From: Rufibacter latericius
GTDB taxonomy: Bacteria; Bacteroidota; Bacteroidia; Cytophagales; Hymenobacteraceae
Length of the DNA: 64,000 bases
Reading direction: 5' to 3'
Assembly: GCF_003721515.1 (NCBI RefSeq)
Contig: NZ_RJJD01000015.1
Location: 162,258-226,257 of the forward strand
Below are positions 1 through 64,000 of this stretch, piece after piece (positions within the stretch are counted from its first letter, which is position 1; each line of letters opens with the position of its first letter). A model generated the notes under the pieces. It ran no database searches. It saw only the letters and a list, made by a program, of their open reading frames with translations, and was not told the origin of the DNA. The position numbers and the translations under genes are program-made.

Positions 1-2264
1 AGTACCCAGCCGCTGACGGCGAAGTATTTGATTACACCGACTTCATCTCCCAAGGCCACGAGGTTAACTTACCAGTAGCCGTTGCCGCCGACCTTCTGAG
101 CTTGACCCTGCTGAAATCTCCAGGCGAGATGGGAGCTGACGTAGTAGTAGGTTCTTCGCAGCGCTTCGGGGTTCCGATGGGCTACGGCGGACCGCACGCT
201 GGTTTCTTTGCTACCAAAGACGAGTACAAGCGCAATATCCCAGGTCGTATTATCGGTATCTCTCAGGATGCGTTCGGGCAGAAAGCCTATCGTATGGCGT
301 TGCAGACTCGTGAGCAGCACATCCGGAGAGAGAAAGCCACGTCCAACATCTGTACCGCGCAGGTATTGCTGGCTGTTATGGCCGGGATGTACGCCGTGTA
401 CCACGGCCCGCGCCGCCTGAAATACATCGGTCTGAACATCCACAGCCTGACCCAGATTCTGGAGAAAGGTTTGGAGCGTCTGGGCTTTGAGCAACTGAAC
501 GAGAACTACTTTGATACCCTGCAACTACTCGTAGAGAGCGCTGAACTGCAGCAAGCCATCCGTCAGGAAGCCGAAGCGGCGCAGATCAACTTCCGTTATT
601 TCGGGGACAACAACATCGGGATTTCCATCAACCAGAACACTGATCTGGACGAAGTGAAGGATATTCTGGCTGTTTTCGCGAAAGTAGCCGGAAAACCGGA
701 TGCCACGCTGGAATTGGATGCCCTTCCGGAGGAAACCGAGATTACCTGGCCAGAAGCCTTGATCCGGACTTCCCCTTACCTGCAAGCTGAGGTGTTCAAC
801 AAGTATCACTCTGAAAGCGAGATCCTGCGCTACATGAAGTACCTGGAGAACAAAGACTTCTCCCTGGCGCATGGCATGATTCCGTTGGGTTCCTGCACCA
901 TGAAACTGAACGCCACCGCCGAGATGATTCCGGTGACCTGGCCAGAGATCGGGCAGATGCACCCGTTTGCCCCGGCAGACCAAGCCAAAGGATACGCTCA
1001 GATCTTCCAGGACCTGGAAGCGTGGTTATGTGAAGTGACTGGTTTTGCCGCCATGAGCTTACAACCAAACTCCGGCGCCCAGGGCGAATACGCCGGTCTG
1101 ATGGTGATCAGAGCCTACCACGAAGCCCGCGGCGATCATCACCGCAACATTTCTTTGATCCCGTCATCGGCGCACGGCACGAACCCTGCCTCAGCGGTAA
1201 TGGCTGGCATGAAAGTGGTGATTGTGAAGTGCGATGAGCGCGGAAACATTGACGTAGCCGACCTCAGAGCGAAAGCCGAAGAGCACAAAGATAACCTGTC
1301 CTGCTTAATGGTGACCTATCCGTCTACCCACGGCGTGTACGAGGAAAGCATCATTGAGATCTGCGAGATCATTCACCAAAACGGCGGCCGCGTGTACATG
1401 GACGGTGCCAACATGAACGCCCAGGTAGGCCTGACTTCCCCGGCCAACATCGGCGCGGACGTGTGTCACCTAAACCTGCACAAGACTTTCTGTATCCCTC
1501 ACGGTGGTGGTGGACCAGGTGTAGGCCCGATTGGTGTAGTAGCTGATCTGGCTCCTTTCCTGCCAGGCCACGCAGTGGTAGACTTAGAGCGCCCAGAAGC
1601 GATCAACGCAGTGTCTGCGGCACCATGGGGTAGCGCCAGCATTCTGCCAATCTCTTACGCCTACATCAACATGATGGGCGGCGAAGGTTTGACCGAGGCT
1701 ACCAAAATGGCTATCCTGAACGCGAACTACATCAAAGCGCGTCTGGAAGAGCATTATCCAGTATTGTACGTTGGCTCCAACGGTCGTTGCGCCCACGAGA
1801 TGATCTTAGACTGCCGCTCGTTCAAAAAGGCTGGCGTAGAGGTAGAAGACATCGCGAAGCGCTTGATGGACTATGGTTTCCACGCACCCACCGTATCGTT
1901 CCCAGTAGCGGGTACTTTAATGGTGGAGCCTACCGAAAGCGAGAGTAAAGAAGAGCTAGACCGTTTCTGTGAAGCCATGATCTCCATCCGCGAAGAAATC
2001 CGCGAGATTGAGGAAGGTCAGGCAGATCAGAAAAACAACCTACTCAAAAACGCTCCGCACCCGGCGCACGTGGCCTTGGCCGAGAACTGGACTTTCCCGT
2101 ACACCCGCGAGAGAGCCGTTTACCCAGTGCCTTACACTCGTACTGCTAAGTTCTGGCCAACTGTAAGCCGTATTGACAGTGCTTACGGTGACCGTAACTT
2201 GGTGTGCAGCTGCGCTCCTATTGAAGCCTACAACGAGCAAGGCCAAGAGATGAAAGCTGTATAA
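1..2264 (+). CDS. gcvP: Glycine dehydrogenase (decarboxylating), P-protein, 5'-truncated
   Basis: PLP enzyme of the glycine cleavage system: it decarboxylates glycine and passes the aminomethyl group to lipoylated H-protein. The reading frame is open from base 3 to the TAA at 2262-2264, so about 750 residues are present and the first 200 or so of a usual 950-970 lie outside the window. Visible family signatures are the [16 protein letters not shown] segment near the start, and the PLP-lysine region [16 protein letters not shown] followed by GPGVGPIGV around 1470-1540. The C-terminal RERAVYP and GDRNLVCSC motifs are intact. It is followed at once by a strong terminator, so it ends its transcript. 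lipA, which makes the lipoyl cofactor of the partner H-protein, lies about 7 kb away. Family assignment is very secure. Confidence 0.97.
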
Positions 2265-2285
2265 GCTGATCTAATTTTGGTTATA

Positions 2286-2320
2286 AAAAAGGCCTGTGGA
2301 GACGTTCTGCAGGCCTTTTT
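2286..2320 (+). terminator. Rho-independent terminator after gcvP
   Basis: Inverted repeat AAAAAGGCCTG ... CAGGCCTTTTT with a T-run, starting 22 bases after the gcvP stop. The A-run on the left arm would also let it work on the minus strand. Confidence 0.85.
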
Positions 2321-2357
2321 GTTTTAAGCGTATTTTGCAGAAAACAGGCCCCAAATG
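2321..2357. repeat. Palindromic intergenic element, degenerate copy
   Basis: Copy of the dispersed family with a TTTTC/GAAAA core described in the findings: GTTTTAAGCGTATTTTG followed by CAGAAAACAGGCCCCAAAT. It lies directly behind the gcvP terminator. Confidence 0.55.
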
Positions 2358-2384
2358 CCTCCTTTAACAATCTTCAAAAATATA

Positions 2385-2399
2385 GGTTTAAAATAAACC
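2385..2399. promoter_or_regulatory. Short perfect inverted repeat upstream of the DUF4136 gene
   Basis: GGTTTA-AAA-TAAACC in an AT-rich stretch about 160 bases before the lipoprotein start. It could be an operator, but there is no independent support and AT-rich DNA gives such repeats by chance. Confidence 0.25.
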
Positions 2400-2558
2400 G
2401 ATTGGTATAATATAGGCATAGTTTTTGCGTAGTATTGTACGAAAGAAACATTCTCCAGAACCAACTTTTACGCTTTCATGTTATCAATCTGAAGCGGGGA
2501 GGCCATTTAAGAGATGTTTTTCTCCTATTCTTTCACTACACTAAAACTGTACAAATCA

Positions 2559-3182
2559 ATGAAACCATTTAATAAGATAGCGAAGTTGATAACAGGGGTA
2601 ATGATGGGACTGTTGGTACTGGGTTTCACCGGATGTGCCACCACTTACAACGTAACCACTGACTTTGACAAAGGCACCAATTTCCAGGCGTACAAAACCT
2701 GGCGCTGGTACCAAGACCAACCAGTTGCCAAGGATTCTACCAACCGCCGTTACACTACGTTTTTAGATAAACGCGTGAAAAACGCGGTGGAAGCCGAGAT
2801 GCAGCGCCGTGGTTTTCAGAAAGCAAGTGCCTCTGACAAACCAGACATGTTGCTGGCCTATGATTTCACCATCGAGAACCAGCAGCGCCTGAATCCTAAT
2901 TTTGTGAGTGTGCCGTCTATCGGTTACGGGTACTGGTACGGTTACCGCTATGCGTACACCTACAACCGCCTGTACAACACCACCACTTTGCAGGACTACC
3001 AGCAAGGAACGTTGATTTTGGACGTAGTAGACGCTAAATCCAATGAACTGATCTGGCGCGGAAGCAGCGAAACTGCTGCCTCTGAAAGATCCCTGACCGA
3101 TGAGAAAGTACAGCAGATTGTCTCCAGCATTCTGGCCAAGTTCCCGCCACAAGAGCAGGAGAGAGCCACTGCCCGCCGGTAA
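2559..3182 (+). CDS. DUF4136 family lipoprotein
   Basis: Predicted 207-residue envelope lipoprotein. I chose the ATG at 2559 because it begins a clean signal peptide (MKPFNKIAK, then a hydrophobic stretch) ending in the lipobox LGFTGC with Cys26; an in-frame ATG 45 bases upstream would put an odd polar leader in front. The mature part has the DUF4136 pattern: an early YNVTTDFDKG strand, a YKTWRWY motif, a central Tyr-rich stretch (YGYWYGYRYAYTYN) and a C-terminal DVVDAKSNELIWRG segment. DUF4136 proteins are small beta-rich lipoproteins without an established biochemical role. The gene stands alone, with a terminator on either side. Confidence 0.85.
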   Translation: MKPFNKIAKLITGVMMGLLVLGFTGCATTYNVTTDFDKGTNFQAYKTWRWYQDQPVAKDSTNRRYTTFLDKRVKNAVEAEMQRRGFQKASASDKPDMLLAYDFTIENQQRLNPNFVSVPSIGYGYWYGYRYAYTYNRLYNTTTLQDYQQGTLILDVVDAKSNELIWRGSSETAASERSLTDEKVQQIVSSILAKFPPQEQERATARR

Positions 3183-3197
3183 TTGGTTACTTTAATC

Positions 3198-3259
3198 AAA
3201 ACAGCCCTAAAACAGAGGAGCCACCCAATTGGGTGGCTCCTCTGTTTTAGGGCTGTTTT
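3198..3259. terminator. 62-bp perfect palindrome between convergent genes
   Basis: Two perfect 31-bp arms with no unpaired loop, centred between 3228 and 3229. The outer part reads AAAACAGCCCTAAAACAGAG and its complement. It sits between a plus-strand gene ending at 3182 and a minus-strand gene ending at 3281, so it can terminate both. Its right arm overlaps a copy of the dispersed palindromic element. Confidence 0.8.
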
Positions 3260-3280
3260 CAGGAAAATACCTGCAAAACG
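3242..3280. repeat. Palindromic intergenic element copy
   Basis: CTGTTTTAGGGCTGTTTTC followed by AGGAAAATACCTGCAAAACG, matching the family consensus. It ends immediately before the stop codon of the minus-strand gene. Confidence 0.7.
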
Positions 3281-5266
3281 TTACTTGATCTTGAACTCCG
3301 TCCGGCGGTTGAGTTGGTGCTGGTCTTCGGTACATTCCACGCCATCGGCGCAGCCATTGATCAGGACGGTCTCGCCATAGCCTTTCCAGGTGAGGCGGTT
3401 CCGGGCGATGCCTTGGCTCACTAGGTATTCCACCGCTGATTGAGCCCGGCGCTCAGAAAGCACCTGGTTGTAGCCGTGGCCTTCGCGGCTATCGGTGTGG
3501 GAGCCTAGCTCAATCTTGATGCTGGGGTTGTCTCTGAGCATGCGCACCAGCTTATCCAGTTCTTTGGCGGCATCGGGGCGGATGTTCCATTTGTCCAGGT
3601 CATAGTAGATGTTCTCCATGGCGATGACCTGGTTCTTCTGGCTCTTGTCAAAGATGAGCGTCACGCGGGTGGTATCGGCGAGTTTCACCGTGTCAATAGC
3701 TACTAAAGCTGATTGGGTCAGGTACCCGAATTTGTCGCCTACCAAGTCATAGGTGGTGCCTTTCTGCACTCCAAACTTGTATTCGCCGTTGCGGTCAGAG
3801 AAGGCTACAACAGAATCCTGGGTCGCTTTGGGAGTCAGTTTCAGACGGACATCGGCCAGGGCTTGGGTGATGGCGCGCTTGCCTTTCACCTGCACTCTCT
3901 CCAACGTGGTTACAAACAGGACGGCGTTGCTCAACAGTTTAAAAGAGTAGATGTCATCAGTGCCGTTTCCGCTGTCCCGGTTAGAGGACAGGTAACCCAC
4001 CTGGGTATTGTTCGCGCCGCGCATAAACACCATCCCGAAATCATCTTTTGGCGAGTTCACCGGTGCGCGCAGGTTCTCTGGTTTGCTCCAGGTAGCCCGA
4101 CTGCCTTTGGTTTTGAAGACATCTAACCCACCGAAACCGGGGTGCGTGTCTGAGGAGAAGTACAGGGTACCGTTCTGGTCAAAGCCTGGGAACATCTCTT
4201 TGCCCACGGTATTCACCATGTTGCCCGCGTTCATGGGCTGGCCCCAGGTGCCGTCTGCTTGCAGTTCTGAGTAGTAGATATCGGTTTCGCCGTAGCCTCC
4301 GGGTTTGTCAGAGACAAAGTACAGCACCTGGCCATTAGGTGAGATAGCGGGGTGGCCCACGCTGTATTCGTCTACTTTGTTATAGGCGAAAGGCTTGGCT
4401 TCACCCCAGTTAGTTCCATCCCGGCGCGCCGAGAAGATTTCCAGGCGGTTCACGTAGTCACTGGAAAGCGACTTCTTCACCCAACTGGTAGGATCCACGT
4501 TCACGTCTTTCTGCTTTTTCTCCACCATGTGGGTGCGGGTGAAATAGAGCGTGGTATTGGCAGAGTCCATCACCGCAGGTCCATCATGATAAACCGAGTT
4601 AAGGGCGTTACCTGCTATGGCCGGCATTTGCCAGGTGCTATCCGCATTGCGCTGGGCATAGAACATCTGCAGGTACGGGCGTCCGGTCCAGCCGTAGGTG
4701 CCGGCATCCACGTCTTTGTTGCCGCTCACGTTGCCGCCTCGGTCTGAGGTGAACAGAATGCCCTGGTCATACACCGTCGGGCTGAAGTCAGCGTTGCCGG
4801 AGTTGATCTGGGCTTCGTTCACCACGATGGCAGAAGCCGGCTCTTCCAGCAACTTCAAGGCAGCGTCTGAGGCCTGGGCCTTCGCGTTGGCTTTGGCGGC
4901 CTCGGCGGGCACTTTCCGAGCATAATCCTGGTACTGGGTTTTCGCCTCGAAATACTTTCCGTTGCTCCGTAAAGCCTCGGCATAGTAAAACGTGTAGATG
5001 GGACCAGCCTCAGGCATGGCCACTACTTTGGCGTACCATTCCTCGGCCTCTTTCGTGCGGCCCGTCAGGCGGTAAGAATCCGCAAGGCGTTGGGCACCCT
5101 GCAAGGTAGGCTCCTTTTTGGCGAAAGTCTCCTGGTACTCTTCAATAGCCAGAGAATAGTCAAAGTTCTCGAACAGCCTGTCGGCTTTGCGCGTGGTCTG
5201 GCAGCTGCTCAAGGCAAGGCTACCGGCAAAAAAGGAAAGTAAAAGTGATTTGTATATGTTATGCAT
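3281..5266 (-). CDS. PorE-like OmpA/PD40 lipoprotein of the T9SS
   Basis: Predicted 661-residue outer-membrane lipoprotein, Cys22 in the lipobox ALSSC. Domains in order: a TPR-like helical region (about 25-140), a WD40-like/PD40 beta-propeller (about 165-445, with repeats such as SPTVYDQGILFTSDRGG and HPAISPNGQVLYFVSD), a carboxypeptidase-regulatory-like segment (about 450-540) and a C-terminal OmpA peptidoglycan-binding domain (about 550-661, with IYYDLDKWNIRPDAAKELD and ELGSHTDSREG). This is the architecture of PorE, a T9SS component thought to anchor the system to peptidoglycan. It is the last gene of a three-gene operon, 17 bases after a SprF/PorP-family gene that follows a type-B-sorted adhesin. 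It may therefore be the adhesin-specific paralogue rather than the main PorE. Confidence 0.85.
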   Translation of the reverse strand: MHNIYKSLLLSFFAGSLALSSCQTTRKADRLFENFDYSLAIEEYQETFAKKEPTLQGAQRLADSYRLTGRTKEAEEWYAKVVAMPEAGPIYTFYYAEALRSNGKYFEAKTQYQDYARKVPAEAAKANAKAQASDAALKLLEEPASAIVVNEAQINSGNADFSPTVYDQGILFTSDRGGNVSGNKDVDAGTYGWTGRPYLQMFYAQRNADSTWQMPAIAGNALNSVYHDGPAVMDSANTTLYFTRTHMVEKKQKDVNVDPTSWVKKSLSSDYVNRLEIFSARRDGTNWGEAKPFAYNKVDEYSVGHPAISPNGQVLYFVSDKPGGYGETDIYYSELQADGTWGQPMNAGNMVNTVGKEMFPGFDQNGTLYFSSDTHPGFGGLDVFKTKGSRATWSKPENLRAPVNSPKDDFGMVFMRGANNTQVGYLSSNRDSGNGTDDIYSFKLLSNAVLFVTTLERVQVKGKRAITQALADVRLKLTPKATQDSVVAFSDRNGEYKFGVQKGTTYDLVGDKFGYLTQSALVAIDTVKLADTTRVTLIFDKSQKNQVIAMENIYYDLDKWNIRPDAAKELDKLVRMLRDNPSIKIELGSHTDSREGHGYNQVLSERRAQSAVEYLVSQGIARNRLTWKGYGETVLINGCADGVECTEDQHQLNRRTEFKIK

Positions 5267-5283
5267 AGAAGCGTCTGTTAAAA

Positions 5284-6237
5284 TTAGAAATACCGGGGAG
5301 TTACCATTTTGGTCGCTTCCTTCTTCAGGAAACTGTAGCCAACGGATATTTCATGGGTGCTCAAATCATTCAGGTTGCCGTGCAGCGTAAAGTCATGGGC
5401 ATAGCCCAGTCGCAGCCGCTTGGTTACGTACAGATCGGCCATGGCCACCACCGCGTCTTTAGAGGAAAGCCCTTTCGCCTCGAAGTCATTCTTGAAGATA
5501 TTCATGGCCGTGCGATAGCTGGCACCCAGCCAGATGCGCTCACCGAACAGGAAGAAGGCGTTGAAATCCACATTCGTAGGCCCATCAAAATTCTCCTTCA
5601 GCATGATGCTGGGCTTCACTTTGATGTTATGGCTGATATCGGCCACGTACCCGATGTTGAAGAAGTAATGGCGCTCCGGGTCATAGTTGATGTCTTTGTC
5701 GATGCCCAGTAAATCGGTTACGGAAACACCTGCGTAGAAACGCTCGGTATGGAAGAAGATACCCGCTTTCAGGCTGGGGCTCCAGGTGGTTTCCTTTTGG
5801 GCGTTTATCACCGCCGGATCTTCCTGGTCGTTCCCGGTGATCAGCTTGGAGCCATCCACCGCGAAGTGGGAAACCCCGGCCGCCAACCCGAAGGAAAGGA
5901 CACCGGTTTCGCTTACCGGCAATTTCACCGCCGCGTCTACCTCTATGTTCTTGCGGTTCTGCGCGAAGATTTCATCACGGGTGGCGTGGAAACCCAGGCC
6001 CAGGTGTTTGTTTTTGGTAAGCCCGTCAATGCTGAAGGTCTGCGTATTGGGCGCTCCCCGTAAGCCTACCCACTGGGTGCGGTGGAAGGCGTTGAGGGTA
6101 AGCGTTTCCTTGCTGCCCGCATAGGCAGGGTTGATCACCAGTTGGTTGAAGATGTACTGCGAAAACTGTGACCGGTGCTGTGCCCAGCTGCTACTCGCAG
6201 CCAGCACAGTGATCAGTATGATAAAGATTCTTTTCAT
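5284..6237 (-). CDS. PorP/SprF family type IX secretion membrane protein
   Basis: 317-residue outer-membrane beta-barrel protein. It has a signal peptide (MKRIFIILITVLAASSSWAQ), the family opening HRSQFSQYIFNQLVINPAYAG, many amphipathic strands, and the family C-terminus ending TPRYF. PorP/SprF proteins work with the T9SS; in Flavobacterium johnsoniae, SprF is needed to export the adhesin SprB and related type-B CTD substrates. This copy lies 35 bases downstream of a large type-B CTD adhesin and 17 bases upstream of a PorE-like gene, so it is most likely the dedicated SprF of that adhesin. A second family member (60098-61066) sits with gldKLMN. Confidence 0.9.
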   Translation of the reverse strand: MKRIFIILITVLAASSSWAQHRSQFSQYIFNQLVINPAYAGSKETLTLNAFHRTQWVGLRGAPNTQTFSIDGLTKNKHLGLGFHATRDEIFAQNRKNIEVDAAVKLPVSETGVLSFGLAAGVSHFAVDGSKLITGNDQEDPAVINAQKETTWSPSLKAGIFFHTERFYAGVSVTDLLGIDKDINYDPERHYFFNIGYVADISHNIKVKPSIMLKENFDGPTNVDFNAFFLFGERIWLGASYRTAMNIFKNDFEAKGLSSKDAVVAMADLYVTKRLRLGYAHDFTLHGNLNDLSTHEISVGYSFLKKEATKMVTPRYF

Positions 6238-6272
6238 TTCTAAGGGAAATTAATGTTTTGAACTACCTGCGC

Positions 6273-8495
6273 TTAGCGCACTACCTGTACCGGTCCTCTG
6301 AATACCTGGTCTTTGCCGTCACACCCGCGCACGCGCAGTACATAGAAGTAAGTGGCTTCTTCCAGGCCGGTGGCCCGCCAGTCATTCTTGTAGCTTTTGG
6401 TTTTGTAGATCTCGTTGCCCCAACGGTTGTAGATGGTGAGGTCATTGTCAGGGAAGTTCAGCACGTTCCGGATCACGAAGGTGTCGTTGATGCCGTCGCC
6501 GTTCGGGCTAAATACCGTTGGAATCACGATCTCGGTCCCGGCATCGGCGGCCCTAATCTCTACAGAAGCCTCGTTGCTGGCGCAGGTAGAACCGGTGGTG
6601 CTGGCAGTTACCTTCAGGGTGCCTACTGCGTTGGCAGTAGTGGTTTTCAGCGTCACAGTGGTTCCGGTAGCAGTCGTGCTGTTATCAGCGAACGTGAAGC
6701 CGGCCGGCGCTGTCCAGGTGTAGGTGACACCCGCTACCGGATTAGAGATGACGTAAGTTAAGCCTGTACATGGTCCGCTGTTGTCCAGAATAATTGGAGT
6801 GGCAGGAGGCATGCTTGGGGTTACGTCTGCCGTAGAGGCAGTAGCAGTACCGCAAGGGTTAGAAGCCACAACGGTTACTTTTCCTGGGCCGGTGCCGGCT
6901 TTCACTTGTATCTGGGTTCCAGTAGCAGCACCAATTCTTTCCCAGCCTGTACCAGTCACGCTCCAGGTATAGGTCACTCCTGTTACTGGTTGGCTGATGC
7001 TGTATTGATACGTAGAACCCGCACACAAAGCAGTTCCTGGACCAGTAATGACCGGTGTAGTTGGAGCAGTTCTCACTACCAGCTCAATTGGAAAAGCCTG
7101 GCTGTTCTGACAGTTGCCCGTAGTCACGGCTACCACCGTGATCGGATAAGTACCCGGCGCAGTAGTAGCGCTCGCTTTAACCGTGAAAGAAGTCAATGAC
7201 TGTGCTTCAATAGTGATACCGCTGTTGGCTGGTGCCACAATGGCTAGGCTTGTCACGCCTTGTGAGACGTTACTCACCGTGAAGGTCGTGGTTCCGCCAA
7301 CGCAGATTTCCTGCAGGCCTACTACATTCGGCCTGGCTGGACGCACACAGGTTGTAGCTTCATCGGTTCCGCCGTTGTTCTCAATAACCGCAACGTTGGT
7401 GATTTCACCCAGTGTCAATGTCTTGGCAGTGATGGTCAAGGTAGCAATCTGGTTCGCTGGCAAGGTGCCGATGGTCCAGATGCCCGTAGTGGCGTTGTAG
7501 GTTCCTTTATCGGCGACAGCCGGTGGTACGAGGGCCAAGCCCTCAGGCAGTCTGTCTTCCACGGTGACATTGGTAGCATCTACCGCTCCGGAGTTTGTCA
7601 CTCTGATGGTATAGACAACGTTATCGCCGAGAGTTACGGTAGTGGCGTTTACTGACTTGGTGATGCTTAGATTAGCGCTTCCAGTACCTCCGCCGCCAGG
7701 TCCACCATCACCGTCGTCCCCTCCATCACCGTCGTCCCCGTCATCACCGCCATTGTTGGTGGTGAGCGGCTCAGGCAATGAAATGTTATTGTTGTTGAGG
7801 GTGATTGCTCCGTTAGTAGAAAGCACCCGTCCTACCAGCGTGGAGCTCAGGCTTAGGAAGGCGTTATTCTGAACCACAAAGTTTCCGCTCAGGGTAGAAG
7901 CAGTAGTCAACATCCCTCCTGTGCCTATGGTGATATTTCCGGTCACCCGGAAGAAGATGTTGTTTGGATTGGCGTTAAAAACATTAATGGTAGAACCTGG
8001 GTCAATGACCAAATCCCCGTTCACCTGAATGATGAACACTGAGTTCGGATTCCCCTGTCCGTCAATTTTCAGGCGGCCGCTGATGCGGGCATTGCCGTCA
8101 AATCTGTAAACGCCTCGGGTGAGCAGCGTACCACGCACCGCTGCCTCACCGGGAGTAAAGCCTTCGCCTAACGTTTGCCCTGTCAGATTACGGGTGGGGG
8201 TAGATTGCCCCAGTTCGTTGTACACCCGCACCACATCGGCTTTGGCAGTGGCTGCTGCAGCATTTCCGCGCTGGGTATCTCCCAACACTTTGCCTGTTGG
8301 AAAACCTACCACCGCAGCACCAGGCGAGGTGCCAAGGTCGCCATAAATAATGCTGCTTCCGGCACTGGTAACCGTACTACTCCCAAGAACCGCATACTCG
8401 CGGGCCGCACCCAAAGAAGGAGCCGTTAGGGTTTGAGCACTTGAAGAGGAAAAAACAGCATAAAATGCTGTCAACAAGAGTAAGAGTTTCTTCAT
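6273..8495 (-). CDS. Secreted ice-binding-like (DUF3494)/DUF11 adhesin with T9SS type-B CTD
   Basis: 740-residue exported protein with a signal peptide (first 20 residues, ending SSSSAQ). Domains: DUF3494 ice-binding-like beta-solenoid (about 24-245, LGAAREYAVLGSSTVTSAG ... GVYRFDGNARISG); a Gly/Asp linker built on GDDGDG units (about 246-272); a DUF11 adhesin repeat (about 273-380, ANLSITKSVNATTVTLGDNV); PKD-like modules with paired Cys (about 385-650); and a C-terminal gliding-motility-type CTD (about 655-740, IPTVFSPNGDGINDTFVI ... NRWGNEIY), which is the type-B signal for T9SS export. First gene of the operon with SprF-like and PorE-like genes. DUF3494 is known both from true ice-binding proteins and from adhesins, so ice binding is possible but not shown; surface attachment is the safer inference. 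Confidence 0.88.
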   Translation of the reverse strand: MKKLLLLLTAFYAVFSSSSAQTLTAPSLGAAREYAVLGSSTVTSAGSSIIYGDLGTSPGAAVVGFPTGKVLGDTQRGNAAAATAKADVVRVYNELGQSTPTRNLTGQTLGEGFTPGEAAVRGTLLTRGVYRFDGNARISGRLKIDGQGNPNSVFIIQVNGDLVIDPGSTINVFNANPNNIFFRVTGNITIGTGGMLTTASTLSGNFVVQNNAFLSLSSTLVGRVLSTNGAITLNNNNISLPEPLTTNNGGDDGDDGDGGDDGDGGPGGGGTGSANLSITKSVNATTVTLGDNVVYTIRVTNSGAVDATNVTVEDRLPEGLALVPPAVADKGTYNATTGIWTIGTLPANQIATLTITAKTLTLGEITNVAVIENNGGTDEATTCVRPARPNVVGLQEICVGGTTTFTVSNVSQGVTSLAIVAPANSGITIEAQSLTSFTVKASATTAPGTYPITVVAVTTGNCQNSQAFPIELVVRTAPTTPVITGPGTALCAGSTYQYSISQPVTGVTYTWSVTGTGWERIGAATGTQIQVKAGTGPGKVTVVASNPCGTATASTADVTPSMPPATPIILDNSGPCTGLTYVISNPVAGVTYTWTAPAGFTFADNSTTATGTTVTLKTTTANAVGTLKVTASTTGSTCASNEASVEIRAADAGTEIVIPTVFSPNGDGINDTFVIRNVLNFPDNDLTIYNRWGNEIYKTKSYKNDWRATGLEEATYFYVLRVRGCDGKDQVFRGPVQVVR
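7705..7750. repeat. In-frame 18-bp tandem repeat in the adhesin linker
   Basis: CCATCACCGTCGTCCCC(T/G) occurs twice in tandem (7705-7722 and 7723-7740), then a partial third unit. On the coding strand each unit gives six Gly/Asp residues, so gain or loss of a unit changes linker length without a frameshift. Confidence 0.75.
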
Positions 8496-8537
8496 ATGAA
8501 GTGGTAAAGGATATTGTAATAATGTTTTATCTCAGAT

Positions 8538-8553
8538 ATTCCTATATAGGAAT
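8538..8553. promoter_or_regulatory. 16-bp palindrome in the predicted adhesin 5' UTR
   Basis: Perfect palindrome ATTCCTATATAGGAAT, about 45 bases upstream of the adhesin ATG and downstream of the proposed promoter. A second dyad, CTGCATG ... CTTGCAG, follows at 8561-8581. Candidate repressor site or mRNA structure. Confidence 0.4.
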
Positions 8554-8582
8554 AGAGCCCCTGCATGTACTTAGCTTGCAGG

Positions 8583-8613
8583 CAAAGGTTTTAGCTTATA
8601 GGAAAGATGCAAA
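8583..8613 (-). promoter_or_regulatory. Candidate Bacteroidota promoter of the adhesin operon
   Basis: On the minus strand TTTG, 19 bases, then AACCTTTG, against the consensus TTTG-N19-TAnnTTTG (one mismatch). It lies about 90 bases before the adhesin start. Confidence 0.4.
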
Positions 8614-8885
8614 ATACGCGAGGAGGACAGAAATAAGCTTTCTGACAGCAGGCTTGGCTACTTGGTGCTTTTTAAAAATCCCGGAACAGGAAAATGCTTT
8701 TTTACAGCGCAGATGAGTAGATATGGACGCAAGGTAGTTTTAAATAAATAGGAAAAAGCTTTTATTTTACTCCTTTTGCGGAAAACCGCACCCAAGTGTT
8801 TAAATACGAGTTTATTATTTTTATTCAATTCTAAGATAAAATCCCTGCTTCTTGGTTTCTTCACAAATAGAGACAAGCCACCACA

Positions 8886-8939
8886 AATAGTCCACAAAAA
8901 AGGCCTCGCTGATTAGCGAGGCCTTTTTTGTGGACTATT
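8886..8939. terminator. Bidirectional terminator at the lipA 3' end
   Basis: Perfect 25-bp arms around a GATT loop. The inner stem is AAAAAAGGCCTCGCT paired with its complement and has T-runs on both strands. It ends about 20 bases from the lipA stop codon. Confidence 0.85.
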
Positions 8940-8959
8940 CTTTAAAAACGCGCTTAAAA

Positions 8960-9853
8960 CTAAACGTTGACGTGGCGTTCTGCATGGTAAGAGGATCTTA
9001 CCAATGGGCCAGACTCAACATACTTCAAGCCACGGTTCAAACCTTCCTCGCGGTAGTGCGCAAACAGGTCCGGGTGAATGAACTCGGCTACTTCAATGTG
9101 CATCTTGGTAGGTTGCAGGTACTGCCCTAAGGTAAGGATATCCAGACCATTGGCGGCCAGATCATCCATGGCTTCGTACACCTGGTCTTTGGTTTCGCCC
9201 AGGCCCAGCATGATGCCGCTCTTGGTGCGCTTGCCGTAAGCCTTGGTACGCTTGATCTGCTCCAGGCTGCGATCATATTTGGCCTGAGGACGAACCTGGC
9301 GGTACAAGTTTCTAACGGTTTCCATGTTGTGGGAAACTACTTCCTGTCCGGCGGAGATCATCACTTCCAGCGCTTCCCAGTTGGCTTTCACGTCTGGGAT
9401 GAGTGTTTCTATGGTGGTTTCTGGCGAGAGGTTCTTGATCTGCACAACGGTTTCGTGCCATACACTGGCGCCACGGTCTTTCAGTTCGTCGCGGTTCACC
9501 GAGGTGATCACGGCATGCTTCACGCCCATGAGTTGAATGGCTTCCGCTACGCGGCGAGGCTCATCCAGGTCATACTCGTTTGGTCGGCCAGTGGCCACGG
9601 CGCAGAAAGAACAGGAGCGGGTACATACGTTGCCCAGGATCATGAAGGTGGCAGTGCCGGCTCCCCAGCACTCACCCATGTTCGGGCAGTTCCCGCTTTC
9701 GCAGATGGTATGTAGTTTATAGGTATCTACCAGTTGTCTGACTTTAGCGTATTCCTTGCCCACGGGCAGCTTCACGCGCAGCCAGTCTGGCTTACGGGGT
9801 TTAGTTTGAGCTTCTGCTGGTTGGATAACCGGCAACGCAATCAATTGATCCAT
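8960..9853 (-). CDS. lipA: Lipoyl synthase
   Basis: Radical-SAM enzyme that inserts two sulfur atoms into octanoyl groups on lipoyl domains (glycine cleavage H-protein, 2-oxoacid dehydrogenase E2). 297 residues, normal length. Both iron-sulfur motifs are complete: Cys51, Cys56 and Cys62 in [12 protein letters not shown] bind the sacrificial auxiliary cluster, and Cys77, Cys81 and Cys84 in CTRSCSFC bind the SAM cluster. The conserved C-terminal RSSYHA motif, whose serine binds the auxiliary cluster, is present. Transcribed alone, ahead of a strong terminator. Its clients gcvP/H-protein and the fused E1 complex (E1 at 12177-14156) are encoded nearby or elsewhere. Confidence 0.97.
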
Positions 9854-9913
9854 GTGGCAAAGGTACTAAGTGAGGAGCGGATAGGCAAAAAACAGCCAAA
9901 GGGAAAGGATCGT

Positions 9914-10741
9914 TCAACGGCGACGCCCGTAATATAACGTGAGGTAAACAGACATGAAGACATTGCGGCTGGGCGCATCCGGGATCATGGTCATGTCTCC
10001 GGCGAAAGCCTCCAACAACATACCCACTTCAATACCTGTTACGCTCTCCATATAGCGACCGTATTCAAAGGACACACCCGCTTTGGCGTTGGCCCCCACC
10101 CTGAAACTAGGCTCGCTCAAGCCTTTGAACACGCCGGGGGCTCCAACAATCAGACCTTCGTTGGTATGGATATTAGGGTCATACTGCTCGGTATTGATGA
10201 TAACTGGCCCAACCAAGATATAAGTCTGGGATCTGGGATCTAACACGTAATTGCTGCGGTCATACTCAATAAAGTAAGGTGCCATGATGCCCAACGACGG
10301 ACCAGCAGCCACAACCCCGTTCACCTGCACGCCTGACTCAGCGGCTTTCCGGAAGAAGGTGTACTCCCGCCCGTATTGCGGCCTAAGCACGAACAGGTAA
10401 TTGCTTTTGCCTTTCACAAAAGAAGCTCCGTTCTGCAGGTTTTGTAGGCGCACTTCCTTGGGGTGCTTTACTTCTACTCCTTCCAGAGCCCAGAAATGAT
10501 ACCATTTATCGCCCAGATGGTACACCTGCTTGATCATGGCTCCGCCCAGGAGCCCACCGTTAGAGTTAAAATTGAGTCCGTAGGTGAACTCCCTGGAATA
10601 GCCTTCCTCTTCTTCTACGGTCTGGGCCATTGCCCAACCAGCCGGAAGAAAGCATGTGATCACAAGCACGAGTAGAAATCTGCGCACAGAGCAAAAGGCT
10701 AAGTTTTGATTAAATGTAAATAACTTTACAGGCACCTGCAA
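9914..10741 (-). CDS. Putative outer-membrane protein, function unknown
   Basis: 275 residues. A hydrophobic segment at about 19-40 (RRFLLVLVITCFLPAGWAMAQ) looks like a signal peptide ending AMAQ, preceded by a longer than usual polar leader, so the true start may be later or at a non-ATG codon. The mature part is rich in aromatic and glycine residues in alternating strands (EFTYGLNFNSNGGLLGGAM, SNYLFVLRPQYGREYTFF) and ends VFMSVYLTLYYGRRR, as outer-membrane beta-barrels do. I recognise no catalytic motif. It lies 60 bases upstream of lipA on the same strand, with no obvious functional link. Confidence 0.7.
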   Translation of the reverse strand: MQVPVKLFTFNQNLAFCSVRRFLLVLVITCFLPAGWAMAQTVEEEEGYSREFTYGLNFNSNGGLLGGAMIKQVYHLGDKWYHFWALEGVEVKHPKEVRLQNLQNGASFVKGKSNYLFVLRPQYGREYTFFRKAAESGVQVNGVVAAGPSLGIMAPYFIEYDRSNYVLDPRSQTYILVGPVIINTEQYDPNIHTNEGLIVGAPGVFKGLSEPSFRVGANAKAGVSFEYGRYMESVTGIEVGMLLEAFAGDMTMIPDAPSRNVFMSVYLTLYYGRRR

Positions 10742-11027
10742 ATCTTAAATAGTAAGACAAAGGGTTCAAAAACGCTTCCATTCCCTGGTCAACTCCGTAC
10801 CGATGTCCTCACCTTCTCTTGGGCAGCACTCCTGACAGATCCTTTTAAAACTAGTCAGAATAAGAAGTCACTGCCTAACAGGTTTTGCGCAGGAAGAAGC
10901 TTTGCCTAAGACGGCGGCCTTCTCCTGGCTGGATGTTCTAATCTTTAGAACAAGATCGTACGCAATGTGTTTGCTTCCAGTATGTTTTACGCTGAAATAG
11001 AACGAATTATCTTACGTTTTTGGTATA
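10742..11027. other. Intergenic region without a visible gene
   Basis: About 290 bases between the putative outer-membrane protein gene and the terminator of the bacilliredoxin gene. I see no gene, RNA fold or clear repeat here; it must hold the promoter of the 10741 gene, but I cannot place it. Confidence 0.5.
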
Positions 11028-11081
11028 AAATGAAGCCTGCGGGAGGTATTTGAAAAAGGTAGCTTTCCGCAGGCTTCATTT
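11028..11081 (-). terminator. Terminator of the bacilliredoxin/small-protein operon
   Basis: Perfect 15-bp arms AAATGAAGCCTGCGG and complement around a 24-base loop, just beyond the minus-strand stop at 11085. Confidence 0.75.
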
Positions 11082-11084
11082 CCC

Positions 11085-11423
11085 TTAGGAGGCCAGCTTT
11101 TTAACCTCCTGCAAGCTGATTCCAAGATGGGAGCCATGGTACTTGCATTGTCCGTCTTTGATGAACAGCAACTGCGGAGACTCATGCTTCACGGCAAAAG
11201 ATTGGGCAATTTCGGCAGAAACCGGCCGGTAGTTCAGCAAATCAAGATAATAAGGCTTTACATTTCCCAGGCCTGCATCGGCCCACTGGCGCTCCAGCCG
11301 GCTTTTGGCGGTGGCACTGATGGAGCAGGTGGTGCTGTGTTTGAAAATGACCACAGGTTGCTCTTTTGACTCTTCTTTGATCTGCTCTATCTGATCAATA
11401 CTGTTTATCTGATTCCACTGCAT
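11085..11423 (-). CDS. ytxJ: YtxJ-like monothiol bacilliredoxin
   Basis: 112-residue thioredoxin-fold protein with the motif TTCSIS at about 31-36; Cys33 is the single active cysteine, with Ser in place of the second Cys. The family (YtxJ/BrxC, bacillithiol system redox-active protein) removes bacillithiol from S-bacillithiolated proteins. The fold signature HESPQLLFIKDGQ (the cis-Pro region) is present. This suggests that the organism makes bacillithiol, as many Cytophagales do; the synthesis genes are not in the window. It lies 36 bases downstream of a small lysine-rich protein gene and appears to be the last gene of that transcript. Confidence 0.85.
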   Translation of the reverse strand: MQWNQINSIDQIEQIKEESKEQPVVIFKHSTTCSISATAKSRLERQWADAGLGNVKPYYLDLLNYRPVSAEIAQSFAVKHESPQLLFIKDGQCKYHGSHLGISLQEVKKLAS

Positions 11424-11459
11424 AATTCTGATCCGTAAAAAATTCTTAAACCAAACGCC

Positions 11460-11795
11460 TTAGCTTTTCTTTACCCTGGCCAGGGCGTTCTTTTTGGAAA
11501 ACACTTTAGGTTTGATGACCGCAGATCCGTCTTCGCTGATCGGCATCTGGTCCCGCTTCTTTTTCTTCTTCAGCTTTCGGCCGCTCTCCCCTTTCCGGAA
11601 GTTGTACGCACTCACATCAAGATGTGATTCACTGTACGCCGATTCCACTTTCTTGGCTTCTTTGAGGCTGTTGCGCACCTCCCGTTTCTGTTGGCTTTGG
11701 GTGGTAAACGAAGTCTGCGCCGTTGCCGGTTGGGCCAGCCCGAAGACCAACACCCCTAAAACTCCTAAGAAAATAATGAGTAACGGTTGTTTCAT
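11460..11795 (-). CDS. Small exported lysine-rich protein, function unknown
   Basis: 111 residues with a clear signal peptide (MKQPLLIIFLGVLGVLVFG, cleavage near PATAQT). The mature part is very basic, with a KLKKKKKR run around residue 77 and a C-terminal RVKKS. No known domain. Its ATG overlaps the stop of the upstream small lipoprotein gene in ATGA, so the two are translationally coupled. Composition and size resemble the 20865-21101 protein, suggesting a loose family of exported basic peptides. Strong length and operon support; function cannot be stated. Confidence 0.7.
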   Translation of the reverse strand: MKQPLLIIFLGVLGVLVFGLAQPATAQTSFTTQSQQKREVRNSLKEAKKVESAYSESHLDVSAYNFRKGESGRKLKKKKKRDQMPISEDGSAVIKPKVFSKKNALARVKKS

Positions 11796-12076
11796 CCTAG
11801 TCCTACTTTTTCCATTAAACTCTGTTTCCGCTTAGGGGTGGGGATTTTGGTTTTCTTTTTCTTCAGCAACCCCTGCTTATCGTACTCCATGTTCCGGCCC
11901 CCAAGGTCCCTGCCTTCGTTGGCCTGGTCTTCCTGGGTGATCTCTTTCTTCTTGAAGAAGGAGAACTTCTTTTTCCCGGAGACATCTGGGCAAGCGATTT
12001 TATTGGAGTTACAAGCCCCCAAACCCAGGCCCATGGCCACTGCCACCAGACCTACTGTCAAGCGAATCTTTCTCAT
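11792..12076 (-). CDS. Small lysine-rich lipoprotein, function unknown
   Basis: 94-residue lipoprotein. The ATG at 12076 gives the standard signal MRKIRLTVGL then lipobox GLGAC (Cys22); an in-frame TTG four codons upstream is possible. The mature part carries FSFFKKKE and LLKKKKTK motifs and a basic tail. The FFKKK string recurs in the secreted protein at 20865-21101. No catalytic features. First gene of the small operon leading to the bacilliredoxin; its TGA overlaps the next ATG. Confidence 0.7.
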   Translation of the reverse strand: MRKIRLTVGLVAVAMGLGLGACNSNKIACPDVSGKKKFSFFKKKEITQEDQANEGRDLGGRNMEYDKQGLLKKKKTKIPTPKRKQSLMEKVGLG

Positions 12077-12123
12077 ACCTATATTCAACTTATGGTATAC
12101 GTGTACTAAGCGATGGTGGCTAT

Positions 12124-12167
12124 GTCTGTTTCGGGGCAGTTTTCCAGAAAACTGCCCCGAAACAGAC
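12124..12167. repeat. Palindromic intergenic element, likely terminator of the E1 gene
   Basis: Perfect 20-bp arms GTCTGTTTCGGGGCAGTTTT and complement around CCAG, 9 bases beyond the E1 stop codon. Same core as the copies at 16545 and 54987. Confidence 0.85.
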
Positions 12168-12176
12168 TAGCTGTTT

Positions 12177-14156
12177 TTAGAAACTGAGCAGCGCCTCCAC
12201 TCTCTCCCTCAATCGTTTCACAGGCAGGAACTCCTGCTCCAGCGGCGGGGCAAACGGAATAGCAGTATCCAAACCACCTACCCGCACGACCGGACCATCT
12301 AACTGAGTGAAGCAGTTTTCAGAGATCCAGGCGGCAATCTCGGCGCCTATGCCGCCAGTGAGGGTGTCTTCGTGCAACACAATCACACGGCCGGTTTTTG
12401 CCACGGTTTGCTTAACTGCTTCTTTGTCCCAGGGCAACAGCGAGCGCAGATCAAGGATATCAGCCGATACGTCTGGCATGGTGTTCAGGAGCTGCTTGGC
12501 CCAGTGCACGCCCATGCCGTAGGTGATGATGGAAAAATCGGTTCCTTCCTGCGCCAACCGGGCCCGCCCAATTTCCACGGTGTAATAATCATCCGGAATG
12601 TTTTCTGACAGGGCACGGTACAGCAATTTGTGCTCAAAGAACATGACCGGGTTAGGATCTTCAATGGCGGCGTTCAGCAGGCCTTTGGCATCGTATGGCG
12701 TGGACGGGTATACAATCTTGAGACCCGGCGTGTGGAAAAACCAGGCTTCGTTGCTCTGTGAGTGGAACGGACCGGCCGCCGCGCCCGCCCCTGTGGGCAT
12801 GCGCACTACCACATCGGCGTTCTGGCCCCAGCGGTAGTGGCTTTTGGCCAGGTTATTCACAATCTGGCTGAAACCAGCGCTCACAAAATCAGCGAACTGC
12901 ATCTCTACCACCGACTTTTTCTTCCGGATAGACATTCCTAACCCAATTCCCAGAATAGCCGATTCGCACAGCGGCGTGTTGCGGATGCGCTCTTTCCCGA
13001 ACTTATCCACAAAGCCCTCGGTCACTTTGAAGACGCCGCCGTACTCCGCGATGTCCTGGCCCATGATCACCAACTCTGGATACCGTTCCAAGCTTTGGCG
13101 AAGGGAATCAGAGATAGCGTCCACGAAGCGGCGCTCAGAGCGGGCGCTGTCTCTTGGTGCAATCACGTTCTGAATGAACGGTTGATACATATCCGCAATC
13201 TCTTCCTTCACATCGGGCGTTGGCATGGGCGTGTTGTGCGCCACTTCCAGTCCGCGCTCAATCTCCTCGCGGAACTCCTCCCGGATGGCCGCCAGGGTTT
13301 TCGGCGTCAGCACTTTCTCGTCCAGCAGGTACTTCTCAAAGTTCTCTACCGGATCTTTCTTGCTCCAGCGCTCAAACAGTTCCTGCGGTACGTACTTGGT
13401 TCCCGAAGCCTCTTCGTGCCCGCGCATCCTGAACGTCATCGCCTCAATTAACATGGGGCGCGGGTTCTTTCTAATGCTGTAGGCGGCTTGGCGCACGGTG
13501 TCATACACTTCCAACACGTTGTTGCCGTCTATCTGCAGCGCATCTATGCCGTAAGCAGGGCCTTTGTCAATAAAGTACTGGCATTTGAACTGCTCGTTAC
13601 TTGGCGTGGACAAGCCGTAACCGTTGTTCTCAATCATGAAGATTACGGGCAGCCCCCACACGGCAGCCACATTGAGCGCCTCGTGGAAATCGCCTTCGCT
13701 CGCGCCTCCGTCTCCGCTGTACACCAAGGTCACTTTCTCGCGTTTGTCCAGCATCTCGGCTAAGGCAATACCATCAGCTACCGCCAGTTGCGGGCCCAGG
13801 TGCGAGATCATGCCCACAATGTGGTGCTCGTTCGTTCCGAAGTGGAAGGAACGGTCGCGGCCTTTGGTAAAACCGGTTCTCTTGCCCTGGAATTGGGCGA
13901 ACAGTCGGTCCAACGGAATGTCGCGGCAGGTGAACACGCCCAGGTTGCGGTGAAGCGGTAAAATATATTCGTCTGGCTCTAAAGCCAGGGTTGAACCCAC
14001 GGAAATAGCTTCCTGCCCGATGCCCGAGAACCACTTGCTTACTTTGCCCTGACGCAGCAGAATCAGCATTTTCTCCTCTATCATGCGAGGCTTGAGAATG
14101 CCGCGGTACAAATGCAGCAACTCGTCGTCTGTATAGTCTTTTCTGTTGAATTTCAT
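12177..14156 (-). CDS. 2-oxoacid (branched-chain or pyruvate-type) dehydrogenase E1, fused alpha and beta subunits
   Basis: 659-residue thiamine-diphosphate enzyme that decarboxylates a 2-oxoacid and reductively acylates the lipoyl domain of E2. The N-terminal half (about 1-320) is E1 alpha, with the ThDP motif GDGGASEG ... NN around 147-178. The C-terminal half (about 335-659) is E1 beta: MGQDIAEYGGVFKVTEG, the catalytic-site region MPTGAGAAAGPFHSQS, and the transketolase C-terminal domain with VLHEDTLTGG. Elsewhere these are often two genes; fusion is common in Bacteroidota. E2 and E3 are not adjacent. The substrate is inferred: the fused type is usually annotated as branched-chain 2-oxoacid dehydrogenase, but pyruvate cannot be excluded. 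Confidence 0.93.
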   Translation of the reverse strand: MKFNRKDYTDDELLHLYRGILKPRMIEEKMLILLRQGKVSKWFSGIGQEAISVGSTLALEPDEYILPLHRNLGVFTCRDIPLDRLFAQFQGKRTGFTKGRDRSFHFGTNEHHIVGMISHLGPQLAVADGIALAEMLDKREKVTLVYSGDGGASEGDFHEALNVAAVWGLPVIFMIENNGYGLSTPSNEQFKCQYFIDKGPAYGIDALQIDGNNVLEVYDTVRQAAYSIRKNPRPMLIEAMTFRMRGHEEASGTKYVPQELFERWSKKDPVENFEKYLLDEKVLTPKTLAAIREEFREEIERGLEVAHNTPMPTPDVKEEIADMYQPFIQNVIAPRDSARSERRFVDAISDSLRQSLERYPELVIMGQDIAEYGGVFKVTEGFVDKFGKERIRNTPLCESAILGIGLGMSIRKKKSVVEMQFADFVSAGFSQIVNNLAKSHYRWGQNADVVVRMPTGAGAAAGPFHSQSNEAWFFHTPGLKIVYPSTPYDAKGLLNAAIEDPNPVMFFEHKLLYRALSENIPDDYYTVEIGRARLAQEGTDFSIITYGMGVHWAKQLLNTMPDVSADILDLRSLLPWDKEAVKQTVAKTGRVIVLHEDTLTGGIGAEIAAWISENCFTQLDGPVVRVGGLDTAIPFAPPLEQEFLPVKRLRERVEALLSF

Positions 14157-14489
14157 GGTTTTCGCGTTATCTGCGAGGCGTAAATTTAGTGCAATAGCCC
14201 GTGCCTGGAAACAATTGCCCCAGTTATTTTTACTTATCGTATTTGGGCTAGTTTGAGGAAATTATGCTAAAAACGACCTTCAATCAGGGTTTGGTCTGCG
14301 CCATGAAACCAGACGCCTGATTTATTTAGCGGAATGAGCACGAAAAGCTATCCATCCTATTAACAGCTAATACTAGCGCGATTGGAAGGGAGCAGGAAGG
14401 AAGTTAACCAGAAGACGAGCAAATAAACATTCGCAAAGCCTTATCCTTGCGATAACTACTTCACAAACAAACCCAGGCAACATAAAAAA
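14157..14489. other. Intergenic region upstream of the E1 gene
   Basis: About 330 bases without a gene. It contains one palindromic element copy (14238-14275) and presumably the E1 promoter; TAAATTTA on the minus strand near 14183-14190 resembles a -7 box with one mismatch. Nothing else stands out. Confidence 0.5.
14238..14275. repeat. Palindromic intergenic element copy
   Basis: CGTATTTGGGCTAGTTTG followed by AGGAAATTATGCTAAAAACG. This copy lies upstream of a gene (E1), not behind one. Confidence 0.6.
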
Positions 14490-14520
14490 ACCTCGCACCT
14501 CTCAAATGAAAGGCTGCGAG
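14490..14520 (-). terminator. Terminator after the SnoaL-like gene
   Basis: ACCTCGCA ... TGCGAGGG stem with AAAAAAA on its left, which is a T-run for the minus-strand transcript that ends at 14551. Confidence 0.55.
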
Positions 14521-14550
14521 GGTAAATAACTTACTTAAGGCCTGACACCC

Positions 14551-15015
14551 TTAATTCACGGCATTTACAATAGCTTCTAACTGAGCATTCGTGGGTGTCA
14601 AGTTAAAGCTGAGGACATTGATTTTCCAGGAGTCCCCGTCTTTGGTCAAATGGCTTACCAAGCGCCAAGGAATGTTGGGCGTAAATACATCCATCTTAAA
14701 CTGCTCAATTACCGTGGCAGAGGTGGCGCTCTCGTCCATCTTTATTTCCCTGACGTCTACCTTATGGTTAGCGAAGTTCAACGTAGAATCCCCAAGCACC
14801 TGCGTCATGTAATCTGAAAATTGCTCCTTGTCAAATAACTCTGTTGGGTCTGTAGCACTGAAGTGTCCGTCCTCCGCAAGAAGACCAACCATTTCCGTGA
14901 CCTTCTTATTTGCCAGTGAAGAATGGAATCTGTCCATTACTTCAGAGACATTGGTTTGGGAGGCAGTAAGGTCAAACCGGGGTTTCTGGTCTGTTGTTGA
15001 TGAGATGTTTTCCAT
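14551..15015 (-). CDS. SnoaL-like / NTF2-fold protein
   Basis: 154 residues. From about residue 24 it reads as a SnoaL/ketosteroid-isomerase-like NTF2 fold: helix VMDRFHSSLANKKVTEMVGLLAEDGHFSATDP, then FDKEQFSDYMTQVL, then strands ending WRLVSHLTKDGDSWKINVLSFNL. The strand pattern RLVSHLTKDGDSWKI is typical of the family. No signal peptide, so it is probably cytosolic. Family members range from isomerases and hydrolases to ligand-binding proteins, so no activity can be named. Monocistronic by position. Confidence 0.75.
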   Translation of the reverse strand: MENISSTTDQKPRFDLTASQTNVSEVMDRFHSSLANKKVTEMVGLLAEDGHFSATDPTELFDKEQFSDYMTQVLGDSTLNFANHKVDVREIKMDESATSATVIEQFKMDVFTPNIPWRLVSHLTKDGDSWKINVLSFNLTPTNAQLEAIVNAVN

Positions 15016-15261
15016 AAAATGCAGTTATAGATTTTAGATATAGATCTATTAAATATAACCTTATTAAATTATGTAAAACAATGAATATGTTCTAAACCAG
15101 TTTTTGACAATCTACTCTTAAAACACGGAGCTCTTTCCGTGTGTTTTACCTCTACTACCGTTAACTACCCTCTTTCTTAGAGGCAACTTTAATTTTCAGA
15201 CTGGGTTTACGTACTTTCGTACATTGTCTCCCCCTATCATCAAGAGAGGACACCTTTGATT

Positions 15262-16545
15262 ATGATTCAGTATAAAGAATTCACCTTAGATAATGGCCTT
15301 CACTGCATTGTGCACGAAGACTTCACCACGCCACTAGCGGTCCTGAACGTGTTGTACAACGTGGGCTCCCGCGACGAAGAGGAAACCCACACCGGGTTCG
15401 CCCACCTGTTTGAGCACCTCATGTTCAGCGGATCTGTGAACGTGCCCAACTACGACGAGCCCTTGCAGCAGGCCGGCGGAGAGAACAACGCCTTCACCTC
15501 GCCGGATATCACCAATTACTACCTCACCGTGCCTGCCCAGAACATTGAAACCGGTTTCTGGCTGGAATCTGACCGCATGCTGGACCTGGCCTTCAGCGAG
15601 AACGGCCTGGAAGTGCAGCGCAAAGTAGTGGTAGAAGAATTCAAGCAGAATTACCTGAACCAGCCCTATGGCGACGTCTGGCTGAAGCTTCGGCCCTTGG
15701 CCTATCAGCACCATCCGTACAAATGGGCGACCATCGGAAAGGAAGTAAGCCACATTGAGAACGCCGTCATGGACGATGTCCGGGCTTTTTTCAAGAAACA
15801 CTACTCGCCCGCTAATGCCATTCTGGTACTGGCCGGCAACATCACCTTTGAGCGCGCCAAGGAACTTACCGAGAAATGGTTCGGCCCGATTCCCGGCGGC
15901 GTGAAGTACGAGCGCAACCTGCCCCAGGAGCCCCGCCAAACCGAAGCCCGCTACCTGGAAGTAGAGGCCGATGTGCCCTTGACCGCGCTCTACAAAGCCT
16001 ACCACATGCCTTCCCGCACCAGTCCAGACTACTACGCCGCCGATTTACTGAGCGATGTTTTGGGCCACGGGGATTCATCCCGCTTATATAATGAGTTGGT
16101 GAAAGAGCAGAAGTTGTTCAACTCCATCTCTTCTTTCGCCACCGGTTCTTTGGACTCAGGCCTGTTGGTTATCCAGGGCAAACTGAACGTGGGCGTAGAC
16201 CCGCAGGTCGCCAATGCCGCGGTAGAAGCCATTGTGGCCAAGATCAGGGCTGAGCACGTGAGCGAGGAAGAACTACAGAAGGTGAAAAACAAGGCCGAGA
16301 CCTCCATTGTCTTCTCTGAGATTGAACTCCTGAATCGCGCGTTGAACCTGGCCGTGGGCAAACTGATGGGCAACCCTAACCACATCAACGAAGAAGGCTA
16401 CCTGGTGCAGGCCGTCACCTCAGAAGCCATCTACCAACAAGCCCAGGAAATTCTGCGCCCCGAGAACTGCTCCACCCTGCTCTACAAAGCCGCCTCCGGC
16501 AGCGAAACCCAGGAAGAACTGGAGGAAGTTCTGGAAGAGGAATAA
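15262..16545 (+). CDS. M16 family zinc metallopeptidase
   Basis: 427-residue inverzincin peptidase. The zinc/catalytic motif HxxEH is intact (HLFEHLMF around residues 50-57), and the downstream glutamate region (FSENGLEVQRKVVVEEFKQN) is present, so this is the catalytic type rather than the inactive partner. I chose ATG 15262 (MIQYKEFTLDNG) over a TTG two codons upstream; AGAGGA lies about 12 bases before it. There is no signal peptide, which argues for a cytosolic enzyme, although many family members are exported. In many genomes an inactive M16 partner follows; here ispF follows instead. The stop codon is joined to a 44-bp palindrome. Confidence 0.92.
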   Translation: MIQYKEFTLDNGLHCIVHEDFTTPLAVLNVLYNVGSRDEEETHTGFAHLFEHLMFSGSVNVPNYDEPLQQAGGENNAFTSPDITNYYLTVPAQNIETGFWLESDRMLDLAFSENGLEVQRKVVVEEFKQNYLNQPYGDVWLKLRPLAYQHHPYKWATIGKEVSHIENAVMDDVRAFFKKHYSPANAILVLAGNITFERAKELTEKWFGPIPGGVKYERNLPQEPRQTEARYLEVEADVPLTALYKAYHMPSRTSPDYYAADLLSDVLGHGDSSRLYNELVKEQKLFNSISSFATGSLDSGLLVIQGKLNVGVDPQVANAAVEAIVAKIRAEHVSEEELQKVKNKAETSIVFSEIELLNRALNLAVGKLMGNPNHINEEGYLVQAVTSEAIYQQAQEILRPENCSTLLYKAASGSETQEELEEVLEEE

Positions 16546-16588
16546 GGTGTTTCGGGGCTGATTTCCGGAAATCAGCCCCGAAACACCT
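16545..16588. repeat. 44-bp perfect palindromic element at the M16 stop codon
   Basis: Two 22-bp arms with no loop, starting at the last base of the TAA stop. Core TTTCGGGGCTGATTTCC and complement, nearly the same as at 54987-55020. Probably a 3'-end hairpin. Confidence 0.85.
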
Positions 16589-16604
16589 CAGGGTTTTGCT
16601 TCTT

Positions 16605-16765
16605 TTGTCATCCTGCAGGGATCTTGCGGGAGAGCGGTAGTAGCGCAAATGCAACGTCTTTTTCGCCTTTGTTGGTGTTATCGCCAACAAACCTCAGGGG
16701 CAGCTATTGGTAAGGCTACCGTTTAACTGCTTGCTGGCGATAACACCAACAAGGGCCTGAGGACA
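16605..16765. repeat. Mosaic of short intergenic repeats upstream of ispF
   Basis: Contains a GTCATCCTGCAGGGATCTTG segment, then TTGTTGGTGTTATCGCCAAC at 16669-16688 and an inverted near-copy at 16731-16752 (TTGCTGGCGATAACACCAAC). The two copies flank about 40 bases. Each copy is itself close to palindromic. No coding frame fits here. Confidence 0.6.
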
Positions 16766-16820
16766 TGGCTTTACTTCTCCGAAAACCCAATACTAAAAAC
16801 GAGTAATCAATACCTCATAC

Positions 16821-17303
16821 ATGAGCTTTAACATTAGAACCGGCTTCGGCTATGACGTGCACCAGCTGCAGGAAGGATTGGATTTCTGGCTGGGCGGCAT
16901 CAAAATTCCGCATACCCACGGCGCCTTGGGCCACTCAGACGCCGATGTCCTCATCCACGTGATCTGTGATGCCCTGCTGGGCGCCGCCAACCTGCGCGAC
17001 ATCGGGTTCCATTTCTCAGACAAAGACCCGCAGTACAAAGGCATCGACAGCAAGATTCTGCTGCGCGAGGTTATGAAACTGATTCGGGAAAAAGGCTATG
17101 AGGTGGGCAACATTGATTCTACTATTTGCCTGCAGGAACCGAAGGTGAACCCGCACATCCCGGCCATGAAAACCTGCCTGGCCGAGGTCATGGGCATTCC
17201 GGAAGACGATGTTTCCATCAAAGCCACTACAACCGAGCAGCTGGGGTTTGTGGGCAAGAAGGAAGGAGTGGCTGCGTATGCCACCGTGTTGATACATAAA
17301 TAG
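16821..17303 (+). CDS. ispF: 2-C-methyl-D-erythritol 2,4-cyclodiphosphate synthase
   Basis: Fifth enzyme of the MEP isoprenoid pathway; it cyclises CDP-ME 2-phosphate to MEcPP with release of CMP. 160 residues, the normal length. The zinc ligands are visible: Asp12 and His14 in GFGYDVHQ, and His46 in ADVLIHVICDALLGA. The HSDADVL and KATTTEQLGFVGKKEG motifs (CDP binding) are intact. Stands alone between repeats. The organism therefore uses the MEP route; the other MEP genes are not in view. Confidence 0.97.
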   Translation: MSFNIRTGFGYDVHQLQEGLDFWLGGIKIPHTHGALGHSDADVLIHVICDALLGAANLRDIGFHFSDKDPQYKGIDSKILLREVMKLIREKGYEVGNIDSTICLQEPKVNPHIPAMKTCLAEVMGIPEDDVSIKATTTEQLGFVGKKEGVAAYATVLIHK

Positions 17304-17327
17304 AACCTACTTACAGGTAAGGCATCA

Positions 17328-17363
17328 TTTTTGCCCTGATTTCCTAAAAACCGGCCTAAAACA
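17328..17363. repeat. Palindromic intergenic element copy
   Basis: TTTTTGCCCTGATTTCC followed by TAAAAACCGGCCTAAAACA, 25 bases after the ispF stop. Confidence 0.65.
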
Positions 17364-17434
17364 GCTATCGTTTGTTCGTTACCCGAAAATTCAGTAGCAT
17401 TAAGGTCATTATACCAGAACAACAAACAATCTCA

Positions 17435-19090
17435 ATGAAAAAGCATTTGTACACGTTGGGCATGGCCGCCGCGTTCCTGTCGGCTTGTTCTTCGTCCCAA
17501 ACTCCTTCGGCGTCTACCACCGGGGGTGCTACCGCTGGTAGCAGTGCCGCGGCTGCATCGGGGGCCATTGCCGCCAACCCTACGCAGTACGCCAACACCA
17601 TTACCGCCGCAGACATGGAGAAATACCTGCGTGTTTTGGCCTCCGACTCCCTGGAAGGCCGTGAAACCGGCGAGCGTGGGCAGAAAATGGCTGCTGAGTA
17701 CATTGCCAATCACTTCAAAGCGAACGGCGTCACTGGCCCGGTGAAAACGGGTTCCAACCCGTATTACCAAACCTTTGACCTGGAGAAAAGCAGCTGGGGC
17801 GAGGGCTACGTGACCGTAGGCGCCAAGAAATTCACCATGGGCAAAGATTTCTTCGTGCTGGGCGCCTCGCCGTACCAGAACGAGGAAACCGCGCAGGTGG
17901 TGTTTGCCGGCTACGGCATTGATGAACCGGCTTACTCAGACTATAGCAACCTGGACGTAACCGGTAAAGCGGTAGTAGTATTAGCCGGCGAGCCGAAGAA
18001 AGCCGATGGCACTTACCTCCTCAGCGGTACCGATAAAATGAGTACCTGGTCTCAGGATGCCCGTACCAAAGCCGCCGCTGCCACCAAGAAAGGCGCCAAA
18101 AGCGTATTCGTGGTGATGGGCACTACTGATGCCGAGTTCCAGCAGTTGACCGCCCGCTATGCCGGTATGTTGACTCGTCCGTCTATTGGGTTCGGGACCT
18201 CAACCGCAGCGCCCCGCGCCGCTAACATCTACGTGTCGCCTTCCATGGCTGCTGCGTTGCTGAACACTAAAACTACCCAACTTGCTTCTTACGGCGCATC
18301 TGTAGCCAAAGCCGGCAAAACCGTGGCTTCGCCTTTCAAAGCCGCTACCAACGTAAAAATCAAAACCGCCCGTAACAAGCAGCCGTTGCCCACCGAGAAC
18401 GTGTTGGGGTATATTGAGGGATCTGATTTGAAAGACCAACTGATCGTGATCAGCTCGCACTATGACCACGAAGGCATCAAGAACGGTGTGGTGTATAACG
18501 GCGCCAACGACGACGGTTCCGGAACTATGGCGGTGATGGAATTGGCTCAGGCTTTCTCAGAGGCGAAGAAAAACGGCCACGGCCCGCGCCGCAGCATTTT
18601 GTTCCTGGCGGTTACTGCCGAGGAAAAAGGCCTGCTGGGTTCTGAGTACTACACCGATCATCCCGTTTTCCCGCTGGAGAACACCGTAGCCGATCTGAAC
18701 ATCGACATGATTGGCCGTACCGACAAAGAGCACGAAGGCAAAGGAGAGTACATCTACGTAATCGGGTCTGATAAACTTTCGTCAGAATTGCACGCGATTT
18801 CAGAAAACGCAAACAAAACGTACACCAACATCGACCTGGATTACACCTTCAACGACCCCAACGACCCCAACCGGTTCTACTACCGTTCAGACCACTACAA
18901 CTTCGCGAAGCACAACATTCCGATTGCCTTCTACTTCAACGGCGTGCACGAAGACTACCACCAACCAACCGATGATGTGGAAAAGATCAACTTCCAATCT
19001 GCCGAGAAAGTAGCCCGCCTGGTGTTCTACACCGCCTGGGATTTAGCCAACCGCACGGAGCGCATCAAGGTAGACAGTAACAAAAAATAA
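17435..19090 (+). CDS. M28 family zinc peptidase, lipoprotein with PA domain
   Basis: 551-residue exported aminopeptidase-type hydrolase. ATG 17435 starts a lipoprotein signal (MKKHLYTLGMAAAFLSAC, Cys18), followed by a Ser/Thr/Ala-rich linker; the in-frame ATG at 17372 would disrupt it. A protease-associated (PA) domain lies at about 120-290. The catalytic M28 domain follows: His in SSHYDHEG, Asp in NGANDDGSG, the Glu pair in TAEEKGLLGSEYY, Asp in LNIDMIGR and His in HEDYHQPTDD. All zinc and catalytic residues are present. Likely role: removal of N-terminal residues from peptides outside the inner membrane. Monocistronic; two hairpins follow. Confidence 0.93.
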   Translation: MKKHLYTLGMAAAFLSACSSSQTPSASTTGGATAGSSAAAASGAIAANPTQYANTITAADMEKYLRVLASDSLEGRETGERGQKMAAEYIANHFKANGVTGPVKTGSNPYYQTFDLEKSSWGEGYVTVGAKKFTMGKDFFVLGASPYQNEETAQVVFAGYGIDEPAYSDYSNLDVTGKAVVVLAGEPKKADGTYLLSGTDKMSTWSQDARTKAAAATKKGAKSVFVVMGTTDAEFQQLTARYAGMLTRPSIGFGTSTAAPRAANIYVSPSMAAALLNTKTTQLASYGASVAKAGKTVASPFKAATNVKIKTARNKQPLPTENVLGYIEGSDLKDQLIVISSHYDHEGIKNGVVYNGANDDGSGTMAVMELAQAFSEAKKNGHGPRRSILFLAVTAEEKGLLGSEYYTDHPVFPLENTVADLNIDMIGRTDKEHEGKGEYIYVIGSDKLSSELHAISENANKTYTNIDLDYTFNDPNDPNRFYYRSDHYNFAKHNIPIAFYFNGVHEDYHQPTDDVEKINFQSAEKVARLVFYTAWDLANRTERIKVDSNKK

Positions 19091-19094
19091 GCGG

Positions 19095-19154
19095 AGCTTA
19101 TTTCAGTCCTGAGTCCTAAGTCTTGAGTTGAAAGAACTCAAGACTTAGGACTCA
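19095..19154. repeat. Heptad-like repeat forming a 20-bp-arm hairpin
   Basis: AGTCCTG-AGTCCTA-AGTCTTG-AGT heptads run into a perfect hairpin: arms 19110-19129 and 19135-19154, loop GAAAG. It lies directly after the M28 gene and before a second terminator. Confidence 0.65.
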
Positions 19155-19158
19155 TATT

Positions 19159-19202
19159 TAAACAGAAAAAGGAGAGGCTAATGCCTCTCCTTTTTCTGTT
19201 TA
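19159..19202 (+). terminator. Terminator after the M28 peptidase gene
   Basis: Perfect 20-bp arms TAAACAGAAAAAGGAGAGGC and complement, loop TAAT; the right arm contains TTTTT. Symmetric, so it may act on both strands. Confidence 0.8.
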
Positions 19203-19229
19203 AATATATTTTATTGGCCTGTTCCCCGT

Positions 19230-19237
19230 TATTTTTG
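19230..19237 (+). promoter_or_regulatory. Candidate -7 box upstream of lutB
   Basis: TATTTTTG matches TAnnTTTG exactly, about 90 bases before the lutB start. No -33 box at the right distance. Confidence 0.3.
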
Positions 19238-19283
19238 TAGCTTGACCGCTTCTTCTACAGGGCGTTGCAGAAATGGACAACTT

Positions 19284-19319
19284 GCTTTGGGCCTTTTTTC
19301 TGGAAACAAGCCTTAAAGC
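19284..19319. repeat. Palindromic intergenic element copy in the lutB leader
   Basis: GCTTTGGGCCTTTTTTC, TG, then GAAACAAGCCTTAAAGC. It ends 6 bases before the lutB ATG, so it would be in the 5' UTR. Confidence 0.6.
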
Positions 19320-19325
19320 GGAGAG

Positions 19326-20768
19326 ATGAACATGAATCATGGCCTTGGCATGGGCTGGGGCAGAAAGACTAACCGGAAAAATAACTTGAGCATAAAATTA
19401 AAGCAGTTTCTGCAGGACTCAGAGAACAAGGCGTTTGACCTGGAGCATCGGCAGAAAATCCGCTTCAACATAGGCAAATACAACGCCGCCGTGCAGAATG
19501 GCATGATGGCCTACGAGCACCATGAACTGGCGCGGGAACGGGCATCCTTCCTCAAAACCCAGACCATCAACAACCTGGACAAGTACCTGGTGGAGTTTGA
19601 GAACAATTTCACCAAACGGGGCGGAAAAGTCATTTGGGCGCAGAACGCCGAGGAAGCCCTGCGCGAGATTGGCACCATCATGAAGCGCAAACGCGCTAAA
19701 TCGGTGGTGAAGTCCAAGTCCATGAGCACCGAGGAGATCCACCTGAACGATTTCTTGGAGAAGAACGGCGTGGAGACTGTGGAGACCGACCTGGGCGAAT
19801 ACATTGTACAGTTGGCTGGGCAGCGCCCGTACCACATTGTGACGCCCGCCATGCACATGTCCAAGAAAGACATTTCGGAGCTGTTTTCTAAAAAACTGGG
19901 CATTCCGCCCACCGATGACGCGCAACAACTGGTGCTCACCGCCCGCAAGCTGCTTCGCGAGAAATACACACAGGCCGAAGTGGGCATTAGCGGCGCTAAC
20001 TTTTTGATCGCGGATATAGGCGGAATTGCCGTAACCGAGAACGAGGGTAATGCCCGTTTATCCACCACCTTCCCGAAGACGCACATCGCAATTGTGGGCA
20101 TTGAGAAGTTGATCCCGTCCATGCTGGATCTGGATTTGTTCTGGCCTTTGCTCAGCACCAGCGGTACCGGGCAGAACATCACCATATACAATACCATCTT
20201 GACCGGCCCGCGCCAGCCCACTGAGAAAGATGGCCCCGAGGAAATGTATGTGGTACTGCTAGACAATGGCCGCACTAACTTATTGGCCCAGCCAGACCAA
20301 CGTGAGGCCCTGAACTGCATCCGTTGCGGGGCCTGCCTCAACGTGTGCCCCGTGTATAAGAACATTGGGGGCCATACTTATGAGACAACATACAGTGGCC
20401 CTATTGGGTCAGTGATTACGCCGCACTTGGCGGGCATGGAAGAACACAAGCACCTGAGTTACGCCAGTTCTTTGTGCGGGGCCTGCACCAGCGTGTGTCC
20501 GGTTAAGATCAACCTGCACAACCTTCTTTTGCTTAACCGCAAGCAAAGCGTGGACGAAGGCTTGGTGGACAAAAACGAGAAGCTAGCCTTTAGATTCTGG
20601 GCGAAGGGCATGCAGAACCGACGGCTGCTGAATCTGGCCCCGGCATCGGTGAAGAACTTTGTTTTGGGGCACGTACAGAAAGAGACCTGGAGTAAACGCC
20701 GTGAACCGTTGGTGGCTGCTCCCTTGTCTTTTAATGAGATGTGGCGAAAGCAGCGCAAGAACTCCTAG
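19326..20768 (+). CDS. lutB: LutB-type iron-sulfur lactate utilization protein
   Basis: 480 residues. In other bacteria LutB works with LutA and LutC to oxidise L-lactate to pyruvate. The LUD domain covers about 60-300 (SISGANFLIADIGGIAVTENEG is characteristic) and a double 4Fe-4S ferredoxin domain follows at about 315-400: CIRCGACLNVCPVY and CGACTSVCPV, all eight cysteines in place. The C-terminal YkgF-type region is present. The N-terminus (MNMNHGLGMGWGRKTNRKNN) is a basic, Met/Gly-rich extension; translation could also start at the third codon. No lutA or lutC lies next to it, so either they are elsewhere or this protein has another partner. Confidence 0.9.
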   Translation: MNMNHGLGMGWGRKTNRKNNLSIKLKQFLQDSENKAFDLEHRQKIRFNIGKYNAAVQNGMMAYEHHELARERASFLKTQTINNLDKYLVEFENNFTKRGGKVIWAQNAEEALREIGTIMKRKRAKSVVKSKSMSTEEIHLNDFLEKNGVETVETDLGEYIVQLAGQRPYHIVTPAMHMSKKDISELFSKKLGIPPTDDAQQLVLTARKLLREKYTQAEVGISGANFLIADIGGIAVTENEGNARLSTTFPKTHIAIVGIEKLIPSMLDLDLFWPLLSTSGTGQNITIYNTILTGPRQPTEKDGPEEMYVVLLDNGRTNLLAQPDQREALNCIRCGACLNVCPVYKNIGGHTYETTYSGPIGSVITPHLAGMEEHKHLSYASSLCGACTSVCPVKINLHNLLLLNRKQSVDEGLVDKNEKLAFRFWAKGMQNRRLLNLAPASVKNFVLGHVQKETWSKRREPLVAAPLSFNEMWRKQRKNS

Positions 20769-20813
20769 AAACACAAAAGCCTTCTGAAAACAGAAGGCTT
20801 TTGTGTTTCTAGG
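20764..20813. terminator. Terminator overlapping the lutB stop
   Basis: Perfect 23-bp arms around an AAAA loop, with GAAACACAAAAGCCTTCTG in the left arm. The stem includes the TAG stop codon. Symmetric; it may also stop the minus-strand gene ending at 20865. Confidence 0.85.
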
Positions 20814-20864
20814 AAAACCAGGAGGTTGCCTGTTCTCCTGAAGTATAAAGAAAACGCCCTGCTA

Positions 20865-21101
20865 CTAGCGGGAGGCAATTTGCTGGAAGAAAGATTTCTT
20901 CTTGCGGTTCCCGGCGGTACGTTTTTTCACATAGCTCCCATTGTTCCGTTTAATCTGCTTGTATCTGGCCATAGAACCTTTCTTCTTTTTAAAGAAGGGA
21001 AGTTCTTCTTTAACAAGGGCTGTTTCTGAGGCAGCGGATGCAAAAGGAGCGAAAGAAAGCGCAAAAGCAAAAAACAAAAGAGAGAGTAAAAACTTCTTCA
21101 T
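20865..21101 (-). CDS. Small secreted lysine/arginine-rich protein, function unknown
   Basis: 78 residues with a strong signal peptide (MKKFLLSLLFFAFALSFAPF, cleavage near ASAAS). The mature peptide of about 54 residues is very basic, with LPFFKKKKGSM and GNRKKKSFFQQ. The FFKKKK string is shared with the small lipoprotein at 11792-12076. No domain recognised. Isolated gene, AT-rich upstream, terminator downstream. The clean signal peptide and defined terminator make a real gene likely. Confidence 0.65.
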   Translation of the reverse strand: MKKFLLSLLFFAFALSFAPFASAASETALVKEELPFFKKKKGSMARYKQIKRNNGSYVKKRTAGNRKKKSFFQQIASR

Positions 21102-21216
21102 CAGGAGTGTGTTGTTTTAGTTATATTTAATACTATATATACACAAAACTAGAGGTAAAGTTTCAATATACCAAGTATAAATTTAATCAAAACCTCACAT
21201 TCCTTCTAACATGCAA

Positions 21217-22293
21217 TTATAGACGTTTTAGCGCTTGCACTAAATCGTCTACTTGCCGTCCTAAAATAGCTGGAAAATTAGCTATTCTGATCTGTTTGTC
21301 TTTGAATGCTCCATATCCGCTACCTACTACAAATCCTTGCTTTTTTAATATCGAAATAATTTCAGCCGCTGGCCTGTCCAACACATCAGCAACCACAACG
21401 GTAGGTGACTGGTGTCTTTTTTCCTGCACGAAAGGCGCGAACAGAGAACTCTCCTCCAGAAAAGCATAGAGTTGCTGGGCTTTGGCCTCGGTTTCCTGCC
21501 GGATCACGTCTACGCCTTTCGCCAGCATGTCTTCCACTACATGAGCCAGCAGGTAAATATCCAGCACATTGGGTGTGCTTGGCGTTTGGAACTGCTGGTA
21601 TTGGTCCTGCAAGGAGGCAAGGCTGTGGTGCCCGCCGGTATACTGTTTTCCTTCCAGGCTTGCGGCTTTCTGGCGGGAACGCTCATTCACCAGCCAAACG
21701 CCCAAACCGGCCGGCAAGCCAAACCCTTTCTGCACTGAGAAGAACGCCATGTCTATTTGGGAGAAATCCAGGGCAGCATACGGTGCGCCTGACACGATAT
21801 CCACTGAAATCAACGGCTCTGGGTACCGCTGGCGCAAGGCATGGATGTCTTCCACCGGCATGCACACTCCGGAACTGGTTTCGTTCTGGGTAATGGCCAA
21901 TAACTCCGTCCCGTCGGGCACCTGCACATCCTCTAAAGAAAACCCCTGCCCGAAGGGTACCTGCAGCACCTGCGCGTTCCGATCCAGCCATTTGGCGTGG
22001 TCCAGGTACTTTTTGGAGAACGAGCCGTTCACCAAGTGGTAGGTATTCTGCGCCGTGAGGCTTTGCAGGCTGCGTTCCCAGATCTCGGTGGCCGAGCCGG
22101 TAAAGTAAATGGAATAATCTGCGGGTAATTGGAACAGCGCCCGAAGTCCGGCATCGGCCCGCTTGTACAGATCTTTGAAGGCCTGACTCCGGTGCGACTG
22201 GGAGAACACCTGTTGGTCTAACGCGTTTTGCAGATGCCCTGCCACTGTGGGGTACAGTTGCGCCGGGCCAGGAGTGAAATAAACAGAAGCCAT
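21217..22293 (-). CDS. Class V aminotransferase, probable phosphoserine aminotransferase (SerC role)
   Basis: 358-residue PLP enzyme of the alanine-glyoxylate/phosphoserine aminotransferase fold. Starts FTPGPAQLYPTV, a hallmark of the family; the PLP lysine is in FFSVQKGFGLPAG, and the aspartate contacting the PLP ring is in ISVDIVSGAPY. It is transcribed 130 bases downstream of the SerB-SerA fusion. The missing middle step of serine synthesis is 3-phosphohydroxypyruvate to phosphoserine, so the SerC role is inferred from context. By sequence alone another class V transamination is possible. The leader carries a GAATGAG-type short repeat and a palindromic element. Confidence 0.8.
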   Translation of the reverse strand: MASVYFTPGPAQLYPTVAGHLQNALDQQVFSQSHRSQAFKDLYKRADAGLRALFQLPADYSIYFTGSATEIWERSLQSLTAQNTYHLVNGSFSKKYLDHAKWLDRNAQVLQVPFGQGFSLEDVQVPDGTELLAITQNETSSGVCMPVEDIHALRQRYPEPLISVDIVSGAPYAALDFSQIDMAFFSVQKGFGLPAGLGVWLVNERSRQKAASLEGKQYTGGHHSLASLQDQYQQFQTPSTPNVLDIYLLAHVVEDMLAKGVDVIRQETEAKAQQLYAFLEESSLFAPFVQEKRHQSPTVVVADVLDRPAAEIISILKKQGFVVGSGYGAFKDKQIRIANFPAILGRQVDDLVQALKRL

Positions 22294-22342
22294 ATCTTAT
22301 TGAATGAGTGATTAAGCGAATGAGAGATTAGGTGAATGAAAG

Positions 22343-22388
22343 AAGCTGTTTTCAACCTGTTTACGAAAAACAAGGTCAAAAACAGCTT
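22343..22388. repeat. Palindromic intergenic element copy between serine genes
   Basis: AAGCTGTTTTCAACCTGTTT ... AAACAAGGTCAAAAACAGCTT. Located between the SerC-like and SerB-SerA genes. Confidence 0.7.
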
Positions 22389-22423
22389 TTACTTTATTTG
22401 CCACGAAATGCGTGTGCTACCTA

Positions 22424-24316
22424 TTAATAGAGCGTCCGCGACTTAATAGTGTCCGGGATTTGCTTCAGCTGCTTGATCACGGAACGGTCATACTTGGTAT
22501 CTACATCGGTGATCACGTACCCGATGGTCTCGTTTGTTTTCAGGTACTGACCCAGGATGTTGATCTGGTTTTCGGCCAAGGTGTTGTTGATCTTGGCCAG
22601 GATGCCCGGTACGTTGCGGTGAATGTGGATAAGCCGGTGCGCATTTCGCAGGGCCGGCAACTGTAAATTCGGGAAGTTTACGCTGTTATAGGAACCACCG
22701 GTGTTGATGTAGTCAATCATCTTGGAGGGCACGTATTGCGCAATGTTTTCCTGAGCTTCCTCGGTGCTGCCGCCCACGTGCGGCGAAAGCAGGGTGTTGG
22801 GCAAGCCGCGGAGGGCGGACTCAAAGCGCTCCTGGTTGTTCTTGGGCTCATACGGGAACACGTCTACCGCGCAACCCCTGATCTTGCCGCTTTTGATGTT
22901 CTCAGCCAGCGCTTCAATGTCCACCACATGACCACGGGCTAGGTTCAGGAACAATACACCCGGCTTCATCAACTCAAACTCTTTCGGCCCGATGATGTTT
23001 TTGTTTGCGGCGCGGCCGTCTACGTGCAAGGTTACGATATCTGCCAGCGCCAACAACTCAGCCAGCGAATGACAAACCTTCGCGTTACCCAGAGCCAGCT
23101 TGTCCACCACGTCATAGAAGTACACTTCTATGCCCAGGCTCTCTGCCAGCACAGACAATTGCGACCCGATGTTCCCGTACCCGACGATGCCCAGTTTTTT
23201 GCCCCTGATCTCGTTGGAGCCCTTCGCTGATTTATCCCACTCGCCCTCGTGCAGGCGGTTACTTTTCTCCACCAGTCCGCGGGAAAGCATGATGATCTCG
23301 CCGATGGCCATTTCTACTACGCTTCGGGTATTGCTGTACGGCGCGTTGAACACCACAATACCCCGCTCGGTGCAAGTCTGTAAATCTATCTGGTTTGTCC
23401 CGATGCAGAAAGCGCCCACAGCCATTAGACGCGGGGCGTGCGCCAGGGCTTTGGCCGTTACCTGCGTCTTAGACCTGATACAGAGGATGGACACATCATG
23501 CAGTTGCTCGCAAAGCTCTTCCTCTTCCAGGGCACCAGCGATTACCTCCACCTGATAGCCTTCCTGGCGGAACATGTTGATGGCGCGCTCGTGGATGCCT
23601 TCCAGCACCAACACCTTGATGCGGTTCTTAGGATAGGAAAGGGCACTGGGCAGTTTGTTCACATACAGGAACTCGTCCAGGCTGGGGGTGACGTGGTCTG
23701 CCTTGCCTACCACACTGTCGCGGCTCACGTTCTCGGTGAAGGCGTAGAATTTATCGGCGATGCCGGCTTCCTTAATCTCGTAATCGGTGTAACCGTCCCC
23801 GATGACATAGACTTCGCCGTTTAGATCAAGCGCTTTGATTTGCTTGGCTTTGCCTTGGTTCTGGGTAAGCACGTTGTCGCGGTCAAAGCCGGTGATGTTG
23901 CCCGCCTCGTCATAGGTGAAACTGTTGGCGAAAACGTTCTCGGGTTTCACGCCCAATTCCCGTACGATGGGCACAATGAACTCTTTGAAGCCGTTGGAGA
24001 TGATGTAAATATCGTCTTTGAACGCCTCAAAGAAAGCTTTGTTATGCTTGAACGATTCTGAGATCTGGCCCTTCAGGTGCTGAATGAGCGTGTCCAGGTG
24101 CTCCCGGTTGGCGCTGAGAAGGGCCAGACGCTGATCCAAGGAATCTACCAGGGGAATCTCGCCCTCCATGCCCAGATCGGTGATGCGCTGGATCTCGGTT
24201 AATACTTTCTGCCTGCGGGCCGGGTCTGGGATACAGATGGCGCAAAGCTCGTCTAAAGCCTCTACCTTGGTGAAGGTACTGTCAAAGTCAATGATGAAGT
24301 GCTTGTGCGTACTCAT
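22424..24316 (-). CDS. Fused phosphoserine phosphatase / D-3-phosphoglycerate dehydrogenase (SerB-SerA)
   Basis: One 630-residue frame with two enzymes of serine synthesis. Residues about 1-215 are a HAD phosphatase: Asp10 and Asp12 in IIDFDSTFT, the Ser motif YIISNG near 106, and GDGYTDYE near 175; this fits phosphoserine phosphatase. Residues about 230-545 are D-3-phosphoglycerate dehydrogenase: NAD-binding GIVGYGNIGSQ, catalytic Arg in LNLARGHVVD, Glu in DVFPYEP and His in LLSPHVGGSTEEA. A C-terminal ACT domain (about 560-630, HRNVPGILAKINNTLAENQ) suggests serine feedback. No internal stop or frameshift separates the halves. SerC-like gene next downstream. Activities are inferred from motifs. 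Confidence 0.92.
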   Translation of the reverse strand: MSTHKHFIIDFDSTFTKVEALDELCAICIPDPARRQKVLTEIQRITDLGMEGEIPLVDSLDQRLALLSANREHLDTLIQHLKGQISESFKHNKAFFEAFKDDIYIISNGFKEFIVPIVRELGVKPENVFANSFTYDEAGNITGFDRDNVLTQNQGKAKQIKALDLNGEVYVIGDGYTDYEIKEAGIADKFYAFTENVSRDSVVGKADHVTPSLDEFLYVNKLPSALSYPKNRIKVLVLEGIHERAINMFRQEGYQVEVIAGALEEEELCEQLHDVSILCIRSKTQVTAKALAHAPRLMAVGAFCIGTNQIDLQTCTERGIVVFNAPYSNTRSVVEMAIGEIIMLSRGLVEKSNRLHEGEWDKSAKGSNEIRGKKLGIVGYGNIGSQLSVLAESLGIEVYFYDVVDKLALGNAKVCHSLAELLALADIVTLHVDGRAANKNIIGPKEFELMKPGVLFLNLARGHVVDIEALAENIKSGKIRGCAVDVFPYEPKNNQERFESALRGLPNTLLSPHVGGSTEEAQENIAQYVPSKMIDYINTGGSYNSVNFPNLQLPALRNAHRLIHIHRNVPGILAKINNTLAENQINILGQYLKTNETIGYVITDVDTKYDRSVIKQLKQIPDTIKSRTLY

Positions 24317-24431
24317 GGTGAAGGAGTTAACGAGGGATTGGCTCCAAAGGAAAGCCGCCGCCTCAGGTTTCCGGTTTGCCGCTCCAGTTAGGGTTGGCGC
24401 CCCAATATCGGGGAGTATCTGGTTAAATGAA

Positions 24432-24475
24432 AAGCGTTTTCAAGTCGTTTTCTGAAAAACAACTTGAAAACGCTT
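24432..24475. repeat. Palindromic intergenic element copy
   Basis: AAGCGTTTTCAAGTCGTTTT, CTG, AAAAACAACTTGAAAACGCTT; nearly perfect arms of 20 bases. It lies behind the asparagine synthetase gene. Confidence 0.75.
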
Positions 24476-24502
24476 CTTTTCGAAGGCAAAGGTCTGTTTC
24501 TC

Positions 24503-25459
24503 TTAGAAAAGGGCGGGCATTCCTGGCCGGCGGGAGAACAGCGTGACGTCATTGATGTCTTTGACGCGGCAGAGGTAGCGGGCCATGCGCTCTACCCCAA
24601 ATCCGGCTCCGGCGCTAGAAGGCAGGCCTTGTTGTTTGGCCACCTCTAAGTAATGCTTGAACGCCTCTTTATCAGCGCCGGTCTCGTCCATGCGTTTCAG
24701 AATCTGGTGGTACTCGTTCTCGCGCTCGGCCCCAGACAAGCCCTCGCCGTAACCATCGGGCCAGATGAGATCATAGTTCAGGTAGGTACCCGGCTTTTCC
24801 TGGTCTTCCTTGTCATAGAACTCCCGGCGGTGGTTCAAGAGCCAGAACGGCTCAGTAGATTCCTTAGATTTGACGTGCTCATAATCGGGGCCGTACTGCG
24901 CCTCCAGTTCCTCGGTACGGAAAATCTTAAAGGGCCCGAACTCTTGCAGAGGCTCAGAACGGTATTTCGCCAACACATCGGGCAAATCCCTTTTCACGGC
25001 GGCGAACACGTATTTAACAAGGTCTTCCATGAAAGAGCGCACAAAAGCCCCGTCTTTGTCGCGGAACTCAAAGTCTATCTGGGTAAACTCAAACAGGTGT
25101 CGGCCCGTAAATGCACGGTCTGCAAACTCTAACCGAACATTAGGTGACACAATGTACAAAGCCTCCAGTTCTGGGTTCAACAGCGCCAACTGCTTATGGA
25201 AGATCATGGATTTGGTTAGGCTCCAGCGGCTCCCGGCGTAGGAGATGGCGGCATCTACCACGCCGTGGTTTAAAGGATCTGTTATGGGAGAGAGCATGAG
25301 GGGCATGACCTGGACCAATCCACGCTCAAACATGAACTGGTGGGTAGCCCGCACAATGGCTTGCTGCACTTTTAGTACATCTACGGTGGCTGCACCCTGT
25401 ATTTGGGCCAATGTTTGCTCTAAATTAACTTCTACAACTCCTATCAAATCAGCTTGCAT
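24503..25459 (-). CDS. Asparaginyl-tRNA-synthetase-like asparagine synthetase (probable aspartate-ammonia ligase)
   Basis: 318 residues with the catalytic core of a class II aminoacyl-tRNA synthetase of the Asp/Asn type: a motif-2-like region (HLFEFTQIDFEFRD) and motif 3 (GAGFGVERMARYLCRV, then KDINDVTLFSRRPG). The N-terminal OB-fold anticodon domain of AsnRS/AspRS is absent; the protein begins directly with the catalytic region. This matches the archaeal AsnRS paralogue known to make asparagine from aspartate and ammonia. The divergent AsnC/Lrp-type regulator next door copies the asnA-asnC arrangement of enteric bacteria, although this enzyme is not of the E. coli AsnA sequence type. Function is inferred from domain loss plus context. 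Confidence 0.82.
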   Translation of the reverse strand: MQADLIGVVEVNLEQTLAQIQGAATVDVLKVQQAIVRATHQFMFERGLVQVMPLMLSPITDPLNHGVVDAAISYAGSRWSLTKSMIFHKQLALLNPELEALYIVSPNVRLEFADRAFTGRHLFEFTQIDFEFRDKDGAFVRSFMEDLVKYVFAAVKRDLPDVLAKYRSEPLQEFGPFKIFRTEELEAQYGPDYEHVKSKESTEPFWLLNHRREFYDKEDQEKPGTYLNYDLIWPDGYGEGLSGAERENEYHQILKRMDETGADKEAFKHYLEVAKQQGLPSSAGAGFGVERMARYLCRVKDINDVTLFSRRPGMPALF

Positions 25460-25495
25460 GGCAGAATTTATAAATATGTTAATATTATCTAATTA

Positions 25496-25507
25496 TTGTT
25501 ATAACAA
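25496..25507. promoter_or_regulatory. Palindrome over the asparagine synthetase promoter
   Basis: Perfect 12-bp palindrome TTGTTATAACAA overlapping the -7 box (25505-25512) and predicted transcription start of the synthetase gene. Candidate operator. Confidence 0.4.
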
Positions 25508-25536
25508 ATATAACTCTTTGTTGGATAAATTGACAA
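25505..25536 (-). promoter_or_regulatory. Candidate promoter of the asparagine synthetase gene
   Basis: Minus strand: TTG, 21 bases, TATATTTG, an exact match to TAnnTTTG. About 45 bases before the start codon. Confidence 0.5.
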
Positions 25537-25539
25537 TTT
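25527..25539. promoter_or_regulatory. Shared palindrome over both divergent -33 boxes
   Basis: AAATTG-A-CAATTT, perfect dyad. It covers the TTG boxes of both the synthetase (25534-25536) and the regulator (25530-25532) promoters. Candidate autoregulatory AsnC/Lrp site. Confidence 0.45.
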
Positions 25540-25564
25540 GATAAACATATTTTTTGTATCTTAG
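25530..25564 (+). promoter_or_regulatory. Candidate promoter of the AsnC/Lrp regulator gene
   Basis: TTG, 24 bases, TATCTTAG (one mismatch to TAnnTTTG; the spacing is a little longer than the usual 19-21). About 58 bases before the ATG. Confidence 0.4.
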
Positions 25565-25621
25565 CACATCTTTAACAGAGGATATTATTCGTTGTAGAAT
25601 TGCTAAAAATTGATCTATAAA

Positions 25622-26086
25622 ATGGCCCAAGTTTCAGAAATTGATAATCTTGACAGAAGAATTCTTTCCATGCTCATGTTAGACGCCACCCGGGCCTACA
25701 CTGACATTGCGAAGGAATTACAAGTTTCTGGGGGTACCGTACACGTGCGCATGAAGAAGTTGGAAGATCTGGGGGTGATCAAAGGATCGCACCTGTTCAT
25801 CAATCCCAACGCGGTAGGTTATGACATCTGCGCCTTTATTGGTATTTACCTGGAGAAAGGCTCAGCATACCAGACAGCGGTCACTTCCATGCGGCAAGTG
25901 CCCGAGATTGTGGAGATGCACTACACCACCGGTCAGTGGAGCATGTTCGCTAAAATTATTTGCCGTGACACCCTGCACCTTCGCGAGGTATTGAACGAGA
26001 AAATACAAGCGATTGAAGGCGTGGAACGCACCGAGACGTTCATTTCTCTGGAGGAGAGCATTACCCGTCAGGTAGATATTCTATAA
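25622..26086 (+). CDS. AsnC/Lrp family transcriptional regulator
   Basis: 154 residues: an N-terminal AsnC-type helix-turn-helix (about 5-55, LDRRILSMLMLDATRAYTDI then ELQVSGGTVHVRMKKLEDLG) and a C-terminal RAM/ligand-binding domain (about 70-150, with VPEIVEMHYTTGQWSMFAKI). ATG 25622 is the natural start; an in-frame ATG-like codon 12 bases earlier adds nothing. It is divergent from the asparagine synthetase across a 162-base AT-rich region with two palindromes, so it probably controls that gene and itself, with asparagine as the expected effector. The family is certain; target and effector are inferred. Confidence 0.9.
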   Translation: MAQVSEIDNLDRRILSMLMLDATRAYTDIAKELQVSGGTVHVRMKKLEDLGVIKGSHLFINPNAVGYDICAFIGIYLEKGSAYQTAVTSMRQVPEIVEMHYTTGQWSMFAKIICRDTLHLREVLNEKIQAIEGVERTETFISLEESITRQVDIL

Positions 26087-26112
26087 TTCCTATAAATGCT
26101 TTCCGCGGCCCG

Positions 26113-26143
26113 TTGGCTGAATACAAAAACTGTATTATCTTTC
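26113..26143 (+). promoter_or_regulatory. Candidate promoter of the GDPD gene
   Basis: TTG, 20 bases, TATCTTTC (one mismatch to TAnnTTTG), about 34 bases before the ATG. Confidence 0.45.
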
Positions 26144-26176
26144 AACGCTGAAGCCTATAGATAGGCTGGCGCGTCT

Positions 26177-27058
26177 ATGAGCGAGAGATCTGGCACAGGT
26201 AAGATTCAAGAATGGTTAAGGCAGGCTACCCTGCCTTTCCTGTTACTTTTCACCTTCGCCTGTGGCGATTCCGGCACGCCCGAGAAAGGAATCACCCTCA
26301 AAAGGAACGCCCGCAAGGTAAGCGTGATCGCGCACAGAGGAGCCTCTGGATTGGCCCCGGAAAACACCCTGGCCTCGGTGAAGAAAGCCTTGGAGACCGA
26401 TGCCGATTTCATTGAGGTAGACGTTCACCAAAGCAAAGACCAAGAGGTAGTAGTGATCCATGACCCAACCCTGGACCGCACCACCACCGGAACCGGCCGC
26501 GTAGAAGACTTTACCTTAGCCGAACTCAAGAAACTGGACGCCGGCATTAAGCTGGACTCAGCCTTTGCCGGTGAGCGCATTCCTACCCTGGCGCAGGTCC
26601 TACGCGCCGTGAAAGGCAAAAAGAAACTGCTCATCGAACTCAAGAAAGGCGAGGAAGACTATTACCCGGGCTTGGAGGAAAACACGATCAGGCTCATTCG
26701 GGAGAACCGGGCCGAGGAATGGTGCGTGCTTCAGTCGTTCTATGACCCCATCTTGGACCGCATCTGGAAAGCCGATTTCGTGATTCAGACACAGAAGCTG
26801 ATGGTGGGTAAGATTCCCTTCCTGCCCATCTATATTGACCATGAGCTTAAGTTCGGGGGCTTTGACCGGTACTCAGAAGCCACTACCATCAACGTGCACC
26901 GCTACTTCGCTTCAAAGGCTTTCATTAAATCATTGCACAGCCAGGGCTTCAAGACCTTCATCTGGACCGAAGACGAACCAAAAAACATCCAGAAGCTCTT
27001 TGAGATTGGGGCCGATGGCGTCATGACCAACCACCCGGAGCTGATCAAGAAGCTTTAG
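26177..27058 (+). CDS. Glycerophosphodiester phosphodiesterase, lipoprotein
   Basis: 293-residue exported enzyme that splits glycerophosphodiesters into an alcohol and glycerol 3-phosphate. Lipobox LFTFAC with Cys29, preceded by an unusually long N-region. The GDPD TIM-barrel is complete: His53-Arg54 in IAHRGASG, Glu62 in PENT, Glu80 and Asp82 in IEVDVH, and His95-Asp96 in VVVIHDPTLDRTT. The C-terminal FIWTEDEP and GADGVMTNHPEL motifs close the barrel. Monocistronic. Probable role: recycling phospholipid headgroups in the periplasm. Confidence 0.93.
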   Translation: MSERSGTGKIQEWLRQATLPFLLLFTFACGDSGTPEKGITLKRNARKVSVIAHRGASGLAPENTLASVKKALETDADFIEVDVHQSKDQEVVVIHDPTLDRTTTGTGRVEDFTLAELKKLDAGIKLDSAFAGERIPTLAQVLRAVKGKKKLLIELKKGEEDYYPGLEENTIRLIRENRAEEWCVLQSFYDPILDRIWKADFVIQTQKLMVGKIPFLPIYIDHELKFGGFDRYSEATTINVHRYFASKAFIKSLHSQGFKTFIWTEDEPKNIQKLFEIGADGVMTNHPELIKKL

Positions 27059-27059
27059 T

Positions 27060-27097
27060 CTGTTTCTAATCCGTTTTCCCAAAAACAAAGCGAAACC
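27060..27097. repeat. Palindromic intergenic element copy (first of two)
   Basis: CTGTTTCTAATCCGTTTTCC then CAAAAACAAAGCGAAACC, immediately after the GDPD stop. Confidence 0.55.
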
Positions 27098-27123
27098 ACT
27101 GAGAAGAACCTCTTCTTCTTTAC

Positions 27124-27152
27124 GCCTGATTTTCCATAAACACCCTTAAAAC
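27124..27152. repeat. Palindromic intergenic element, partial copy (second of two)
   Basis: GCCTGATTTTCC then ATAAACACCCTTAAAAC, running into the terminator at 27148. Confidence 0.5.
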
Positions 27153-27195
27153 ACCAGAGCCGCTTCTTTTGCTAAAGAAGCGGCTCTGGTGTTTT
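27148..27195. terminator. Bidirectional terminator between GDPD and DUF4407 genes
   Basis: Perfect 22-bp arms, with AAAACACCAGAGCCGCTTC in the left arm, loop TGCT. Between convergent genes. Confidence 0.85.
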
Positions 27196-27210
27196 CTATA
27201 TTGTTCATCC

Positions 27211-28353
27211 CTAAAAGGACTCCATGTAGCTATCGGTTTCGCGGCGGATTTTCTCTTTGCCGGTTTTGAGGCGGGCGTGGGCATTGGTGCGGGCCAGCTC
27301 CAGATCGGTATCAGAATCTACTTTCACGGTCTCGCGGCGGTTGTAGCTGTAGTGCTCCATGCGCGATTCCTTGCCGGCTTCGTCTATGACTTTTCGGGTG
27401 TCGTACTCACGGCGGCGGTGTTCCAGTTTCTCCATGCTGTCCAGCTCGGTGGTAGACTCTACATCGCGCAGCAGGTCATCGTAGGGTCCGCGTTTTGAGA
27501 TCAGTTTGGTGAAAATAGGCGCAGTCTCCAGGCAGATGAACAGGAGCATGATGAAGAAGCTAGGCAACCAGGGCAGTTTCTCCAAGGCTTCCATGCGGGC
27601 CATGATGCCGCCGTACTGTTCAAAGCGGGCTTTTCCCTGATTAATGGCTTTGTCGCGTTGGGCAGTGAGGGTGTCAATGCGTTTCTGGCGCTCGGCAATG
27701 AGCAGGGTGGTCTGTTCCTGGAGTTGTTTCAGTTCAGCATCAATTTTATCGTATTGGGCTTTTTTTTCCTGGAAGATTGGGCCACGGCCGATTTTCTTGG
27801 TACCGCCTGTGCCATCGCTCTCGGCGCTCATCTGGGTGTAGAGCGTGTCGCGTTGGGCAGATTTGGTCGCGATCTCGGCTTTGATGCGGTCAATGTCTTT
27901 TCGCACCGAGTCAGACTCAGTGAATTGCTGGTTCACCAGTTTCTGGTGCTCTAGGGCTAGTTGGGCTTTTTTCTCCTCCAGCACGCTGTCAATTTCCTTC
28001 TGGAAGATACGCAGTTCCAGGGGTTTGGAAATCACAATAGCCAGAACCAACGCCAGCACCAGGCGCGGCAGAATCTGCAGGAACTCCTTCCTAAAGTTTC
28101 CCTCCTTGCGGATAGTGGAGACAATAAAGCGGTCCAGGTTAAAGATCACAGCGCCCCAGAGTAACCCGAAGGCTGCGGCTGCCGCAACCGAGTCAAACAC
28201 AGTGTAGAGCGCATAGCCTCCCGACAAGGCAGCCAGGATACCGGTAAACAAAACGGTGGCACCTATGCTCCCGAATTTGATGTGCTCAGATTTAGGGCAT
28301 TGGGCAAGGATGTGGTCATCGGCCCCGGCACACCACCAAAAGAAATTTCTCAT
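27211..28353 (-). CDS. DUF4407 membrane protein
   Basis: 380 residues from the ATG at 28353 (MRNFFWWCAGAD, the usual DUF4407 opening); an upstream in-frame ATG would add five residues. Predicted membrane segments at about 30-80 (GATVLFTGILAALSGGYALY; AAAFGLLWGAVIFNLDRFIV) and 95-115, then a long charged coiled coil (about 125-255) and a last membrane segment near 265-285 (PWLPSFFIMLLFICLETAPIF). The C-terminus is charged and cytoplasmic in character. DUF4407 has no established function; the plan of paired membrane helices around a long coiled coil suggests a structural or sensory role. Confidence 0.88.
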   Translation of the reverse strand: MRNFFWWCAGADDHILAQCPKSEHIKFGSIGATVLFTGILAALSGGYALYTVFDSVAAAAAFGLLWGAVIFNLDRFIVSTIRKEGNFRKEFLQILPRLVLALVLAIVISKPLELRIFQKEIDSVLEEKKAQLALEHQKLVNQQFTESDSVRKDIDRIKAEIATKSAQRDTLYTQMSAESDGTGGTKKIGRGPIFQEKKAQYDKIDAELKQLQEQTTLLIAERQKRIDTLTAQRDKAINQGKARFEQYGGIMARMEALEKLPWLPSFFIMLLFICLETAPIFTKLISKRGPYDDLLRDVESTTELDSMEKLEHRRREYDTRKVIDEAGKESRMEHYSYNRRETVKVDSDTDLELARTNAHARLKTGKEKIRRETDSYMESF

Positions 28354-28465
28354 ATAATACAGAAGCACACACGTGCCTCCCAGGTTTGAAAGGATACTAG
28401 TTAAACGAAGATTGAAAGGGATTTACTGAACCGGTTTGTGAAGTTGAAACGAAAGGAAATAGAAA

Positions 28466-28500
28466 CCGCCACAAACGGCCTTAAAGAACCTCTGTGGCGG
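28466..28500 (-). terminator. Hairpin after the 28537-29295 gene
   Basis: CCGCCACA ... TGTGGCGG stem with a 19-base loop that contains an AAACGGCCTTAAAG string like the palindromic element. T-rich on the minus strand side. Confidence 0.5.
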
Positions 28501-28536
28501 TAACTACCTGTCTCTTAGAATGGTTCCGGAAACTTG

Positions 28537-29295
28537 CTATTGATTCTCTTCGTCTAGTTTGTTGTACAGCAGCAGCGTGCTACAGGCGCTGGCCAGCACC
28601 ATCTGCAGGTCTGGACTTAGGGTGCTTTTCAGCCATACTTTTCCGTTGTTGATGGTCTGCACACTGGCCAGTACCTGCCCTTCGCGGGAGAATTCATAGC
28701 CCAGCGGCGTACCAGACGGAAGCGATTTCCCTTCCCATTTAAACAAGGGAGACACCTCTATGTCATAGCGGCCGTTGCTGAGTTTCCCATTGAAATTGAC
28801 CCGCTCCATGTACGTACCCGGATCTGCCAGGGACAGTCTCCACTCGCCGCTCTCCGGCGAAGCAAAGGCTGCCTGCAGAAACTCCCGCTGCTTGTTAAGG
28901 TTCACCGACCAACCGCCGGCCTCGGCAGTAGTTGCGTTGAGCATGGCCGCTGCCTGCACAAACCAGGTTTTCTGCTGTACCGTGTCCTTCACCCCGAAAC
29001 TGTATTTCTGGAACGCCTCAGACACCTGAATCAGGTTCCCGAGATCGGTGCGTTGGGTCCAGGCTCGCTGAATTTCCTCTAACCGGTATGACCCAAACCC
29101 AAAGCCTTTCTCCTTGCCCAACGACAACCTAAACGCAGAACGGCCCACTACTGGCATGGTCGTAGTATTTTGCTGCATGCCTTCGCTCACTTTCATATCG
29201 GGTACTGAACAACTGGCAACACTTAACAGGACAATGGCAACGGAAGAGAAGAAAAACGTTTTATAAACGGTCATAAAGGTGGGCGATTGATTCAT
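28537..29295 (-). CDS. Lipoprotein of unknown function
   Basis: 252 residues with a lipobox LLSVASC (Cys29 from this ATG; an in-frame ATG at 29274 gives a more usual 22-residue signal and may be the true start). The mature part is polar, with a YDIEVSPLFKWEGKSLPSG stretch and a hydrophobic C-terminal helix (LQMVLASACSTLLLYNKLD). No domain recognised. Divergent from the 29555 gene. Confidence 0.65.
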   Translation of the reverse strand: MNQSPTFMTVYKTFFFSSVAIVLLSVASCSVPDMKVSEGMQQNTTTMPVVGRSAFRLSLGKEKGFGFGSYRLEEIQRAWTQRTDLGNLIQVSEAFQKYSFGVKDTVQQKTWFVQAAAMLNATTAEAGGWSVNLNKQREFLQAAFASPESGEWRLSLADPGTYMERVNFNGKLSNGRYDIEVSPLFKWEGKSLPSGTPLGYEFSREGQVLASVQTINNGKVWLKSTLSPDLQMVLASACSTLLLYNKLDEENQ

Positions 29296-29554
29296 ACAAG
29301 TATTTCAGACCAAGACTAACCAGCAAGACAACTCCGGTTCTTTTATCGGATGGCAAACCTTCATGAGCGCACCTCTGTCTCCCGGGTAAAGTACCTGGCT
29401 TTCGTAGTGAAAAGAAGACCAGGAACAGGCCTGTCCCCCCTATGCCGCTCCGTTTGATTTACTTTATTTTCCAAAGGCTTTTGGGTCCCATAGGTGCATT
29501 AGACGAAATAGAGTATTTATAGCGTTCTTTCTTTAAATGCTATAAATTAGCTAG

Positions 29555-30100
29555 ATGAGAAAAGCATTGGCAGTTTTCATGTTAGGGGTTCTCTGCTCCA
29601 CAGCAGGCTGGGGCCAGATTCGGGCTGGGCAACCCTTGAACACAGGCGGACTGAAACCTATCCTGCCGCCGCCTCTCTTTGCTTCTGTTTCTTACTCCAA
29701 CGAACCTTTGCTGCTCCTGGGCTCTCAGGAAACCGATTATACTTCTCTGGTGGTAGACCCTAAGGAAATCATTGTCGTGCAAACCTACAAAGACTCCGCG
29801 ATGCTGGCCGAAATGGGGCACAAAGCTAGAAACGGGGTTTTGTTAATCAGGCTTAAAAACCAGAAAACACTCTTGAAACTGGAAGATGTCCTGGATTACT
29901 TCGAGGTGCCACCAACCCAACGGCAGCTGCGCGTCCTGGTGAACAAACAACCCGTGAACCCGGAGCATTTCTTAGCCGATATCAAACGGATCACCAAGGT
30001 AGAAGTGATTACCTTAGACAAGATCAGCCCGTCTCGGATCAGCTGGGACGAAAATGAACAGTTCCTGAACATCGTGACGATACAGCAGGCGCAGCTGTAA
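29555..30100 (+). CDS. Secreted protein with a TonB-receptor-plug-like segment
   Basis: 181 residues, signal peptide at 1-20 (MRKALAVFMLGVLCSTAGWG). Residues about 67-102 (VDPKEIIVVQTYKDSAMLAE ... MGHKARNGVLLIRLK) resemble the end of a TonB-dependent-receptor plug domain, which typically reads SI.VLKDA...YG.RGANGVI.I.TK. No barrel follows: the frame ends 79 residues later, with a second similar strand-helix-strand (RQLRVLVNKQPV ... VEVITLDK). It may be a stand-alone plug-like domain with a regulatory or carbohydrate-surface role, or a relic of a receptor. The resemblance is by eye only. Confidence 0.6.
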   Translation: MRKALAVFMLGVLCSTAGWGQIRAGQPLNTGGLKPILPPPLFASVSYSNEPLLLLGSQETDYTSLVVDPKEIIVVQTYKDSAMLAEMGHKARNGVLLIRLKNQKTLLKLEDVLDYFEVPPTQRQLRVLVNKQPVNPEHFLADIKRITKVEVITLDKISPSRISWDENEQFLNIVTIQQAQL

Positions 30101-30107
30101 GACTATA

Positions 30108-30178
30108 GGGCGCAATCCTTTGTGGTTGTCCTAAACAGTAATCTGCACCAAAGGGCAACCACAAGGGATTGCCTCTAC
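30108..30178. repeat. Inverted-repeat element with CAATCCCTTGTGG ends, copy 1
   Basis: GGGCGCAATCCTTTGTGGTT at the left and the inverse of GAGGCAATCCCTTGTGGTTG at the right, about 66 bases in all. Same plan as 55148-55214. No coding content; small non-autonomous mobile repeat in appearance. Confidence 0.6.
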
Positions 30179-30215
30179 CTTGGCATTCCAACCTGTCCCA
30201 AGGGGCAGAAACAAC

Positions 30216-30264
30216 AATCCCCGTTTAAGGCTTCGTTTAGGAAAACGGACTTTAAACGGGGATT
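30216..30264. repeat. Palindromic intergenic element copy
   Basis: AATCCCCGTTTAAGGCTTCG, TTTAG, GAAAACGGACTTTAAACGGG; the 23-base arms differ at only a few positions. Next to the TCAC repeat. Confidence 0.75.
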
Positions 30265-30266
30265 CG

Positions 30267-30298
30267 TCACTCACTCACTCACTCACTCACTCACTCAC
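30267..30298. repeat. TCAC tetranucleotide repeat, 8 units
   Basis: Eight perfect TCAC units. The stop codon of the minus-strand serine dehydratase gene (30295-30297) lies inside the repeat, so unit changes would not alter the protein. Confidence 0.9.
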
Positions 30299-31200
30299 AC
30301 GTTATCTTCATCGGGCAGAATCTCTACATCCTGTACCAGAACAAGGTTCTCTATCTCGCGGCCTCTAGGGGTGTTGGCGAGCCCTCCTAAGGCGGTTTCT
30401 TTGTATTTGGTTTCCATGCTTTGGCCAACTTCTCCTAAAGCCATCACGCACTGATCTACCGGTATCACCGGATTTACGCCGGCAATGGCAATCTGGGCAC
30501 TGGAAAAGGCAATGGCTGCCGCACTGGCGTTGCGCACAATGCATGGAACCTCCACCAGCCCTGCCACCGGGTCACAGATCAAGCCCAGCATACATTGAAT
30601 GGTAATAGCCACGGCGGCAAAGGTCTGCTCCACGCTTCCGCCCAGGCAGTACACAATGGCTCCGGCACCCATGGCCGCGGCACTTCCGGTTTCGGCTTGG
30701 CAACCGCCTACTGCTCCCGCCAAAGAGGCGTTGGTTTCAATGATGAGCGCAATACCGGCAGCTACCAGTAATCCTTCATGAATCTTATGGTCATCCAGTT
30801 GGTGCAGGTCCTGAATGGTGGTTAAGATACCCGGCAAAATGCCCGATGCCCCAGCCGTAGGCGCGGCCACTACCCGGCCCATGCACGAGTTCACTTCCTT
30901 GGCACCCAGCGCCCTGCTGATGAGCTGTTGGAACTCAGGTGACAAAACGGTAACCGGAGCCGCCGCTACTTTCTTGGCCCCGTTGTTCACCATGCCCGAG
31001 CGGGAGGTCATGTCTTGGGTGAGCCCGGTTTTCACGGCATCCTTCATGACTTCGTACGCCCGCTGCAGACCATCCCATATCTGTTCCTCAGTGCGGCCTT
31101 TCTGTTCTATCTCATAGGCCAGTACTGCCTTGTACAACGGTTCTCCCGATGCCTGGCAATGCTGTTCCCAACTCGCGAAATCATTAAAAAGTAGCGCCAT
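30295..31200 (-). CDS. sdaAA: L-serine dehydratase, iron-sulfur-dependent, alpha subunit
   Basis: Deaminates L-serine to pyruvate and ammonia. 301 residues corresponding to the alpha (catalytic) part: TSRSGMVNNGAKKV, MGRVVAAPTAGASGILPG and the cluster-binding region CMLGLICDPVAGLVEVPC, with the three cysteines expected to hold a 4Fe-4S cluster. The beta domain, which is fused upstream in the single-chain type, is missing here and no beta gene is next to it, so it must be encoded elsewhere if the enzyme is active. It consumes the product of the serine genes found 6-9 kb away. Ends inside a TCAC repeat. Confidence 0.9.
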   Translation of the reverse strand: MALLFNDFASWEQHCQASGEPLYKAVLAYEIEQKGRTEEQIWDGLQRAYEVMKDAVKTGLTQDMTSRSGMVNNGAKKVAAAPVTVLSPEFQQLISRALGAKEVNSCMGRVVAAPTAGASGILPGILTTIQDLHQLDDHKIHEGLLVAAGIALIIETNASLAGAVGGCQAETGSAAAMGAGAIVYCLGGSVEQTFAAVAITIQCMLGLICDPVAGLVEVPCIVRNASAAAIAFSSAQIAIAGVNPVIPVDQCVMALGEVGQSMETKYKETALGGLANTPRGREIENLVLVQDVEILPDEDNV

Positions 31201-31380
31201 CTTTCGTCTTTATCTTATGGTTCTGAAACCTTCTTCTTACCTTATGCCAAGTTCCCGATTGTCTGCGCCCAAGGCGATTTTCCCAAAAGGTTAAGCCATT
31301 AAAATTACGGGAAAGAAAAGAGAATATCGGTATGTCTTTTATACGGCAACAGAAAAAAACCTAACATTAGTTCTAATTCT

Positions 31381-31416
31381 GTTTTTGGCGTATTTTTAAG
31401 TAAACAGCCCTAAATC
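31381..31416. repeat. Palindromic intergenic element copy upstream of the Crp/Fnr gene
   Basis: GTTTTTGGCGTATTTTTAAG then TAAACAGCCCTAAATC; ends 9 bases before the ATG. Confidence 0.55.
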
Positions 31417-31424
31417 TGCTGCGT

Positions 31425-31976
31425 ATGCTGGCCTCACTGCTTCAACAGGTTCCTCTTTTTAACACAGATGACGTAGAGGCTTTTTTACCGCTCTGGAAGA
31501 AACGGATTACCGTGAACCGCGGCGATTTCCTGATCAGGGAAGGGCAGGTGGAGCAGCATCTGTACTTTGTAGAGACCGGGGCGTTGCGGCTGTACCTACC
31601 CACGCCGCAAGAGGATATCTGCGTGGGTTTCGCTTATCCCAACACCTTGATCACCTCGTTCCCGTCGCTGGTAACGCAAACGCCCTCCCTGTACTGCATT
31701 CAGGCTCTGCGCAAAAGCGAGTTACTGGCCATCACCAAAACTGATTTTGACCTGATTCAGGAAAAACGGCCCGTATTCGGGAAGTTCTGGCGGATGGAGT
31801 TGGAGAAGGCCTTGGTGGGGAAGATTGAGCGCGAAGTAGACCTGCAGTTACCAGACCCGGCCCAGCGCCTGGAGCGGCTGCTGCGCCGGAGTCCGCATAT
31901 TTTCCAGTTGGTGCCCAAGAAGTACATTGCCTCCTATCTGCGCATGACCCCAGAGACCCTGAGCCGCATCATGTAA
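31425..31976 (+). CDS. Crp/Fnr family transcriptional regulator
   Basis: 183 residues: a cyclic-nucleotide-binding-like beta-barrel (about 10-120, GDFLIREGQVEQHLYFVETG) and a short C-terminal winged helix (about 150-183, VPKKYIASYLRMTPETLSRI). The recognition helix is present and the protein ends right after it, a few residues shorter than usual. The residues that bind cAMP in E. coli CRP are not conserved, so the effector is unknown. The DinB-like gene follows 67 bases downstream and is probably co-transcribed. Confidence 0.88.
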   Translation: MLASLLQQVPLFNTDDVEAFLPLWKKRITVNRGDFLIREGQVEQHLYFVETGALRLYLPTPQEDICVGFAYPNTLITSFPSLVTQTPSLYCIQALRKSELLAITKTDFDLIQEKRPVFGKFWRMELEKALVGKIEREVDLQLPDPAQRLERLLRRSPHIFQLVPKKYIASYLRMTPETLSRIM

Positions 31977-32043
31977 TTCTTGATTTGAATCAAGGTTTAG
32001 GAGAAAGGAGGCTTCTACCTTTGGTAAAAAAAAGATAAACGCC

Positions 32044-32613
32044 ATGAACACAGCCACTTTCCTTTCCCAGCTACAGCAGCAGGCCCAAGCTCAAGAGATC
32101 CTTGTTCGTTCTGAGTTTCTCGCCCAGGACCCGGCCATGCTCAATGTCAAGCCGCACGCCACCGGTTGGAGCATCCTGGAATGCCTGGAACACTTGAACC
32201 GCTACAGCCGCTTCTACCTGCCGCACGTTGAACGGGCCCTCGCCGCTACTGCCACGCCGCTTGCGCCGCAACCCGTACGTTACTCCTGGATGGGGAAAAA
32301 ATCAATTGACCTGGTGAACCCCGCCAACGCGAAGAAACACAAAACGCTCAAGCACATGAACCCGCACAACAGCCAACTCACGGCGGCAGTGTTGGAGGAA
32401 TTCCTGCAGCACCAAAGCAAACTGATGCAGTTTCTGGAAAACGCCGCCAAAGCCGATCTCAACCAAAAAGCCATTCCGGTGGAGTTCTTCCGGTTGCTCA
32501 AGATGCGCTTGGGTGAAGCCCTGGAGTTTTTGTTACTGCACCAGCAACGCCACCTGCAGCAAGCCCTTCGGGTGAAAGAGCAGCTCCGCCAGCCAATAAG
32601 TTTGGTAGTATGA
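32044..32613 (+). CDS. DinB-like superfamily protein
   Basis: 189 residues forming a DinB-like four-helix bundle: GWSILECLEHLNRYSRFYLPH supplies the first metal-binding His, and HQQRHLQQA near residue 162 supplies the later His pair. In this superfamily three His bind a metal and many members are thiol-dependent transferases or hydrolases, some using bacillithiol. Here the usual first His is in ECLEHLNRY. The exact reaction cannot be inferred. Follows the Crp/Fnr gene in the same direction. Confidence 0.85.
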   Translation: MNTATFLSQLQQQAQAQEILVRSEFLAQDPAMLNVKPHATGWSILECLEHLNRYSRFYLPHVERALAATATPLAPQPVRYSWMGKKSIDLVNPANAKKHKTLKHMNPHNSQLTAAVLEEFLQHQSKLMQFLENAAKADLNQKAIPVEFFRLLKMRLGEALEFLLLHQQRHLQQALRVKEQLRQPISLVV

Positions 32614-32647
32614 GCAAATTGCCTACTGCTGGTCTAGATAAACCAAG

Positions 32648-34084
32648 TTATCCTACCGGAACCTCTTCTTTGATGGTCACGATGTTGCGCTCGCCGGTTT
32701 GCAGGTTTACTTTCCAGAGTTCGTGGGCATTGGTGTTGGTGATCCAGAGGTGATCCTGAAAGAAGAGCACATCATTGGGTTCTTCCAAGCCGCCAACTAC
32801 CGTCCGGATGCGTTCCTTGGCCAGGTTGATTTCTTTGACTTTGCCGTTGTAGGTATCGGCCAGATATAAGTTGCCGTTGTGGGCGGTGATGCCCATGCAG
32901 TGCTGCAGATAGGCCTCGTCAAAGTCACCGTCTTCATCCCCGAACTCAAAGAGGCCGCGGCCGATAAGGGTGGTCACCTTGCCTTTGTTTAGATGCAGGG
33001 CGCGCACGGCACTGGCCTCGGGGTCTGCTACGTAAAGGGTATGATCTATCAACGTCAAGCCGCTGGGCTGGTTGAACGCCGCCTCATGCAGCGTTCCATC
33101 GGCGAGAGCCTCCCGACCGGTTCCCGCGAAACGGTACACCTTCTCGGTCTGAAGGTCCATGCGCAGGATCTGGTGATTTCCGGCGCTGGCAATGTAGAGC
33201 TGGTTTCCGTCAATAATCACATCCCAAGGGCTGTTAGGGTTCACGGGCACGCCTATTTCCTCATGGAAGAAGTAATAACTCAGTTCTCCCGTCCCCGCCA
33301 CCGTTTTCACCTGCTTCTGAACCAGGTCTACCTTCCGGATGGCGTTGTTCTTTGCATCGGCGACGTAGAGAAACTGCCCATGCAGCGCCAAACCGTGCGG
33401 CTCATGGAAAGTAGCGTCTTCGGTGGACCCGTCGGTAAAGCCCTGCTGCCCGCTGCCTATGACTTCCAGGATTTTTCCCGAAGTATCCAGTTTCAAGATC
33501 CGGTTATGGCCGCTGTCAGACAGGTAGAGATTGCCTTCGGCGTCTGCAATCAGCTTGGAAGGGAACCTTAAAGGCGATTCTGCGGCAGTTTCGGGTTTGA
33601 AGCGGTAGGGCTCCAGGTTTAACCGACTCGCAAAGGTCTCGATCAGATCATCTATATGCGGCTTGATGATGTCATAGATGCCTTCGCCTGATCTCTGGCC
33701 CACTACTTTTCCATCGGGGTCAATGAGGGCCACGGTAGGCCATGCGTTCACCGCATAATGTTTCCACACCTCAAAGTCTGCATCGTTCACCACCGGGTGA
33801 TTGATCCCAAATTTGAGAATAGCCTGCCGGATGGCGGTGTTCCTTTTCTCGGCATCGAATTTCGCGGAGTGCACTCCAATCACCACCAATTCGTTGGGGT
33901 ATTCCTTTTCCAGGCGCTTCAGGTCTGGTAAAATATGCTGACAGTTGATGCACCCAAAGGTCCAGAAATCGAGCAAGACAATCTTGCCCCTGAAGTCCTT
34001 GATGGTGTAGGATCGGTTCACATTTAGCCAACCGTGGCGAGTATTTATCTCAGGGGCGTTGACACGTCCGGTAAGCATAGGCAA
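32648..34084 (-). CDS. Thioredoxin-like domain plus NHL beta-propeller protein (NHLRC2-like)
   Basis: 478 residues. N-terminal thioredoxin-like domain (about 10-150) with Cys45-Ile-Asn-Cys48 in FWTFGCINCQHI and the cis-Pro region AWPTVALIDPDGK. Then a six-bladed NHL propeller (about 165-470) with units such as LYLSDSGHNRILKLDTSGK and LYVADAKNNAIRKVD. This domain order is that of NHLRC2. There is no signal peptide, so the CxxC sits in the cytoplasm, unlike TlpA-type proteins. Substrate unknown. Ends convergent with the DinB-like gene, with 34 bases between. Confidence 0.9.
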   Translation of the reverse strand: MPMLTGRVNAPEINTRHGWLNVNRSYTIKDFRGKIVLLDFWTFGCINCQHILPDLKRLEKEYPNELVVIGVHSAKFDAEKRNTAIRQAILKFGINHPVVNDADFEVWKHYAVNAWPTVALIDPDGKVVGQRSGEGIYDIIKPHIDDLIETFASRLNLEPYRFKPETAAESPLRFPSKLIADAEGNLYLSDSGHNRILKLDTSGKILEVIGSGQQGFTDGSTEDATFHEPHGLALHGQFLYVADAKNNAIRKVDLVQKQVKTVAGTGELSYYFFHEEIGVPVNPNSPWDVIIDGNQLYIASAGNHQILRMDLQTEKVYRFAGTGREALADGTLHEAAFNQPSGLTLIDHTLYVADPEASAVRALHLNKGKVTTLIGRGLFEFGDEDGDFDEAYLQHCMGITAHNGNLYLADTYNGKVKEINLAKERIRTVVGGLEEPNDVLFFQDHLWITNTNAHELWKVNLQTGERNIVTIKEEVPVG

Positions 34085-34421
34085 GTAGATAATTATAAAT
34101 TACGGAGTTAATATATAGGGTTTTTACAAACAAATCCAAAAATTATTACAATCCATTTCCTTTAACTCAGGCTTTGGAAGTTATTTGCCGGCTTTACGTA
34201 AAAACTCTTTGAGAAGGGAAGTCTTCAGAGGCTTTTCTAATGGAAGCTTTCTCTAGCCTGAAGAATGAAGCTCCTGTTTTCTCTTTTACTGAACAGGCTG
34301 ATAACCCACTTCAGAAGTAAACGGTGTAGGGAATTCACTCAGGTTTGAAAGAACTTCAGAATGGCATGAGTCAACTCCAGCCGCTTTCGGTCTCCTTTCG
34401 GTAAAAGAAGCCCAAAATAAA

Positions 34422-34447
34422 AGTCCTGAAGCTTAAGCTCCAGGACT
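34422..34447 (-). terminator. Hairpin in the gene-poor region, possible minus-strand terminator
   Basis: AGTCCTGAAGCTT paired with AAGCTCCAGGACT (one bulge); the A-rich left flank is T-rich on the minus strand. It would serve a small gene such as 34621-34824 if that is real. Confidence 0.4.
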
Positions 34448-34620
34448 CACTAAAAGTATTAAAGATTCTAAATACGAATTTGTTTCTGCAACACTAACAA
34501 GCCGTTTATCAGGGAGTATAGTACCTTCAACGGCTAGAGGTCTGTTCAGGTATATCTGTGCACGCAATCCCTCATCGACGGAGTTGGTTTGCGCATTCAG
34601 TGGCTTAGGAGGAAGGCATT

Positions 34621-34824
34621 TCAATTTCTTCTCTGGAAGACTTTGGCTTTCCTGTATTTCTCCACACGGGACGGCCGGGGTTTGGCCTCGGTCTGTACGT
34701 GAAAGGCAGAAACAAGCCATAGAAGCGTGAATACGGAGAGAAACAGTTTAAACTGGTAGTAGTCGCGATTGATTGCCGGTGGAAGATAACAGGGGTAGAG
34801 AACCAACCGCTTCGGTCTCGCCAA
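34621..34824 (-). CDS. Doubtful small exported basic peptide
   Basis: 67 codons. The C-terminal part has a signal-like helix (KLFLSVFTLLWLVSAFHV) followed by a basic tail (RPSRVEKYRKAKVFQRRN), similar in style to the small lysine-rich exported proteins elsewhere in the window. The N-terminal 25 residues do not look like part of a signal peptide, and no good internal start is visible. It could be a decayed gene. Confidence 0.25.
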   Translation of the reverse strand: MARPKRLVLYPCYLPPAINRDYYQFKLFLSVFTLLWLVSAFHVQTEAKPRPSRVEKYRKAKVFQRRN

Positions 34825-34903
34825 AAGCGAGAAGTAAAATTCTGTCTGCTGTGTAAGAGAAGTGACTGACCCATTATCATAGAATTCTAAGGGTGCGAAA
34901 ACC

Positions 34904-34941
34904 CGATTTGGGCTTGTTTTTCAGAAACCAAGGGGAAAACG
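34904..34941. repeat. Palindromic intergenic element, degenerate copy
   Basis: CGATTTGGGCTTGTTTTTC then AGAAACCAAGGGGAAAACG. Confidence 0.45.
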
Positions 34942-35456
34942 TCTCTTCTCTGGAGGAACCTTCAGAGCAACGTACCAGGAGAACTGTTGTAAAGCCCGGA
35001 GGGCCGACTGAATGATCTTTGCCGAGATGCACCTTCCGCCGTTTCAAAGCCCCTACTTAGGTCATGGGCCTCTGCTGCGTTGTTTACAAATTGAGTTTAG
35101 GTAAACAAATTGAAGAAAGCAAGCCAAAATTAACCTAACTACATCATTATCAATTTACTATTGCGTTTTTTTTTGCAAAACAGGTAACATTCCTATTTAT
35201 CAACTACATAGTTCTTAATGCTGTTGGGAGATAGAAATAGGTTGAAAATAACATTACAGAAAACGCTTTACGGGCAAAATTGCCCAAAGCCTTACATCTG
35301 CACTCTTCTTTCTAAGGGACAAATCTAATTATAGTACCTTTAACTGTTCATTAGCTCAAAGACTGACCAGAACCTGCATTATTCAACGTAGGCTTATTCG
35401 CTCAGGTCAGTACTGTTTGACTTAGAAACTGCACATGAGTAAAACCATCGGAACAC

Positions 35457-35921
35457 ATGAATAAAGTAGTAGATTTTATGGCCCTGCTCTTCAACATCAG
35501 GACGGCGAACAACACCGAAGGATATCAGCGGGGCCGCTTCGGATGGATGAAAACCTTGCTGATGCCTTTCCGGTGGGCGGTTCTTTTACTCGTAGCCGGA
35601 ACAGTCTTGCTCCTTCTGATCAGCTTGCTTACCGATTCCTATTTCAAGGAAAAGAATACCAGGAAGAAACTAAGCCAATTGGCGGCGGTCATCGTGAAGC
35701 ATGAACAAAGGCAACGCCAGTTACCCTCCAGTCTGCCCGAGGCAGTGGCCAACAGCCCCTTGCACCGGGATCTCACCCTTGACAGCTGGGGCCAGCCTAT
35801 TCTTTACAAGCATAACCCAGGTAAAAAAACTTTTCTGCTCCTCTCCGGGGGCAAAGACCGTCAGCTTCACACCAAAGACGATTTGGCACAGATGGTACAG
35901 ATAGAAAGTTCAGGTGAGTAA
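35457..35921 (+). CDS. Membrane protein with a GspG-like C-terminal domain
   Basis: 154 residues. One strong membrane helix at about 39-62 (RWAVLLLVAGTVLLLLISLL), then a periplasmic part that matches the C-terminal half of type II secretion pseudopilin GspG: LPSSLPEAVANSPL, LDSWGQPILYKHNPGKKTF and SGGKDRQLHTKDDL. That last region binds calcium in GspG. There is no prepilin cleavage site (G-F-T-x-x-E), so it is not processed as a pilin. No T2SS genes nearby. Function unknown; a tethered, pilin-derived domain is the best description. Confidence 0.72.
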   Translation: MNKVVDFMALLFNIRTANNTEGYQRGRFGWMKTLLMPFRWAVLLLVAGTVLLLLISLLTDSYFKEKNTRKKLSQLAAVIVKHEQRQRQLPSSLPEAVANSPLHRDLTLDSWGQPILYKHNPGKKTFLLLSGGKDRQLHTKDDLAQMVQIESSGE

Positions 35922-35994
35922 ACGGTCATGTTGCTTTGTACTTAGGCAAGGCAATTTAGTGGAGTTATAGGCAAAACTTATACCCTAATCTTCC

Positions 35995-36032
35995 GTTTTT
36001 ATCCTAGTTTCCTGAAAACAGCCTTGAAACAG
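35995..36032. repeat. Palindromic intergenic element copy
   Basis: GTTTTTATCCTAGTTTCC then TGAAAACAGCCTTGAAACAG. Confidence 0.55.
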
Positions 36033-36120
36033 GACATCGTTTCTGGCTGGGTTTCCTTGCAGGATGCTTTTACCGCATGTATCACCTTAACTTGTTTTCT
36101 ATCACGTAACTCTACCCAAC

Positions 36121-36909
36121 TTGAGCCTCAAACATTTTCTGACGACCTCACTCCTGTGGATTTCCCTGTCTGCCGGAGTCGTAGCCCAGACGCCTGTAGC
36201 CGATACCATCGCTACCCAATCGGTACTATCGCCAGCGCAAAAATTTTCAACGGATGAAAAACCCAAGACCAAGCATTACCTGAAACGGGCGGTGCTTCCC
36301 TCGGCCATCTTGATTGCAGCGGGCATTGCCACCATCAAAGACAATGGTTTTTACAGCAGCTACGACGCCAGCCGAGACGCCCGTAAGGCATTCCCCAATT
36401 TCAGCACCAAGGTAGATGATTACCTGTTTTTCGTGCCCATTGTGGGGCTTTACGGATTCACCGCCTTCTCCCCGGAAAACAAACACGACATCCGGCGGCA
36501 GACGGGGCTTCTGCTCACCTCCGGGGCATTGACCACGCTGGTAATCTACCCCACCAAGATCTGGACAGGCCAGGAACGCCCCAACGGCCTGCCAAGGGCT
36601 TTCCCTTCAGGGCACACGGCCTATGCGTTTACCATTGCCACCATCGTAGACAAAGAGTTCCGGCATAAAAGCAAATGGATCAGCATTGGCAGCTACACCA
36701 TCGCCTCGGCAACGGGCGTGATGCGGGTCCTGAACAATGAACACTGGATGGCCGATGTATTGGCCGGAGCTGGCATTGGTATCCTTTCTGTGAACACCGT
36801 GTACTTTCTCCACGACCGGCTCGTGCGCAACAAAGGGCTGAATGCCTCGGTTTCGCCTACCGTGTTACCTAACGGCCAACTTGGCCTGGGCATGGGGCTT
36901 CAGTTTTGA
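36121..36909 (+). CDS. PAP2 family phosphatase (exported)
   Basis: 262 residues. The frame starts at a TTG; no ATG is available before the signal peptide SLKHFLTTSLLWISLSAGVVAQ, so TTG initiation is likely. The three phosphatidic-acid-phosphatase motifs are complete: KIWTGQERP (K-x6-RP), PSGHTAYAF and RVLNNEHWMAD (R-x5-H-x3-D). The enzyme probably dephosphorylates a lipid phosphate such as undecaprenyl diphosphate or phosphatidate in the periplasm. Two hydrophobic segments lie in the core. Followed by nnr 125 bases later. Confidence 0.88.
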   Translation: MSLKHFLTTSLLWISLSAGVVAQTPVADTIATQSVLSPAQKFSTDEKPKTKHYLKRAVLPSAILIAAGIATIKDNGFYSSYDASRDARKAFPNFSTKVDDYLFFVPIVGLYGFTAFSPENKHDIRRQTGLLLTSGALTTLVIYPTKIWTGQERPNGLPRAFPSGHTAYAFTIATIVDKEFRHKSKWISIGSYTIASATGVMRVLNNEHWMADVLAGAGIGILSVNTVYFLHDRLVRNKGLNASVSPTVLPNGQLGLGMGLQF

Positions 36910-37034
36910 TGATTGATGTTTGTTGATCGTTTTGAATAAAATAACCCGAAAACAGCGTATGATAGGGAATCTGAAAAGAGGTCGATTTTCATTCTGAAAA
37001 AACTCTGTTCGGGAACCATCAACAACCACCAACC

Positions 37035-38543
37035 ATGAAGATACTGACCGCCGCCCAAACCCGGGAAGCAGATGCTTTCACCATTGCCCACGAACCTATC
37101 TCTTCGCTGGATCTGATGGAGCGGGCCTCCTCGGCGCTGGTGCAGTGGCTGGAGCAGAAGTATGACCCGGCAGTTCCTTTCTTTATCTTCTGCGGCACCG
37201 GCAACAACGGGGGCGATGGCTTGGCGGTCGCCCGGTTGCTCCACAACAACGGCTACGACGTACAGGTATTTCTCCCTGAAACCGGACAAAACCTCTCTCC
37301 AGACTTCAGCCAGAATTTGGAACGGCTGCCCCAGGCCATTTCCGTGACCAGGATACAGGACATGGAAGATCTTGCGCTGGAGATACCCGCCTCCGGAGTT
37401 GTATTGGACGGCTTTTTTGGCTCTGGGCTCTCCCGACCTCTGACCGGACTCTATGCGCAACTAATAGAATTCCTGAATCAGCAACAAGCCACCCGCATCG
37501 CCATTGACCTTCCATCCGGGCTGTTCGCCGATGCACCCACTCCCCCCGGTAGCGCTATTTTCCAAGCCGATATTACGCTGACCTTTGAACGGCCCAAACT
37601 GGCGTTTCTTCTGCCTGCCTCAGGGGCTTACGTAGGAGACTGGCACGTACTTCCCATCGGGTTGCATGAAGGGTATCTGAGCCAGGTAGAATCTCCGTAC
37701 CAGGTGCTTTTGCCGCAGGCCATCAAAAGCCTGCTGCGTCCCCGTTCCAAGTTCTCGCACAAGGGAACCTACGGGCACGCTTTGCTGGCGGGCGGCAGTT
37801 ACGGAAAGATGGGCGCTATTACCATGAGTGCCCAGGCGGCGCTTCGGGCCGGAGTGGGGTTGTTGACGGTGCTGGTTCCCGAAATTGGGTACGGCATTCT
37901 CCAGACCTCGGTGCCTGAGGCCATGGTGGTCACCGATGAGCAGGAACAACACCTTACCCGCTTCCCCGAGGACCTCACCAAATACCAGTGTGTGGGAATA
38001 GGCCCGGGGTTGGGGCAGGCCGAAGATTCCCGAATGGCTTTGGAGCAGCTATTCCGGCACAAGTTACCCCCGTTGGTCCTGGATGCCGATGCCCTGAACC
38101 TGCTTGCCGCTGACCGTTTCCTGCGTCAGCAACTGCCCCCAAATAGCATCCTGACTCCGCACCCCAAAGAGTTTGAACGGCTTACCGGCCCTGCTATAGA
38201 TGATTTTCATCGTCTTCAGTTACTCCAAAGTTTCTGTGCCGAGCATTCGTGCTATGTGATTTTGAAAGGAGCCCATTCCTGCATTGGGACACCTTCTGGG
38301 GAATTTTTTTTCAATACCACAGGCAATTCGGGCATGGCCACGGGCGGCTCTGGCGATGTGCTTACCGGTATCCTGACGGGTTTACGGGCCCAAGGCTATT
38401 CTCCCTTGGAAGCCTGTCAACTGGGCGTTTACCTCCACGGACTAGCGGGCGACCTGGCCGCCGAAGTGGAAGGAGAAACCTCGCTCATCGCTTCTGATTT
38501 GTATAAATACCTGGGAGCCGCTTTTCAGAAGGCAGCAAAGTGA
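37035..38543 (+). CDS. nnr: Bifunctional NAD(P)H-hydrate epimerase / ADP-dependent dehydratase
   Basis: 502-residue metabolite-repair enzyme that restores hydrated NAD(P)H. N-terminal YjeF/NnrE epimerase (about 1-215): MKILTAAQTREADAFTI and FCGTGNNGGDGLAVARLL. C-terminal NnrD dehydratase of ribokinase fold (about 225-500): KGTYGHALLAGGSYGKMGA, GIGPGLGQ, LTPHPKEFERL and NTTGNSGMATGGSGDVLTG. All motifs intact; fused form as in E. coli. Ends convergent with the UbiA-like gene. Confidence 0.96.
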   Translation: MKILTAAQTREADAFTIAHEPISSLDLMERASSALVQWLEQKYDPAVPFFIFCGTGNNGGDGLAVARLLHNNGYDVQVFLPETGQNLSPDFSQNLERLPQAISVTRIQDMEDLALEIPASGVVLDGFFGSGLSRPLTGLYAQLIEFLNQQQATRIAIDLPSGLFADAPTPPGSAIFQADITLTFERPKLAFLLPASGAYVGDWHVLPIGLHEGYLSQVESPYQVLLPQAIKSLLRPRSKFSHKGTYGHALLAGGSYGKMGAITMSAQAALRAGVGLLTVLVPEIGYGILQTSVPEAMVVTDEQEQHLTRFPEDLTKYQCVGIGPGLGQAEDSRMALEQLFRHKLPPLVLDADALNLLAADRFLRQQLPPNSILTPHPKEFERLTGPAIDDFHRLQLLQSFCAEHSCYVILKGAHSCIGTPSGEFFFNTTGNSGMATGGSGDVLTGILTGLRAQGYSPLEACQLGVYLHGLAGDLAAEVEGETSLIASDLYKYLGAAFQKAAK

Positions 38544-38562
38544 TCAGAGAGCTAAATATCTT

Positions 38563-38602
38563 CTGTTTTAGGCCTGTTTTGGGGAAATGAGCCTGAAAGA
38601 AG
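38563..38602. repeat. Palindromic intergenic element copy
   Basis: CTGTTTTAGGCCTGTTTTGG then GGAAATGAGCCTGAAAGAAG, 20 bases after nnr. Confidence 0.65.
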
Positions 38603-38627
38603 CTTTGTTCCTGAATGGCTCCGGCGT

Positions 38628-39551
38628 TTATACCATGAACCAGACCAGCAGAAACTGAACCAGCATCATGCCATCGGCGAGGAGCAGGAAATAATACTGT
38701 GACCGGTACTCATGGGCATTCCAGACTACTAAGCCCGCGCCTACCCCTGCTAAACCTAACGCAACGCGCATGAGAGGGTCTGTTCCGGCTGGCACCAGCA
38801 ACGCATAGAGCAACAACATGAACAGAGCCAGTTTCCGAGTATTGGGAACCCCCCATTTGGTGGGGAAAGTAACGGTTTCGGTGAGTTTGTCTTTGTGCAC
38901 ATCCCGGATATCAAACACCAGGGTGAGGGAGAAAAGAAACAGGAAGCGCCGCACGAAGAGGATGAGGCTGTCTCCTGAGAAAAGGTCGCGGTCCACCTCC
39001 ATGAGCGGCAGTTGCACCGTAATGGCAGACCAGACATAGGCAATGAGAAACACCTTGAGAAACGGAATATCGCGCAGCGGAATATAGCGTTCTCCCTCGG
39101 GCACCACGGGCACGGAATAAAGCCCCGCTACTACCAGCAAGTGCAGCAGAAACCAGAAGTTCAGCTCGAAGATGGCCGTCCAGTACAGGTACAGGGCACA
39201 CAGGACACTAGCTACCGAAATTACAATCAGTTCCAGCCGATTGGCTTTGATCCACTTGGTGCGGAGGGTTTGGGGTACTTCCTGGTTGAATTTGTAGGGC
39301 AGCAGGCTGTCTGCGTTGTACACGAACAGGGTGGCGAAAAAAACTATGCCGCCCAGCCGAAGGGAGATAGGAATCCCGCTCAGCAGATACGTCTCCCAGA
39401 CCAGTCCGGCCGCGCACAGAGAGATGAACATGTTGCTGTACAGAATAAAATCAAGGATTTTCTGGGAGACCCTCATTGCTGCATTTTGATCATCGGCTTT
39501 CGGAACTGGTTGCCCGGCAAAGTACGCCAGCCAGAAATATAGGTGCAACAC
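38628..39551 (-). CDS. UbiA-like prenyltransferase family membrane protein
   Basis: 307 residues, about eight membrane helices. The second aspartate motif of the UbiA fold is clear (DIRDVHKDKLTETVTFPTKWG); the first (usually NDxxDxxxD) is reduced to VYNADSLLPYKF, so catalysis is uncertain. The first 25 residues are less convincing and the ATG at 39476 (MRVSQKILDF) may be the true start. Members transfer prenyl groups to aromatic acceptors or quinone precursors; here I cannot name the substrate. Separated from ppa by a terminator. Confidence 0.72.
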   Translation of the reverse strand: MLHLYFWLAYFAGQPVPKADDQNAAMRVSQKILDFILYSNMFISLCAAGLVWETYLLSGIPISLRLGGIVFFATLFVYNADSLLPYKFNQEVPQTLRTKWIKANRLELIVISVASVLCALYLYWTAIFELNFWFLLHLLVVAGLYSVPVVPEGERYIPLRDIPFLKVFLIAYVWSAITVQLPLMEVDRDLFSGDSLILFVRRFLFLFSLTLVFDIRDVHKDKLTETVTFPTKWGVPNTRKLALFMLLLYALLVPAGTDPLMRVALGLAGVGAGLVVWNAHEYRSQYYFLLLADGMMLVQFLLVWFMV

Positions 39552-39560
39552 TATTCTCTG

Positions 39561-39595
39561 GTTTCTGCTCCTCTTTCACAAAGGAGGCTTTAAAC
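39561..39595. repeat. Palindromic intergenic element copy
   Basis: GTTTCTGCTCCTCTTTCA then CAAAGGAGGCTTTAAAC. Confidence 0.55.
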
Positions 39596-39597
39596 GG

Positions 39598-39633
39598 GAA
39601 GCGCCGTTTTCCTATACGGGAAAGCGGCGCTTC
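39598..39633 (-). terminator. Terminator after the pyrophosphatase gene
   Basis: GAAGCGCCG ... CGGCGCTTC, strengthened by an inner TTTTCC/GGAAA pairing; 23 bases beyond the ppa stop. Confidence 0.75.
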
Positions 39634-39656
39634 TTACTAGTGTTCTTTTCTATTTC

Positions 39657-40217
39657 TTAGCTATCAGCTCTGAAAGTGGTATTGTACAGCTCAATGCTTT
39701 GCTCGATGATTTTGTAAGCATCTTCGCGGCCCAGGAAGTTCTCTACAATCACTTCTTTGTTTTCCAGTTTCTTATAGTCTTCAAAGAAACGCTGGATTTC
39801 CAACAACGTGTGCGGCGGCAACTCAGAGATATCGTTGATGTGCTTCACAGACATGTCATTGGCAGCTACCGCGATGATCTTGTCATCTTCCTCGTTGTTG
39901 TCAATCATCTGCATTACGCCAATCACCTTGGCATCAATGAGGCACATGGGAGCTACGTCAATAGAGCAGAGCACCAGAATGTCCAGGGGATCTTTGTCGT
40001 CACAGTACGTCTGCGGAATGAACCCGTAGTTGGCTGGGTAGTGTACCGCCGAGAACAATACGCGGTCTAGTTTCAGGAGGCCGCTGTCTTTGTCTAGTTC
40101 GTATTTCGCTTTGGAACCCTTCGGGATCTCAATGATGCCGGTTACAATCTTAGGGGCGTCTTCGCCGTAGTTCACATCGTGCCAGGGATTGCTGGCGTTT
40201 TTCGTAGTTTCTAACAT
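39657..40217 (-). CDS. ppa: Inorganic pyrophosphatase (family I)
   Basis: 186-residue cytosolic enzyme that hydrolyses pyrophosphate to two phosphates. Signature [11 protein letters not shown] with the metal-binding aspartates, preceded by the [12 protein letters not shown] motif; [14 protein letters not shown] is the substrate-binding N-terminal region. Length and motifs are normal. Downstream of the exported alkaline phosphatase gene with a 40-base gap; possibly one transcript. Confidence 0.96.
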
Positions 40218-40257
40218 CTTAGCTTTCTGTATCTCTTTTTATCTTCTGGCGGATTGC

Positions 40258-41925
40258 TTACCGCACGTGTTCCAATAAAGCCCGCCCGGTGGTGCCGTTT
40301 GGCTCCTGAATGCGCAGCCACGCCGCAAGACTAGGCGCAATATCTATAATTTCTGTGTGAACGGTAGACTCTCCGGCCGGAATCTGCCACCCGTACCATA
40401 ACAACGGAATGTGGGTGTCATAGGCCCACGGACTGCCATGCGTAGTTCCTTTGGCCATGCCGCGGCCATAGTTCTCATACCAACCCGGCTGATACGTAAC
40501 CATCACATCGCCGGAACGATATGGCATGTACCCGTTCTCCACCAACATACCCACTCCCTTGCTCCAGTGCGATTTCATGAGAGCATCGGCGGTGAAAGAG
40601 CGTAATATGCCCGGGAAACGCTGCATGAAACGGGCTGTTTCTTCCTGCAGTTCTGCCAGGTTGGCTTTTTTGCTTTCAATGACCGCGTGGTTGAAATAGA
40701 TCTGTTGGTTCATGAACGAGCTTACCCACTCAGCCGCCCCGAACTTCTGGTTCAGGTGCTTTTTGAGGGAATCGGTCATGATGCCGTTGTTGGTGTTACC
40801 CGCCGGAATACGCAATTGCTGCAGATAAGTTGGGTTATGGGCTGCACCATGGTCAGCGGTCAGAAAAATAAGTACGTTTTCTTTGCCCAACTGCTTGTCC
40901 AGGAACTTGAGGAAATCGGCAAGATCCTGGTCCAAGCGCAGGTAGTTGTCTTCCACCTCAATGGAGTTGGGTCCGAACTGGTGCCCGATGTAATCTGGGG
41001 TAGAGAAGCTCATCGCCAGGAAATCGGTGACGGTGTTCTTGCCCAGGTTTTCCGCGAGAATTGCCTCTTTTGCGAATTCTTTGGTGTACGTGTTCCCGGC
41101 CGGGATGGAGCGCAACAGATCAAAAGTCTTGCCGCGGTACGCCGGGATGTTGTGGGGGAACACCGGTTTGGCTTCTCCGGTGAATGTGCCTTCAAAGGCC
41201 TGGTCATCGGCGGCACTCTCGGTGTACTGGGCTATAGGAAGCAAGGTATTCCAGGGTTGGCTCAGGTATTGATCCGGAAGTTTGCGGTTGTTGAACGCCT
41301 GTACCCAAGCCGGCAACTCCTTCATGTAATACGTGCTGGAGATCATGTTGCCATTGCTGCCGTCAAACCAATAGGCGGCATCGGCGGCGTGCCCGGCCGG
41401 AAGAATAGAACCCCGGTCTTTCAGGCTAAGCCCGATTACTTTGCTTTTCTGGTTTGTGGCTAGTTTCAGTTCATCGGTGATGGTGGAGGAAAGCATGTTC
41501 ACTGGTGACATCTGCCCTGCGGCGGAAGTACTGCCTACGGTCTGCACGGTTTTATCCTCGGCGCAATAGATGTTTCTTCCCGTGGTGCGGTTGTACCAGT
41601 CATTTCCCACAATGCCGTGCATGGCTGGGGTGGTACCGGTATAGATAGAGGCGTGGCCCGGACCAGTATAGGTGGGAACGTAGTTGTAGTGGTTGTTCCG
41701 GAAATTGAACCCTTCGCCTATCAGGCGTTTAAAGCCGTCTTTTGAATATTTGTCCCAAAAACGGTACAGGTAATCATAACGCATCTGGTCTACCACTATG
41801 CCAATCACCAGTTTCGGTTTCTCCGGTCCTTTTGCCTTGGATTTCTTGCGTTGGGCTGCTCCCGGGAAACTCCCCATCAGCAACACCAAGGCCAGCATCC
41901 AACCACAAATCGCTCCTTTTCTCAT
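40258..41925 (-). CDS. Exported alkaline phosphatase family protein (PafA-like)
   Basis: 555 residues. ATG 41925 starts the signal peptide MRKGAICGWMLALVLLMGSF (cleavage near GAAQ); the open frame extends 43 codons further, but that part is not signal-like. The metal sites of the alkaline phosphatase superfamily are visible: Asp in GIVVDQMRYDY, the nucleophile Thr in PTYTGPGHASIYTG, Asp/His in MSFSTPDYIGHQFGP and DH in FLTADHGA. A Thr nucleophile and the VVDQMRYDY opening are typical of PafA phosphatases of Bacteroidota, which are phosphate-irrepressible monoesterases. Possible alternative: a phosphodiesterase of the same fold. Confidence 0.9.
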   Translation of the reverse strand: MRKGAICGWMLALVLLMGSFPGAAQRKKSKAKGPEKPKLVIGIVVDQMRYDYLYRFWDKYSKDGFKRLIGEGFNFRNNHYNYVPTYTGPGHASIYTGTTPAMHGIVGNDWYNRTTGRNIYCAEDKTVQTVGSTSAAGQMSPVNMLSSTITDELKLATNQKSKVIGLSLKDRGSILPAGHAADAAYWFDGSNGNMISSTYYMKELPAWVQAFNNRKLPDQYLSQPWNTLLPIAQYTESAADDQAFEGTFTGEAKPVFPHNIPAYRGKTFDLLRSIPAGNTYTKEFAKEAILAENLGKNTVTDFLAMSFSTPDYIGHQFGPNSIEVEDNYLRLDQDLADFLKFLDKQLGKENVLIFLTADHGAAHNPTYLQQLRIPAGNTNNGIMTDSLKKHLNQKFGAAEWVSSFMNQQIYFNHAVIESKKANLAELQEETARFMQRFPGILRSFTADALMKSHWSKGVGMLVENGYMPYRSGDVMVTYQPGWYENYGRGMAKGTTHGSPWAYDTHIPLLWYGWQIPAGESTVHTEIIDIAPSLAAWLRIQEPNGTTGRALLEHVR

Positions 41926-41943
41926 TCTGTTAAACTTCTGATT

Positions 41944-41983
41944 ACGTTTTAAGGCTTTCTTTGTAAAAATGCCCCAAAAACGT
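41944..41983. repeat. Palindromic intergenic element copy upstream of the phosphatase
   Basis: ACGTTTTAAGGCTTTC, TTTGTA, AAAATGCCCCAAAAACGT. Lies within 20 bases of the phosphatase start. Confidence 0.6.
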
Positions 41984-42068
41984 AAATATAGTTGATAAAC
42001 GCTTTCCTTCCCCTTTTCCAGAAAGAGCCCCAAAATATAATTTATGGGTAACATACCCCTACAAAAGC

Positions 42069-42096
42069 AAAGCGCCCATTTTTCAATGGGCGCTTT
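42069..42096 (-). terminator. Terminator of the ATP synthase operon
   Basis: AAAGCGCCCATT and complement around TTTC, 22 bases beyond the atpG stop. Confidence 0.85.
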
Positions 42097-42117
42097 GGGT
42101 AAGAGGTAATGGAAAAT

Positions 42118-43008
42118 CTATCTTCCGGCTGCCAGCGCTTCGGCACCACCTACAATCTCCAGGATCTCAGTGGTGATAGCCGCTTGGCGGGTTCGGTTAT
42201 AGGTCAGTTTCAATTGCTTCAGGAGTTCGCCGGCGTTTTCAGTGGCTTTGTCCATGGCGGTCATCCGGGCACCGTGCTCAGAGGCGTTAGACTCCAAAAC
42301 GGCTTTGTACACCTGAATCTTCAGAGACTTAGGGATCAACTGCTCAATGATCTCTTCTTTAGAAGGCTCAAAGATGTAGTCCAGGTTGGTGTTGACGTTG
42401 GCCTGCTCATTGGTGTTCTCCTGGATAGGCAGGAATTGCTCCGTCCGGATGATCTGCGTAGCCACGTTTTTGAATTCGTTGTACACAATATCCACCTGGT
42501 CGTAAAGCCCTGTCCGGAAACCTTCCATCGCTTGCTCGGCGGCTACGCGCACGGTCTCAAACGACAGATTCCCGAATACCGTGGTAAAGTCACCGGCCAT
42601 AGGCATGTTGCGCTTATTGAAGTACTCATGTCCTTTTTTCCCGATGGCCATGATCTCAATATTTCCTGCTGCCGCCTGGGCACTATACCGCTCGTTGATG
42701 AGGCTGTTTATCGCTTTCATCACGTTCGCGTTGAAAGCTCCACACAAACCACGGTCTGAGGTGACGGCAATAATCAACACCCGCTGTATATCACGCTTTT
42801 GTGCATACACATTCTCTCCGGCCTCGCCGCTTACGCTGGAAAGGTTAGACAAAATGCTGTTCAGACGCTGCGCATAAGGACGCATGCGCAGGATATTATC
42901 CTGGGCCCGGCGCAATTTAGCAGCCGCCACCATTTTCATGGCTTTGGTGATCTGTTGGGTAGACCCTACAGAGACAATGCGGTTACGTACTTCTTTTAAA
43001 CTTGCCAT
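42118..43008 (-). CDS. atpG: ATP synthase gamma subunit
   Basis: 296 residues; central rotor shaft of F1. N-terminal helix ASLKEVRNRIVSVGSTQQIT and C-terminal helix NRTRQAAITTEILEIVGGAE form the coiled coil inside the alpha3beta3 ring, and the conserved ITSDRGLCGAFN motif is present. Last gene of the operon, 73 bases after atpA, with a terminator behind it. atpD and atpC, which often follow, are absent. Confidence 0.97.
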   Translation of the reverse strand: MASLKEVRNRIVSVGSTQQITKAMKMVAAAKLRRAQDNILRMRPYAQRLNSILSNLSSVSGEAGENVYAQKRDIQRVLIIAVTSDRGLCGAFNANVMKAINSLINERYSAQAAAGNIEIMAIGKKGHEYFNKRNMPMAGDFTTVFGNLSFETVRVAAEQAMEGFRTGLYDQVDIVYNEFKNVATQIIRTEQFLPIQENTNEQANVNTNLDYIFEPSKEEIIEQLIPKSLKIQVYKAVLESNASEHGARMTAMDKATENAGELLKQLKLTYNRTRQAAITTEILEIVGGAEALAAGR

Positions 43009-43081
43009 TAACTTGCGTCAAGTATAAACAGAGAAAAAAGAGCACACGTGTGACCGCTATGCTCTTCTTCTGTTGGTTTAA

Positions 43082-44662
43082 TTATTTACGATATCTGGCT
43101 GTGATCTCACGCGCCACTTGCTTGAGCGTGTCAGTCACGTTATCATCAATTTTACCAGCTCTCAAAGCATCCAGAACCGGACGGTGCTGAGCATTCAAGG
43201 TCATAGTAAAGTCTTTTTCGAACTGACGCACCTGGTTTACCGGAACATCATCGATCAGACCATTGGTACAGCAGTAGATCATGGCTACCTGGTCTTCCAC
43301 CGCTACCGGAGAGAACTGGGCTTGCTTCAACACTTCCAGGTTTCTGCGGCCACGCTCAATGGTCAATTTAGTAGAGGCATCCAGGTCAGAACCGAATTTA
43401 GCGAAGGCTTCCAATTCACGGAACTGCGCCTGGTCCAGTTTCAGGGTACCAGCCACTTTCTTCATGGACTTGATCTGTGCGTTACCACCCACACGTGATA
43501 CCGAGATACCTACGTTGATCGCCGGACGGATACCAGAGTTGAACAAGTTAGTCTCTAGGAATATCTGACCGTCGGTGATAGAGATCACGTTGGTTGGGAT
43601 ATAGGCAGAAACGTCACCAGCCTGCGTCTCAATGATTGGAAGAGCGGTCAAAGAACCACCACCTTTCACTAAGTGACGGATAGACTCTGGTAAGTCGTTC
43701 ATGTCTTGCGCGATGCTATCAGAAGCGTTGATCTTAGCCGCACGCTCCAACAAACGGGAGTGCAGATAGAATACGTCACCTGGGTACGCCTCACGTCCTG
43801 GAGGACGACGAAGCAACAAAGACACTTCACGGTAAGCCACTGCTTGCTTAGACAAGTCATCATAAACTACCAGTGCAGGACGACCGGTATCCCGGAAGAA
43901 CTCCCCAATAGCGGCACCGGTAAACGGCGCGTAGAATTGCAAAGGAGCTGGGTCAGCAGCCGGAGCAGCCACTACCACAGTGTAACGCATGGCACCACTA
44001 GCTTCCAACGCGTTCACGATCTGGGCTACGGTAGAGGCTTTCTGCCCAATGGCTACGTAGATACAGAATACTGGGGCACCACGGTCAAAGAACTCACCCT
44101 GGTTGATGATAGTATCAATGGCCACAGCAGACTTACCTGTCTGACGGTCACCGATGATCAACTCCCGCTGGCCACGGCCAATCGGAATCATAGAGTCAAT
44201 TGCTTTGATACCAGTTTGCATCGGCTCATTTACCGGCTGACGGTAGATTACGCCTGGTGCTTTTCTTTCAATTGGCATTTCGTACAGTTCACCCACTAAT
44301 GGGCCTTTACCGTCTATTGGCTGACCAAGGGTGTTCACCACACGGCCTACCATGCCATCGCCTACGCGAACGGAGGCAATTTTATTTGTTTTCTTTACTG
44401 TGTCGCCTTCTTTAACGTCGCTCCAGTCACCCAACAATACCGCACCCACATTGTCTTCCTCTAGGTTAAGAACAAGGGCTTGCAGACCATTTTCGAACTC
44501 TAACAACTCACCAGACTGTGCCTTGGATAAGCCGTAGATACGAGCAACACCGTCACCCACTTGCAGAACCGTACCAACTTCTTCTAGTTCAGCTTCTGTT
44601 CTGAAGTTTGACAGCTGTTCTCTTAAAATCGCTGATACTTCATCAGGTCTAACTTCTGCCAT
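43082..44662 (-). CDS. atpA: ATP synthase alpha subunit
   Basis: 526 residues; non-catalytic nucleotide-binding subunit of F1. P-loop [32 protein letters not shown] and the signature [15 protein letters not shown] containing the arginine finger are all present. Two bases separate it from atpH, which suggests coupled translation. Start [17 protein letters not shown] is standard. Confidence 0.98.
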
Positions 44663-44664
44663 GA

Positions 44665-45222
44665 TTATAGTTTAGTAATGTATGGATTTTCTTTAAAATT
44701 GTTTTTCAATTTCTGCACGTTGGTTCTCACCGTGTTATCAATCTGCTGATCACCAATGCGCAGCACGTACCCGCCTATAACGGCTGGGTTTACCACTTCT
44801 TGCAGCTCTACCTTCATGCCGGTACGTTCCACTACCATTTGCTGGAAAGTAGCCCGAAGCTCTGGGGTAAGCGGCACGGCTGTGGTCACCGTTGCTTTCT
44901 GGATTCCGCTGATTAGGTTGTATTGTTTTACAAACTCAGTAGCCACTGACTCCAAAATGGCCTCACGGTTCTTTTGGGTGATAATCCGGAAAAAGGCCAT
45001 AGTCAACTCGGTCATGCTTCCTCCAAATACAGAGTTAATGATGGCGAGTTTCTTATCATGCTTTATAATCGGGTTGCGCAGCACCAGGCTCAGGTCACGG
45101 CTTCCGTTCAGGGTCTTGGTGAAGGAAAGCATATCTGCATATACTTTCTCCAGGGAACCCTGCTCTTGGGACAGCTCTAGAAGAGACTTGGCGTACCGCG
45201 AGGCAACTCTTTCGTCTGACAT
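44665..45222 (-). CDS. atpH: ATP synthase delta subunit
   Basis: 185 residues; peripheral-stalk subunit that joins the F1 head to the b dimer. Opening [20 protein letters not shown] and the C-terminal [20 protein letters not shown] motif identify it. Sits between atpF and atpA as in most F-type operons. Confidence 0.95.
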
Positions 45223-45292
45223 TTTTTTCTCTTGCGTGGTTTAAAACGATTCGCTTCCTTTTCCGGGGCGGGAAGCCGCTCGCCGTGCGTTC

Positions 45293-45790
45293 TTAGCTAA
45301 GGTGCGTATCTTGCAGGTAGCTCTGTACCAAAGCGCGTTGCGCCTGCTCGTCTTGCAACTCACGTCTGATCAGTTTCTCCGCAATCTCAATAGACAAGGT
45401 AGCGGCCAGGTTTTTCACCTCAGTCAAAGCTGCTTTCTTTTCGTTCTGGATAGACACACGGGCTTGCTCAATCATGCGCTGGCCTTCTTCATTGGCTTTG
45501 GCGCGGGCACCTTCCACCAGGCTGGTAGCTGCATCAGTGGCATCTTTCAAAATACGGTCACGCTCAGCACGGGCTTCGGTTAAAAGACGCTCGTTGTCTG
45601 CTTTCAGGGACTGCATCTCCAGTTTGGCTTTCTCGGCCATGCTCAGAGCAGCATCAATATTGTCTTCGCGCTCGCGAAGGGCCTTCATGATAGGCTTCCA
45701 GGCAAACTTAGATAACAGGAAAAGGACCACCAAAAAGGTGACCACTTGCCAGAAAAGTAATCCGAGACTAGGGGTTACTAATGGATTCAT
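45293..45790 (-). CDS. atpF: ATP synthase b subunit
   Basis: 165 residues; one N-terminal membrane helix (about 8-27, LGLLFWQVVTFLVVLFLL) and then a long charged helix forming the peripheral stalk. KPIMKALREREDNIDAALS is the usual segment after the membrane. Separated from atpE by 114 bases that contain a hairpin. Confidence 0.96.
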   Translation of the reverse strand: MNPLVTPSLGLLFWQVVTFLVVLFLLSKFAWKPIMKALREREDNIDAALSMAEKAKLEMQSLKADNERLLTEARAERDRILKDATDAATSLVEGARAKANEEGQRMIEQARVSIQNEKKAALTEVKNLAATLSIEIAEKLIRRELQDEQAQRALVQSYLQDTHLS

Positions 45791-45860
45791 CTTGTAGGAT
45801 TAATTAACGAATGGTACTGTTTTTTCAACGTCTATATTCTACCGGCTCTTTATCTCCTCG

Positions 45861-45889
45861 GCCCGTCCAGACCAATCGTCAGGACGGGC
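45861..45889 (-). other. Intercistronic hairpin between atpE and atpF
   Basis: GCCCGTCC ... GGACGGGC stem with a 13-base loop and partial extension outside (TCTCCTC/GAGAAGA). It lies 15 bases after the atpE stop and has no T-run, so it is not a usual terminator. It may protect the atpE message end. Confidence 0.5.
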
Positions 45890-45904
45890 GAGAAGATATT
45901 TCAT

Positions 45905-46177
<273 letters not shown>

Positions 46178-46197
46178 TTAAAAAAAAGGAATTCAGA

Positions 46198-47274
46198 TTA
46201 GTGGGATGCTTTCACAGCGTGTGGGGCATCGCCAAAGCCCATGTCATCATGATGATCGTGCTCTTCTACCGCGCCGCCAAAGTACATGGCAGAAAGCAGC
46301 GTGAAGATGTACGCTTGCAAAAGGGCCACAAACAACTCCAGGAAGTTCATGAAGGTAGCAAATGCCACACTCAACGGCCCGATGGCGATACTTTGGAAAA
46401 TAAAGATCAAGCTAAACAAGCTAAGGATGATGATGTGACCCGCAGTGATGTTAGCAAAAAGTCGGATCATCAAGGAGAAAGGCTTGGTGAAGATACCAAT
46501 CAACTCTACAGGAATCATGATTGGCGCCAACCACTTAGGAACACCAGGCGTGGCAAAAATGTGCCCCCAGTATGATTTATTTCCGTTGAACACCGTCAAA
46601 AGAAGCGTGATTACCGCCAGAACCAAAGTAACGGCAATATTACCGGTTAAGTTAGCACCACCTGGCATCAGGCCTAGCAGGTTGTTAAACCAGATAAAGA
46701 AGAACACGGTCAGCAAATACGGCATGAAGCGCTGGTATTTAGGACCGATGTTCGTTTTGGCGATATCATCCCGGATAAAGATAATGATCGGCTCAAAGAA
46801 GGATTGAAGACCTCTTGGCGCACGACCACGGTTCTTCTTGTATGCCGCAGCAATGGAGAAGAACACCAAAAACAACAAAGCCACGCTCACAAACATGGAA
46901 GCCACGTTCTTGGTGATAGAGAAATCTAAAGGACCAACATGCTCTTCCTCGCCTTCGGCATTCACCTGGGTGCGCGGATGCCCTTCCTCGTTAGCATAGT
47001 AAATATGCCCGTGCTCATTCACATAGCCGTTGTAGGGCTGAAGTTCATGATGCTCATTGTAGAAATTAGAGGAAGAGAAGATATCAAGACCTTTTTCCCC
47101 ATAAAGTATAACCGGCAAAGGCAACGACACCCCATGAGCAAACTCCCAAACATAGTCATCACCGATGTGGTGCATGATCATATCTCCGGGTCTGAATTTA
47201 CCTTCCTCGGGGGATTCTGCCGCCTGGGCTGAAAAAGTAAGTACAGTGAGCAGGAAAACGAATATCTTCTTCAT
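46198..47274 (-). CDS. atpB: ATP synthase a subunit with N-terminal periplasmic extension
   Basis: 358 residues, longer than the usual 250-270. A signal-like helix (MKKIFVFLLTVLTFSAQA) and a polar region of about 110 residues precede the membrane core, as seen in Bacteroidota a subunits. The core has the essential Arg in PFSLMIRLFANITAGH and the C-terminal helix pair for the proton half-channels. The C-terminus is His/Asp-rich (EEHDHHDD). 38 bases upstream of atpE. Confidence 0.96.
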   Translation of the reverse strand: MKKIFVFLLTVLTFSAQAAESPEEGKFRPGDMIMHHIGDDYVWEFAHGVSLPLPVILYGEKGLDIFSSSNFYNEHHELQPYNGYVNEHGHIYYANEEGHPRTQVNAEGEEEHVGPLDFSITKNVASMFVSVALLFLVFFSIAAAYKKNRGRAPRGLQSFFEPIIIFIRDDIAKTNIGPKYQRFMPYLLTVFFFIWFNNLLGLMPGGANLTGNIAVTLVLAVITLLLTVFNGNKSYWGHIFATPGVPKWLAPIMIPVELIGIFTKPFSLMIRLFANITAGHIIILSLFSLIFIFQSIAIGPLSVAFATFMNFLELFVALLQAYIFTLLSAMYFGGAVEEHDHHDDMGFGDAPHAVKASH

Positions 47275-47318
47275 TAAGAGCTAATTAAAAGCAATGGTTT
47301 TTATGTAAGCGCATTGCC

Positions 47319-47702
47319 CTATGCATGCTTTTTTGAATTTTGGCGCAAGTTACTCAACAAAGCGTAGATTTCAAATCCGGCATAAATAAAATAAAGGGCG
47401 AAAAAGTTTAAGACAAATTGCACCAGCTGCTCTGCATGGAAATATCTATATACAAAAACTGCTATTATAGAGAAGACCATCCGCACTCCCATAGAGGCGA
47501 AATAGTAAGCATGCAGGTTCTCTGAGTCATGCTTCAACCCCAGGTATGCTATGTAATGGGCAAAACCCGTCAGAAACACAAAGAAGCCCAGCATGTACCA
47601 GATATAGAAATGAATCAATCGGGCGCCGGTAAACAGCTGAAGTACGGTCACCAGAAGCACGAGCAATCCGGTGAGCAAAAGCATGCCTCTGAAAAAACTC
47701 AA
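47319..47702 (-). CDS. AtpI-position membrane protein
   Basis: 127 residues with four predicted membrane helices (about 7-25, 30-50, 68-86, 92-115) and a polar C-terminus. It lies between atpZ and atpB where atpI stands in other F-type operons, but its sequence does not show a clear AtpI signature. Likely an assembly factor for the Fo sector or a small accessory subunit. Call rests on position and topology. Confidence 0.7.
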   Translation of the reverse strand: MSFFRGMLLLTGLLVLLVTVLQLFTGARLIHFYIWYMLGFFVFLTGFAHYIAYLGLKHDSENLHAYYFASMGVRMVFSIIAVFVYRYFHAEQLVQFVLNFFALYFIYAGFEIYALLSNLRQNSKKHA

Positions 47703-47708
47703 AAGATC

Positions 47709-47945
47709 TTAGTTCTTACGGGTAAGTGACACAATAACAGAATACATGCAGGCAAAGACAGCCACCACCAAAAGTCCTAACGTCCACCAGGGGGTATCGT
47801 TCTGGAAATGGGCATCTAGTTTTCGTCCGCCCACCGCAGCCAGCCCCATGACCACAATCATCTGAAAGGCCAGGCCTGAATACTTCAGGTACGGCTTCAG
47901 GGCCGGTTTTTCCTTGGGCTCAGAAGAAGGCTGGTTTGGTTCCAT
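47709..47945 (-). CDS. atpZ: AtpZ/AtpI family protein
   Basis: 78 residues: Pro/Lys-rich N-terminus, then two membrane helices (about 22-42 and 54-74) of the AtpZ type: YSGLAFQMIVVMGLAAVGG with KLDAHFQNDTPWWTLGLLV. AtpZ/AtpI pairs are thought to help c-ring assembly or import Mg2+. First gene of the operon; candidate promoter just upstream. 6 bases from the next gene. Confidence 0.85.
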   Translation of the reverse strand: MEPNQPSSEPKEKPALKPYLKYSGLAFQMIVVMGLAAVGGRKLDAHFQNDTPWWTLGLLVVAVFACMYSVIVSLTRKN

Positions 47946-47966
47946 ACGTGTTTGCTCCTGTTTCTA

Positions 47967-47999
47967 CAAAGGTAATCATCCCTGGTTCTCCGGGGCAGA
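47967..47999 (-). promoter_or_regulatory. Candidate promoter of the ATP synthase operon
   Basis: Minus strand TCTG, 21 bases, TACCTTTG (exact TAnnTTTG). About 22 bases from the atpZ start, so the leader would be short. Confidence 0.5.
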
Positions 48000-48010
48000 A
48001 AAGATTTTTC

Positions 48011-48050
48011 CTGTTTTGGGCCTCGTTTAGGAAAAACAAGCCTAAAAAGA
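48011..48050. repeat. Palindromic intergenic element between divergent operons
   Basis: CTGTTTTGGGCCTCGTTTAG then GAAAAACAAGCCTAAAAAGA. It lies between the atp and porW-like promoters. Confidence 0.65.
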
Positions 48051-48131
48051 CCTGGTTCGCACAAAATCGCCCTTCTTAATTCATCACCCAGCTTGCCTTT
48101 CCCGTACTATCGGAACAGAGCTAAAAAAATG

Positions 48132-48139
48132 TAAATTTG
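48132..48139 (+). promoter_or_regulatory. Candidate -7 box of the PorW-like gene
   Basis: TAAATTTG, exact match to TAnnTTTG; no -33 box at the right distance. About 130 bases before the proposed start. Confidence 0.35.
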
Positions 48140-48268
48140 CTTTTAGCCGGGCAAGGAAAACCTAAGGGCCTACGTATAGGTACGTTTCTGGCTCGTTTTG
48201 GCTTAAACAGATATAAAATAAAAAAGACTCTGCGCAGTTCTACTAGTATTCCAACATTTGACGCAACG

Positions 48269-50857
48269 TTGAAGCTGACTCGTTTTCTTCTATTCTTTCT
48301 TCTGCTGGCAACCCTCTCCGGTTGTTCTTCTGATAAGCCTTTGGGCAAACTTTACCGAAACATCAATGCCCGCTTCAACGGGTATTTCCTGGCGCGCCAA
48401 AAGTTAGAGGCGGTAGAGGCCCGCATTGCAGCGGCCACGGTGAATGATTATAACCGCGTGCTGGATATTCTACCGGCTCCAGACACCGCCCTGCTGAGAA
48501 CCCTGGCCCCCGACCTGGACGAGGTCATCAAGCGGGCTTCCTTTCCAATTGCCCGTCATCCAAAATCACGGTGGATAGATGATTGCTACGTGCTCATTGG
48601 CAAGGCCCGCTATTACCAGGGCGAAGACGCCGAAGCCCTTAAGACGTTTCGGTTTGTCCAGACCACCAGCCCAGACCGTAATGCCCGCCATGAAGCCCTG
48701 ATTTGGATGATGCGCCTTTCGCTTCGGCAGAAAGACTACGATAACGTGATCTCTATCTCAGAGCAGTTCCGGAAGGAGCGCATGAACGAAGACAATGGCC
48801 GTGAGTTGCTCTTGACCCGGGCCCAACTGGCCAGCATTCAGAATAACCTGCCTCTAGTGATAGAGAACCTGGAGCAAGCCATTCCTTTCGCCCATAAAAG
48901 AGACCAGGAATCCCGGCTTCGGTTTATCCTGGGTCAGCTGTACCAAGCCACCGATCAGGACACCAAAGCCTACGAGCAGTTCACAAAGGTGATCAAGAAA
49001 CGACCACCCTATGAACTGGGCTTCTACGCTAACCTTGGCTTGGCCCAAGTAACCGAATTGAAAGACGTCACCGATAAGGAAAAGGTGAAAACCTTTCTGC
49101 ACAAGTTAGCCGATGACGACAAAAACAAGGAATACACCGATAAGATCTACTATGACCTGGCCAAGCTGGAACTTCGGGAGAAAAAATACCCTGAGGCCTT
49201 GAAGTTGCTGAGTCAGTCCACGGCGACCTCTACCACCAACAAAGTGCAGAAAGCGTACTCCTACCTCTTAGCCGGGCAAATCTATTACGAGAACATGCAG
49301 CAATACCGCCTGGCCCAGGCGTACTATGACAGCACCCTGCAACTCTTACCGCCCACTACCCTGGGGTACGAAGAACTCGCAGACAGACGCACTGTGCTCA
49401 CCGCTTTTACGCAACAATTGGAGATCATCCGGACCGAGGATAGCCTACAGGCCTTAGGACAGCTAAGTGCTACCGAACGGGCTCAACGGGTGGCCGAGCA
49501 AATAGCCCGGGAGCGGGAGGCAGAAAACTCTGCGAACCAAGTTGCTGCGAACAATGCCAATGGCGCCAGACCTACCCAGCAAACAGCAACCCTGCCCATT
49601 GGCGGGACCGGAACCGCGGGCAGCACTTGGTATTTTGACAACCCCGCCGCTATAGCCAGCGCCCGAAACGACTTTTTGCGCTCCTGGGGCGACCGTCCGT
49701 TGCAGGATAACTGGCGCCGGACTACGGCCATTGCTGGTTCTACCGGCCTTACCGCTGGCCCGGTGACGAGTACTACCGTAGACAGCACCGCCCTTGCCGC
49801 CGCCGCCCAACAGAAACAGGAAGCCTACCTAGCCGCTATTCCGGTTACCCCAGAGAAACGACAGGCTTCTGCCAAAAAGGCGGAGGAAGCGTTGTTCACC
49901 CTGGCTAATATTTACCAGCAGCGGTTACGGGAGCCCGAGAGAGCAACCCAGACCTTCCAGAAACTATTGGAGCGTTTCCCTAACACTTCTCACGCTTCTG
50001 AGGCCTACTACAGTTTGTACGTGATGGCCCAGGGCCTTCAGCAGCAAGACAAAGCCGCTGAGTACGCCAAAGTGCTCAAAGACAAGTTCCCAAACTCTAA
50101 GTACAGCAAACTCATTGACCAACCAGATTTCCTGCGCACCTATTCGGCTGAGAACATGGCGGCGCATGCCCTGTATGATTCTGCCTATGTGCTGTATGAA
50201 CAAGAAAAGTACCCAGAGGCTTTGGCCGTTTTAGCCTCCCTTTCGCAAAAGTACCCTCAAAACGATGTCCAGGACCAAAGTGCTTTCCTGCAGGCCTTGG
50301 TGACCGGCCGTACCCAGCCGGCAGCCACCTTCAGAAATGCCATGGAGAAATTCATTATCCAGTATCCTGAGAGTCCGCTTTTACCTAAGGCCCGTGATTT
50401 TATGAACCTGTACCTGCGCTATGAGACCGGAGAGTTGGCCAAAGCCCCTGATGTAGGCAGCACTCCTGTGCCCCGCAAAGAGGAAACACCCAGGTACAAA
50501 GCAGAAAGAAGCCTGCCACATAATTTCGTGATCGTGCATACCGGCGACAGCTTGGCCTTGAAACAGCTCGTGGCGGCATACGGCACCTATAATGCCCGCT
50601 TTCACCCCAAAAAGCAGTTGAAACTGGAAACCATCGCCTTCAACGACACCACCAATCTGCTCGTCATTGGGGCTCTACCCGATTTTAAAGCCGCCCAACA
50701 GTACACCAAACTTCAGACGGCACGCAATTCACCATTAGCCAATTTAAAAGGCTCGAAATTTGCTACCTTTGTCATTACTGAATCAAACCTGGCTGTTCTT
50801 GAAATGCTGGGAAACATTGAGCAGTATGTAGCATTCTTTGAAAAAAATTACCAATAG
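48269..50857 (+). CDS. PorW/SprE-like T9SS TPR lipoprotein
   Basis: 862 residues if translation starts at TTG 48269, which gives a textbook lipoprotein signal (KLTRFLLFFLLLATLSGC, Cys19); the frame is open upstream to another TTG at 48137, but that part has no signal features and no ATG is available. TPR-like helices cover most of the protein. The segment STWYFDNPAAIASARNDFLR followed by SWGDRPLQDNWRRT is characteristic of SprE/PorW, a T9SS outer-membrane lipoprotein that links the outer-membrane complex with PorN/GldN. A coiled, Ala/Gln-rich linker (about 420-500) and a C-terminal domain resembling the GldN-contacting end follow. One base separates it from PBP1A. Confidence 0.87.
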   Translation: MKLTRFLLFFLLLATLSGCSSDKPLGKLYRNINARFNGYFLARQKLEAVEARIAAATVNDYNRVLDILPAPDTALLRTLAPDLDEVIKRASFPIARHPKSRWIDDCYVLIGKARYYQGEDAEALKTFRFVQTTSPDRNARHEALIWMMRLSLRQKDYDNVISISEQFRKERMNEDNGRELLLTRAQLASIQNNLPLVIENLEQAIPFAHKRDQESRLRFILGQLYQATDQDTKAYEQFTKVIKKRPPYELGFYANLGLAQVTELKDVTDKEKVKTFLHKLADDDKNKEYTDKIYYDLAKLELREKKYPEALKLLSQSTATSTTNKVQKAYSYLLAGQIYYENMQQYRLAQAYYDSTLQLLPPTTLGYEELADRRTVLTAFTQQLEIIRTEDSLQALGQLSATERAQRVAEQIAREREAENSANQVAANNANGARPTQQTATLPIGGTGTAGSTWYFDNPAAIASARNDFLRSWGDRPLQDNWRRTTAIAGSTGLTAGPVTSTTVDSTALAAAAQQKQEAYLAAIPVTPEKRQASAKKAEEALFTLANIYQQRLREPERATQTFQKLLERFPNTSHASEAYYSLYVMAQGLQQQDKAAEYAKVLKDKFPNSKYSKLIDQPDFLRTYSAENMAAHALYDSAYVLYEQEKYPEALAVLASLSQKYPQNDVQDQSAFLQALVTGRTQPAATFRNAMEKFIIQYPESPLLPKARDFMNLYLRYETGELAKAPDVGSTPVPRKEETPRYKAERSLPHNFVIVHTGDSLALKQLVAAYGTYNARFHPKKQLKLETIAFNDTTNLLVIGALPDFKAAQQYTKLQTARNSPLANLKGSKFATFVITESNLAVLEMLGNIEQYVAFFEKNYQ

Positions 50858-50858
50858 C

Positions 50859-53159
50859 ATGTCGTCAACGCCTGTTAAGAAGTACCGGAAAGTTATTTCG
50901 GCACTATGGCTGCTTTTTGCCGGAGGATTCGTGTTCTTCCTGCTATACGTTTTTGCCGTTAGCATCAACTTCCTGAATCTGTTCGGCGACCTGCCCGACC
51001 TGAAAACCCTGGAGAACCCCAAAAGCGAACTAGCCTCGGAAGTCTATTCTGAAGACGGCAAGCTTCTAGGCAAGTACTTCCGGGAGAACCGCTCTCCTGT
51101 CACCTTTGAGCAATTGCCAAAGACCTTGGTAGACGCACTGGTAGCCACTGAGGATATCCGGTTTGAGGAGCACTCGGGCATTGACTTCAAAGGCACCCTG
51201 GCCGTACCTTATTATAAACTGACCGGCAAACAGGACCGTGGCTCCAGTACGCTCACCCAGCAGCTGGCTCGTAACCTTTTCCGGACCCGTGATGACCTTA
51301 ACAACGGTTTGCTCAGCGATGTGCCTGGCTTGCGCATGCTCATCATCAAGACTAAGGAATGGATCATGTCCGTTAAACTGGAGCGCTCTTATACTAAGAA
51401 AGAGATCATGCTCATGTACCTGAACACGGTGGATTTCGGGAGCAACGCCTACGGCATTAAGGTTGCGGCCAAGACGTTTTTCAACAAAGATCCGCAGCAA
51501 CTCACCCTGGAAGAAGGCGCCACCTTAGTGGGCGTTTTGAAAGGCCCGTCTTTCTATAGCCCGGTTTTACGCCCAGAACGTTCCTTGAGTCGGCGCAACA
51601 CTGTGCTGGACCAGATGCGCAAGTACCAATACATTGATGAACCTACCTACCAAACAGCCAGTGCCAAGCCTATCAAACTGGACTTCAACGTAGAGAACCA
51701 GAACAAAGGCCTGGCCCCTTACTTCCGCACGGAAATTGGTAAATCACTGGCGCAGTGGTGCCGTGACAATGGCTATGACCTGTACTCCGATGGATTGAAG
51801 ATCTATACTACCATTGACTCGCGCATGCAGAAGCACGCCGAAGCGGCTTTGGAGCAGCACATGAAGGTGATGCAGAAAGAGTTCTTCCAGCAATGGAAAG
51901 GCCGTAACCCCTGGATTGACGAAAACGGCCGCGAAATAAAAGGCTTTTTGGCTACTCAGATGAAGCGCACTGCCCGGTACAAGAGCCTGGTGGAGCAATA
52001 CGGCAGCAACGAAGATTCCATCAACTACCACCTCAACCACAAAATACCAATGCGTATTTTCACCTGGCAAGGGGAGAAAGATGTAGTCATGAGCCCGATG
52101 GACTCTTTACGCCACTACAAGCATTACCTGCAGGCCGGATTTATGGCCATGGACCCGCTCAACGGGAAAGTGAAAGCTTGGGTAGGAGGTACCAACTTCA
52201 AATATTTTAAATATGACCACGTAAAGCAGGGGGCACGTCAGCCGGGTTCTACCTTCAAGCCGTTTGTGTACACCACCGCCATTGAGTCTGGCTACTCGCC
52301 CTGCTACACCGTTACAGATGCTCCGGTGACCATTATCAACCCAGACGGAAAGCCCTGGACACCTAAAAACAGCGATGGCAAATACACAGGCCGCAGATAT
52401 ACCCTGCGCGAAGCTTTAGCGCTTTCGGTGAATACCATCACCACCTACCTGATGAAGAAACTGGGCCCTGAAAGCGTGGTAGCCACGGCCAAACGATTGG
52501 GTATTACCACCCCACTGGATCCTGTGCCTTCCTTGGCTCTGGGGTCAAGCGATGTAACGTTGTATGACATGGTAGGAGCCTACGGAACCTTCGTGAACAA
52601 AGGAACCTGGACTCAGCCCCAATACCTCGTCCGGATTGAGGACAAGAACGGGAACGTATTGCATGAATATGTCCCTAAAACCGTAGAGGCCCTCAGTGAA
52701 GAAACTGCTTACCTGATGGTGCATATGCTGCAAGGCTCCGCCGATACTCGCGGTGGCACGGCGTACTACGGCTTACGTCACCGTTATGGCCTGAAAAACG
52801 AAATCGGGGCAAAAACCGGGACTACCTCTAACTACTCAGATGCCTGGTTTATGGGGATTACCCCAGATCTGGCAGCCGGTGTGTGGGTAGGAGGCGAAGA
52901 CCGCAGTATTCACTTCCGGAGCGCTGCCTATGGCCAGGGAAATAAACTCGCCATGCCTATTTATGCGCTGTTCATGCAGAAGGTGTACGCAGACAAATCA
53001 CTGAGTGTCTCCAAAGCCGCTTTCCCGAAACCTTCGCAGCCATTATCCACGAATATCAATTGTGGACGCACCGACTTTGTACCTACCGTGACTGATTCCG
53101 TAAAACAAGAGCAAACCCTTACCCTGCCCCAAAAAGTAGAAGAAGAGGAAACGTTCTAA
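50859..53159 (+). CDS. Bifunctional penicillin-binding protein 1A (glycosyltransferase/transpeptidase)
   Basis: 766 residues from ATG 50859, which directly follows the preceding stop; a TTG start seven codons earlier overlaps it but is less likely. One membrane helix at about 14-37. Glycosyltransferase 51 domain (about 60-240): EDIRFEEHSGID holds the catalytic Glu, and GSSTLTQQLARN follows. Transpeptidase domain (about 420-700): Ser in PGSTFKPF, SVN in ALSVNTITTY and KTGTT. Builds and cross-links peptidoglycan. Apparently in one transcript with the PorW-like gene and uvrC. Confidence 0.95.
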   Translation: MSSTPVKKYRKVISALWLLFAGGFVFFLLYVFAVSINFLNLFGDLPDLKTLENPKSELASEVYSEDGKLLGKYFRENRSPVTFEQLPKTLVDALVATEDIRFEEHSGIDFKGTLAVPYYKLTGKQDRGSSTLTQQLARNLFRTRDDLNNGLLSDVPGLRMLIIKTKEWIMSVKLERSYTKKEIMLMYLNTVDFGSNAYGIKVAAKTFFNKDPQQLTLEEGATLVGVLKGPSFYSPVLRPERSLSRRNTVLDQMRKYQYIDEPTYQTASAKPIKLDFNVENQNKGLAPYFRTEIGKSLAQWCRDNGYDLYSDGLKIYTTIDSRMQKHAEAALEQHMKVMQKEFFQQWKGRNPWIDENGREIKGFLATQMKRTARYKSLVEQYGSNEDSINYHLNHKIPMRIFTWQGEKDVVMSPMDSLRHYKHYLQAGFMAMDPLNGKVKAWVGGTNFKYFKYDHVKQGARQPGSTFKPFVYTTAIESGYSPCYTVTDAPVTIINPDGKPWTPKNSDGKYTGRRYTLREALALSVNTITTYLMKKLGPESVVATAKRLGITTPLDPVPSLALGSSDVTLYDMVGAYGTFVNKGTWTQPQYLVRIEDKNGNVLHEYVPKTVEALSEETAYLMVHMLQGSADTRGGTAYYGLRHRYGLKNEIGAKTGTTSNYSDAWFMGITPDLAAGVWVGGEDRSIHFRSAAYGQGNKLAMPIYALFMQKVYADKSLSVSKAAFPKPSQPLSTNINCGRTDFVPTVTDSVKQEQTLTLPQKVEEEETF

Positions 53160-53179
53160 GGAAGAAGATTAAGAAGACT

Positions 53180-54982
53180 GTGGAGGAATCATTAAAAGAG
53201 CAACTGAAGCATTTGCCCCATCGGCCAGGCATCTACAAATACTATGATGACAAAGGCATCATCTATGTGGGCAAGGCTATTGATATCCGCAAGCGGGTTA
53301 GTTCTTATTTTAACCGATCCACGCAGCACAATAAGAAAACCCTCAAGCTGATCTCACAGATCAAGCGGATTGAATTTACCATTGTAGACAGTGAGGCCGA
53401 TGCTTTTTTGCTGGAGAACAACCTTATCAAGCAGCATCAGCCTAAATACAATATTCTGCTCAAAGACGGAAAGTCATATCCTTTCCTTTGCATCACCAAT
53501 GAACGGTTTCCGCGGGTTCTGAGTACCCGTAACAAACTGAACGATGGTTCTAGGTACTTTGGGCCTTATCCCAGCGGGACCAGCATGTACGTGATACTGG
53601 AACTGATCAGGACGTTGTACCCGCTGCGTACCTGTAGCTATAACCTTAGCCCCGCTAACATTGAAGCCGGCAAGTTCAAGGTCTGCCTGGAGTACCACAT
53701 CGGTAACTGCAAAGGGCCCTGCGAAGGCCTATATGATGAAACGCAGTACAACGAACATATCCAGCAGATCCGGAATATTCTCTCCGGAAACCTGACGGTA
53801 GCCAAAAACTACTTCAAGGAGGCCATGTCCGCCGCTGCCGCTGATTACCAGTACGAGTTAGCGCATCAGTACAAACAGAAACTAGATCTGCTGGATGATT
53901 TCCAGGCCAAGTCTACCGTGGTGAGCCATACCCTCACCAACATCGATGTCTTCACCATCACTTCTAATGAGAAGTGTGCCTTCATTAACTATCTCAAGGT
54001 CATGAACGGCTCCATCATTGGCACCCAATCCCTGGAACTGCAGAAGAAACTGGAAGAAACCGACCAGGACATTCTGGCTTCTATGATCATGCAGTTGCGG
54101 TCAGATTTTGAAAGCACTTCCAAAGAGATCCTGGTGAACATAGATGATTTGGTCCTTCCCTTGGAAGGTGTCACGGTGAACGTCCCACAGATTGGTGACA
54201 AACGGAAACTCCTGAACCTTTCCATGAAGAATGCTTTGTACCTGCGGAAGGAAAAGGAAAGCATGCAGGACAAATCAAAAGACAGCAACGAGGTTCGTAT
54301 CATGGAAACCATGAAACGTGACCTGCGCCTCACAGAGCTTCCCAAACATATTGAGTGCTTCGATAACTCCAACTTTCAGGGCGATAACCCTGTGGCGTCC
54401 ATGGTGTGTTTCCGGAATGCGAAACCGTCTAAAAAGGATTACCGGCACTTTCACATCAAAACGGTGGTGGGTCCAGACGATTTTGCCTCTATGTACGAAG
54501 TAGTGACCCGCCGGTACCGTAGGCTGATTGATGAAGGAACTTCTTTACCCCAACTAATTATCATTGATGGGGGCAAAGGCCAACTAGGCATGGCCGTGAA
54601 GGCATTAAAAGACTTGGGAATTTACGGGCAAGTGGCCATTGTGAGTATCGCCAAACGCTTAGAGGAAATTTTCTACCCAGGAGACTCGCTCCCGCTTTAC
54701 ATAGACAAGAAATCTGAAACCCTGAAACTGATCCAACGCCTGCGCAACGAGGCGCACCGGTTCGGGATCACCTTTCACCGCTCCCTCCGCGATGCCGGTA
54801 CCTTGCAAACCGAGCTAACCAAGGTCAAAGGGTTAGGCCCGGCCACTGCCGAAAAATTGCTGAGTAAGTTCAAGTCGGTAAAGAAAATCGCCGAGCTGTC
54901 ACAACAGGAACTGGAGAGTGAGGTTGGCAAAAGCAAAGCCCGCCTGTTAGTAGAGTACTTCGAACAAACCCAGAAGAAGTAA
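53180..54982 (+). CDS. uvrC: Excinuclease ABC subunit C
   Basis: 600-residue nuclease of nucleotide excision repair, making both cuts beside lesions bound by UvrAB. Starts at GTG 53180, 20 bases after PBP1A. GIY-YIG nuclease at about 15-95 (RPGIYKYYDDKGIIYVGKA), a UVR domain near 210 (YQYELAHQYKQKLDLLDD), a UvrC RNase-H-like domain (about 380-530, ECFDNSNFQGDNPVASMV; IIDGGKGQLGMAVKAL) and C-terminal helix-hairpin-helix motifs (KVKGLGPATAEKLLSKF). Normal length. Confidence 0.97.
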   Translation: MEESLKEQLKHLPHRPGIYKYYDDKGIIYVGKAIDIRKRVSSYFNRSTQHNKKTLKLISQIKRIEFTIVDSEADAFLLENNLIKQHQPKYNILLKDGKSYPFLCITNERFPRVLSTRNKLNDGSRYFGPYPSGTSMYVILELIRTLYPLRTCSYNLSPANIEAGKFKVCLEYHIGNCKGPCEGLYDETQYNEHIQQIRNILSGNLTVAKNYFKEAMSAAAADYQYELAHQYKQKLDLLDDFQAKSTVVSHTLTNIDVFTITSNEKCAFINYLKVMNGSIIGTQSLELQKKLEETDQDILASMIMQLRSDFESTSKEILVNIDDLVLPLEGVTVNVPQIGDKRKLLNLSMKNALYLRKEKESMQDKSKDSNEVRIMETMKRDLRLTELPKHIECFDNSNFQGDNPVASMVCFRNAKPSKKDYRHFHIKTVVGPDDFASMYEVVTRRYRRLIDEGTSLPQLIIIDGGKGQLGMAVKALKDLGIYGQVAIVSIAKRLEEIFYPGDSLPLYIDKKSETLKLIQRLRNEAHRFGITFHRSLRDAGTLQTELTKVKGLGPATAEKLLSKFKSVKKIAELSQQELESEVGKSKARLLVEYFEQTQKK

Positions 54983-54986
54983 GCTG

Positions 54987-55020
54987 TTTCGGGGCTGTTT
55001 TCAGGAAAACAGCCCCGAAA
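54987..55020. repeat. Palindromic intergenic element, likely terminator of uvrC
   Basis: TTTCGGGGCTGTTTTC, AG, GAAAACAGCCCCGAAA: perfect 16-bp arms, 5 bases after the uvrC stop. Confidence 0.85.
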
Positions 55021-55147
55021 GACGTGGGTTTTACCTTCCGCTTTAGTGGCAATTTTACCTTTAAAATTCTAAGAACCGTTTTAGGCTACATTCACCAAAA
55101 TGTGCTTTAAATGGCTATTGCCCTCCTTTGATGTTTATTAAATCCTA

Positions 55148-55214
55148 AGGGCAATCCCTTGTAGGAGCCATTTGACGTTTCCCTGTTAGGGTAACTACAA
55201 GGGATTGCCCCTAC
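55148..55214. repeat. Inverted-repeat element with CAATCCCTTGT ends, copy 2
   Basis: AAGGGCAATCCCTTGTAGGA at the left and the inverse of GTAGGGGCAATCCCTTGTAG at the right. Same plan and size as 30108-30178. Confidence 0.65.
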
Positions 55215-55247
55215 ATTTTCTGATATTATCTGTTAAACAGAAGGCAT

Positions 55248-55280
55248 AAAAAAAGGAGACCGTTTCGGGCCTCCTTTTTT
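55248..55280 (-). terminator. Terminator of the gldKLMN operon
   Basis: AAAAAAAGGAG ... CTCCTTTTTT, 15 bases beyond the gldN stop; T-run on the minus strand. Confidence 0.8.
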
Positions 55281-55295
55281 AATTTATGCTTGAAA

Positions 55296-56336
55296 CTAGT
55301 AGCTCCAAAGGCTGTACTCAAACTCAATGAGTTCTTCCATGGCCTGCTGGGCAGCTAATAAGCCTTTTTTCCCAGCTCCGAATCTTTCCTCTAACCGAGC
55401 ATCGTTTACGTTAGATACTTTGGTAATGTAGGAGCTGAACAGCCACAGGTCAAAGGCATCTGCCAGGTTCTTGTGCTGTGCATCATTCTGTTCGTTGAAC
55501 CAGAGTGCTTCATCTGGATGCGCCTTGAATACCTTCACCAAGTCACTGTATTTGAAAGAAGCGATAGGCTTCTCAAAGCCGAGGCTGTTGTATTTGGCTG
55601 GCATCACCAACGTGATCGCCTGAATATCATGGTACAGTCTTGAACGCTTTTTATCGAATACCACATCTTCCTTGATCTCTAACTTGTAAAGTTCGTTAGG
55701 AAGAAGCTCGTTACCGGTGGTTACAGCTACCGCCGGAGCAGCGGTTTTGGTAGTAGTTTTCGCTTTTGCAGCTGGTTTCTTTGGAGCAGGTGTTCCCCAT
55801 CCATCGTCTTCAGTGGCTGCAGATGGAGCATCAAAGCCCGCTGCCTTCTCAGCTTCAGTTAAACCTCCACCTGTTTCAGCGGGAGTCATATTACCAAAGA
55901 ACTCCTGGGCCGCGATAGGCGTGTTCAAAGTATCGGAACGGTAAGCTTGCAGCTCACCTCTTTTTACCGCTTCAGTGATCAGCTTGGTGATTTGCTTTCC
56001 ATTAGAAAACATTGGTTGGTTTTGCTTTTCGCGTAAATCAACCGCTCTCCAAACCGTTTTCTTGAACATCACATCAGATGCTGGAATTGGTCTGGCAGAA
56101 GCTGGAGCAGCCAAAGAACTATCCATTCTTGCCTGCATCATCTCTGCTTGCTTTTGCGTTTCCTGCTGGCGAGCCAATTCTTCCTGACGTGCTTTCTCAG
56201 CGGCAGCAGCGGCGGCAGCGTTTTGCTGTGCTTTCTGCGCAGAAGTAGTTGACTTCTTAGTAGTACGCTTTTGCGCCATACTAACAACCGGCATGCTAAG
56301 CAAACCCGCTAAACCCAACACAATTAACTTCTTCAT
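55296..56336 (-). CDS. gldN: Gliding/T9SS protein GldN (PorN)
   Basis: 346-residue periplasmic protein of the T9SS ring. Signal peptide MKKLIVLGLAGLLSMPVVSMAQ, then an Ala/Gln/Lys-rich linker (about 23-75) and the GldN core (about 85-345) with FKKTVWRAVDLREKQNQPMF and a C-terminal domain ending EYSLWSY. A second low-complexity insertion (about 175-215, APKKPAAKAKTTTKTAAP) is longer than in Flavobacterium GldN. It binds GldK in the periplasmic ring. Fourth and last of the operon gldK-gldL-gldM-gldN. Confidence 0.95.
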   Translation of the reverse strand: MKKLIVLGLAGLLSMPVVSMAQKRTTKKSTTSAQKAQQNAAAAAAAEKARQEELARQQETQKQAEMMQARMDSSLAAPASARPIPASDVMFKKTVWRAVDLREKQNQPMFSNGKQITKLITEAVKRGELQAYRSDTLNTPIAAQEFFGNMTPAETGGGLTEAEKAAGFDAPSAATEDDGWGTPAPKKPAAKAKTTTKTAAPAVAVTTGNELLPNELYKLEIKEDVVFDKKRSRLYHDIQAITLVMPAKYNSLGFEKPIASFKYSDLVKVFKAHPDEALWFNEQNDAQHKNLADAFDLWLFSSYITKVSNVNDARLEERFGAGKKGLLAAQQAMEELIEFEYSLWSY

Positions 56337-56353
56337 GGTACTATAATTAACTA

Positions 56354-57943
56354 CTAGTTAAGCTGAAACGTGATACTTGAGTTATCAGAAGGAACAACTT
56401 CCTGCTGATCACGATAGTTCATTCTGCGGATCTCTTTTACGTCGATGGCAATTCTATCACCCGGACGGGCTTGCGCAGCCAAGTTACCCAAACTTACAGA
56501 TGGTCCATTTCCTTGAACTGAACCTACCGGACGGCTTCCGCGCACCAGGTAAACGGTGTATTCGGTTACTCTATAGCGGGCATCTTTTGGTAATTGATTC
56601 TTGAAGCTTTCATCAGGAATAGCTTGTACGGTTAAGGTACGAGGTCCTGGAGCTGGCATCCCTTTTACTACGTCTACTGGGCGGCCGTTAGCAGAAGCAA
56701 CTACACGTGGTCTTGGTACCAATTTCACAGTGAAGTCTTGTGACCCGATGGCGTTTCCGCCGCTGCTCACGTTCAGTTTCACTTGTCTTGAAGTAGGGAT
56801 GATGGTTAGGAAGCCTTTTTTAGCCCCTTTCACCACAGTTGCCCCTGAAGCAGAGAATGAAGGATCATATACTGCGCCTAAAGCTGGCACCTGTACACTC
56901 AGTTCATTTCCGCAGTTAAAGTACAGTGAGTTAATTGAAGCCGACTGAATCTGCATTACGGGTTTAGCAACTACATAGTCCTGGGTTACAGTGAACGTAG
57001 TATCGCGGCCGCTAGCCTGGCGAAAACGTACTTGACCTCTCCATTGTTTCTTCGCGTTACCTTCGGCATCATAGTTACCGGCAGTAGCAGTGAATTCAAT
57101 TTTACCTTTCCCACCTTGTACTGGAATAGATCTTCCGTCAACAGACATGGTTGGCGTTACCGCATCAGAGGAAGCAGCCAGGAACATTTCTGCTTTGTAT
57201 TTAGTACCAGCTGCTACGGTTTTAGACTCTGCACTGGCCATGGCAAAGATGTTCTCAAATTTGATGATGTCTGCTCCTACTTGCTGGGCAAGTTTAGATA
57301 GGGTTTCTGCTTCGTATTTCAGAATCTCAGATTCTTTTTGTGCTAATGTAGCCAAAGCAGCTACCATTGGGGTTTCTTCAAAGTTCAACTGCGCAAAGTT
57401 CTTTTTACGCTGGTCTTTGTTTTGCGAAACGCGTGGGTCTTCGGTACCGTTCATGGCAAGCTTGGCAGGAACTCCTGGATTGTATTGGCGCAAGAAAGCT
57501 GCATAGGTGTTCAGCTGTTGCTCTAATTCATATCCTTTTCCTTTTTTCAAACCACCTAACATTACCTCGTTTACCACTTCGTTGGCTTCTGGGTTAATGT
57601 AGTTTCCCTCGGCATCTTTACCGCCGGTTTCTTTCTCCAATTGGTCACGCAGGCCACGGATGTAAGCCACCATCTCAGCGGTTTTTGCGCTTACCTGTTG
57701 GGCTTGTTCTACCACCCGTTTGTCCTTTTCAGTGCTAGCACCTTCTTCTACTGCCGCCTGAATGCCTTTTACTGCTCCCTTGTTGTCGTTCACCGTTTTA
57801 CGGTTCACTTCCATCAGGCTAGCATCAATAAATTGGAATTTTAAAAGTATCGCAGAGCTTACGTTCAATGCCAGTAGCGCAGTCAAAACGAGATACATCA
57901 TCCCGATCATCTTTTGCCGTGGCGTCTCTTTTCCTCCAGCCAT
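56354..57943 (-). CDS. gldM: T9SS motor protein GldM (PorM)
   Basis: 529 residues. One N-terminal membrane helix (about 14-36, MIGMMYLVLTALLALNVS) and a long periplasmic rod made of four domains, ending ITFQLN. With GldL it forms the proton-driven rotary motor that powers type IX secretion and gliding; GldM transmits torque to the GldK/N ring. The opening AGGKETPRQKMIGMMYLVL is highly conserved. 17 bases upstream of gldN. Confidence 0.97.
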   Translation of the reverse strand: MAGGKETPRQKMIGMMYLVLTALLALNVSSAILLKFQFIDASLMEVNRKTVNDNKGAVKGIQAAVEEGASTEKDKRVVEQAQQVSAKTAEMVAYIRGLRDQLEKETGGKDAEGNYINPEANEVVNEVMLGGLKKGKGYELEQQLNTYAAFLRQYNPGVPAKLAMNGTEDPRVSQNKDQRKKNFAQLNFEETPMVAALATLAQKESEILKYEAETLSKLAQQVGADIIKFENIFAMASAESKTVAAGTKYKAEMFLAASSDAVTPTMSVDGRSIPVQGGKGKIEFTATAGNYDAEGNAKKQWRGQVRFRQASGRDTTFTVTQDYVVAKPVMQIQSASINSLYFNCGNELSVQVPALGAVYDPSFSASGATVVKGAKKGFLTIIPTSRQVKLNVSSGGNAIGSQDFTVKLVPRPRVVASANGRPVDVVKGMPAPGPRTLTVQAIPDESFKNQLPKDARYRVTEYTVYLVRGSRPVGSVQGNGPSVSLGNLAAQARPGDRIAIDVKEIRRMNYRDQQEVVPSDNSSITFQLN

Positions 57944-58002
57944 AGTATCCTGTAGTGTTTACCTTTTATTTAATCTTATAATTTATAGAGGAATGGCAGA
58001 GA

Positions 58003-58800
58003 TTATCCTCTCATGGCATTTAGCATGTTGCCATACACGTTGTTCAAAGAATGCAGGTTCTTGGTTAGGTTAGTAACCTCATCTTTGAATTGCTCAGTTT
58101 CACGGCTAGCCTGAGTAAGGTTCTCCATAGCGTTAGTGATGCTACCGTAGAACTTGTTGATAGATTTCAGGTGGTTATTAGCATCCTGAAGCTCCATTTC
58201 GTACACCGCGTTCAATGCACCCAGGTTTTTGGTCACTTGTTGTACCTGAGCATGGTAAGCCTGAGTATCGGCAGTAGCAGTAGCCATCTGTGACACAACC
58301 TGCAGGGTTGTACCGTAAGCCTCATTGATTTTGTCTAATGAACCGGTAGCAGTTCTTACGCGGGCTGCGTATTCTTTTGTAGCTACGGTTGCATCAGTAA
58401 GATCAGAGATCTGAGAAGTGGTTTCGCTCAAACGATTCAAACCTTGGCCTAAAGAGCTGATAGTAGCAGGCGTTACGTTTGCGTCACGTAACATTTTGTC
58501 TAAGTCACCGGTGATAGACGGACCAGCAGCAGCAGTTTGTACAGTTGGAAGCGGACCATCATAGTCATCGCGCAACTGTGGATAAACGCGCTCCCACTCT
58601 GGCTCGTGTGGTGGGTTTGGCTGAAATGCACTCAAGAAGAAAATAATGGCTTCGGTACCCAATCCAACAATTAGCATTTCATTGGCTCCATCTAAGTGGA
58701 GAATCTTGAATAACGCTCCAACAATAACTACTGCAGCACCAATACCATAAATTTTTGGCATCACCTTATCGTAGAAGAAGTTGCCTCTTGCTTTGCTCAT
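58003..58800 (-). CDS. gldL: T9SS motor protein GldL (PorL)
   Basis: 265 residues. Two membrane helices (about 16-35 and 42-60, YGIGAAVVIVGALFKI; EMLIVGLGTEAIIFFLSAF) and a long cytoplasmic coiled coil. Glu50 in VGLGTEAII corresponds to the conserved membrane glutamate implicated in proton use in Flavobacterium GldL. Five GldL subunits form the stator around a GldM dimer. 59 bases upstream of gldM. Confidence 0.97.
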   Translation of the reverse strand: MSKARGNFFYDKVMPKIYGIGAAVVIVGALFKILHLDGANEMLIVGLGTEAIIFFLSAFQPNPPHEPEWERVYPQLRDDYDGPLPTVQTAAAGPSITGDLDKMLRDANVTPATISSLGQGLNRLSETTSQISDLTDATVATKEYAARVRTATGSLDKINEAYGTTLQVVSQMATATADTQAYHAQVQQVTKNLGALNAVYEMELQDANNHLKSINKFYGSITNAMENLTQASRETEQFKDEVTNLTKNLHSLNNVYGNMLNAMRG

Positions 58801-58875
58801 TTTTGACAGAATTAAGATGTAAGTATTTTGGTTTAGGAATTAATTAATAAAGGCTTTTTAAGTACCGTCTCAGGA

Positions 58876-59898
58876 TTATCTTCCTAAGTCAAAGTCAGAT
58901 GAACGGCCAATGTAGATCATGGCACTACGGAAGCCAATGAAAGAACGGGCAGAGTCTTGGTATTCAAAGTTACGAACACCGGTCTCCAGGAAGTGTGCGA
59001 TGTCTTTCCATGAACCACCACGTACAATCTTACGGGGTTCATTGTCATCGTAGTAAGTTGGGTTCAAGTCCCATACTACTGGTACAGTAGCCTCAGAGTA
59101 AGCATCTTCGCACCACTCTGCCACGTTACCAGACATATCATATAAACCGAAATCGTTAGGATAATATTGTCCAACTGGGGCAGTATATGTAAAACCATCG
59201 CTGTAGTAATCGCCACGACCTGGTTTGAAGTTGGCTAGCATACAGCCTTTGGCGTTACGCAAGTAAGGGCCACCCCAAGGATAGGTTGCCAGGTCACGTC
59301 CACCACGGGCAGCATATTCCCACTCAGCTTCTGATGGCAAACGGAAGCTTGGCATTGGAGCCATTCCGCTTTCCACGTTATAATTGTTTTTGTGCTTTGT
59401 TCTCCAGTTGTTGAAGTACTTGGCAGCAAACCAATCTACCCCTACTACCGGGAAGTCATCAAATGCCGGGTGAGAGAAGTAATACTCCATCAATGGGTCA
59501 CCCATATGGTAGGTAAAGTCTTTCACCCATACCGTGGTATCTGGATACAACTGAGTCATTACAAACTCCTCGCCAAGAATGTCCAAGGAATCCTGGCGGA
59601 TGGCATCCACGAACTGGCGGTACTCATTGTTGGTGATCTCGGTTTCATCCATGTAGAAACCACCAATGGTAACCTGCTTGTTCATGTTAGACATGCTGGC
59701 CGCTATGTCCTGATCTGTCTGCCCCATATGAAAAGTACCACCTGGGCACGCAACCATTCCGTATGGAATCTCTTGCGGATTGAATTCCGGGCGATCTTCA
59801 GCCCCTATCACATCACCCTGTGAATCTCTACCCATACCACAACCTGCCATCAAGACTACGCTCAGAGCAATGGCAGAAAACTGTAAAAACTTAATCAT
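58876..59898 (-). CDS. gldK: T9SS lipoprotein GldK (PorK)
   Basis: 340-residue outer-membrane lipoprotein, Cys20 in VLMAGC. The rest is a formylglycine-generating-enzyme/SUMF-like fold (about 45-330: GGTFHMGQTDQD, YMDETEITNNEYRQFVDA, RLPSEAEWEYAARGG, GNVAEWCEDAYSE and IVRGGSWKD). In GldK the fold is structural and not catalytic. First gene of the gldKLMN operon, with a good candidate promoter upstream. Confidence 0.95.
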   Translation of the reverse strand: MIKFLQFSAIALSVVLMAGCGMGRDSQGDVIGAEDRPEFNPQEIPYGMVACPGGTFHMGQTDQDIAASMSNMNKQVTIGGFYMDETEITNNEYRQFVDAIRQDSLDILGEEFVMTQLYPDTTVWVKDFTYHMGDPLMEYYFSHPAFDDFPVVGVDWFAAKYFNNWRTKHKNNYNVESGMAPMPSFRLPSEAEWEYAARGGRDLATYPWGGPYLRNAKGCMLANFKPGRGDYYSDGFTYTAPVGQYYPNDFGLYDMSGNVAEWCEDAYSEATVPVVWDLNPTYYDDNEPRKIVRGGSWKDIAHFLETGVRNFEYQDSARSFIGFRSAMIYIGRSSDFDLGR

Positions 59899-59980
59899 AT
59901 TCTTGGACTTGAAAAAAGTAGCGTTTCCGCTAAGCAGTTATAATTTTTAAGATAGCAACTATATGTCCTTATTTAAAAAA

Positions 59981-60009
59981 CAAAACTAGTGTTTTTTCTT
60001 GAAGATCAA
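59981..60009 (-). promoter_or_regulatory. Candidate promoter of gldKLMN
   Basis: Minus strand TTG, 18 bases, TAGTTTTG (exact TAnnTTTG), about 83 bases before gldK. This separates gldKLMN from porP. Confidence 0.5.
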
Positions 60010-60097
60010 TATGCTAACGAGGCAAAGAAAATAATATTTTATTCCGTCAACAATTCCCTCATCGTTAGCGATATGCCTATTACTTAAAAGTAAGTAT

Positions 60098-61066
60098 TTA
60101 AAAGAAGTACCGGGGGGTTCTAATAGGAGGCTTTGTATTATTCTTAGGCTTGGGAAATCTGTACCCTACCATCACCTCATGGGAAGTGGCACTCTTTGCA
60201 TCTGTACCTACGGCGGTATAGTCAAAAGCGTATCCAAAGCTCAGTGCATTGTCTTTTAAAAGATAAACACCCAATAATCCTGTGATTGCTTCCCCGAACC
60301 GATATCCGGCGCCGCCCCAGAATTTATCATTGAAAGTTGCTCTTGCCCCCGCCTCTAAAGAGGTGACGCCAGCATGCATGTCCCGTTTGAGCAAGGCTGT
60401 AGGTGTAACGTCTATATCTGAGGAAAGTTCCAATTCATACCCTCCTGTCACCATGAGGTGCTTCTCACCTGTCACTGTCCCAAAATTTCCGTCCCGCTCC
60501 TGGTTTTCAAACTGATAGCTTGCTCCTAAAAGATTGGTGATACCTGCTCCGGCGTACCAGTTCGTGTGCTGAAACCACAAACCGGCCCCCATGTCAAACT
60601 TTCGGTCAGAACTGTTAAAGGGCACCCGCACATCGCCTTGTTCGTTTGCGCGGTATCCGCCTTTGCTCATGTTGGTTAATCCACCCTGAACACCTATCCC
60701 CAGGGTACCACCGCCCACAGACAGGTGATAAGAATAGGCTAATTGGGCATTGAAAATATCTACGGCCCCAATTTCATCTTTCATCACCACCAAACCAATG
60801 CCGCTTTTTAAAGAGGTGATAGGGGCTGAAACAGTAAATAATGCCGTTTTGGGCGACCCTCCTGCATCAAACGTGCCATCATAACCCAGCCACTGGTACC
60901 TGTAAAGCACATTCAACTCCGTCTGCCCTTTTACCCCTGCATATCCTGGGCTTATAAATTGGCCGTTAAACCCATAATGGCTGAACTGTGGTAATTGCTG
61001 CGCCTGACCCAAGAAAGGAAAGAGGAGCCCCAGGATAAAAATCAGAAAACCAGATTTGTGCTTCAT
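60098..61066 (-). CDS. porP: PorP-type T9SS outer-membrane protein
   Basis: 322 residues: signal peptide (first 22, ending GQAQ), family opening LPQFSHYGFNGQFISPGYAG, beta-barrel strands and a C-terminus ending RTPRYFF. It lies directly upstream of gldKLMN, as porP does in Porphyromonas, and is therefore the likely core PorP; the paralogue at 5284-6237 belongs with the adhesin. A 199-base gap with its own promoter for gldK follows. Confidence 0.92.
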   Translation of the reverse strand: MKHKSGFLIFILGLLFPFLGQAQQLPQFSHYGFNGQFISPGYAGVKGQTELNVLYRYQWLGYDGTFDAGGSPKTALFTVSAPITSLKSGIGLVVMKDEIGAVDIFNAQLAYSYHLSVGGGTLGIGVQGGLTNMSKGGYRANEQGDVRVPFNSSDRKFDMGAGLWFQHTNWYAGAGITNLLGASYQFENQERDGNFGTVTGEKHLMVTGGYELELSSDIDVTPTALLKRDMHAGVTSLEAGARATFNDKFWGGAGYRFGEAITGLLGVYLLKDNALSFGYAFDYTAVGTDAKSATSHEVMVGYRFPKPKNNTKPPIRTPRYFF

Positions 61067-61109
61067 GTACAGCAGTAAAATACCCTTGTGTTCTAAAAGA
61101 GTCGGTTGG

Positions 61110-61142
61110 CAAAAGCTAGCAAATTATGTATTAACTACCAAA
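61110..61142 (-). promoter_or_regulatory. Candidate promoter of porP
   Basis: Minus strand TTTG, 20 bases, TAGCTTTTG (consensus with one extra T), about 45 bases before porP. Confidence 0.35.
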
Positions 61143-61207
61143 AGTTAACGTTAATTTTCAAGCCTTAGCCATGCTACGCACAAATCAAGCAAAAGTAAAC
61201 GTGCTTT

Positions 61208-61999
61208 TTACTTTTTCTTAGAATGTTGTTGTATATAAACCTCAATAGCCCCCGTCATGGAAGGCGCGTTGGGCATGGGAGCCTCAATATCCAGTTCCAA
61301 TCCGGCATCACGTACTGCCTGCGCAGTAGTTGGCCCGAAGGCTGCAATGCGGGTACCATCCTGTATGAAATCGGGGAAATTCACGAACAGGGAGTGTACA
61401 CCTGAAGGACTGAAGAAAGCGATACAATCATACTTTACTTCGGCCAAATCAGATAAATCTGAAGCTACGGTCTTGTACATGGTTGCCTCAGTAAAGGTAA
61501 AGCCATTTGCCCGCATGAACTCAGGGATATCTTCCTTTCTGATGTTAGAGCAAGGGTATAAGAACTTCTCGGTCTTATGTTTCTTGAGCACATCAAAAAG
61601 GTCAGAAGCAGTTTTACCCCCAATAAATAACTTCCGTTTCCGGAGAACGATGTATTTCTGCAGGTAGTATGCCGTTTGATCAGAAATACAGAAATACTTC
61701 ATCTCAGCAGGTACTTCAATCTTGCCTTCTGAACAGATCCTAAAGAAGTGGTCTACCGCATTACGGCTGGTAAAAATTACAGCAGTATGATCCAATATAG
61801 AGACTTTATCTTTCCTGAAATCTTTGTAAGAAACAGGCTCAATCTCAATAAAGGCTCTAAAGTCCACTTTGATGCCGTATTTATCAGCAATGCTTAAATA
61901 CGGAGAGTTATCATTTGCCGGCTTTGGCTGTGTGACCAGAATACTAGAAATTTTCTTTGAATGTCTATCAGCACCCAGCTCTTCTTTACCGTCAGCCAT
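61208..61999 (-). CDS. Uroporphyrinogen-III synthase-like protein (HemD fold)
   Basis: 263 residues from ATG 61999 (the frame extends to a TTG seven codons earlier). Two-lobed HemD-type fold: ISSILVTQPKPANDN, AVIFTSRNAVDHFF, KYFCISDQTAYYLQKY, CIAFFSPSGVHSLF, AAFGPTTAQAVRDAG and PSMTGAIEVYIQ. HemD sequences are very divergent, so the reaction (cyclising hydroxymethylbilane) is probable but not certain. No other haem genes are near; instead it lies between DUF4271 and porP-gldKLMN. This leaves open a link to the T9SS. Confidence 0.8.
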   Translation of the reverse strand: MADGKEELGADRHSKKISSILVTQPKPANDNSPYLSIADKYGIKVDFRAFIEIEPVSYKDFRKDKVSILDHTAVIFTSRNAVDHFFRICSEGKIEVPAEMKYFCISDQTAYYLQKYIVLRKRKLFIGGKTASDLFDVLKKHKTEKFLYPCSNIRKEDIPEFMRANGFTFTEATMYKTVASDLSDLAEVKYDCIAFFSPSGVHSLFVNFPDFIQDGTRIAAFGPTTAQAVRDAGLELDIEAPMPNAPSMTGAIEVYIQQHSKKK

Positions 62000-62064
62000 A
62001 TTTAGAAGGTAGTTTAACAACTTATAATCTAAAGTCCTTAATAATTCCAGTTTTTACCCAGACT

Positions 62065-63192
62065 CTACACAAACACAATTAATTTGAGCAAAATCATCAG
62101 TGGAATCACTTCTGTGGCGCAAAGGTAGGAAAATAAATGTAGATTTTTGAGGGAATATTTTTTACTAACCGTATAGAAAGTCCTGATTACGGTAAAGACT
62201 AGGAGGGCCGTAATACTCACATTGGCAATCCAGTAGACCAGTTGGGGAGTAGAAGACCAGAACCCTAAATACAGAAGCAAAACAAAGGGCAGGAACAACC
62301 CCATTCCCAGCAGAGTGCGCAGGAATTCCCGGTACTGCGAAAGCACCATTTCTCCCACCCCGAAGATAAACCCCATCAGCCGGAGGAACAGGTACTTAAA
62401 CAGCACAAACAGGAAGATCATAAGCGCATAGAGGAGGATTTTGGAGATAAGATCGGCCTGCGTGGCGGTGAATAACTGGTTCAATAAGGCCAGATCTTCC
62501 AGGTTGGTGTGGATAGCCACTATGAGTAAGGCAAAGGAGAGCGCAAAAGCCAGCACAAACAGAATACTGGACCAATTACCCACCGGCTTGGCCAGCAACC
62601 CTTCTTCTAAGGTAGAAAGCTTGGTAAAACTGCTCCACCTGAAGATACTCACGAAGTCTGTATAGAAGGTCATCCGGAGGGCTCCGTATATCAAACCTAC
62701 CACTACCATGAAAAAAATCAGGGCACTGCGGTGGGTATCGGGCTGCTTAGGAAGAGGCCGGTAAACAGCCGAAGGCCGGGAACTCAAAGAAGGAAGTTGC
62801 TCCTGCGGAACCTTGAAAGAAGGGTAATCAGGCTGTTGGTCAGGGTGCCATACTGTGAGCAGGTACTTCCTGCCCGGCTTCAGGTAGGGCGATAAATCTA
62901 CCGTGTAGCGGGCTGTAGAATCTGCTACAAACACCAGACGGTTATCCAGAAAGAGGCAAAGCTCTTGGCGGGCGGCAAACTCAATGCGGAGATTCGTGAA
63001 CTTGTCTACGCTCACCCATTGGTATAAGGCCTGATGTTCATCGTGGAACTCGGGCAGATAAGGGACCAGTTTGTTCTGCGGCGCCTGGTAAATGAGCCAG
63101 TCAGAAGACAGTAAAGGTTTCAGGTTCTCCGGTTGCCCAAGGGCAATCCCGCACCAAAACCAAAGCCCAATGAAAGCCCCCCAGAAACGCAT
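62065..63192 (-). CDS. DUF4271 membrane protein
   Basis: 375 residues. Signal peptide (MRFWGAFIGLWFWCGIALGQ), an extracytoplasmic domain (about 21-150) and then about six membrane helices (from residue 160 to the end: HRSALIFFMVVVGLIYGALR; ILFVLAFALSFALLIVAI). DUF4271 proteins are found in Bacteroidota beside a HemD-like gene; their role is not known. The stop and the next gene upstream are separated by 3 bases, and 65 bases lie before the HemD-like start. Confidence 0.87.
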   Translation of the reverse strand: MRFWGAFIGLWFWCGIALGQPENLKPLLSSDWLIYQAPQNKLVPYLPEFHDEHQALYQWVSVDKFTNLRIEFAARQELCLFLDNRLVFVADSTARYTVDLSPYLKPGRKYLLTVWHPDQQPDYPSFKVPQEQLPSLSSRPSAVYRPLPKQPDTHRSALIFFMVVVGLIYGALRMTFYTDFVSIFRWSSFTKLSTLEEGLLAKPVGNWSSILFVLAFALSFALLIVAIHTNLEDLALLNQLFTATQADLISKILLYALMIFLFVLFKYLFLRLMGFIFGVGEMVLSQYREFLRTLLGMGLFLPFVLLLYLGFWSSTPQLVYWIANVSITALLVFTVIRTFYTVSKKYSLKNLHLFSYLCATEVIPLMILLKLIVFV

Positions 63193-63195
63193 AGA

Positions 63196-64000
63196 TTAGG
63201 TACTGCTGGATGCAGTTTTTGTAGAGTATTGCCCCAGCACCAAACTTAGAACCAAAGAGAAACCAATCATGCAAAGCAACAGAACAAGGTTCCCCCAATG
63301 CGAGAAGTTGAAGACAAATAGAATCACCAGGATGTTCAAAAGCGCCAGGATCAGCACTGTAGCCACCTGGCTGAAGCCCATGGCTAGCACGCGGTGGTGA
63401 ATGTGGTTTTTATCGGGGGCAAAGGGAGACACCCCTTTCAATACCCGAATCAAGGAAACCCTGATGGTATCAAACAAGGGCACAAAGAGAATACCAAAGG
63501 CCACCATTGGCGAGGAAGGAACCGCCCGCATCTCAATGAACTGGATAGCCATCACTGAAACCACGAAACCGCAGAGCAGGGAACCTGTATCACCCATGAA
63601 AATCCTTGCCTTGTAGAAGTTATACCGCAGAAAGCCCAGCAACCCCCCGATGAGGCAAACCGCTACTCCTGCATAGTTAGAATATGACTCAATATGCGCG
63701 TACCAGAAGAAGAACCCAAAGGTAGAAACCACAATGGTCACAATGGTTCCGGCCAAGCCATCTAAGCCATCAATGAGGTTAATGGCGTTGGTGATGCCCA
63801 CAATGGTAAAGAAGGTAAAACCATAACTCAGGCCATCGGGTAACTCATGGATATTGAAAATGCCCTGAAAGCTCGTTATCCTGATATCAGCGATGAACAT
63901 AACCACCCCGGTGGCCAGTACCTGCATGAAGAACTTCTTGAAGGCTGAGATAGAAACCAGATCGTCTTTCAAGCCCCCGAAGAAGAGGATGATACATCCG
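63196..64000 (-). CDS. WecA/MraY-family glycosyl-1-phosphate transferase, 5'-truncated
   Basis: 267 residues visible; the reading frame continues past the window end (GCIILFFGGLKDDLVSIS is coded by the last bases), so any start near 63972 is only internal. Membrane enzyme that moves a sugar-1-phosphate from a UDP-sugar to undecaprenyl phosphate. The signature regions are present: VGITNAINLIDGLDGLAG, FYKARIFMGDTGSLLCGF (Mg2+/catalytic Asp) and the C-terminal KNHIHHRVLAMGFS, which is WecA/TagO-like and not MraY-like. Likely role: initiating an O-antigen or capsule-like polymer. Heads the operon leading to DUF4271 and the HemD-like gene. Confidence 0.92.
   Translation of the reverse strand, partial: GCIILFFGGLKDDLVSISAFKKFFMQVLATGVVMFIADIRITSFQGIFNIHELPDGLSYGFTFFTIVGITNAINLIDGLDGLAGTIVTIVVSTFGFFFWYAHIESYSNYAGVAVCLIGGLLGFLRYNFYKARIFMGDTGSLLCGFVVSVMAIQFIEMRAVPSSPMVAFGILFVPLFDTIRVSLIRVLKGVSPFAPDKNHIHHRVLAMGFSQVATVLILALLNILVILFVFNFSHWGNLVLLLCMIGFSLVLSLVLGQYSTKTASSST

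What the first reader, a model, noticed from the sequence alone, without database searches (positions are those of the whole stretch)
2321..55020. Dispersed palindromic intergenic element, about 20 copies in 64 kb
Seen: copies near 2321, 3242, 12124, 14238, 16545, 17328, 19284, 22343, 24432, 27060, 27124, 30216, 31381, 34904, 35995, 38563, 39561, 41944, 48011 and 54987. Consensus by eye is GTTTTAGGCCTGTTTTC, 2-4 bases, then GAAAACAGGCCTAAAAC. The inner TTTTC/GAAAA core is best kept and arms show paired (compensatory) changes, e.g. TTTCGGGGC with GCCCCGAAA. No copy is inside a confident gene. Many lie 1-40 bases after a stop codon, but several lie in leaders (Crp/Fnr, lutB, phosphatase, E1), so terminators alone do not explain them. 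I do not recognise this as a described family. It resembles REP-type elements in plan. Inference: a mobile or spread 3'-end hairpin.
Basis: partly seen in the sequence, partly recalled or inferred. Interest (0 to 1): 0.8.

Follow-up and report, generated by a model that had tools for sequence, protein, structure and literature searches.

The report
Genus-specific intergenic palindrome in Rufibacter
Bacteria of the genus Rufibacter carry hundreds to thousands of copies of a short mirror-symmetric DNA motif between their genes, kept by selection and apparently read as DNA by an unknown partner, while copies at gene ends can also fold as RNA hairpins.

Summary
All 20 listed copies are recovered by a motif model built outside the window; 30 window sites pass the cut-off against 0.4 expected. 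The genome (Rufibacter, Hymenobacteraceae) has 1,589 pattern matches against 48 for the reversed pattern. All 16 genomes of the genus have it; 184 other genomes of the family have 0-3 matches. The unit is a strict dyad of four T/A tracts, TTT-TTT-AAA-AAA, about 42 times denser between genes than inside. It is not simply a hairpin: between relatives the tracts are 94-96% identical while arm middles drift like the flanks (70% v 74-76%). A promoter-side copy shows no pairing signal in its orthologues; a copy beside a stop codon shows strong compensatory pairing. Positions mostly persist, no empty site was seen, and some species have sharp dialects. No dependence on RAYT transposases was found. 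My reading: a genus-specific DNA site, probably bound by an unidentified two-fold symmetric protein, with 3'-end copies secondarily used as RNA hairpins. REP-like in plan, but failing three REP criteria.

The parts
2317..2360. element copy (reader 2321), 52 nt after a stop; a terminator-like hairpin lies directly before it (about 2285-2320, by eye)
   Evidence: dyad score 34.4; RNA fold z -1.67
   Evidence: score 20.2; inverted repeat 3188-3269
3240..3283 (.). element copy (reader 3242), convergent gap
   Evidence: score 33.4
   Evidence: score 20.2
12124..12167 (.). element copy with 21-nt perfect arms, 9 nt after the stop of an E1 dehydrogenase-type gene
   Evidence: arms; score 35.6; RNA fold z -9.1 on the - strand; kept in 5 of 5 relatives aligned
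14236..14277 (.). element copy upstream of the E1 dehydrogenase-type gene
   Evidence: score 25.2; RNA fold z -0.38
16546..16587 (.). element copy directly after the stop of an M16 peptidase gene; RNA-hairpin type
   Evidence: score 22.0; 97.5% paired, 19 double-change cells v 5.8 shuffled, 11 orthologues
17324..17366 (.). element copy between a YgbB (ispF-type) gene and an M28 peptidase gene; no pairing signal
   Evidence: score 34.6; 76.7% paired v 76.9% shuffled, 10 orthologues; RNA fold z +0.26
19280..19322 (.). element copy 3 nt before the start of a lutB-like gene
   Evidence: score 35.4; kept in 9 of 9 aligned
22344..22386 (.). element copy between serC-like and serA-like genes
   Evidence: score 32.3; kept in 15 of 15 aligned
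24433..24475 (.). element copy upstream of the serA-like gene and 27 nt after the next gene's stop
   Evidence: score 28.1; kept in 9 of 9 aligned; RNA fold z -7.1 on the - strand
27058..27100 (.). element copy at the stop of a GDPD gene, convergent gap
   Evidence: score 21.6; kept in 6 of 7 aligned
27114..27156 (.). second element copy in the same convergent gap
   Evidence: score 28.8; kept in 6 of 7 aligned
30219..30261 (.). element copy (reader 30216), convergent gap
   Evidence: score 26.1; kept in 8 of 8 aligned
31377..31420 (.). element copy in a divergent gap, 4 nt before a start
   Evidence: score 30.2; RNA fold z +1.2; kept in 6 of 6 aligned by the weak criterion, 4 of 6 by regex
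   Evidence: score 30.4
34901..34943 (.). element copy (reader 34904)
   Evidence: score 26.7
35992..36034 (.). element copy (reader 35995)
   Evidence: score 34.5
   Evidence: score 27.0
38561..38603 (.). element copy (reader 38563), convergent gap
   Evidence: score 36.9
39558..39599 (.). element copy (reader 39561)
   Evidence: score 20.1
41943..41984 (.). element copy (reader 41944)
   Evidence: score 28.5
   Evidence: score 24.7
48010..48052 (.). element copy (reader 48011), divergent gap
   Evidence: score 32.7
   Evidence: score 24.2
54982..55025 (.). element copy (reader 54987) directly after a stop, convergent gap
   Evidence: score 37.1; RNA fold z -5.4
   Evidence: score 19.2

Best explanation
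The element is a dyad-symmetric DNA recognition site of about 38-42 bp: two T tracts 11 bp apart, a short centre, and two A tracts 11 bp apart, with a GGC-type block inside each half. Pattern counts are 650-2,385 per Rufibacter genome. It sits in intergenic DNA, most densely between convergent genes. Selection holds the tracts (shown by comparison of relatives). A sequence-specific, two-fold symmetric protein, shared by all copies of a genome and differing between species, probably reads it and acts as a nucleoid-type or boundary factor (inferred; no such protein was found). Copies just after stop codons have gained a second, RNA-level role: their arms pair, the pairing runs on into the local flanks, and 13-17% of them overlap an intrinsic-terminator-like hairpin (shown as sequence pattern; effect on transcripts not tested).
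For: Intergenic bias: 882 hits in 470 kb intergenic v 89 in 1,988 kb genic, 16 genomes. Strict polarity: 828 TTT-TTT-AAA-AAA v 10-33 for each of the other 15 tract orders. Tracts 94-96% identical between relatives v 70% arm middles, 68% centre, 74-76% flanks; 39 element pairs. Copy 17324 has no pairing signal in 10 orthologues, although 13 of 16 genomes keep all four tracts. Largely the same dialect in stop-side and other copies of a genome, eight genomes compared. Positions: 80 of 90 orthologous regions of relatives hold a regex copy, 92 of 95 keep a dyad at the aligned place by a weaker criterion, no clean empty site. RNA role at 3' ends: G.U v A.C mismatches 275:211 (p 0.004) within 60 nt of a stop, 210:214 further away, 96:121 near starts; stems extend into flanks in the 3' classes; covariation at 16546.
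Against: No reader protein found: HU (PF00216) and ParB (PF02195) show no genus-specific extra member in 39 genomes. The G.U bias is modest; in the later stretches alone 75:57, p 0.14. Arm pairing is above permuted pairs in all location classes, also divergent (z 3.1) and far from stops (z 3.7), which a pure DNA-site model does not require. Lying upstream of the promoter box is not preferred beyond the antisense control (88 v 72 expected sense; 28 v 24 antisense), so a boundary role has no positional support there. In six sharp-dialect genomes 26 of 386 half-sites have no recognisable partner, about 4 expected by chance. Six genomes show copies more like each other than like orthologues, which repeated overwriting would also give.
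Confidence: 0.5

Rival explanations
1. An RNA hairpin at transcript ends (terminator or 3'-end stabiliser) is the primary function; promoter-side copies are strays.
For: Most frequent between convergent genes (152 of 245 regions occupied v 113 of 266 divergent); strong covariation at 16546; G.U bias and stem extension at 3' copies.
Against: Copy 17324 is kept (13 of 16 genomes) without pairing beyond shuffles; non-3' copies carry largely the same dialect; only 13-17% of 3' copies overlap a terminator-like hairpin, and 23-40% of the genes concerned have a separate one; tracts are conserved while arm middles are not.
Confidence: 0.2
2. REP-like mobile element, moved in trans by a Y1 (RAYT) or other transposase and re-spread in each species; shared positions reflect target preference.
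For: High copy, intergenic, dialects; in G012 and five other genomes copies resemble their own genome's copies more than their orthologues; 15 of 16 genomes have a Y1 transposase match.
Against: G006 has 1,666 pattern matches and no PF01797 match at E<=0.001; Y1 loci have elements on both sides in 7 of 16 v 101 of 279 control genes; no GTAG or CGTC tag, 6 of 762 neighbour distances under 60 bp; no clean empty site; tracts conserved while the rest drifts.
Confidence: 0.12
3. Topological site: a gyrase-binding or cruciform element that relieves supercoils between genes.
For: Densest between convergent genes (2.83 per kb v 1.92 tandem and 1.26 divergent); BIME-2 repeats of E. coli are reported to bind gyrase (PMC2817692, passage seen).
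Against: Sharp dialects and restriction to one genus are hard to square with a universal enzyme (inference); only one tract order is enriched, which argues against simple A-tract curvature. Not tested directly.
Confidence: 0.08
4. DNA-uptake-type watermark, like DUS with dialects.
For: Copy number and dialects resemble DUS dialects (PMC3630211, passages seen).
Against: The dyad is the unit: of 386 half-sites in six sharp-dialect genomes 26 have no partner and 3 of these are in genes; genic hits are rare, whereas intragenic DUS are common (PMC3630211 passage).
Confidence: 0.03

Closest known systems
REP sequences / BIMEs (GTAG and CGTC families, RAYT-associated)
   Same: Short palindromes, high copy, mostly intergenic, between convergent and same-direction genes near 3' ends (PMC3733652: abstract and two sections read)
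   Different: No GTAG/CGTC tag, hardly any close pairs, no transposase association found, symmetric phased tracts, positions mostly kept between species, one copy type conserved without pairing
DNA uptake sequences (DUS) of Neisseriaceae
   Same: Thousands of copies, species dialects, inverted pairs associated with terminators (PMC3630211, passages seen)
   Different: Here the dyad itself is the unit and it is rare in genes
HIP1 of cyanobacteria
   Same: Lineage-limited abundant palindrome (PMC4390886, listing and start of abstract seen)
   Different: HIP1 is GCGATCGC, 8 bp; this is about 40 bp and mostly intergenic
Intrinsic terminators
   Same: Some 3' copies are parts of terminator-like hairpins; T-rich tails follow 24-29% of copies 20-45 nt after a stop
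   Different: Most copies lack a T tract, and separate terminator-like hairpins occur nearby

Membership tests
REP (GTAG/CGTC type) | unpaired GTAG or CGTC tag at one end | tested here: not met
   within 8 nt of the arms: GTAG 70 of 841 v 83.5 shuffled; CGTC 41 of 841 v 100.7 shuffled
REP (GTAG/CGTC type) | RAYT gene in the genome, flanked by the element (GTAG families) | tested here: not met
   no PF01797 match at E<=0.001 in G006; both-side flanking 7 of 16 Y1 loci v 101 of 279 control genes
REP (GTAG/CGTC type) | high-copy extragenic palindrome, near 3' ends | tested here: met
REP (GTAG/CGTC type) | frequent close pairs in opposite orientation | tested here: not met
   6 of 762 neighbour distances under 60 bp, 24 at 60-120 bp
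Intrinsic terminator | GC-rich stem followed by a U tract in the sense direction | tested here: not met
   overlaps only 13% (tandem, n 279) and 17% (convergent, n 186) of genes with a copy within 60 nt of the stop
DUS/USS | single oriented core, also inside genes | tested here: not met
   six sharp-dialect genomes: 142 dyads, 26 of 386 half-sites without partner (about 4 by chance), 3 of them in genes; in G000 the cut-off is too low to tell, 131 alone v 100 by chance
Rfam RNA family | match at the gathering score | tested here: not met
   0 matches in the window
Nucleoid or boundary protein site | a protein that binds the sequence | not testable with these tools
   indirect only: tract conservation, strict dyad, shared dialect

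The most novel reading that the evidence does not exclude
One bacterial genus has evolved its own genome-wide site code: a dedicated sequence-specific chromatin-type protein with some 650-2,400 sites, one or more in about half of all intergenic regions of 40 bp or longer, whose recognition sequence has been rewritten at most sites of individual species (dialects), while 3' copies were co-opted as RNA hairpins.
Probability: 0.28. Interest if true: 0.88.

Novelty: new variant of a known kind. Interest (0 to 1): 0.7.

Why it matters
Dispersed palindromes are often read as mobile debris or RNA hairpins. Comparing 16 related genomes separates two layers here: selection on the tracts of a DNA dyad, and RNA pairing at gene ends. 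If a partner protein exists it would be a genus-specific genome organiser with an unusually large set of sites (my judgement), and the dialects would let one ask how a factor and over a thousand sites change together. Named type strains exist in the records hit, so the tests below are open to ordinary laboratories.

Tried and rejected
Pure A-tract curvature: rejected, since only one of 16 tract orders is strongly enriched. Uptake watermark: not supported. RAYT-driven REP: not supported. Insulator placed upstream of promoters: the shift equals the antisense control, so not supported. Candidate readers HU and ParB: one main copy each in the genus, as in other genera. Phage carriage: two exact patterns, 0 matches in viral contigs. 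Low variance of counts per 20 kb is what one site in about half of the intergenic regions would give (inference), so I drop it. Papers: two searches held no paper, 56 two, 73 one unrelated by title; of the 30,660 papers of one search only the 15 listed were seen; none of what I saw describes a Rufibacter or Hymenobacteraceae repeat. PMC12306157 (RepRanger; passages) does not mention Rufibacter. The library holds open-licence papers only.

Caveats: genes were called by a home-made hexamer model. Gene names come from Pfam domains and recall. The 92 of 95 figure uses MAFFT alignments that the motif itself may pull together and a weak cut-off (95th percentile of shuffles); it covers 10 element positions in 9 regions; the region of copy 14238 (3 genomes) was left out by the script. 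By the stricter regex 80 of 90 regions of relatives hold a copy somewhere (counted by hand over 10 regions); 111 directed comparisons, 84 present, 7 not (6 a coding look-alike in lutB, 1 within a larger gap difference), 20 unresolved; the pairs overlap, and some of the 84 may be the same look-alike. One search pairs also overlap. Alignments A1 and A2 used 11 of 14 and 10 of 13 regex-positive orthologues; the rest differ in length, register or place. In both, the tract columns are invariant by choice of rows. Confidence was lowered from 0.55 to 0.5 and the novel case from 0.30 to 0.28 after checking the promoter control and the lone half-sites.
Full report
OBSERVATION. The window lies in a 5.67 Mb genome. 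A regex TTT-(7-9)-TTT-(3-8)-AAA-(7-9)-AAA finds 26 sites in the window against a mean of 0.4 in 40 Markov simulations; the reversed order AAA-AAA-TTT-TTT finds 2. A matrix trained only outside the window recovers 20 of the 20 reported copies and gives 30 sites in all at a cut-off where simulations give 0.4. In 464 kb of this genome there are 182 intergenic sites in 82 kb and 25 genic in 382 kb; second-order simulations of the intergenic regions give 3.9 against 174 observed there. A fixed-spacing pattern with up to 3 mismatches gives 1,589 matches genome-wide against 48 for the reversed pattern. Extrapolating 182 per 464 kb gives about 2,200 (estimate).

WHO HAS IT. The serA-like protein of the window hits seven named Rufibacter records and Sabulibacter ruber at 88-97% identity; those eight loci carry 6-13 regex sites per 22 kb, against 0-1 in the seven next loci. 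Of 59 genomes searched, the 15 others of the genus have 650-2,385 matches against controls of 26-68; other genera show no comparable excess, the most lopsided being G048 with 26 v 3. Of 200 genomes of the family, the 16 of the genus have 39-2,791 matches over both strands and the other 184 have 0-3. In 395 genomes drawn from the phylum, this one has 728 v 5; the next largest excess over control is 11.

ANATOMY. Only the order TTT-TTT-AAA-AAA is strongly enriched: 828, simulated 20; the other 15 orders give 10-33, simulated 12-19. In six genomes with sharp dialects there are 142 dyads; of 386 half-sites 76 have a weak partner and 26 none, 3 of these in genes, about 4 expected by chance. Several of the lone ones printed sit beside an eroded partner. 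Consensus half-sites range from nnnnGTTTTnGGCCnGTTTT here to TCCGTTTTCGGGCTCATTTC in G012 and TTnCGTTTAGGGGCTnTTTT in G004; some genomes (G008, G015) have only a weak consensus. Copies near stops and other copies share largely the same dialect within a genome (eight genomes). The sister genomes G006 and G013 share theirs.

LOCATION. In 2.46 Mb from 16 genomes, 882 regex sites are intergenic and 89 genic. Of intergenic regions of 40 bp or more, 152 of 245 convergent, 449 of 958 tandem and 113 of 266 divergent ones are occupied. Relative to the TAnnTTTG promoter box in tandem regions, 88 copies lie upstream (72 expected at random) and 16 between box and start (20 expected), but antisense boxes give the same shift (28 v 24; 5 v 6), so there is no promoter-specific preference.

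DNA OR RNA. Between related genomes the tracts are 96% (outer) and 94% (inner) identical, arm middles 70%, centre 68%, flanks 74-76% (39 element pairs from 6 overlapping genome pairs; only one side of each pair was chosen by the regex). Selection holds the tracts, not the arm sequence. For the copy right after the M16 stop (16546), 11 orthologues give 97.5% paired cells (shuffled 87.5) and 19 double-change cells (shuffled 5.8). For the copy in front of the M28 gene (17324), 10 orthologues give 76.7% against 76.9% shuffled; 13 of 16 genomes match the four-tract regex there. Of eight window copies folded as RNA, four fold far beyond shuffles (16546, 54982, 12124, 24433) and four do not, the nearest being 2317 with z -1.67. 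If RNA structure is selected, G.U mismatches on the transcribed strand should exceed A.C: within 60 nt of a stop 275:211 (p 0.004; later stretches alone 75:57, p 0.14), convergent 166:134 (p 0.07), beyond 60 nt 210:214, near starts 96:121, divergent 118:130. Arm pairing exceeds permuted pairs in every class, most near stops (z 9.6 tandem; 4.6 convergent, 3.7 far, 3.1 divergent). It runs about 6-7 bp into the local flanks in the 3' classes, with at most a weak excess elsewhere (divergent z about 2). So I read the motif as primarily a DNA site, with RNA hairpins added at gene ends.

TERMINATION. Terminator-like hairpins overlap the copy in 13% (tandem, n 279) and 17% (convergent, n 186) of genes with a copy within 60 nt of the stop; separate ones occur in 23% and 40%. 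Without an element within 120 nt the figures are 24% (n 560) and 59% (n 235); with one at 60-120 nt, separate ones occur in 51% (n 77) and 67% (n 51). Sense-side T tracts follow 24-29% of copies lying 20-45 nt after a stop, against 2-12% on the other side. Terminators alone do not explain the family.

EVOLUTION. In relatives, 80 of 90 orthologous regions hold a regex copy and 92 of 95 comparisons keep a dyad within 15 columns of the window's copy by a weaker criterion. A check anchored on flanks found 84 of 111 present, 7 not and 20 unresolved, with no clean empty site. In G012 copies resemble each other (0.761) more than their orthologues (0.591); the same order is seen more weakly in G004, G005, G013, G001 and G006; in the other ten genomes orthologues are at least as alike. 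Stable places with a rewritten sequence point to one trans-acting reader per genome or to repeated overwriting of existing sites; the data do not separate these.

MOBILITY. Y1 transposase (PF01797) is found in 15 of 16 genomes; G006 has none at E<=0.001 yet 1,666 pattern matches. Elements lie on both sides of Y1 genes in 7 of 16 loci against 101 of 279 genes of similar size. No GTAG or CGTC tag and few close pairs. REP criteria were taken from PMC3733652 (abstract, two sections) and PMC2817692 (passages). PMC6006769 (passages) reports a Bacteroidetes subclass of Y1 transposases flanked by atypical structures; a distant origin of that kind remains possible.

VERDICT. A real genus-specific family of intergenic dyads under selection, for which the paper searches named here showed no description. 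It works partly like REPs but fails three REP criteria tested. The reader protein is inferred; two families checked gave no candidate.

Noticed in passing
window 8889-8936 and 19157-19204; about 2285-2320 (by eye): Ordinary terminator-like hairpins with a GC stem between A and T tracts, separate from the elements.
   Followed up: partly
window 3188-3269: 41-bp inverted repeat (90% complementary) joining a terminator-like hairpin to the element at 3240.
   Followed up: no
window 50225-50266 and 658-699: Two dyad matches (scores 27.8 and 20.0) inside predicted genes; chance or real copies not decided.
   Followed up: no
   Followed up: no
2.46 Mb sample, upstream regions: TAnnTTTG is strongly sense-biased upstream of tandem genes (169 v 37), as expected of the Bacteroidota-type promoter (label recalled).
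   Followed up: partly
window just after 30261: CACT tandem repeat directly following the element.
   Followed up: no
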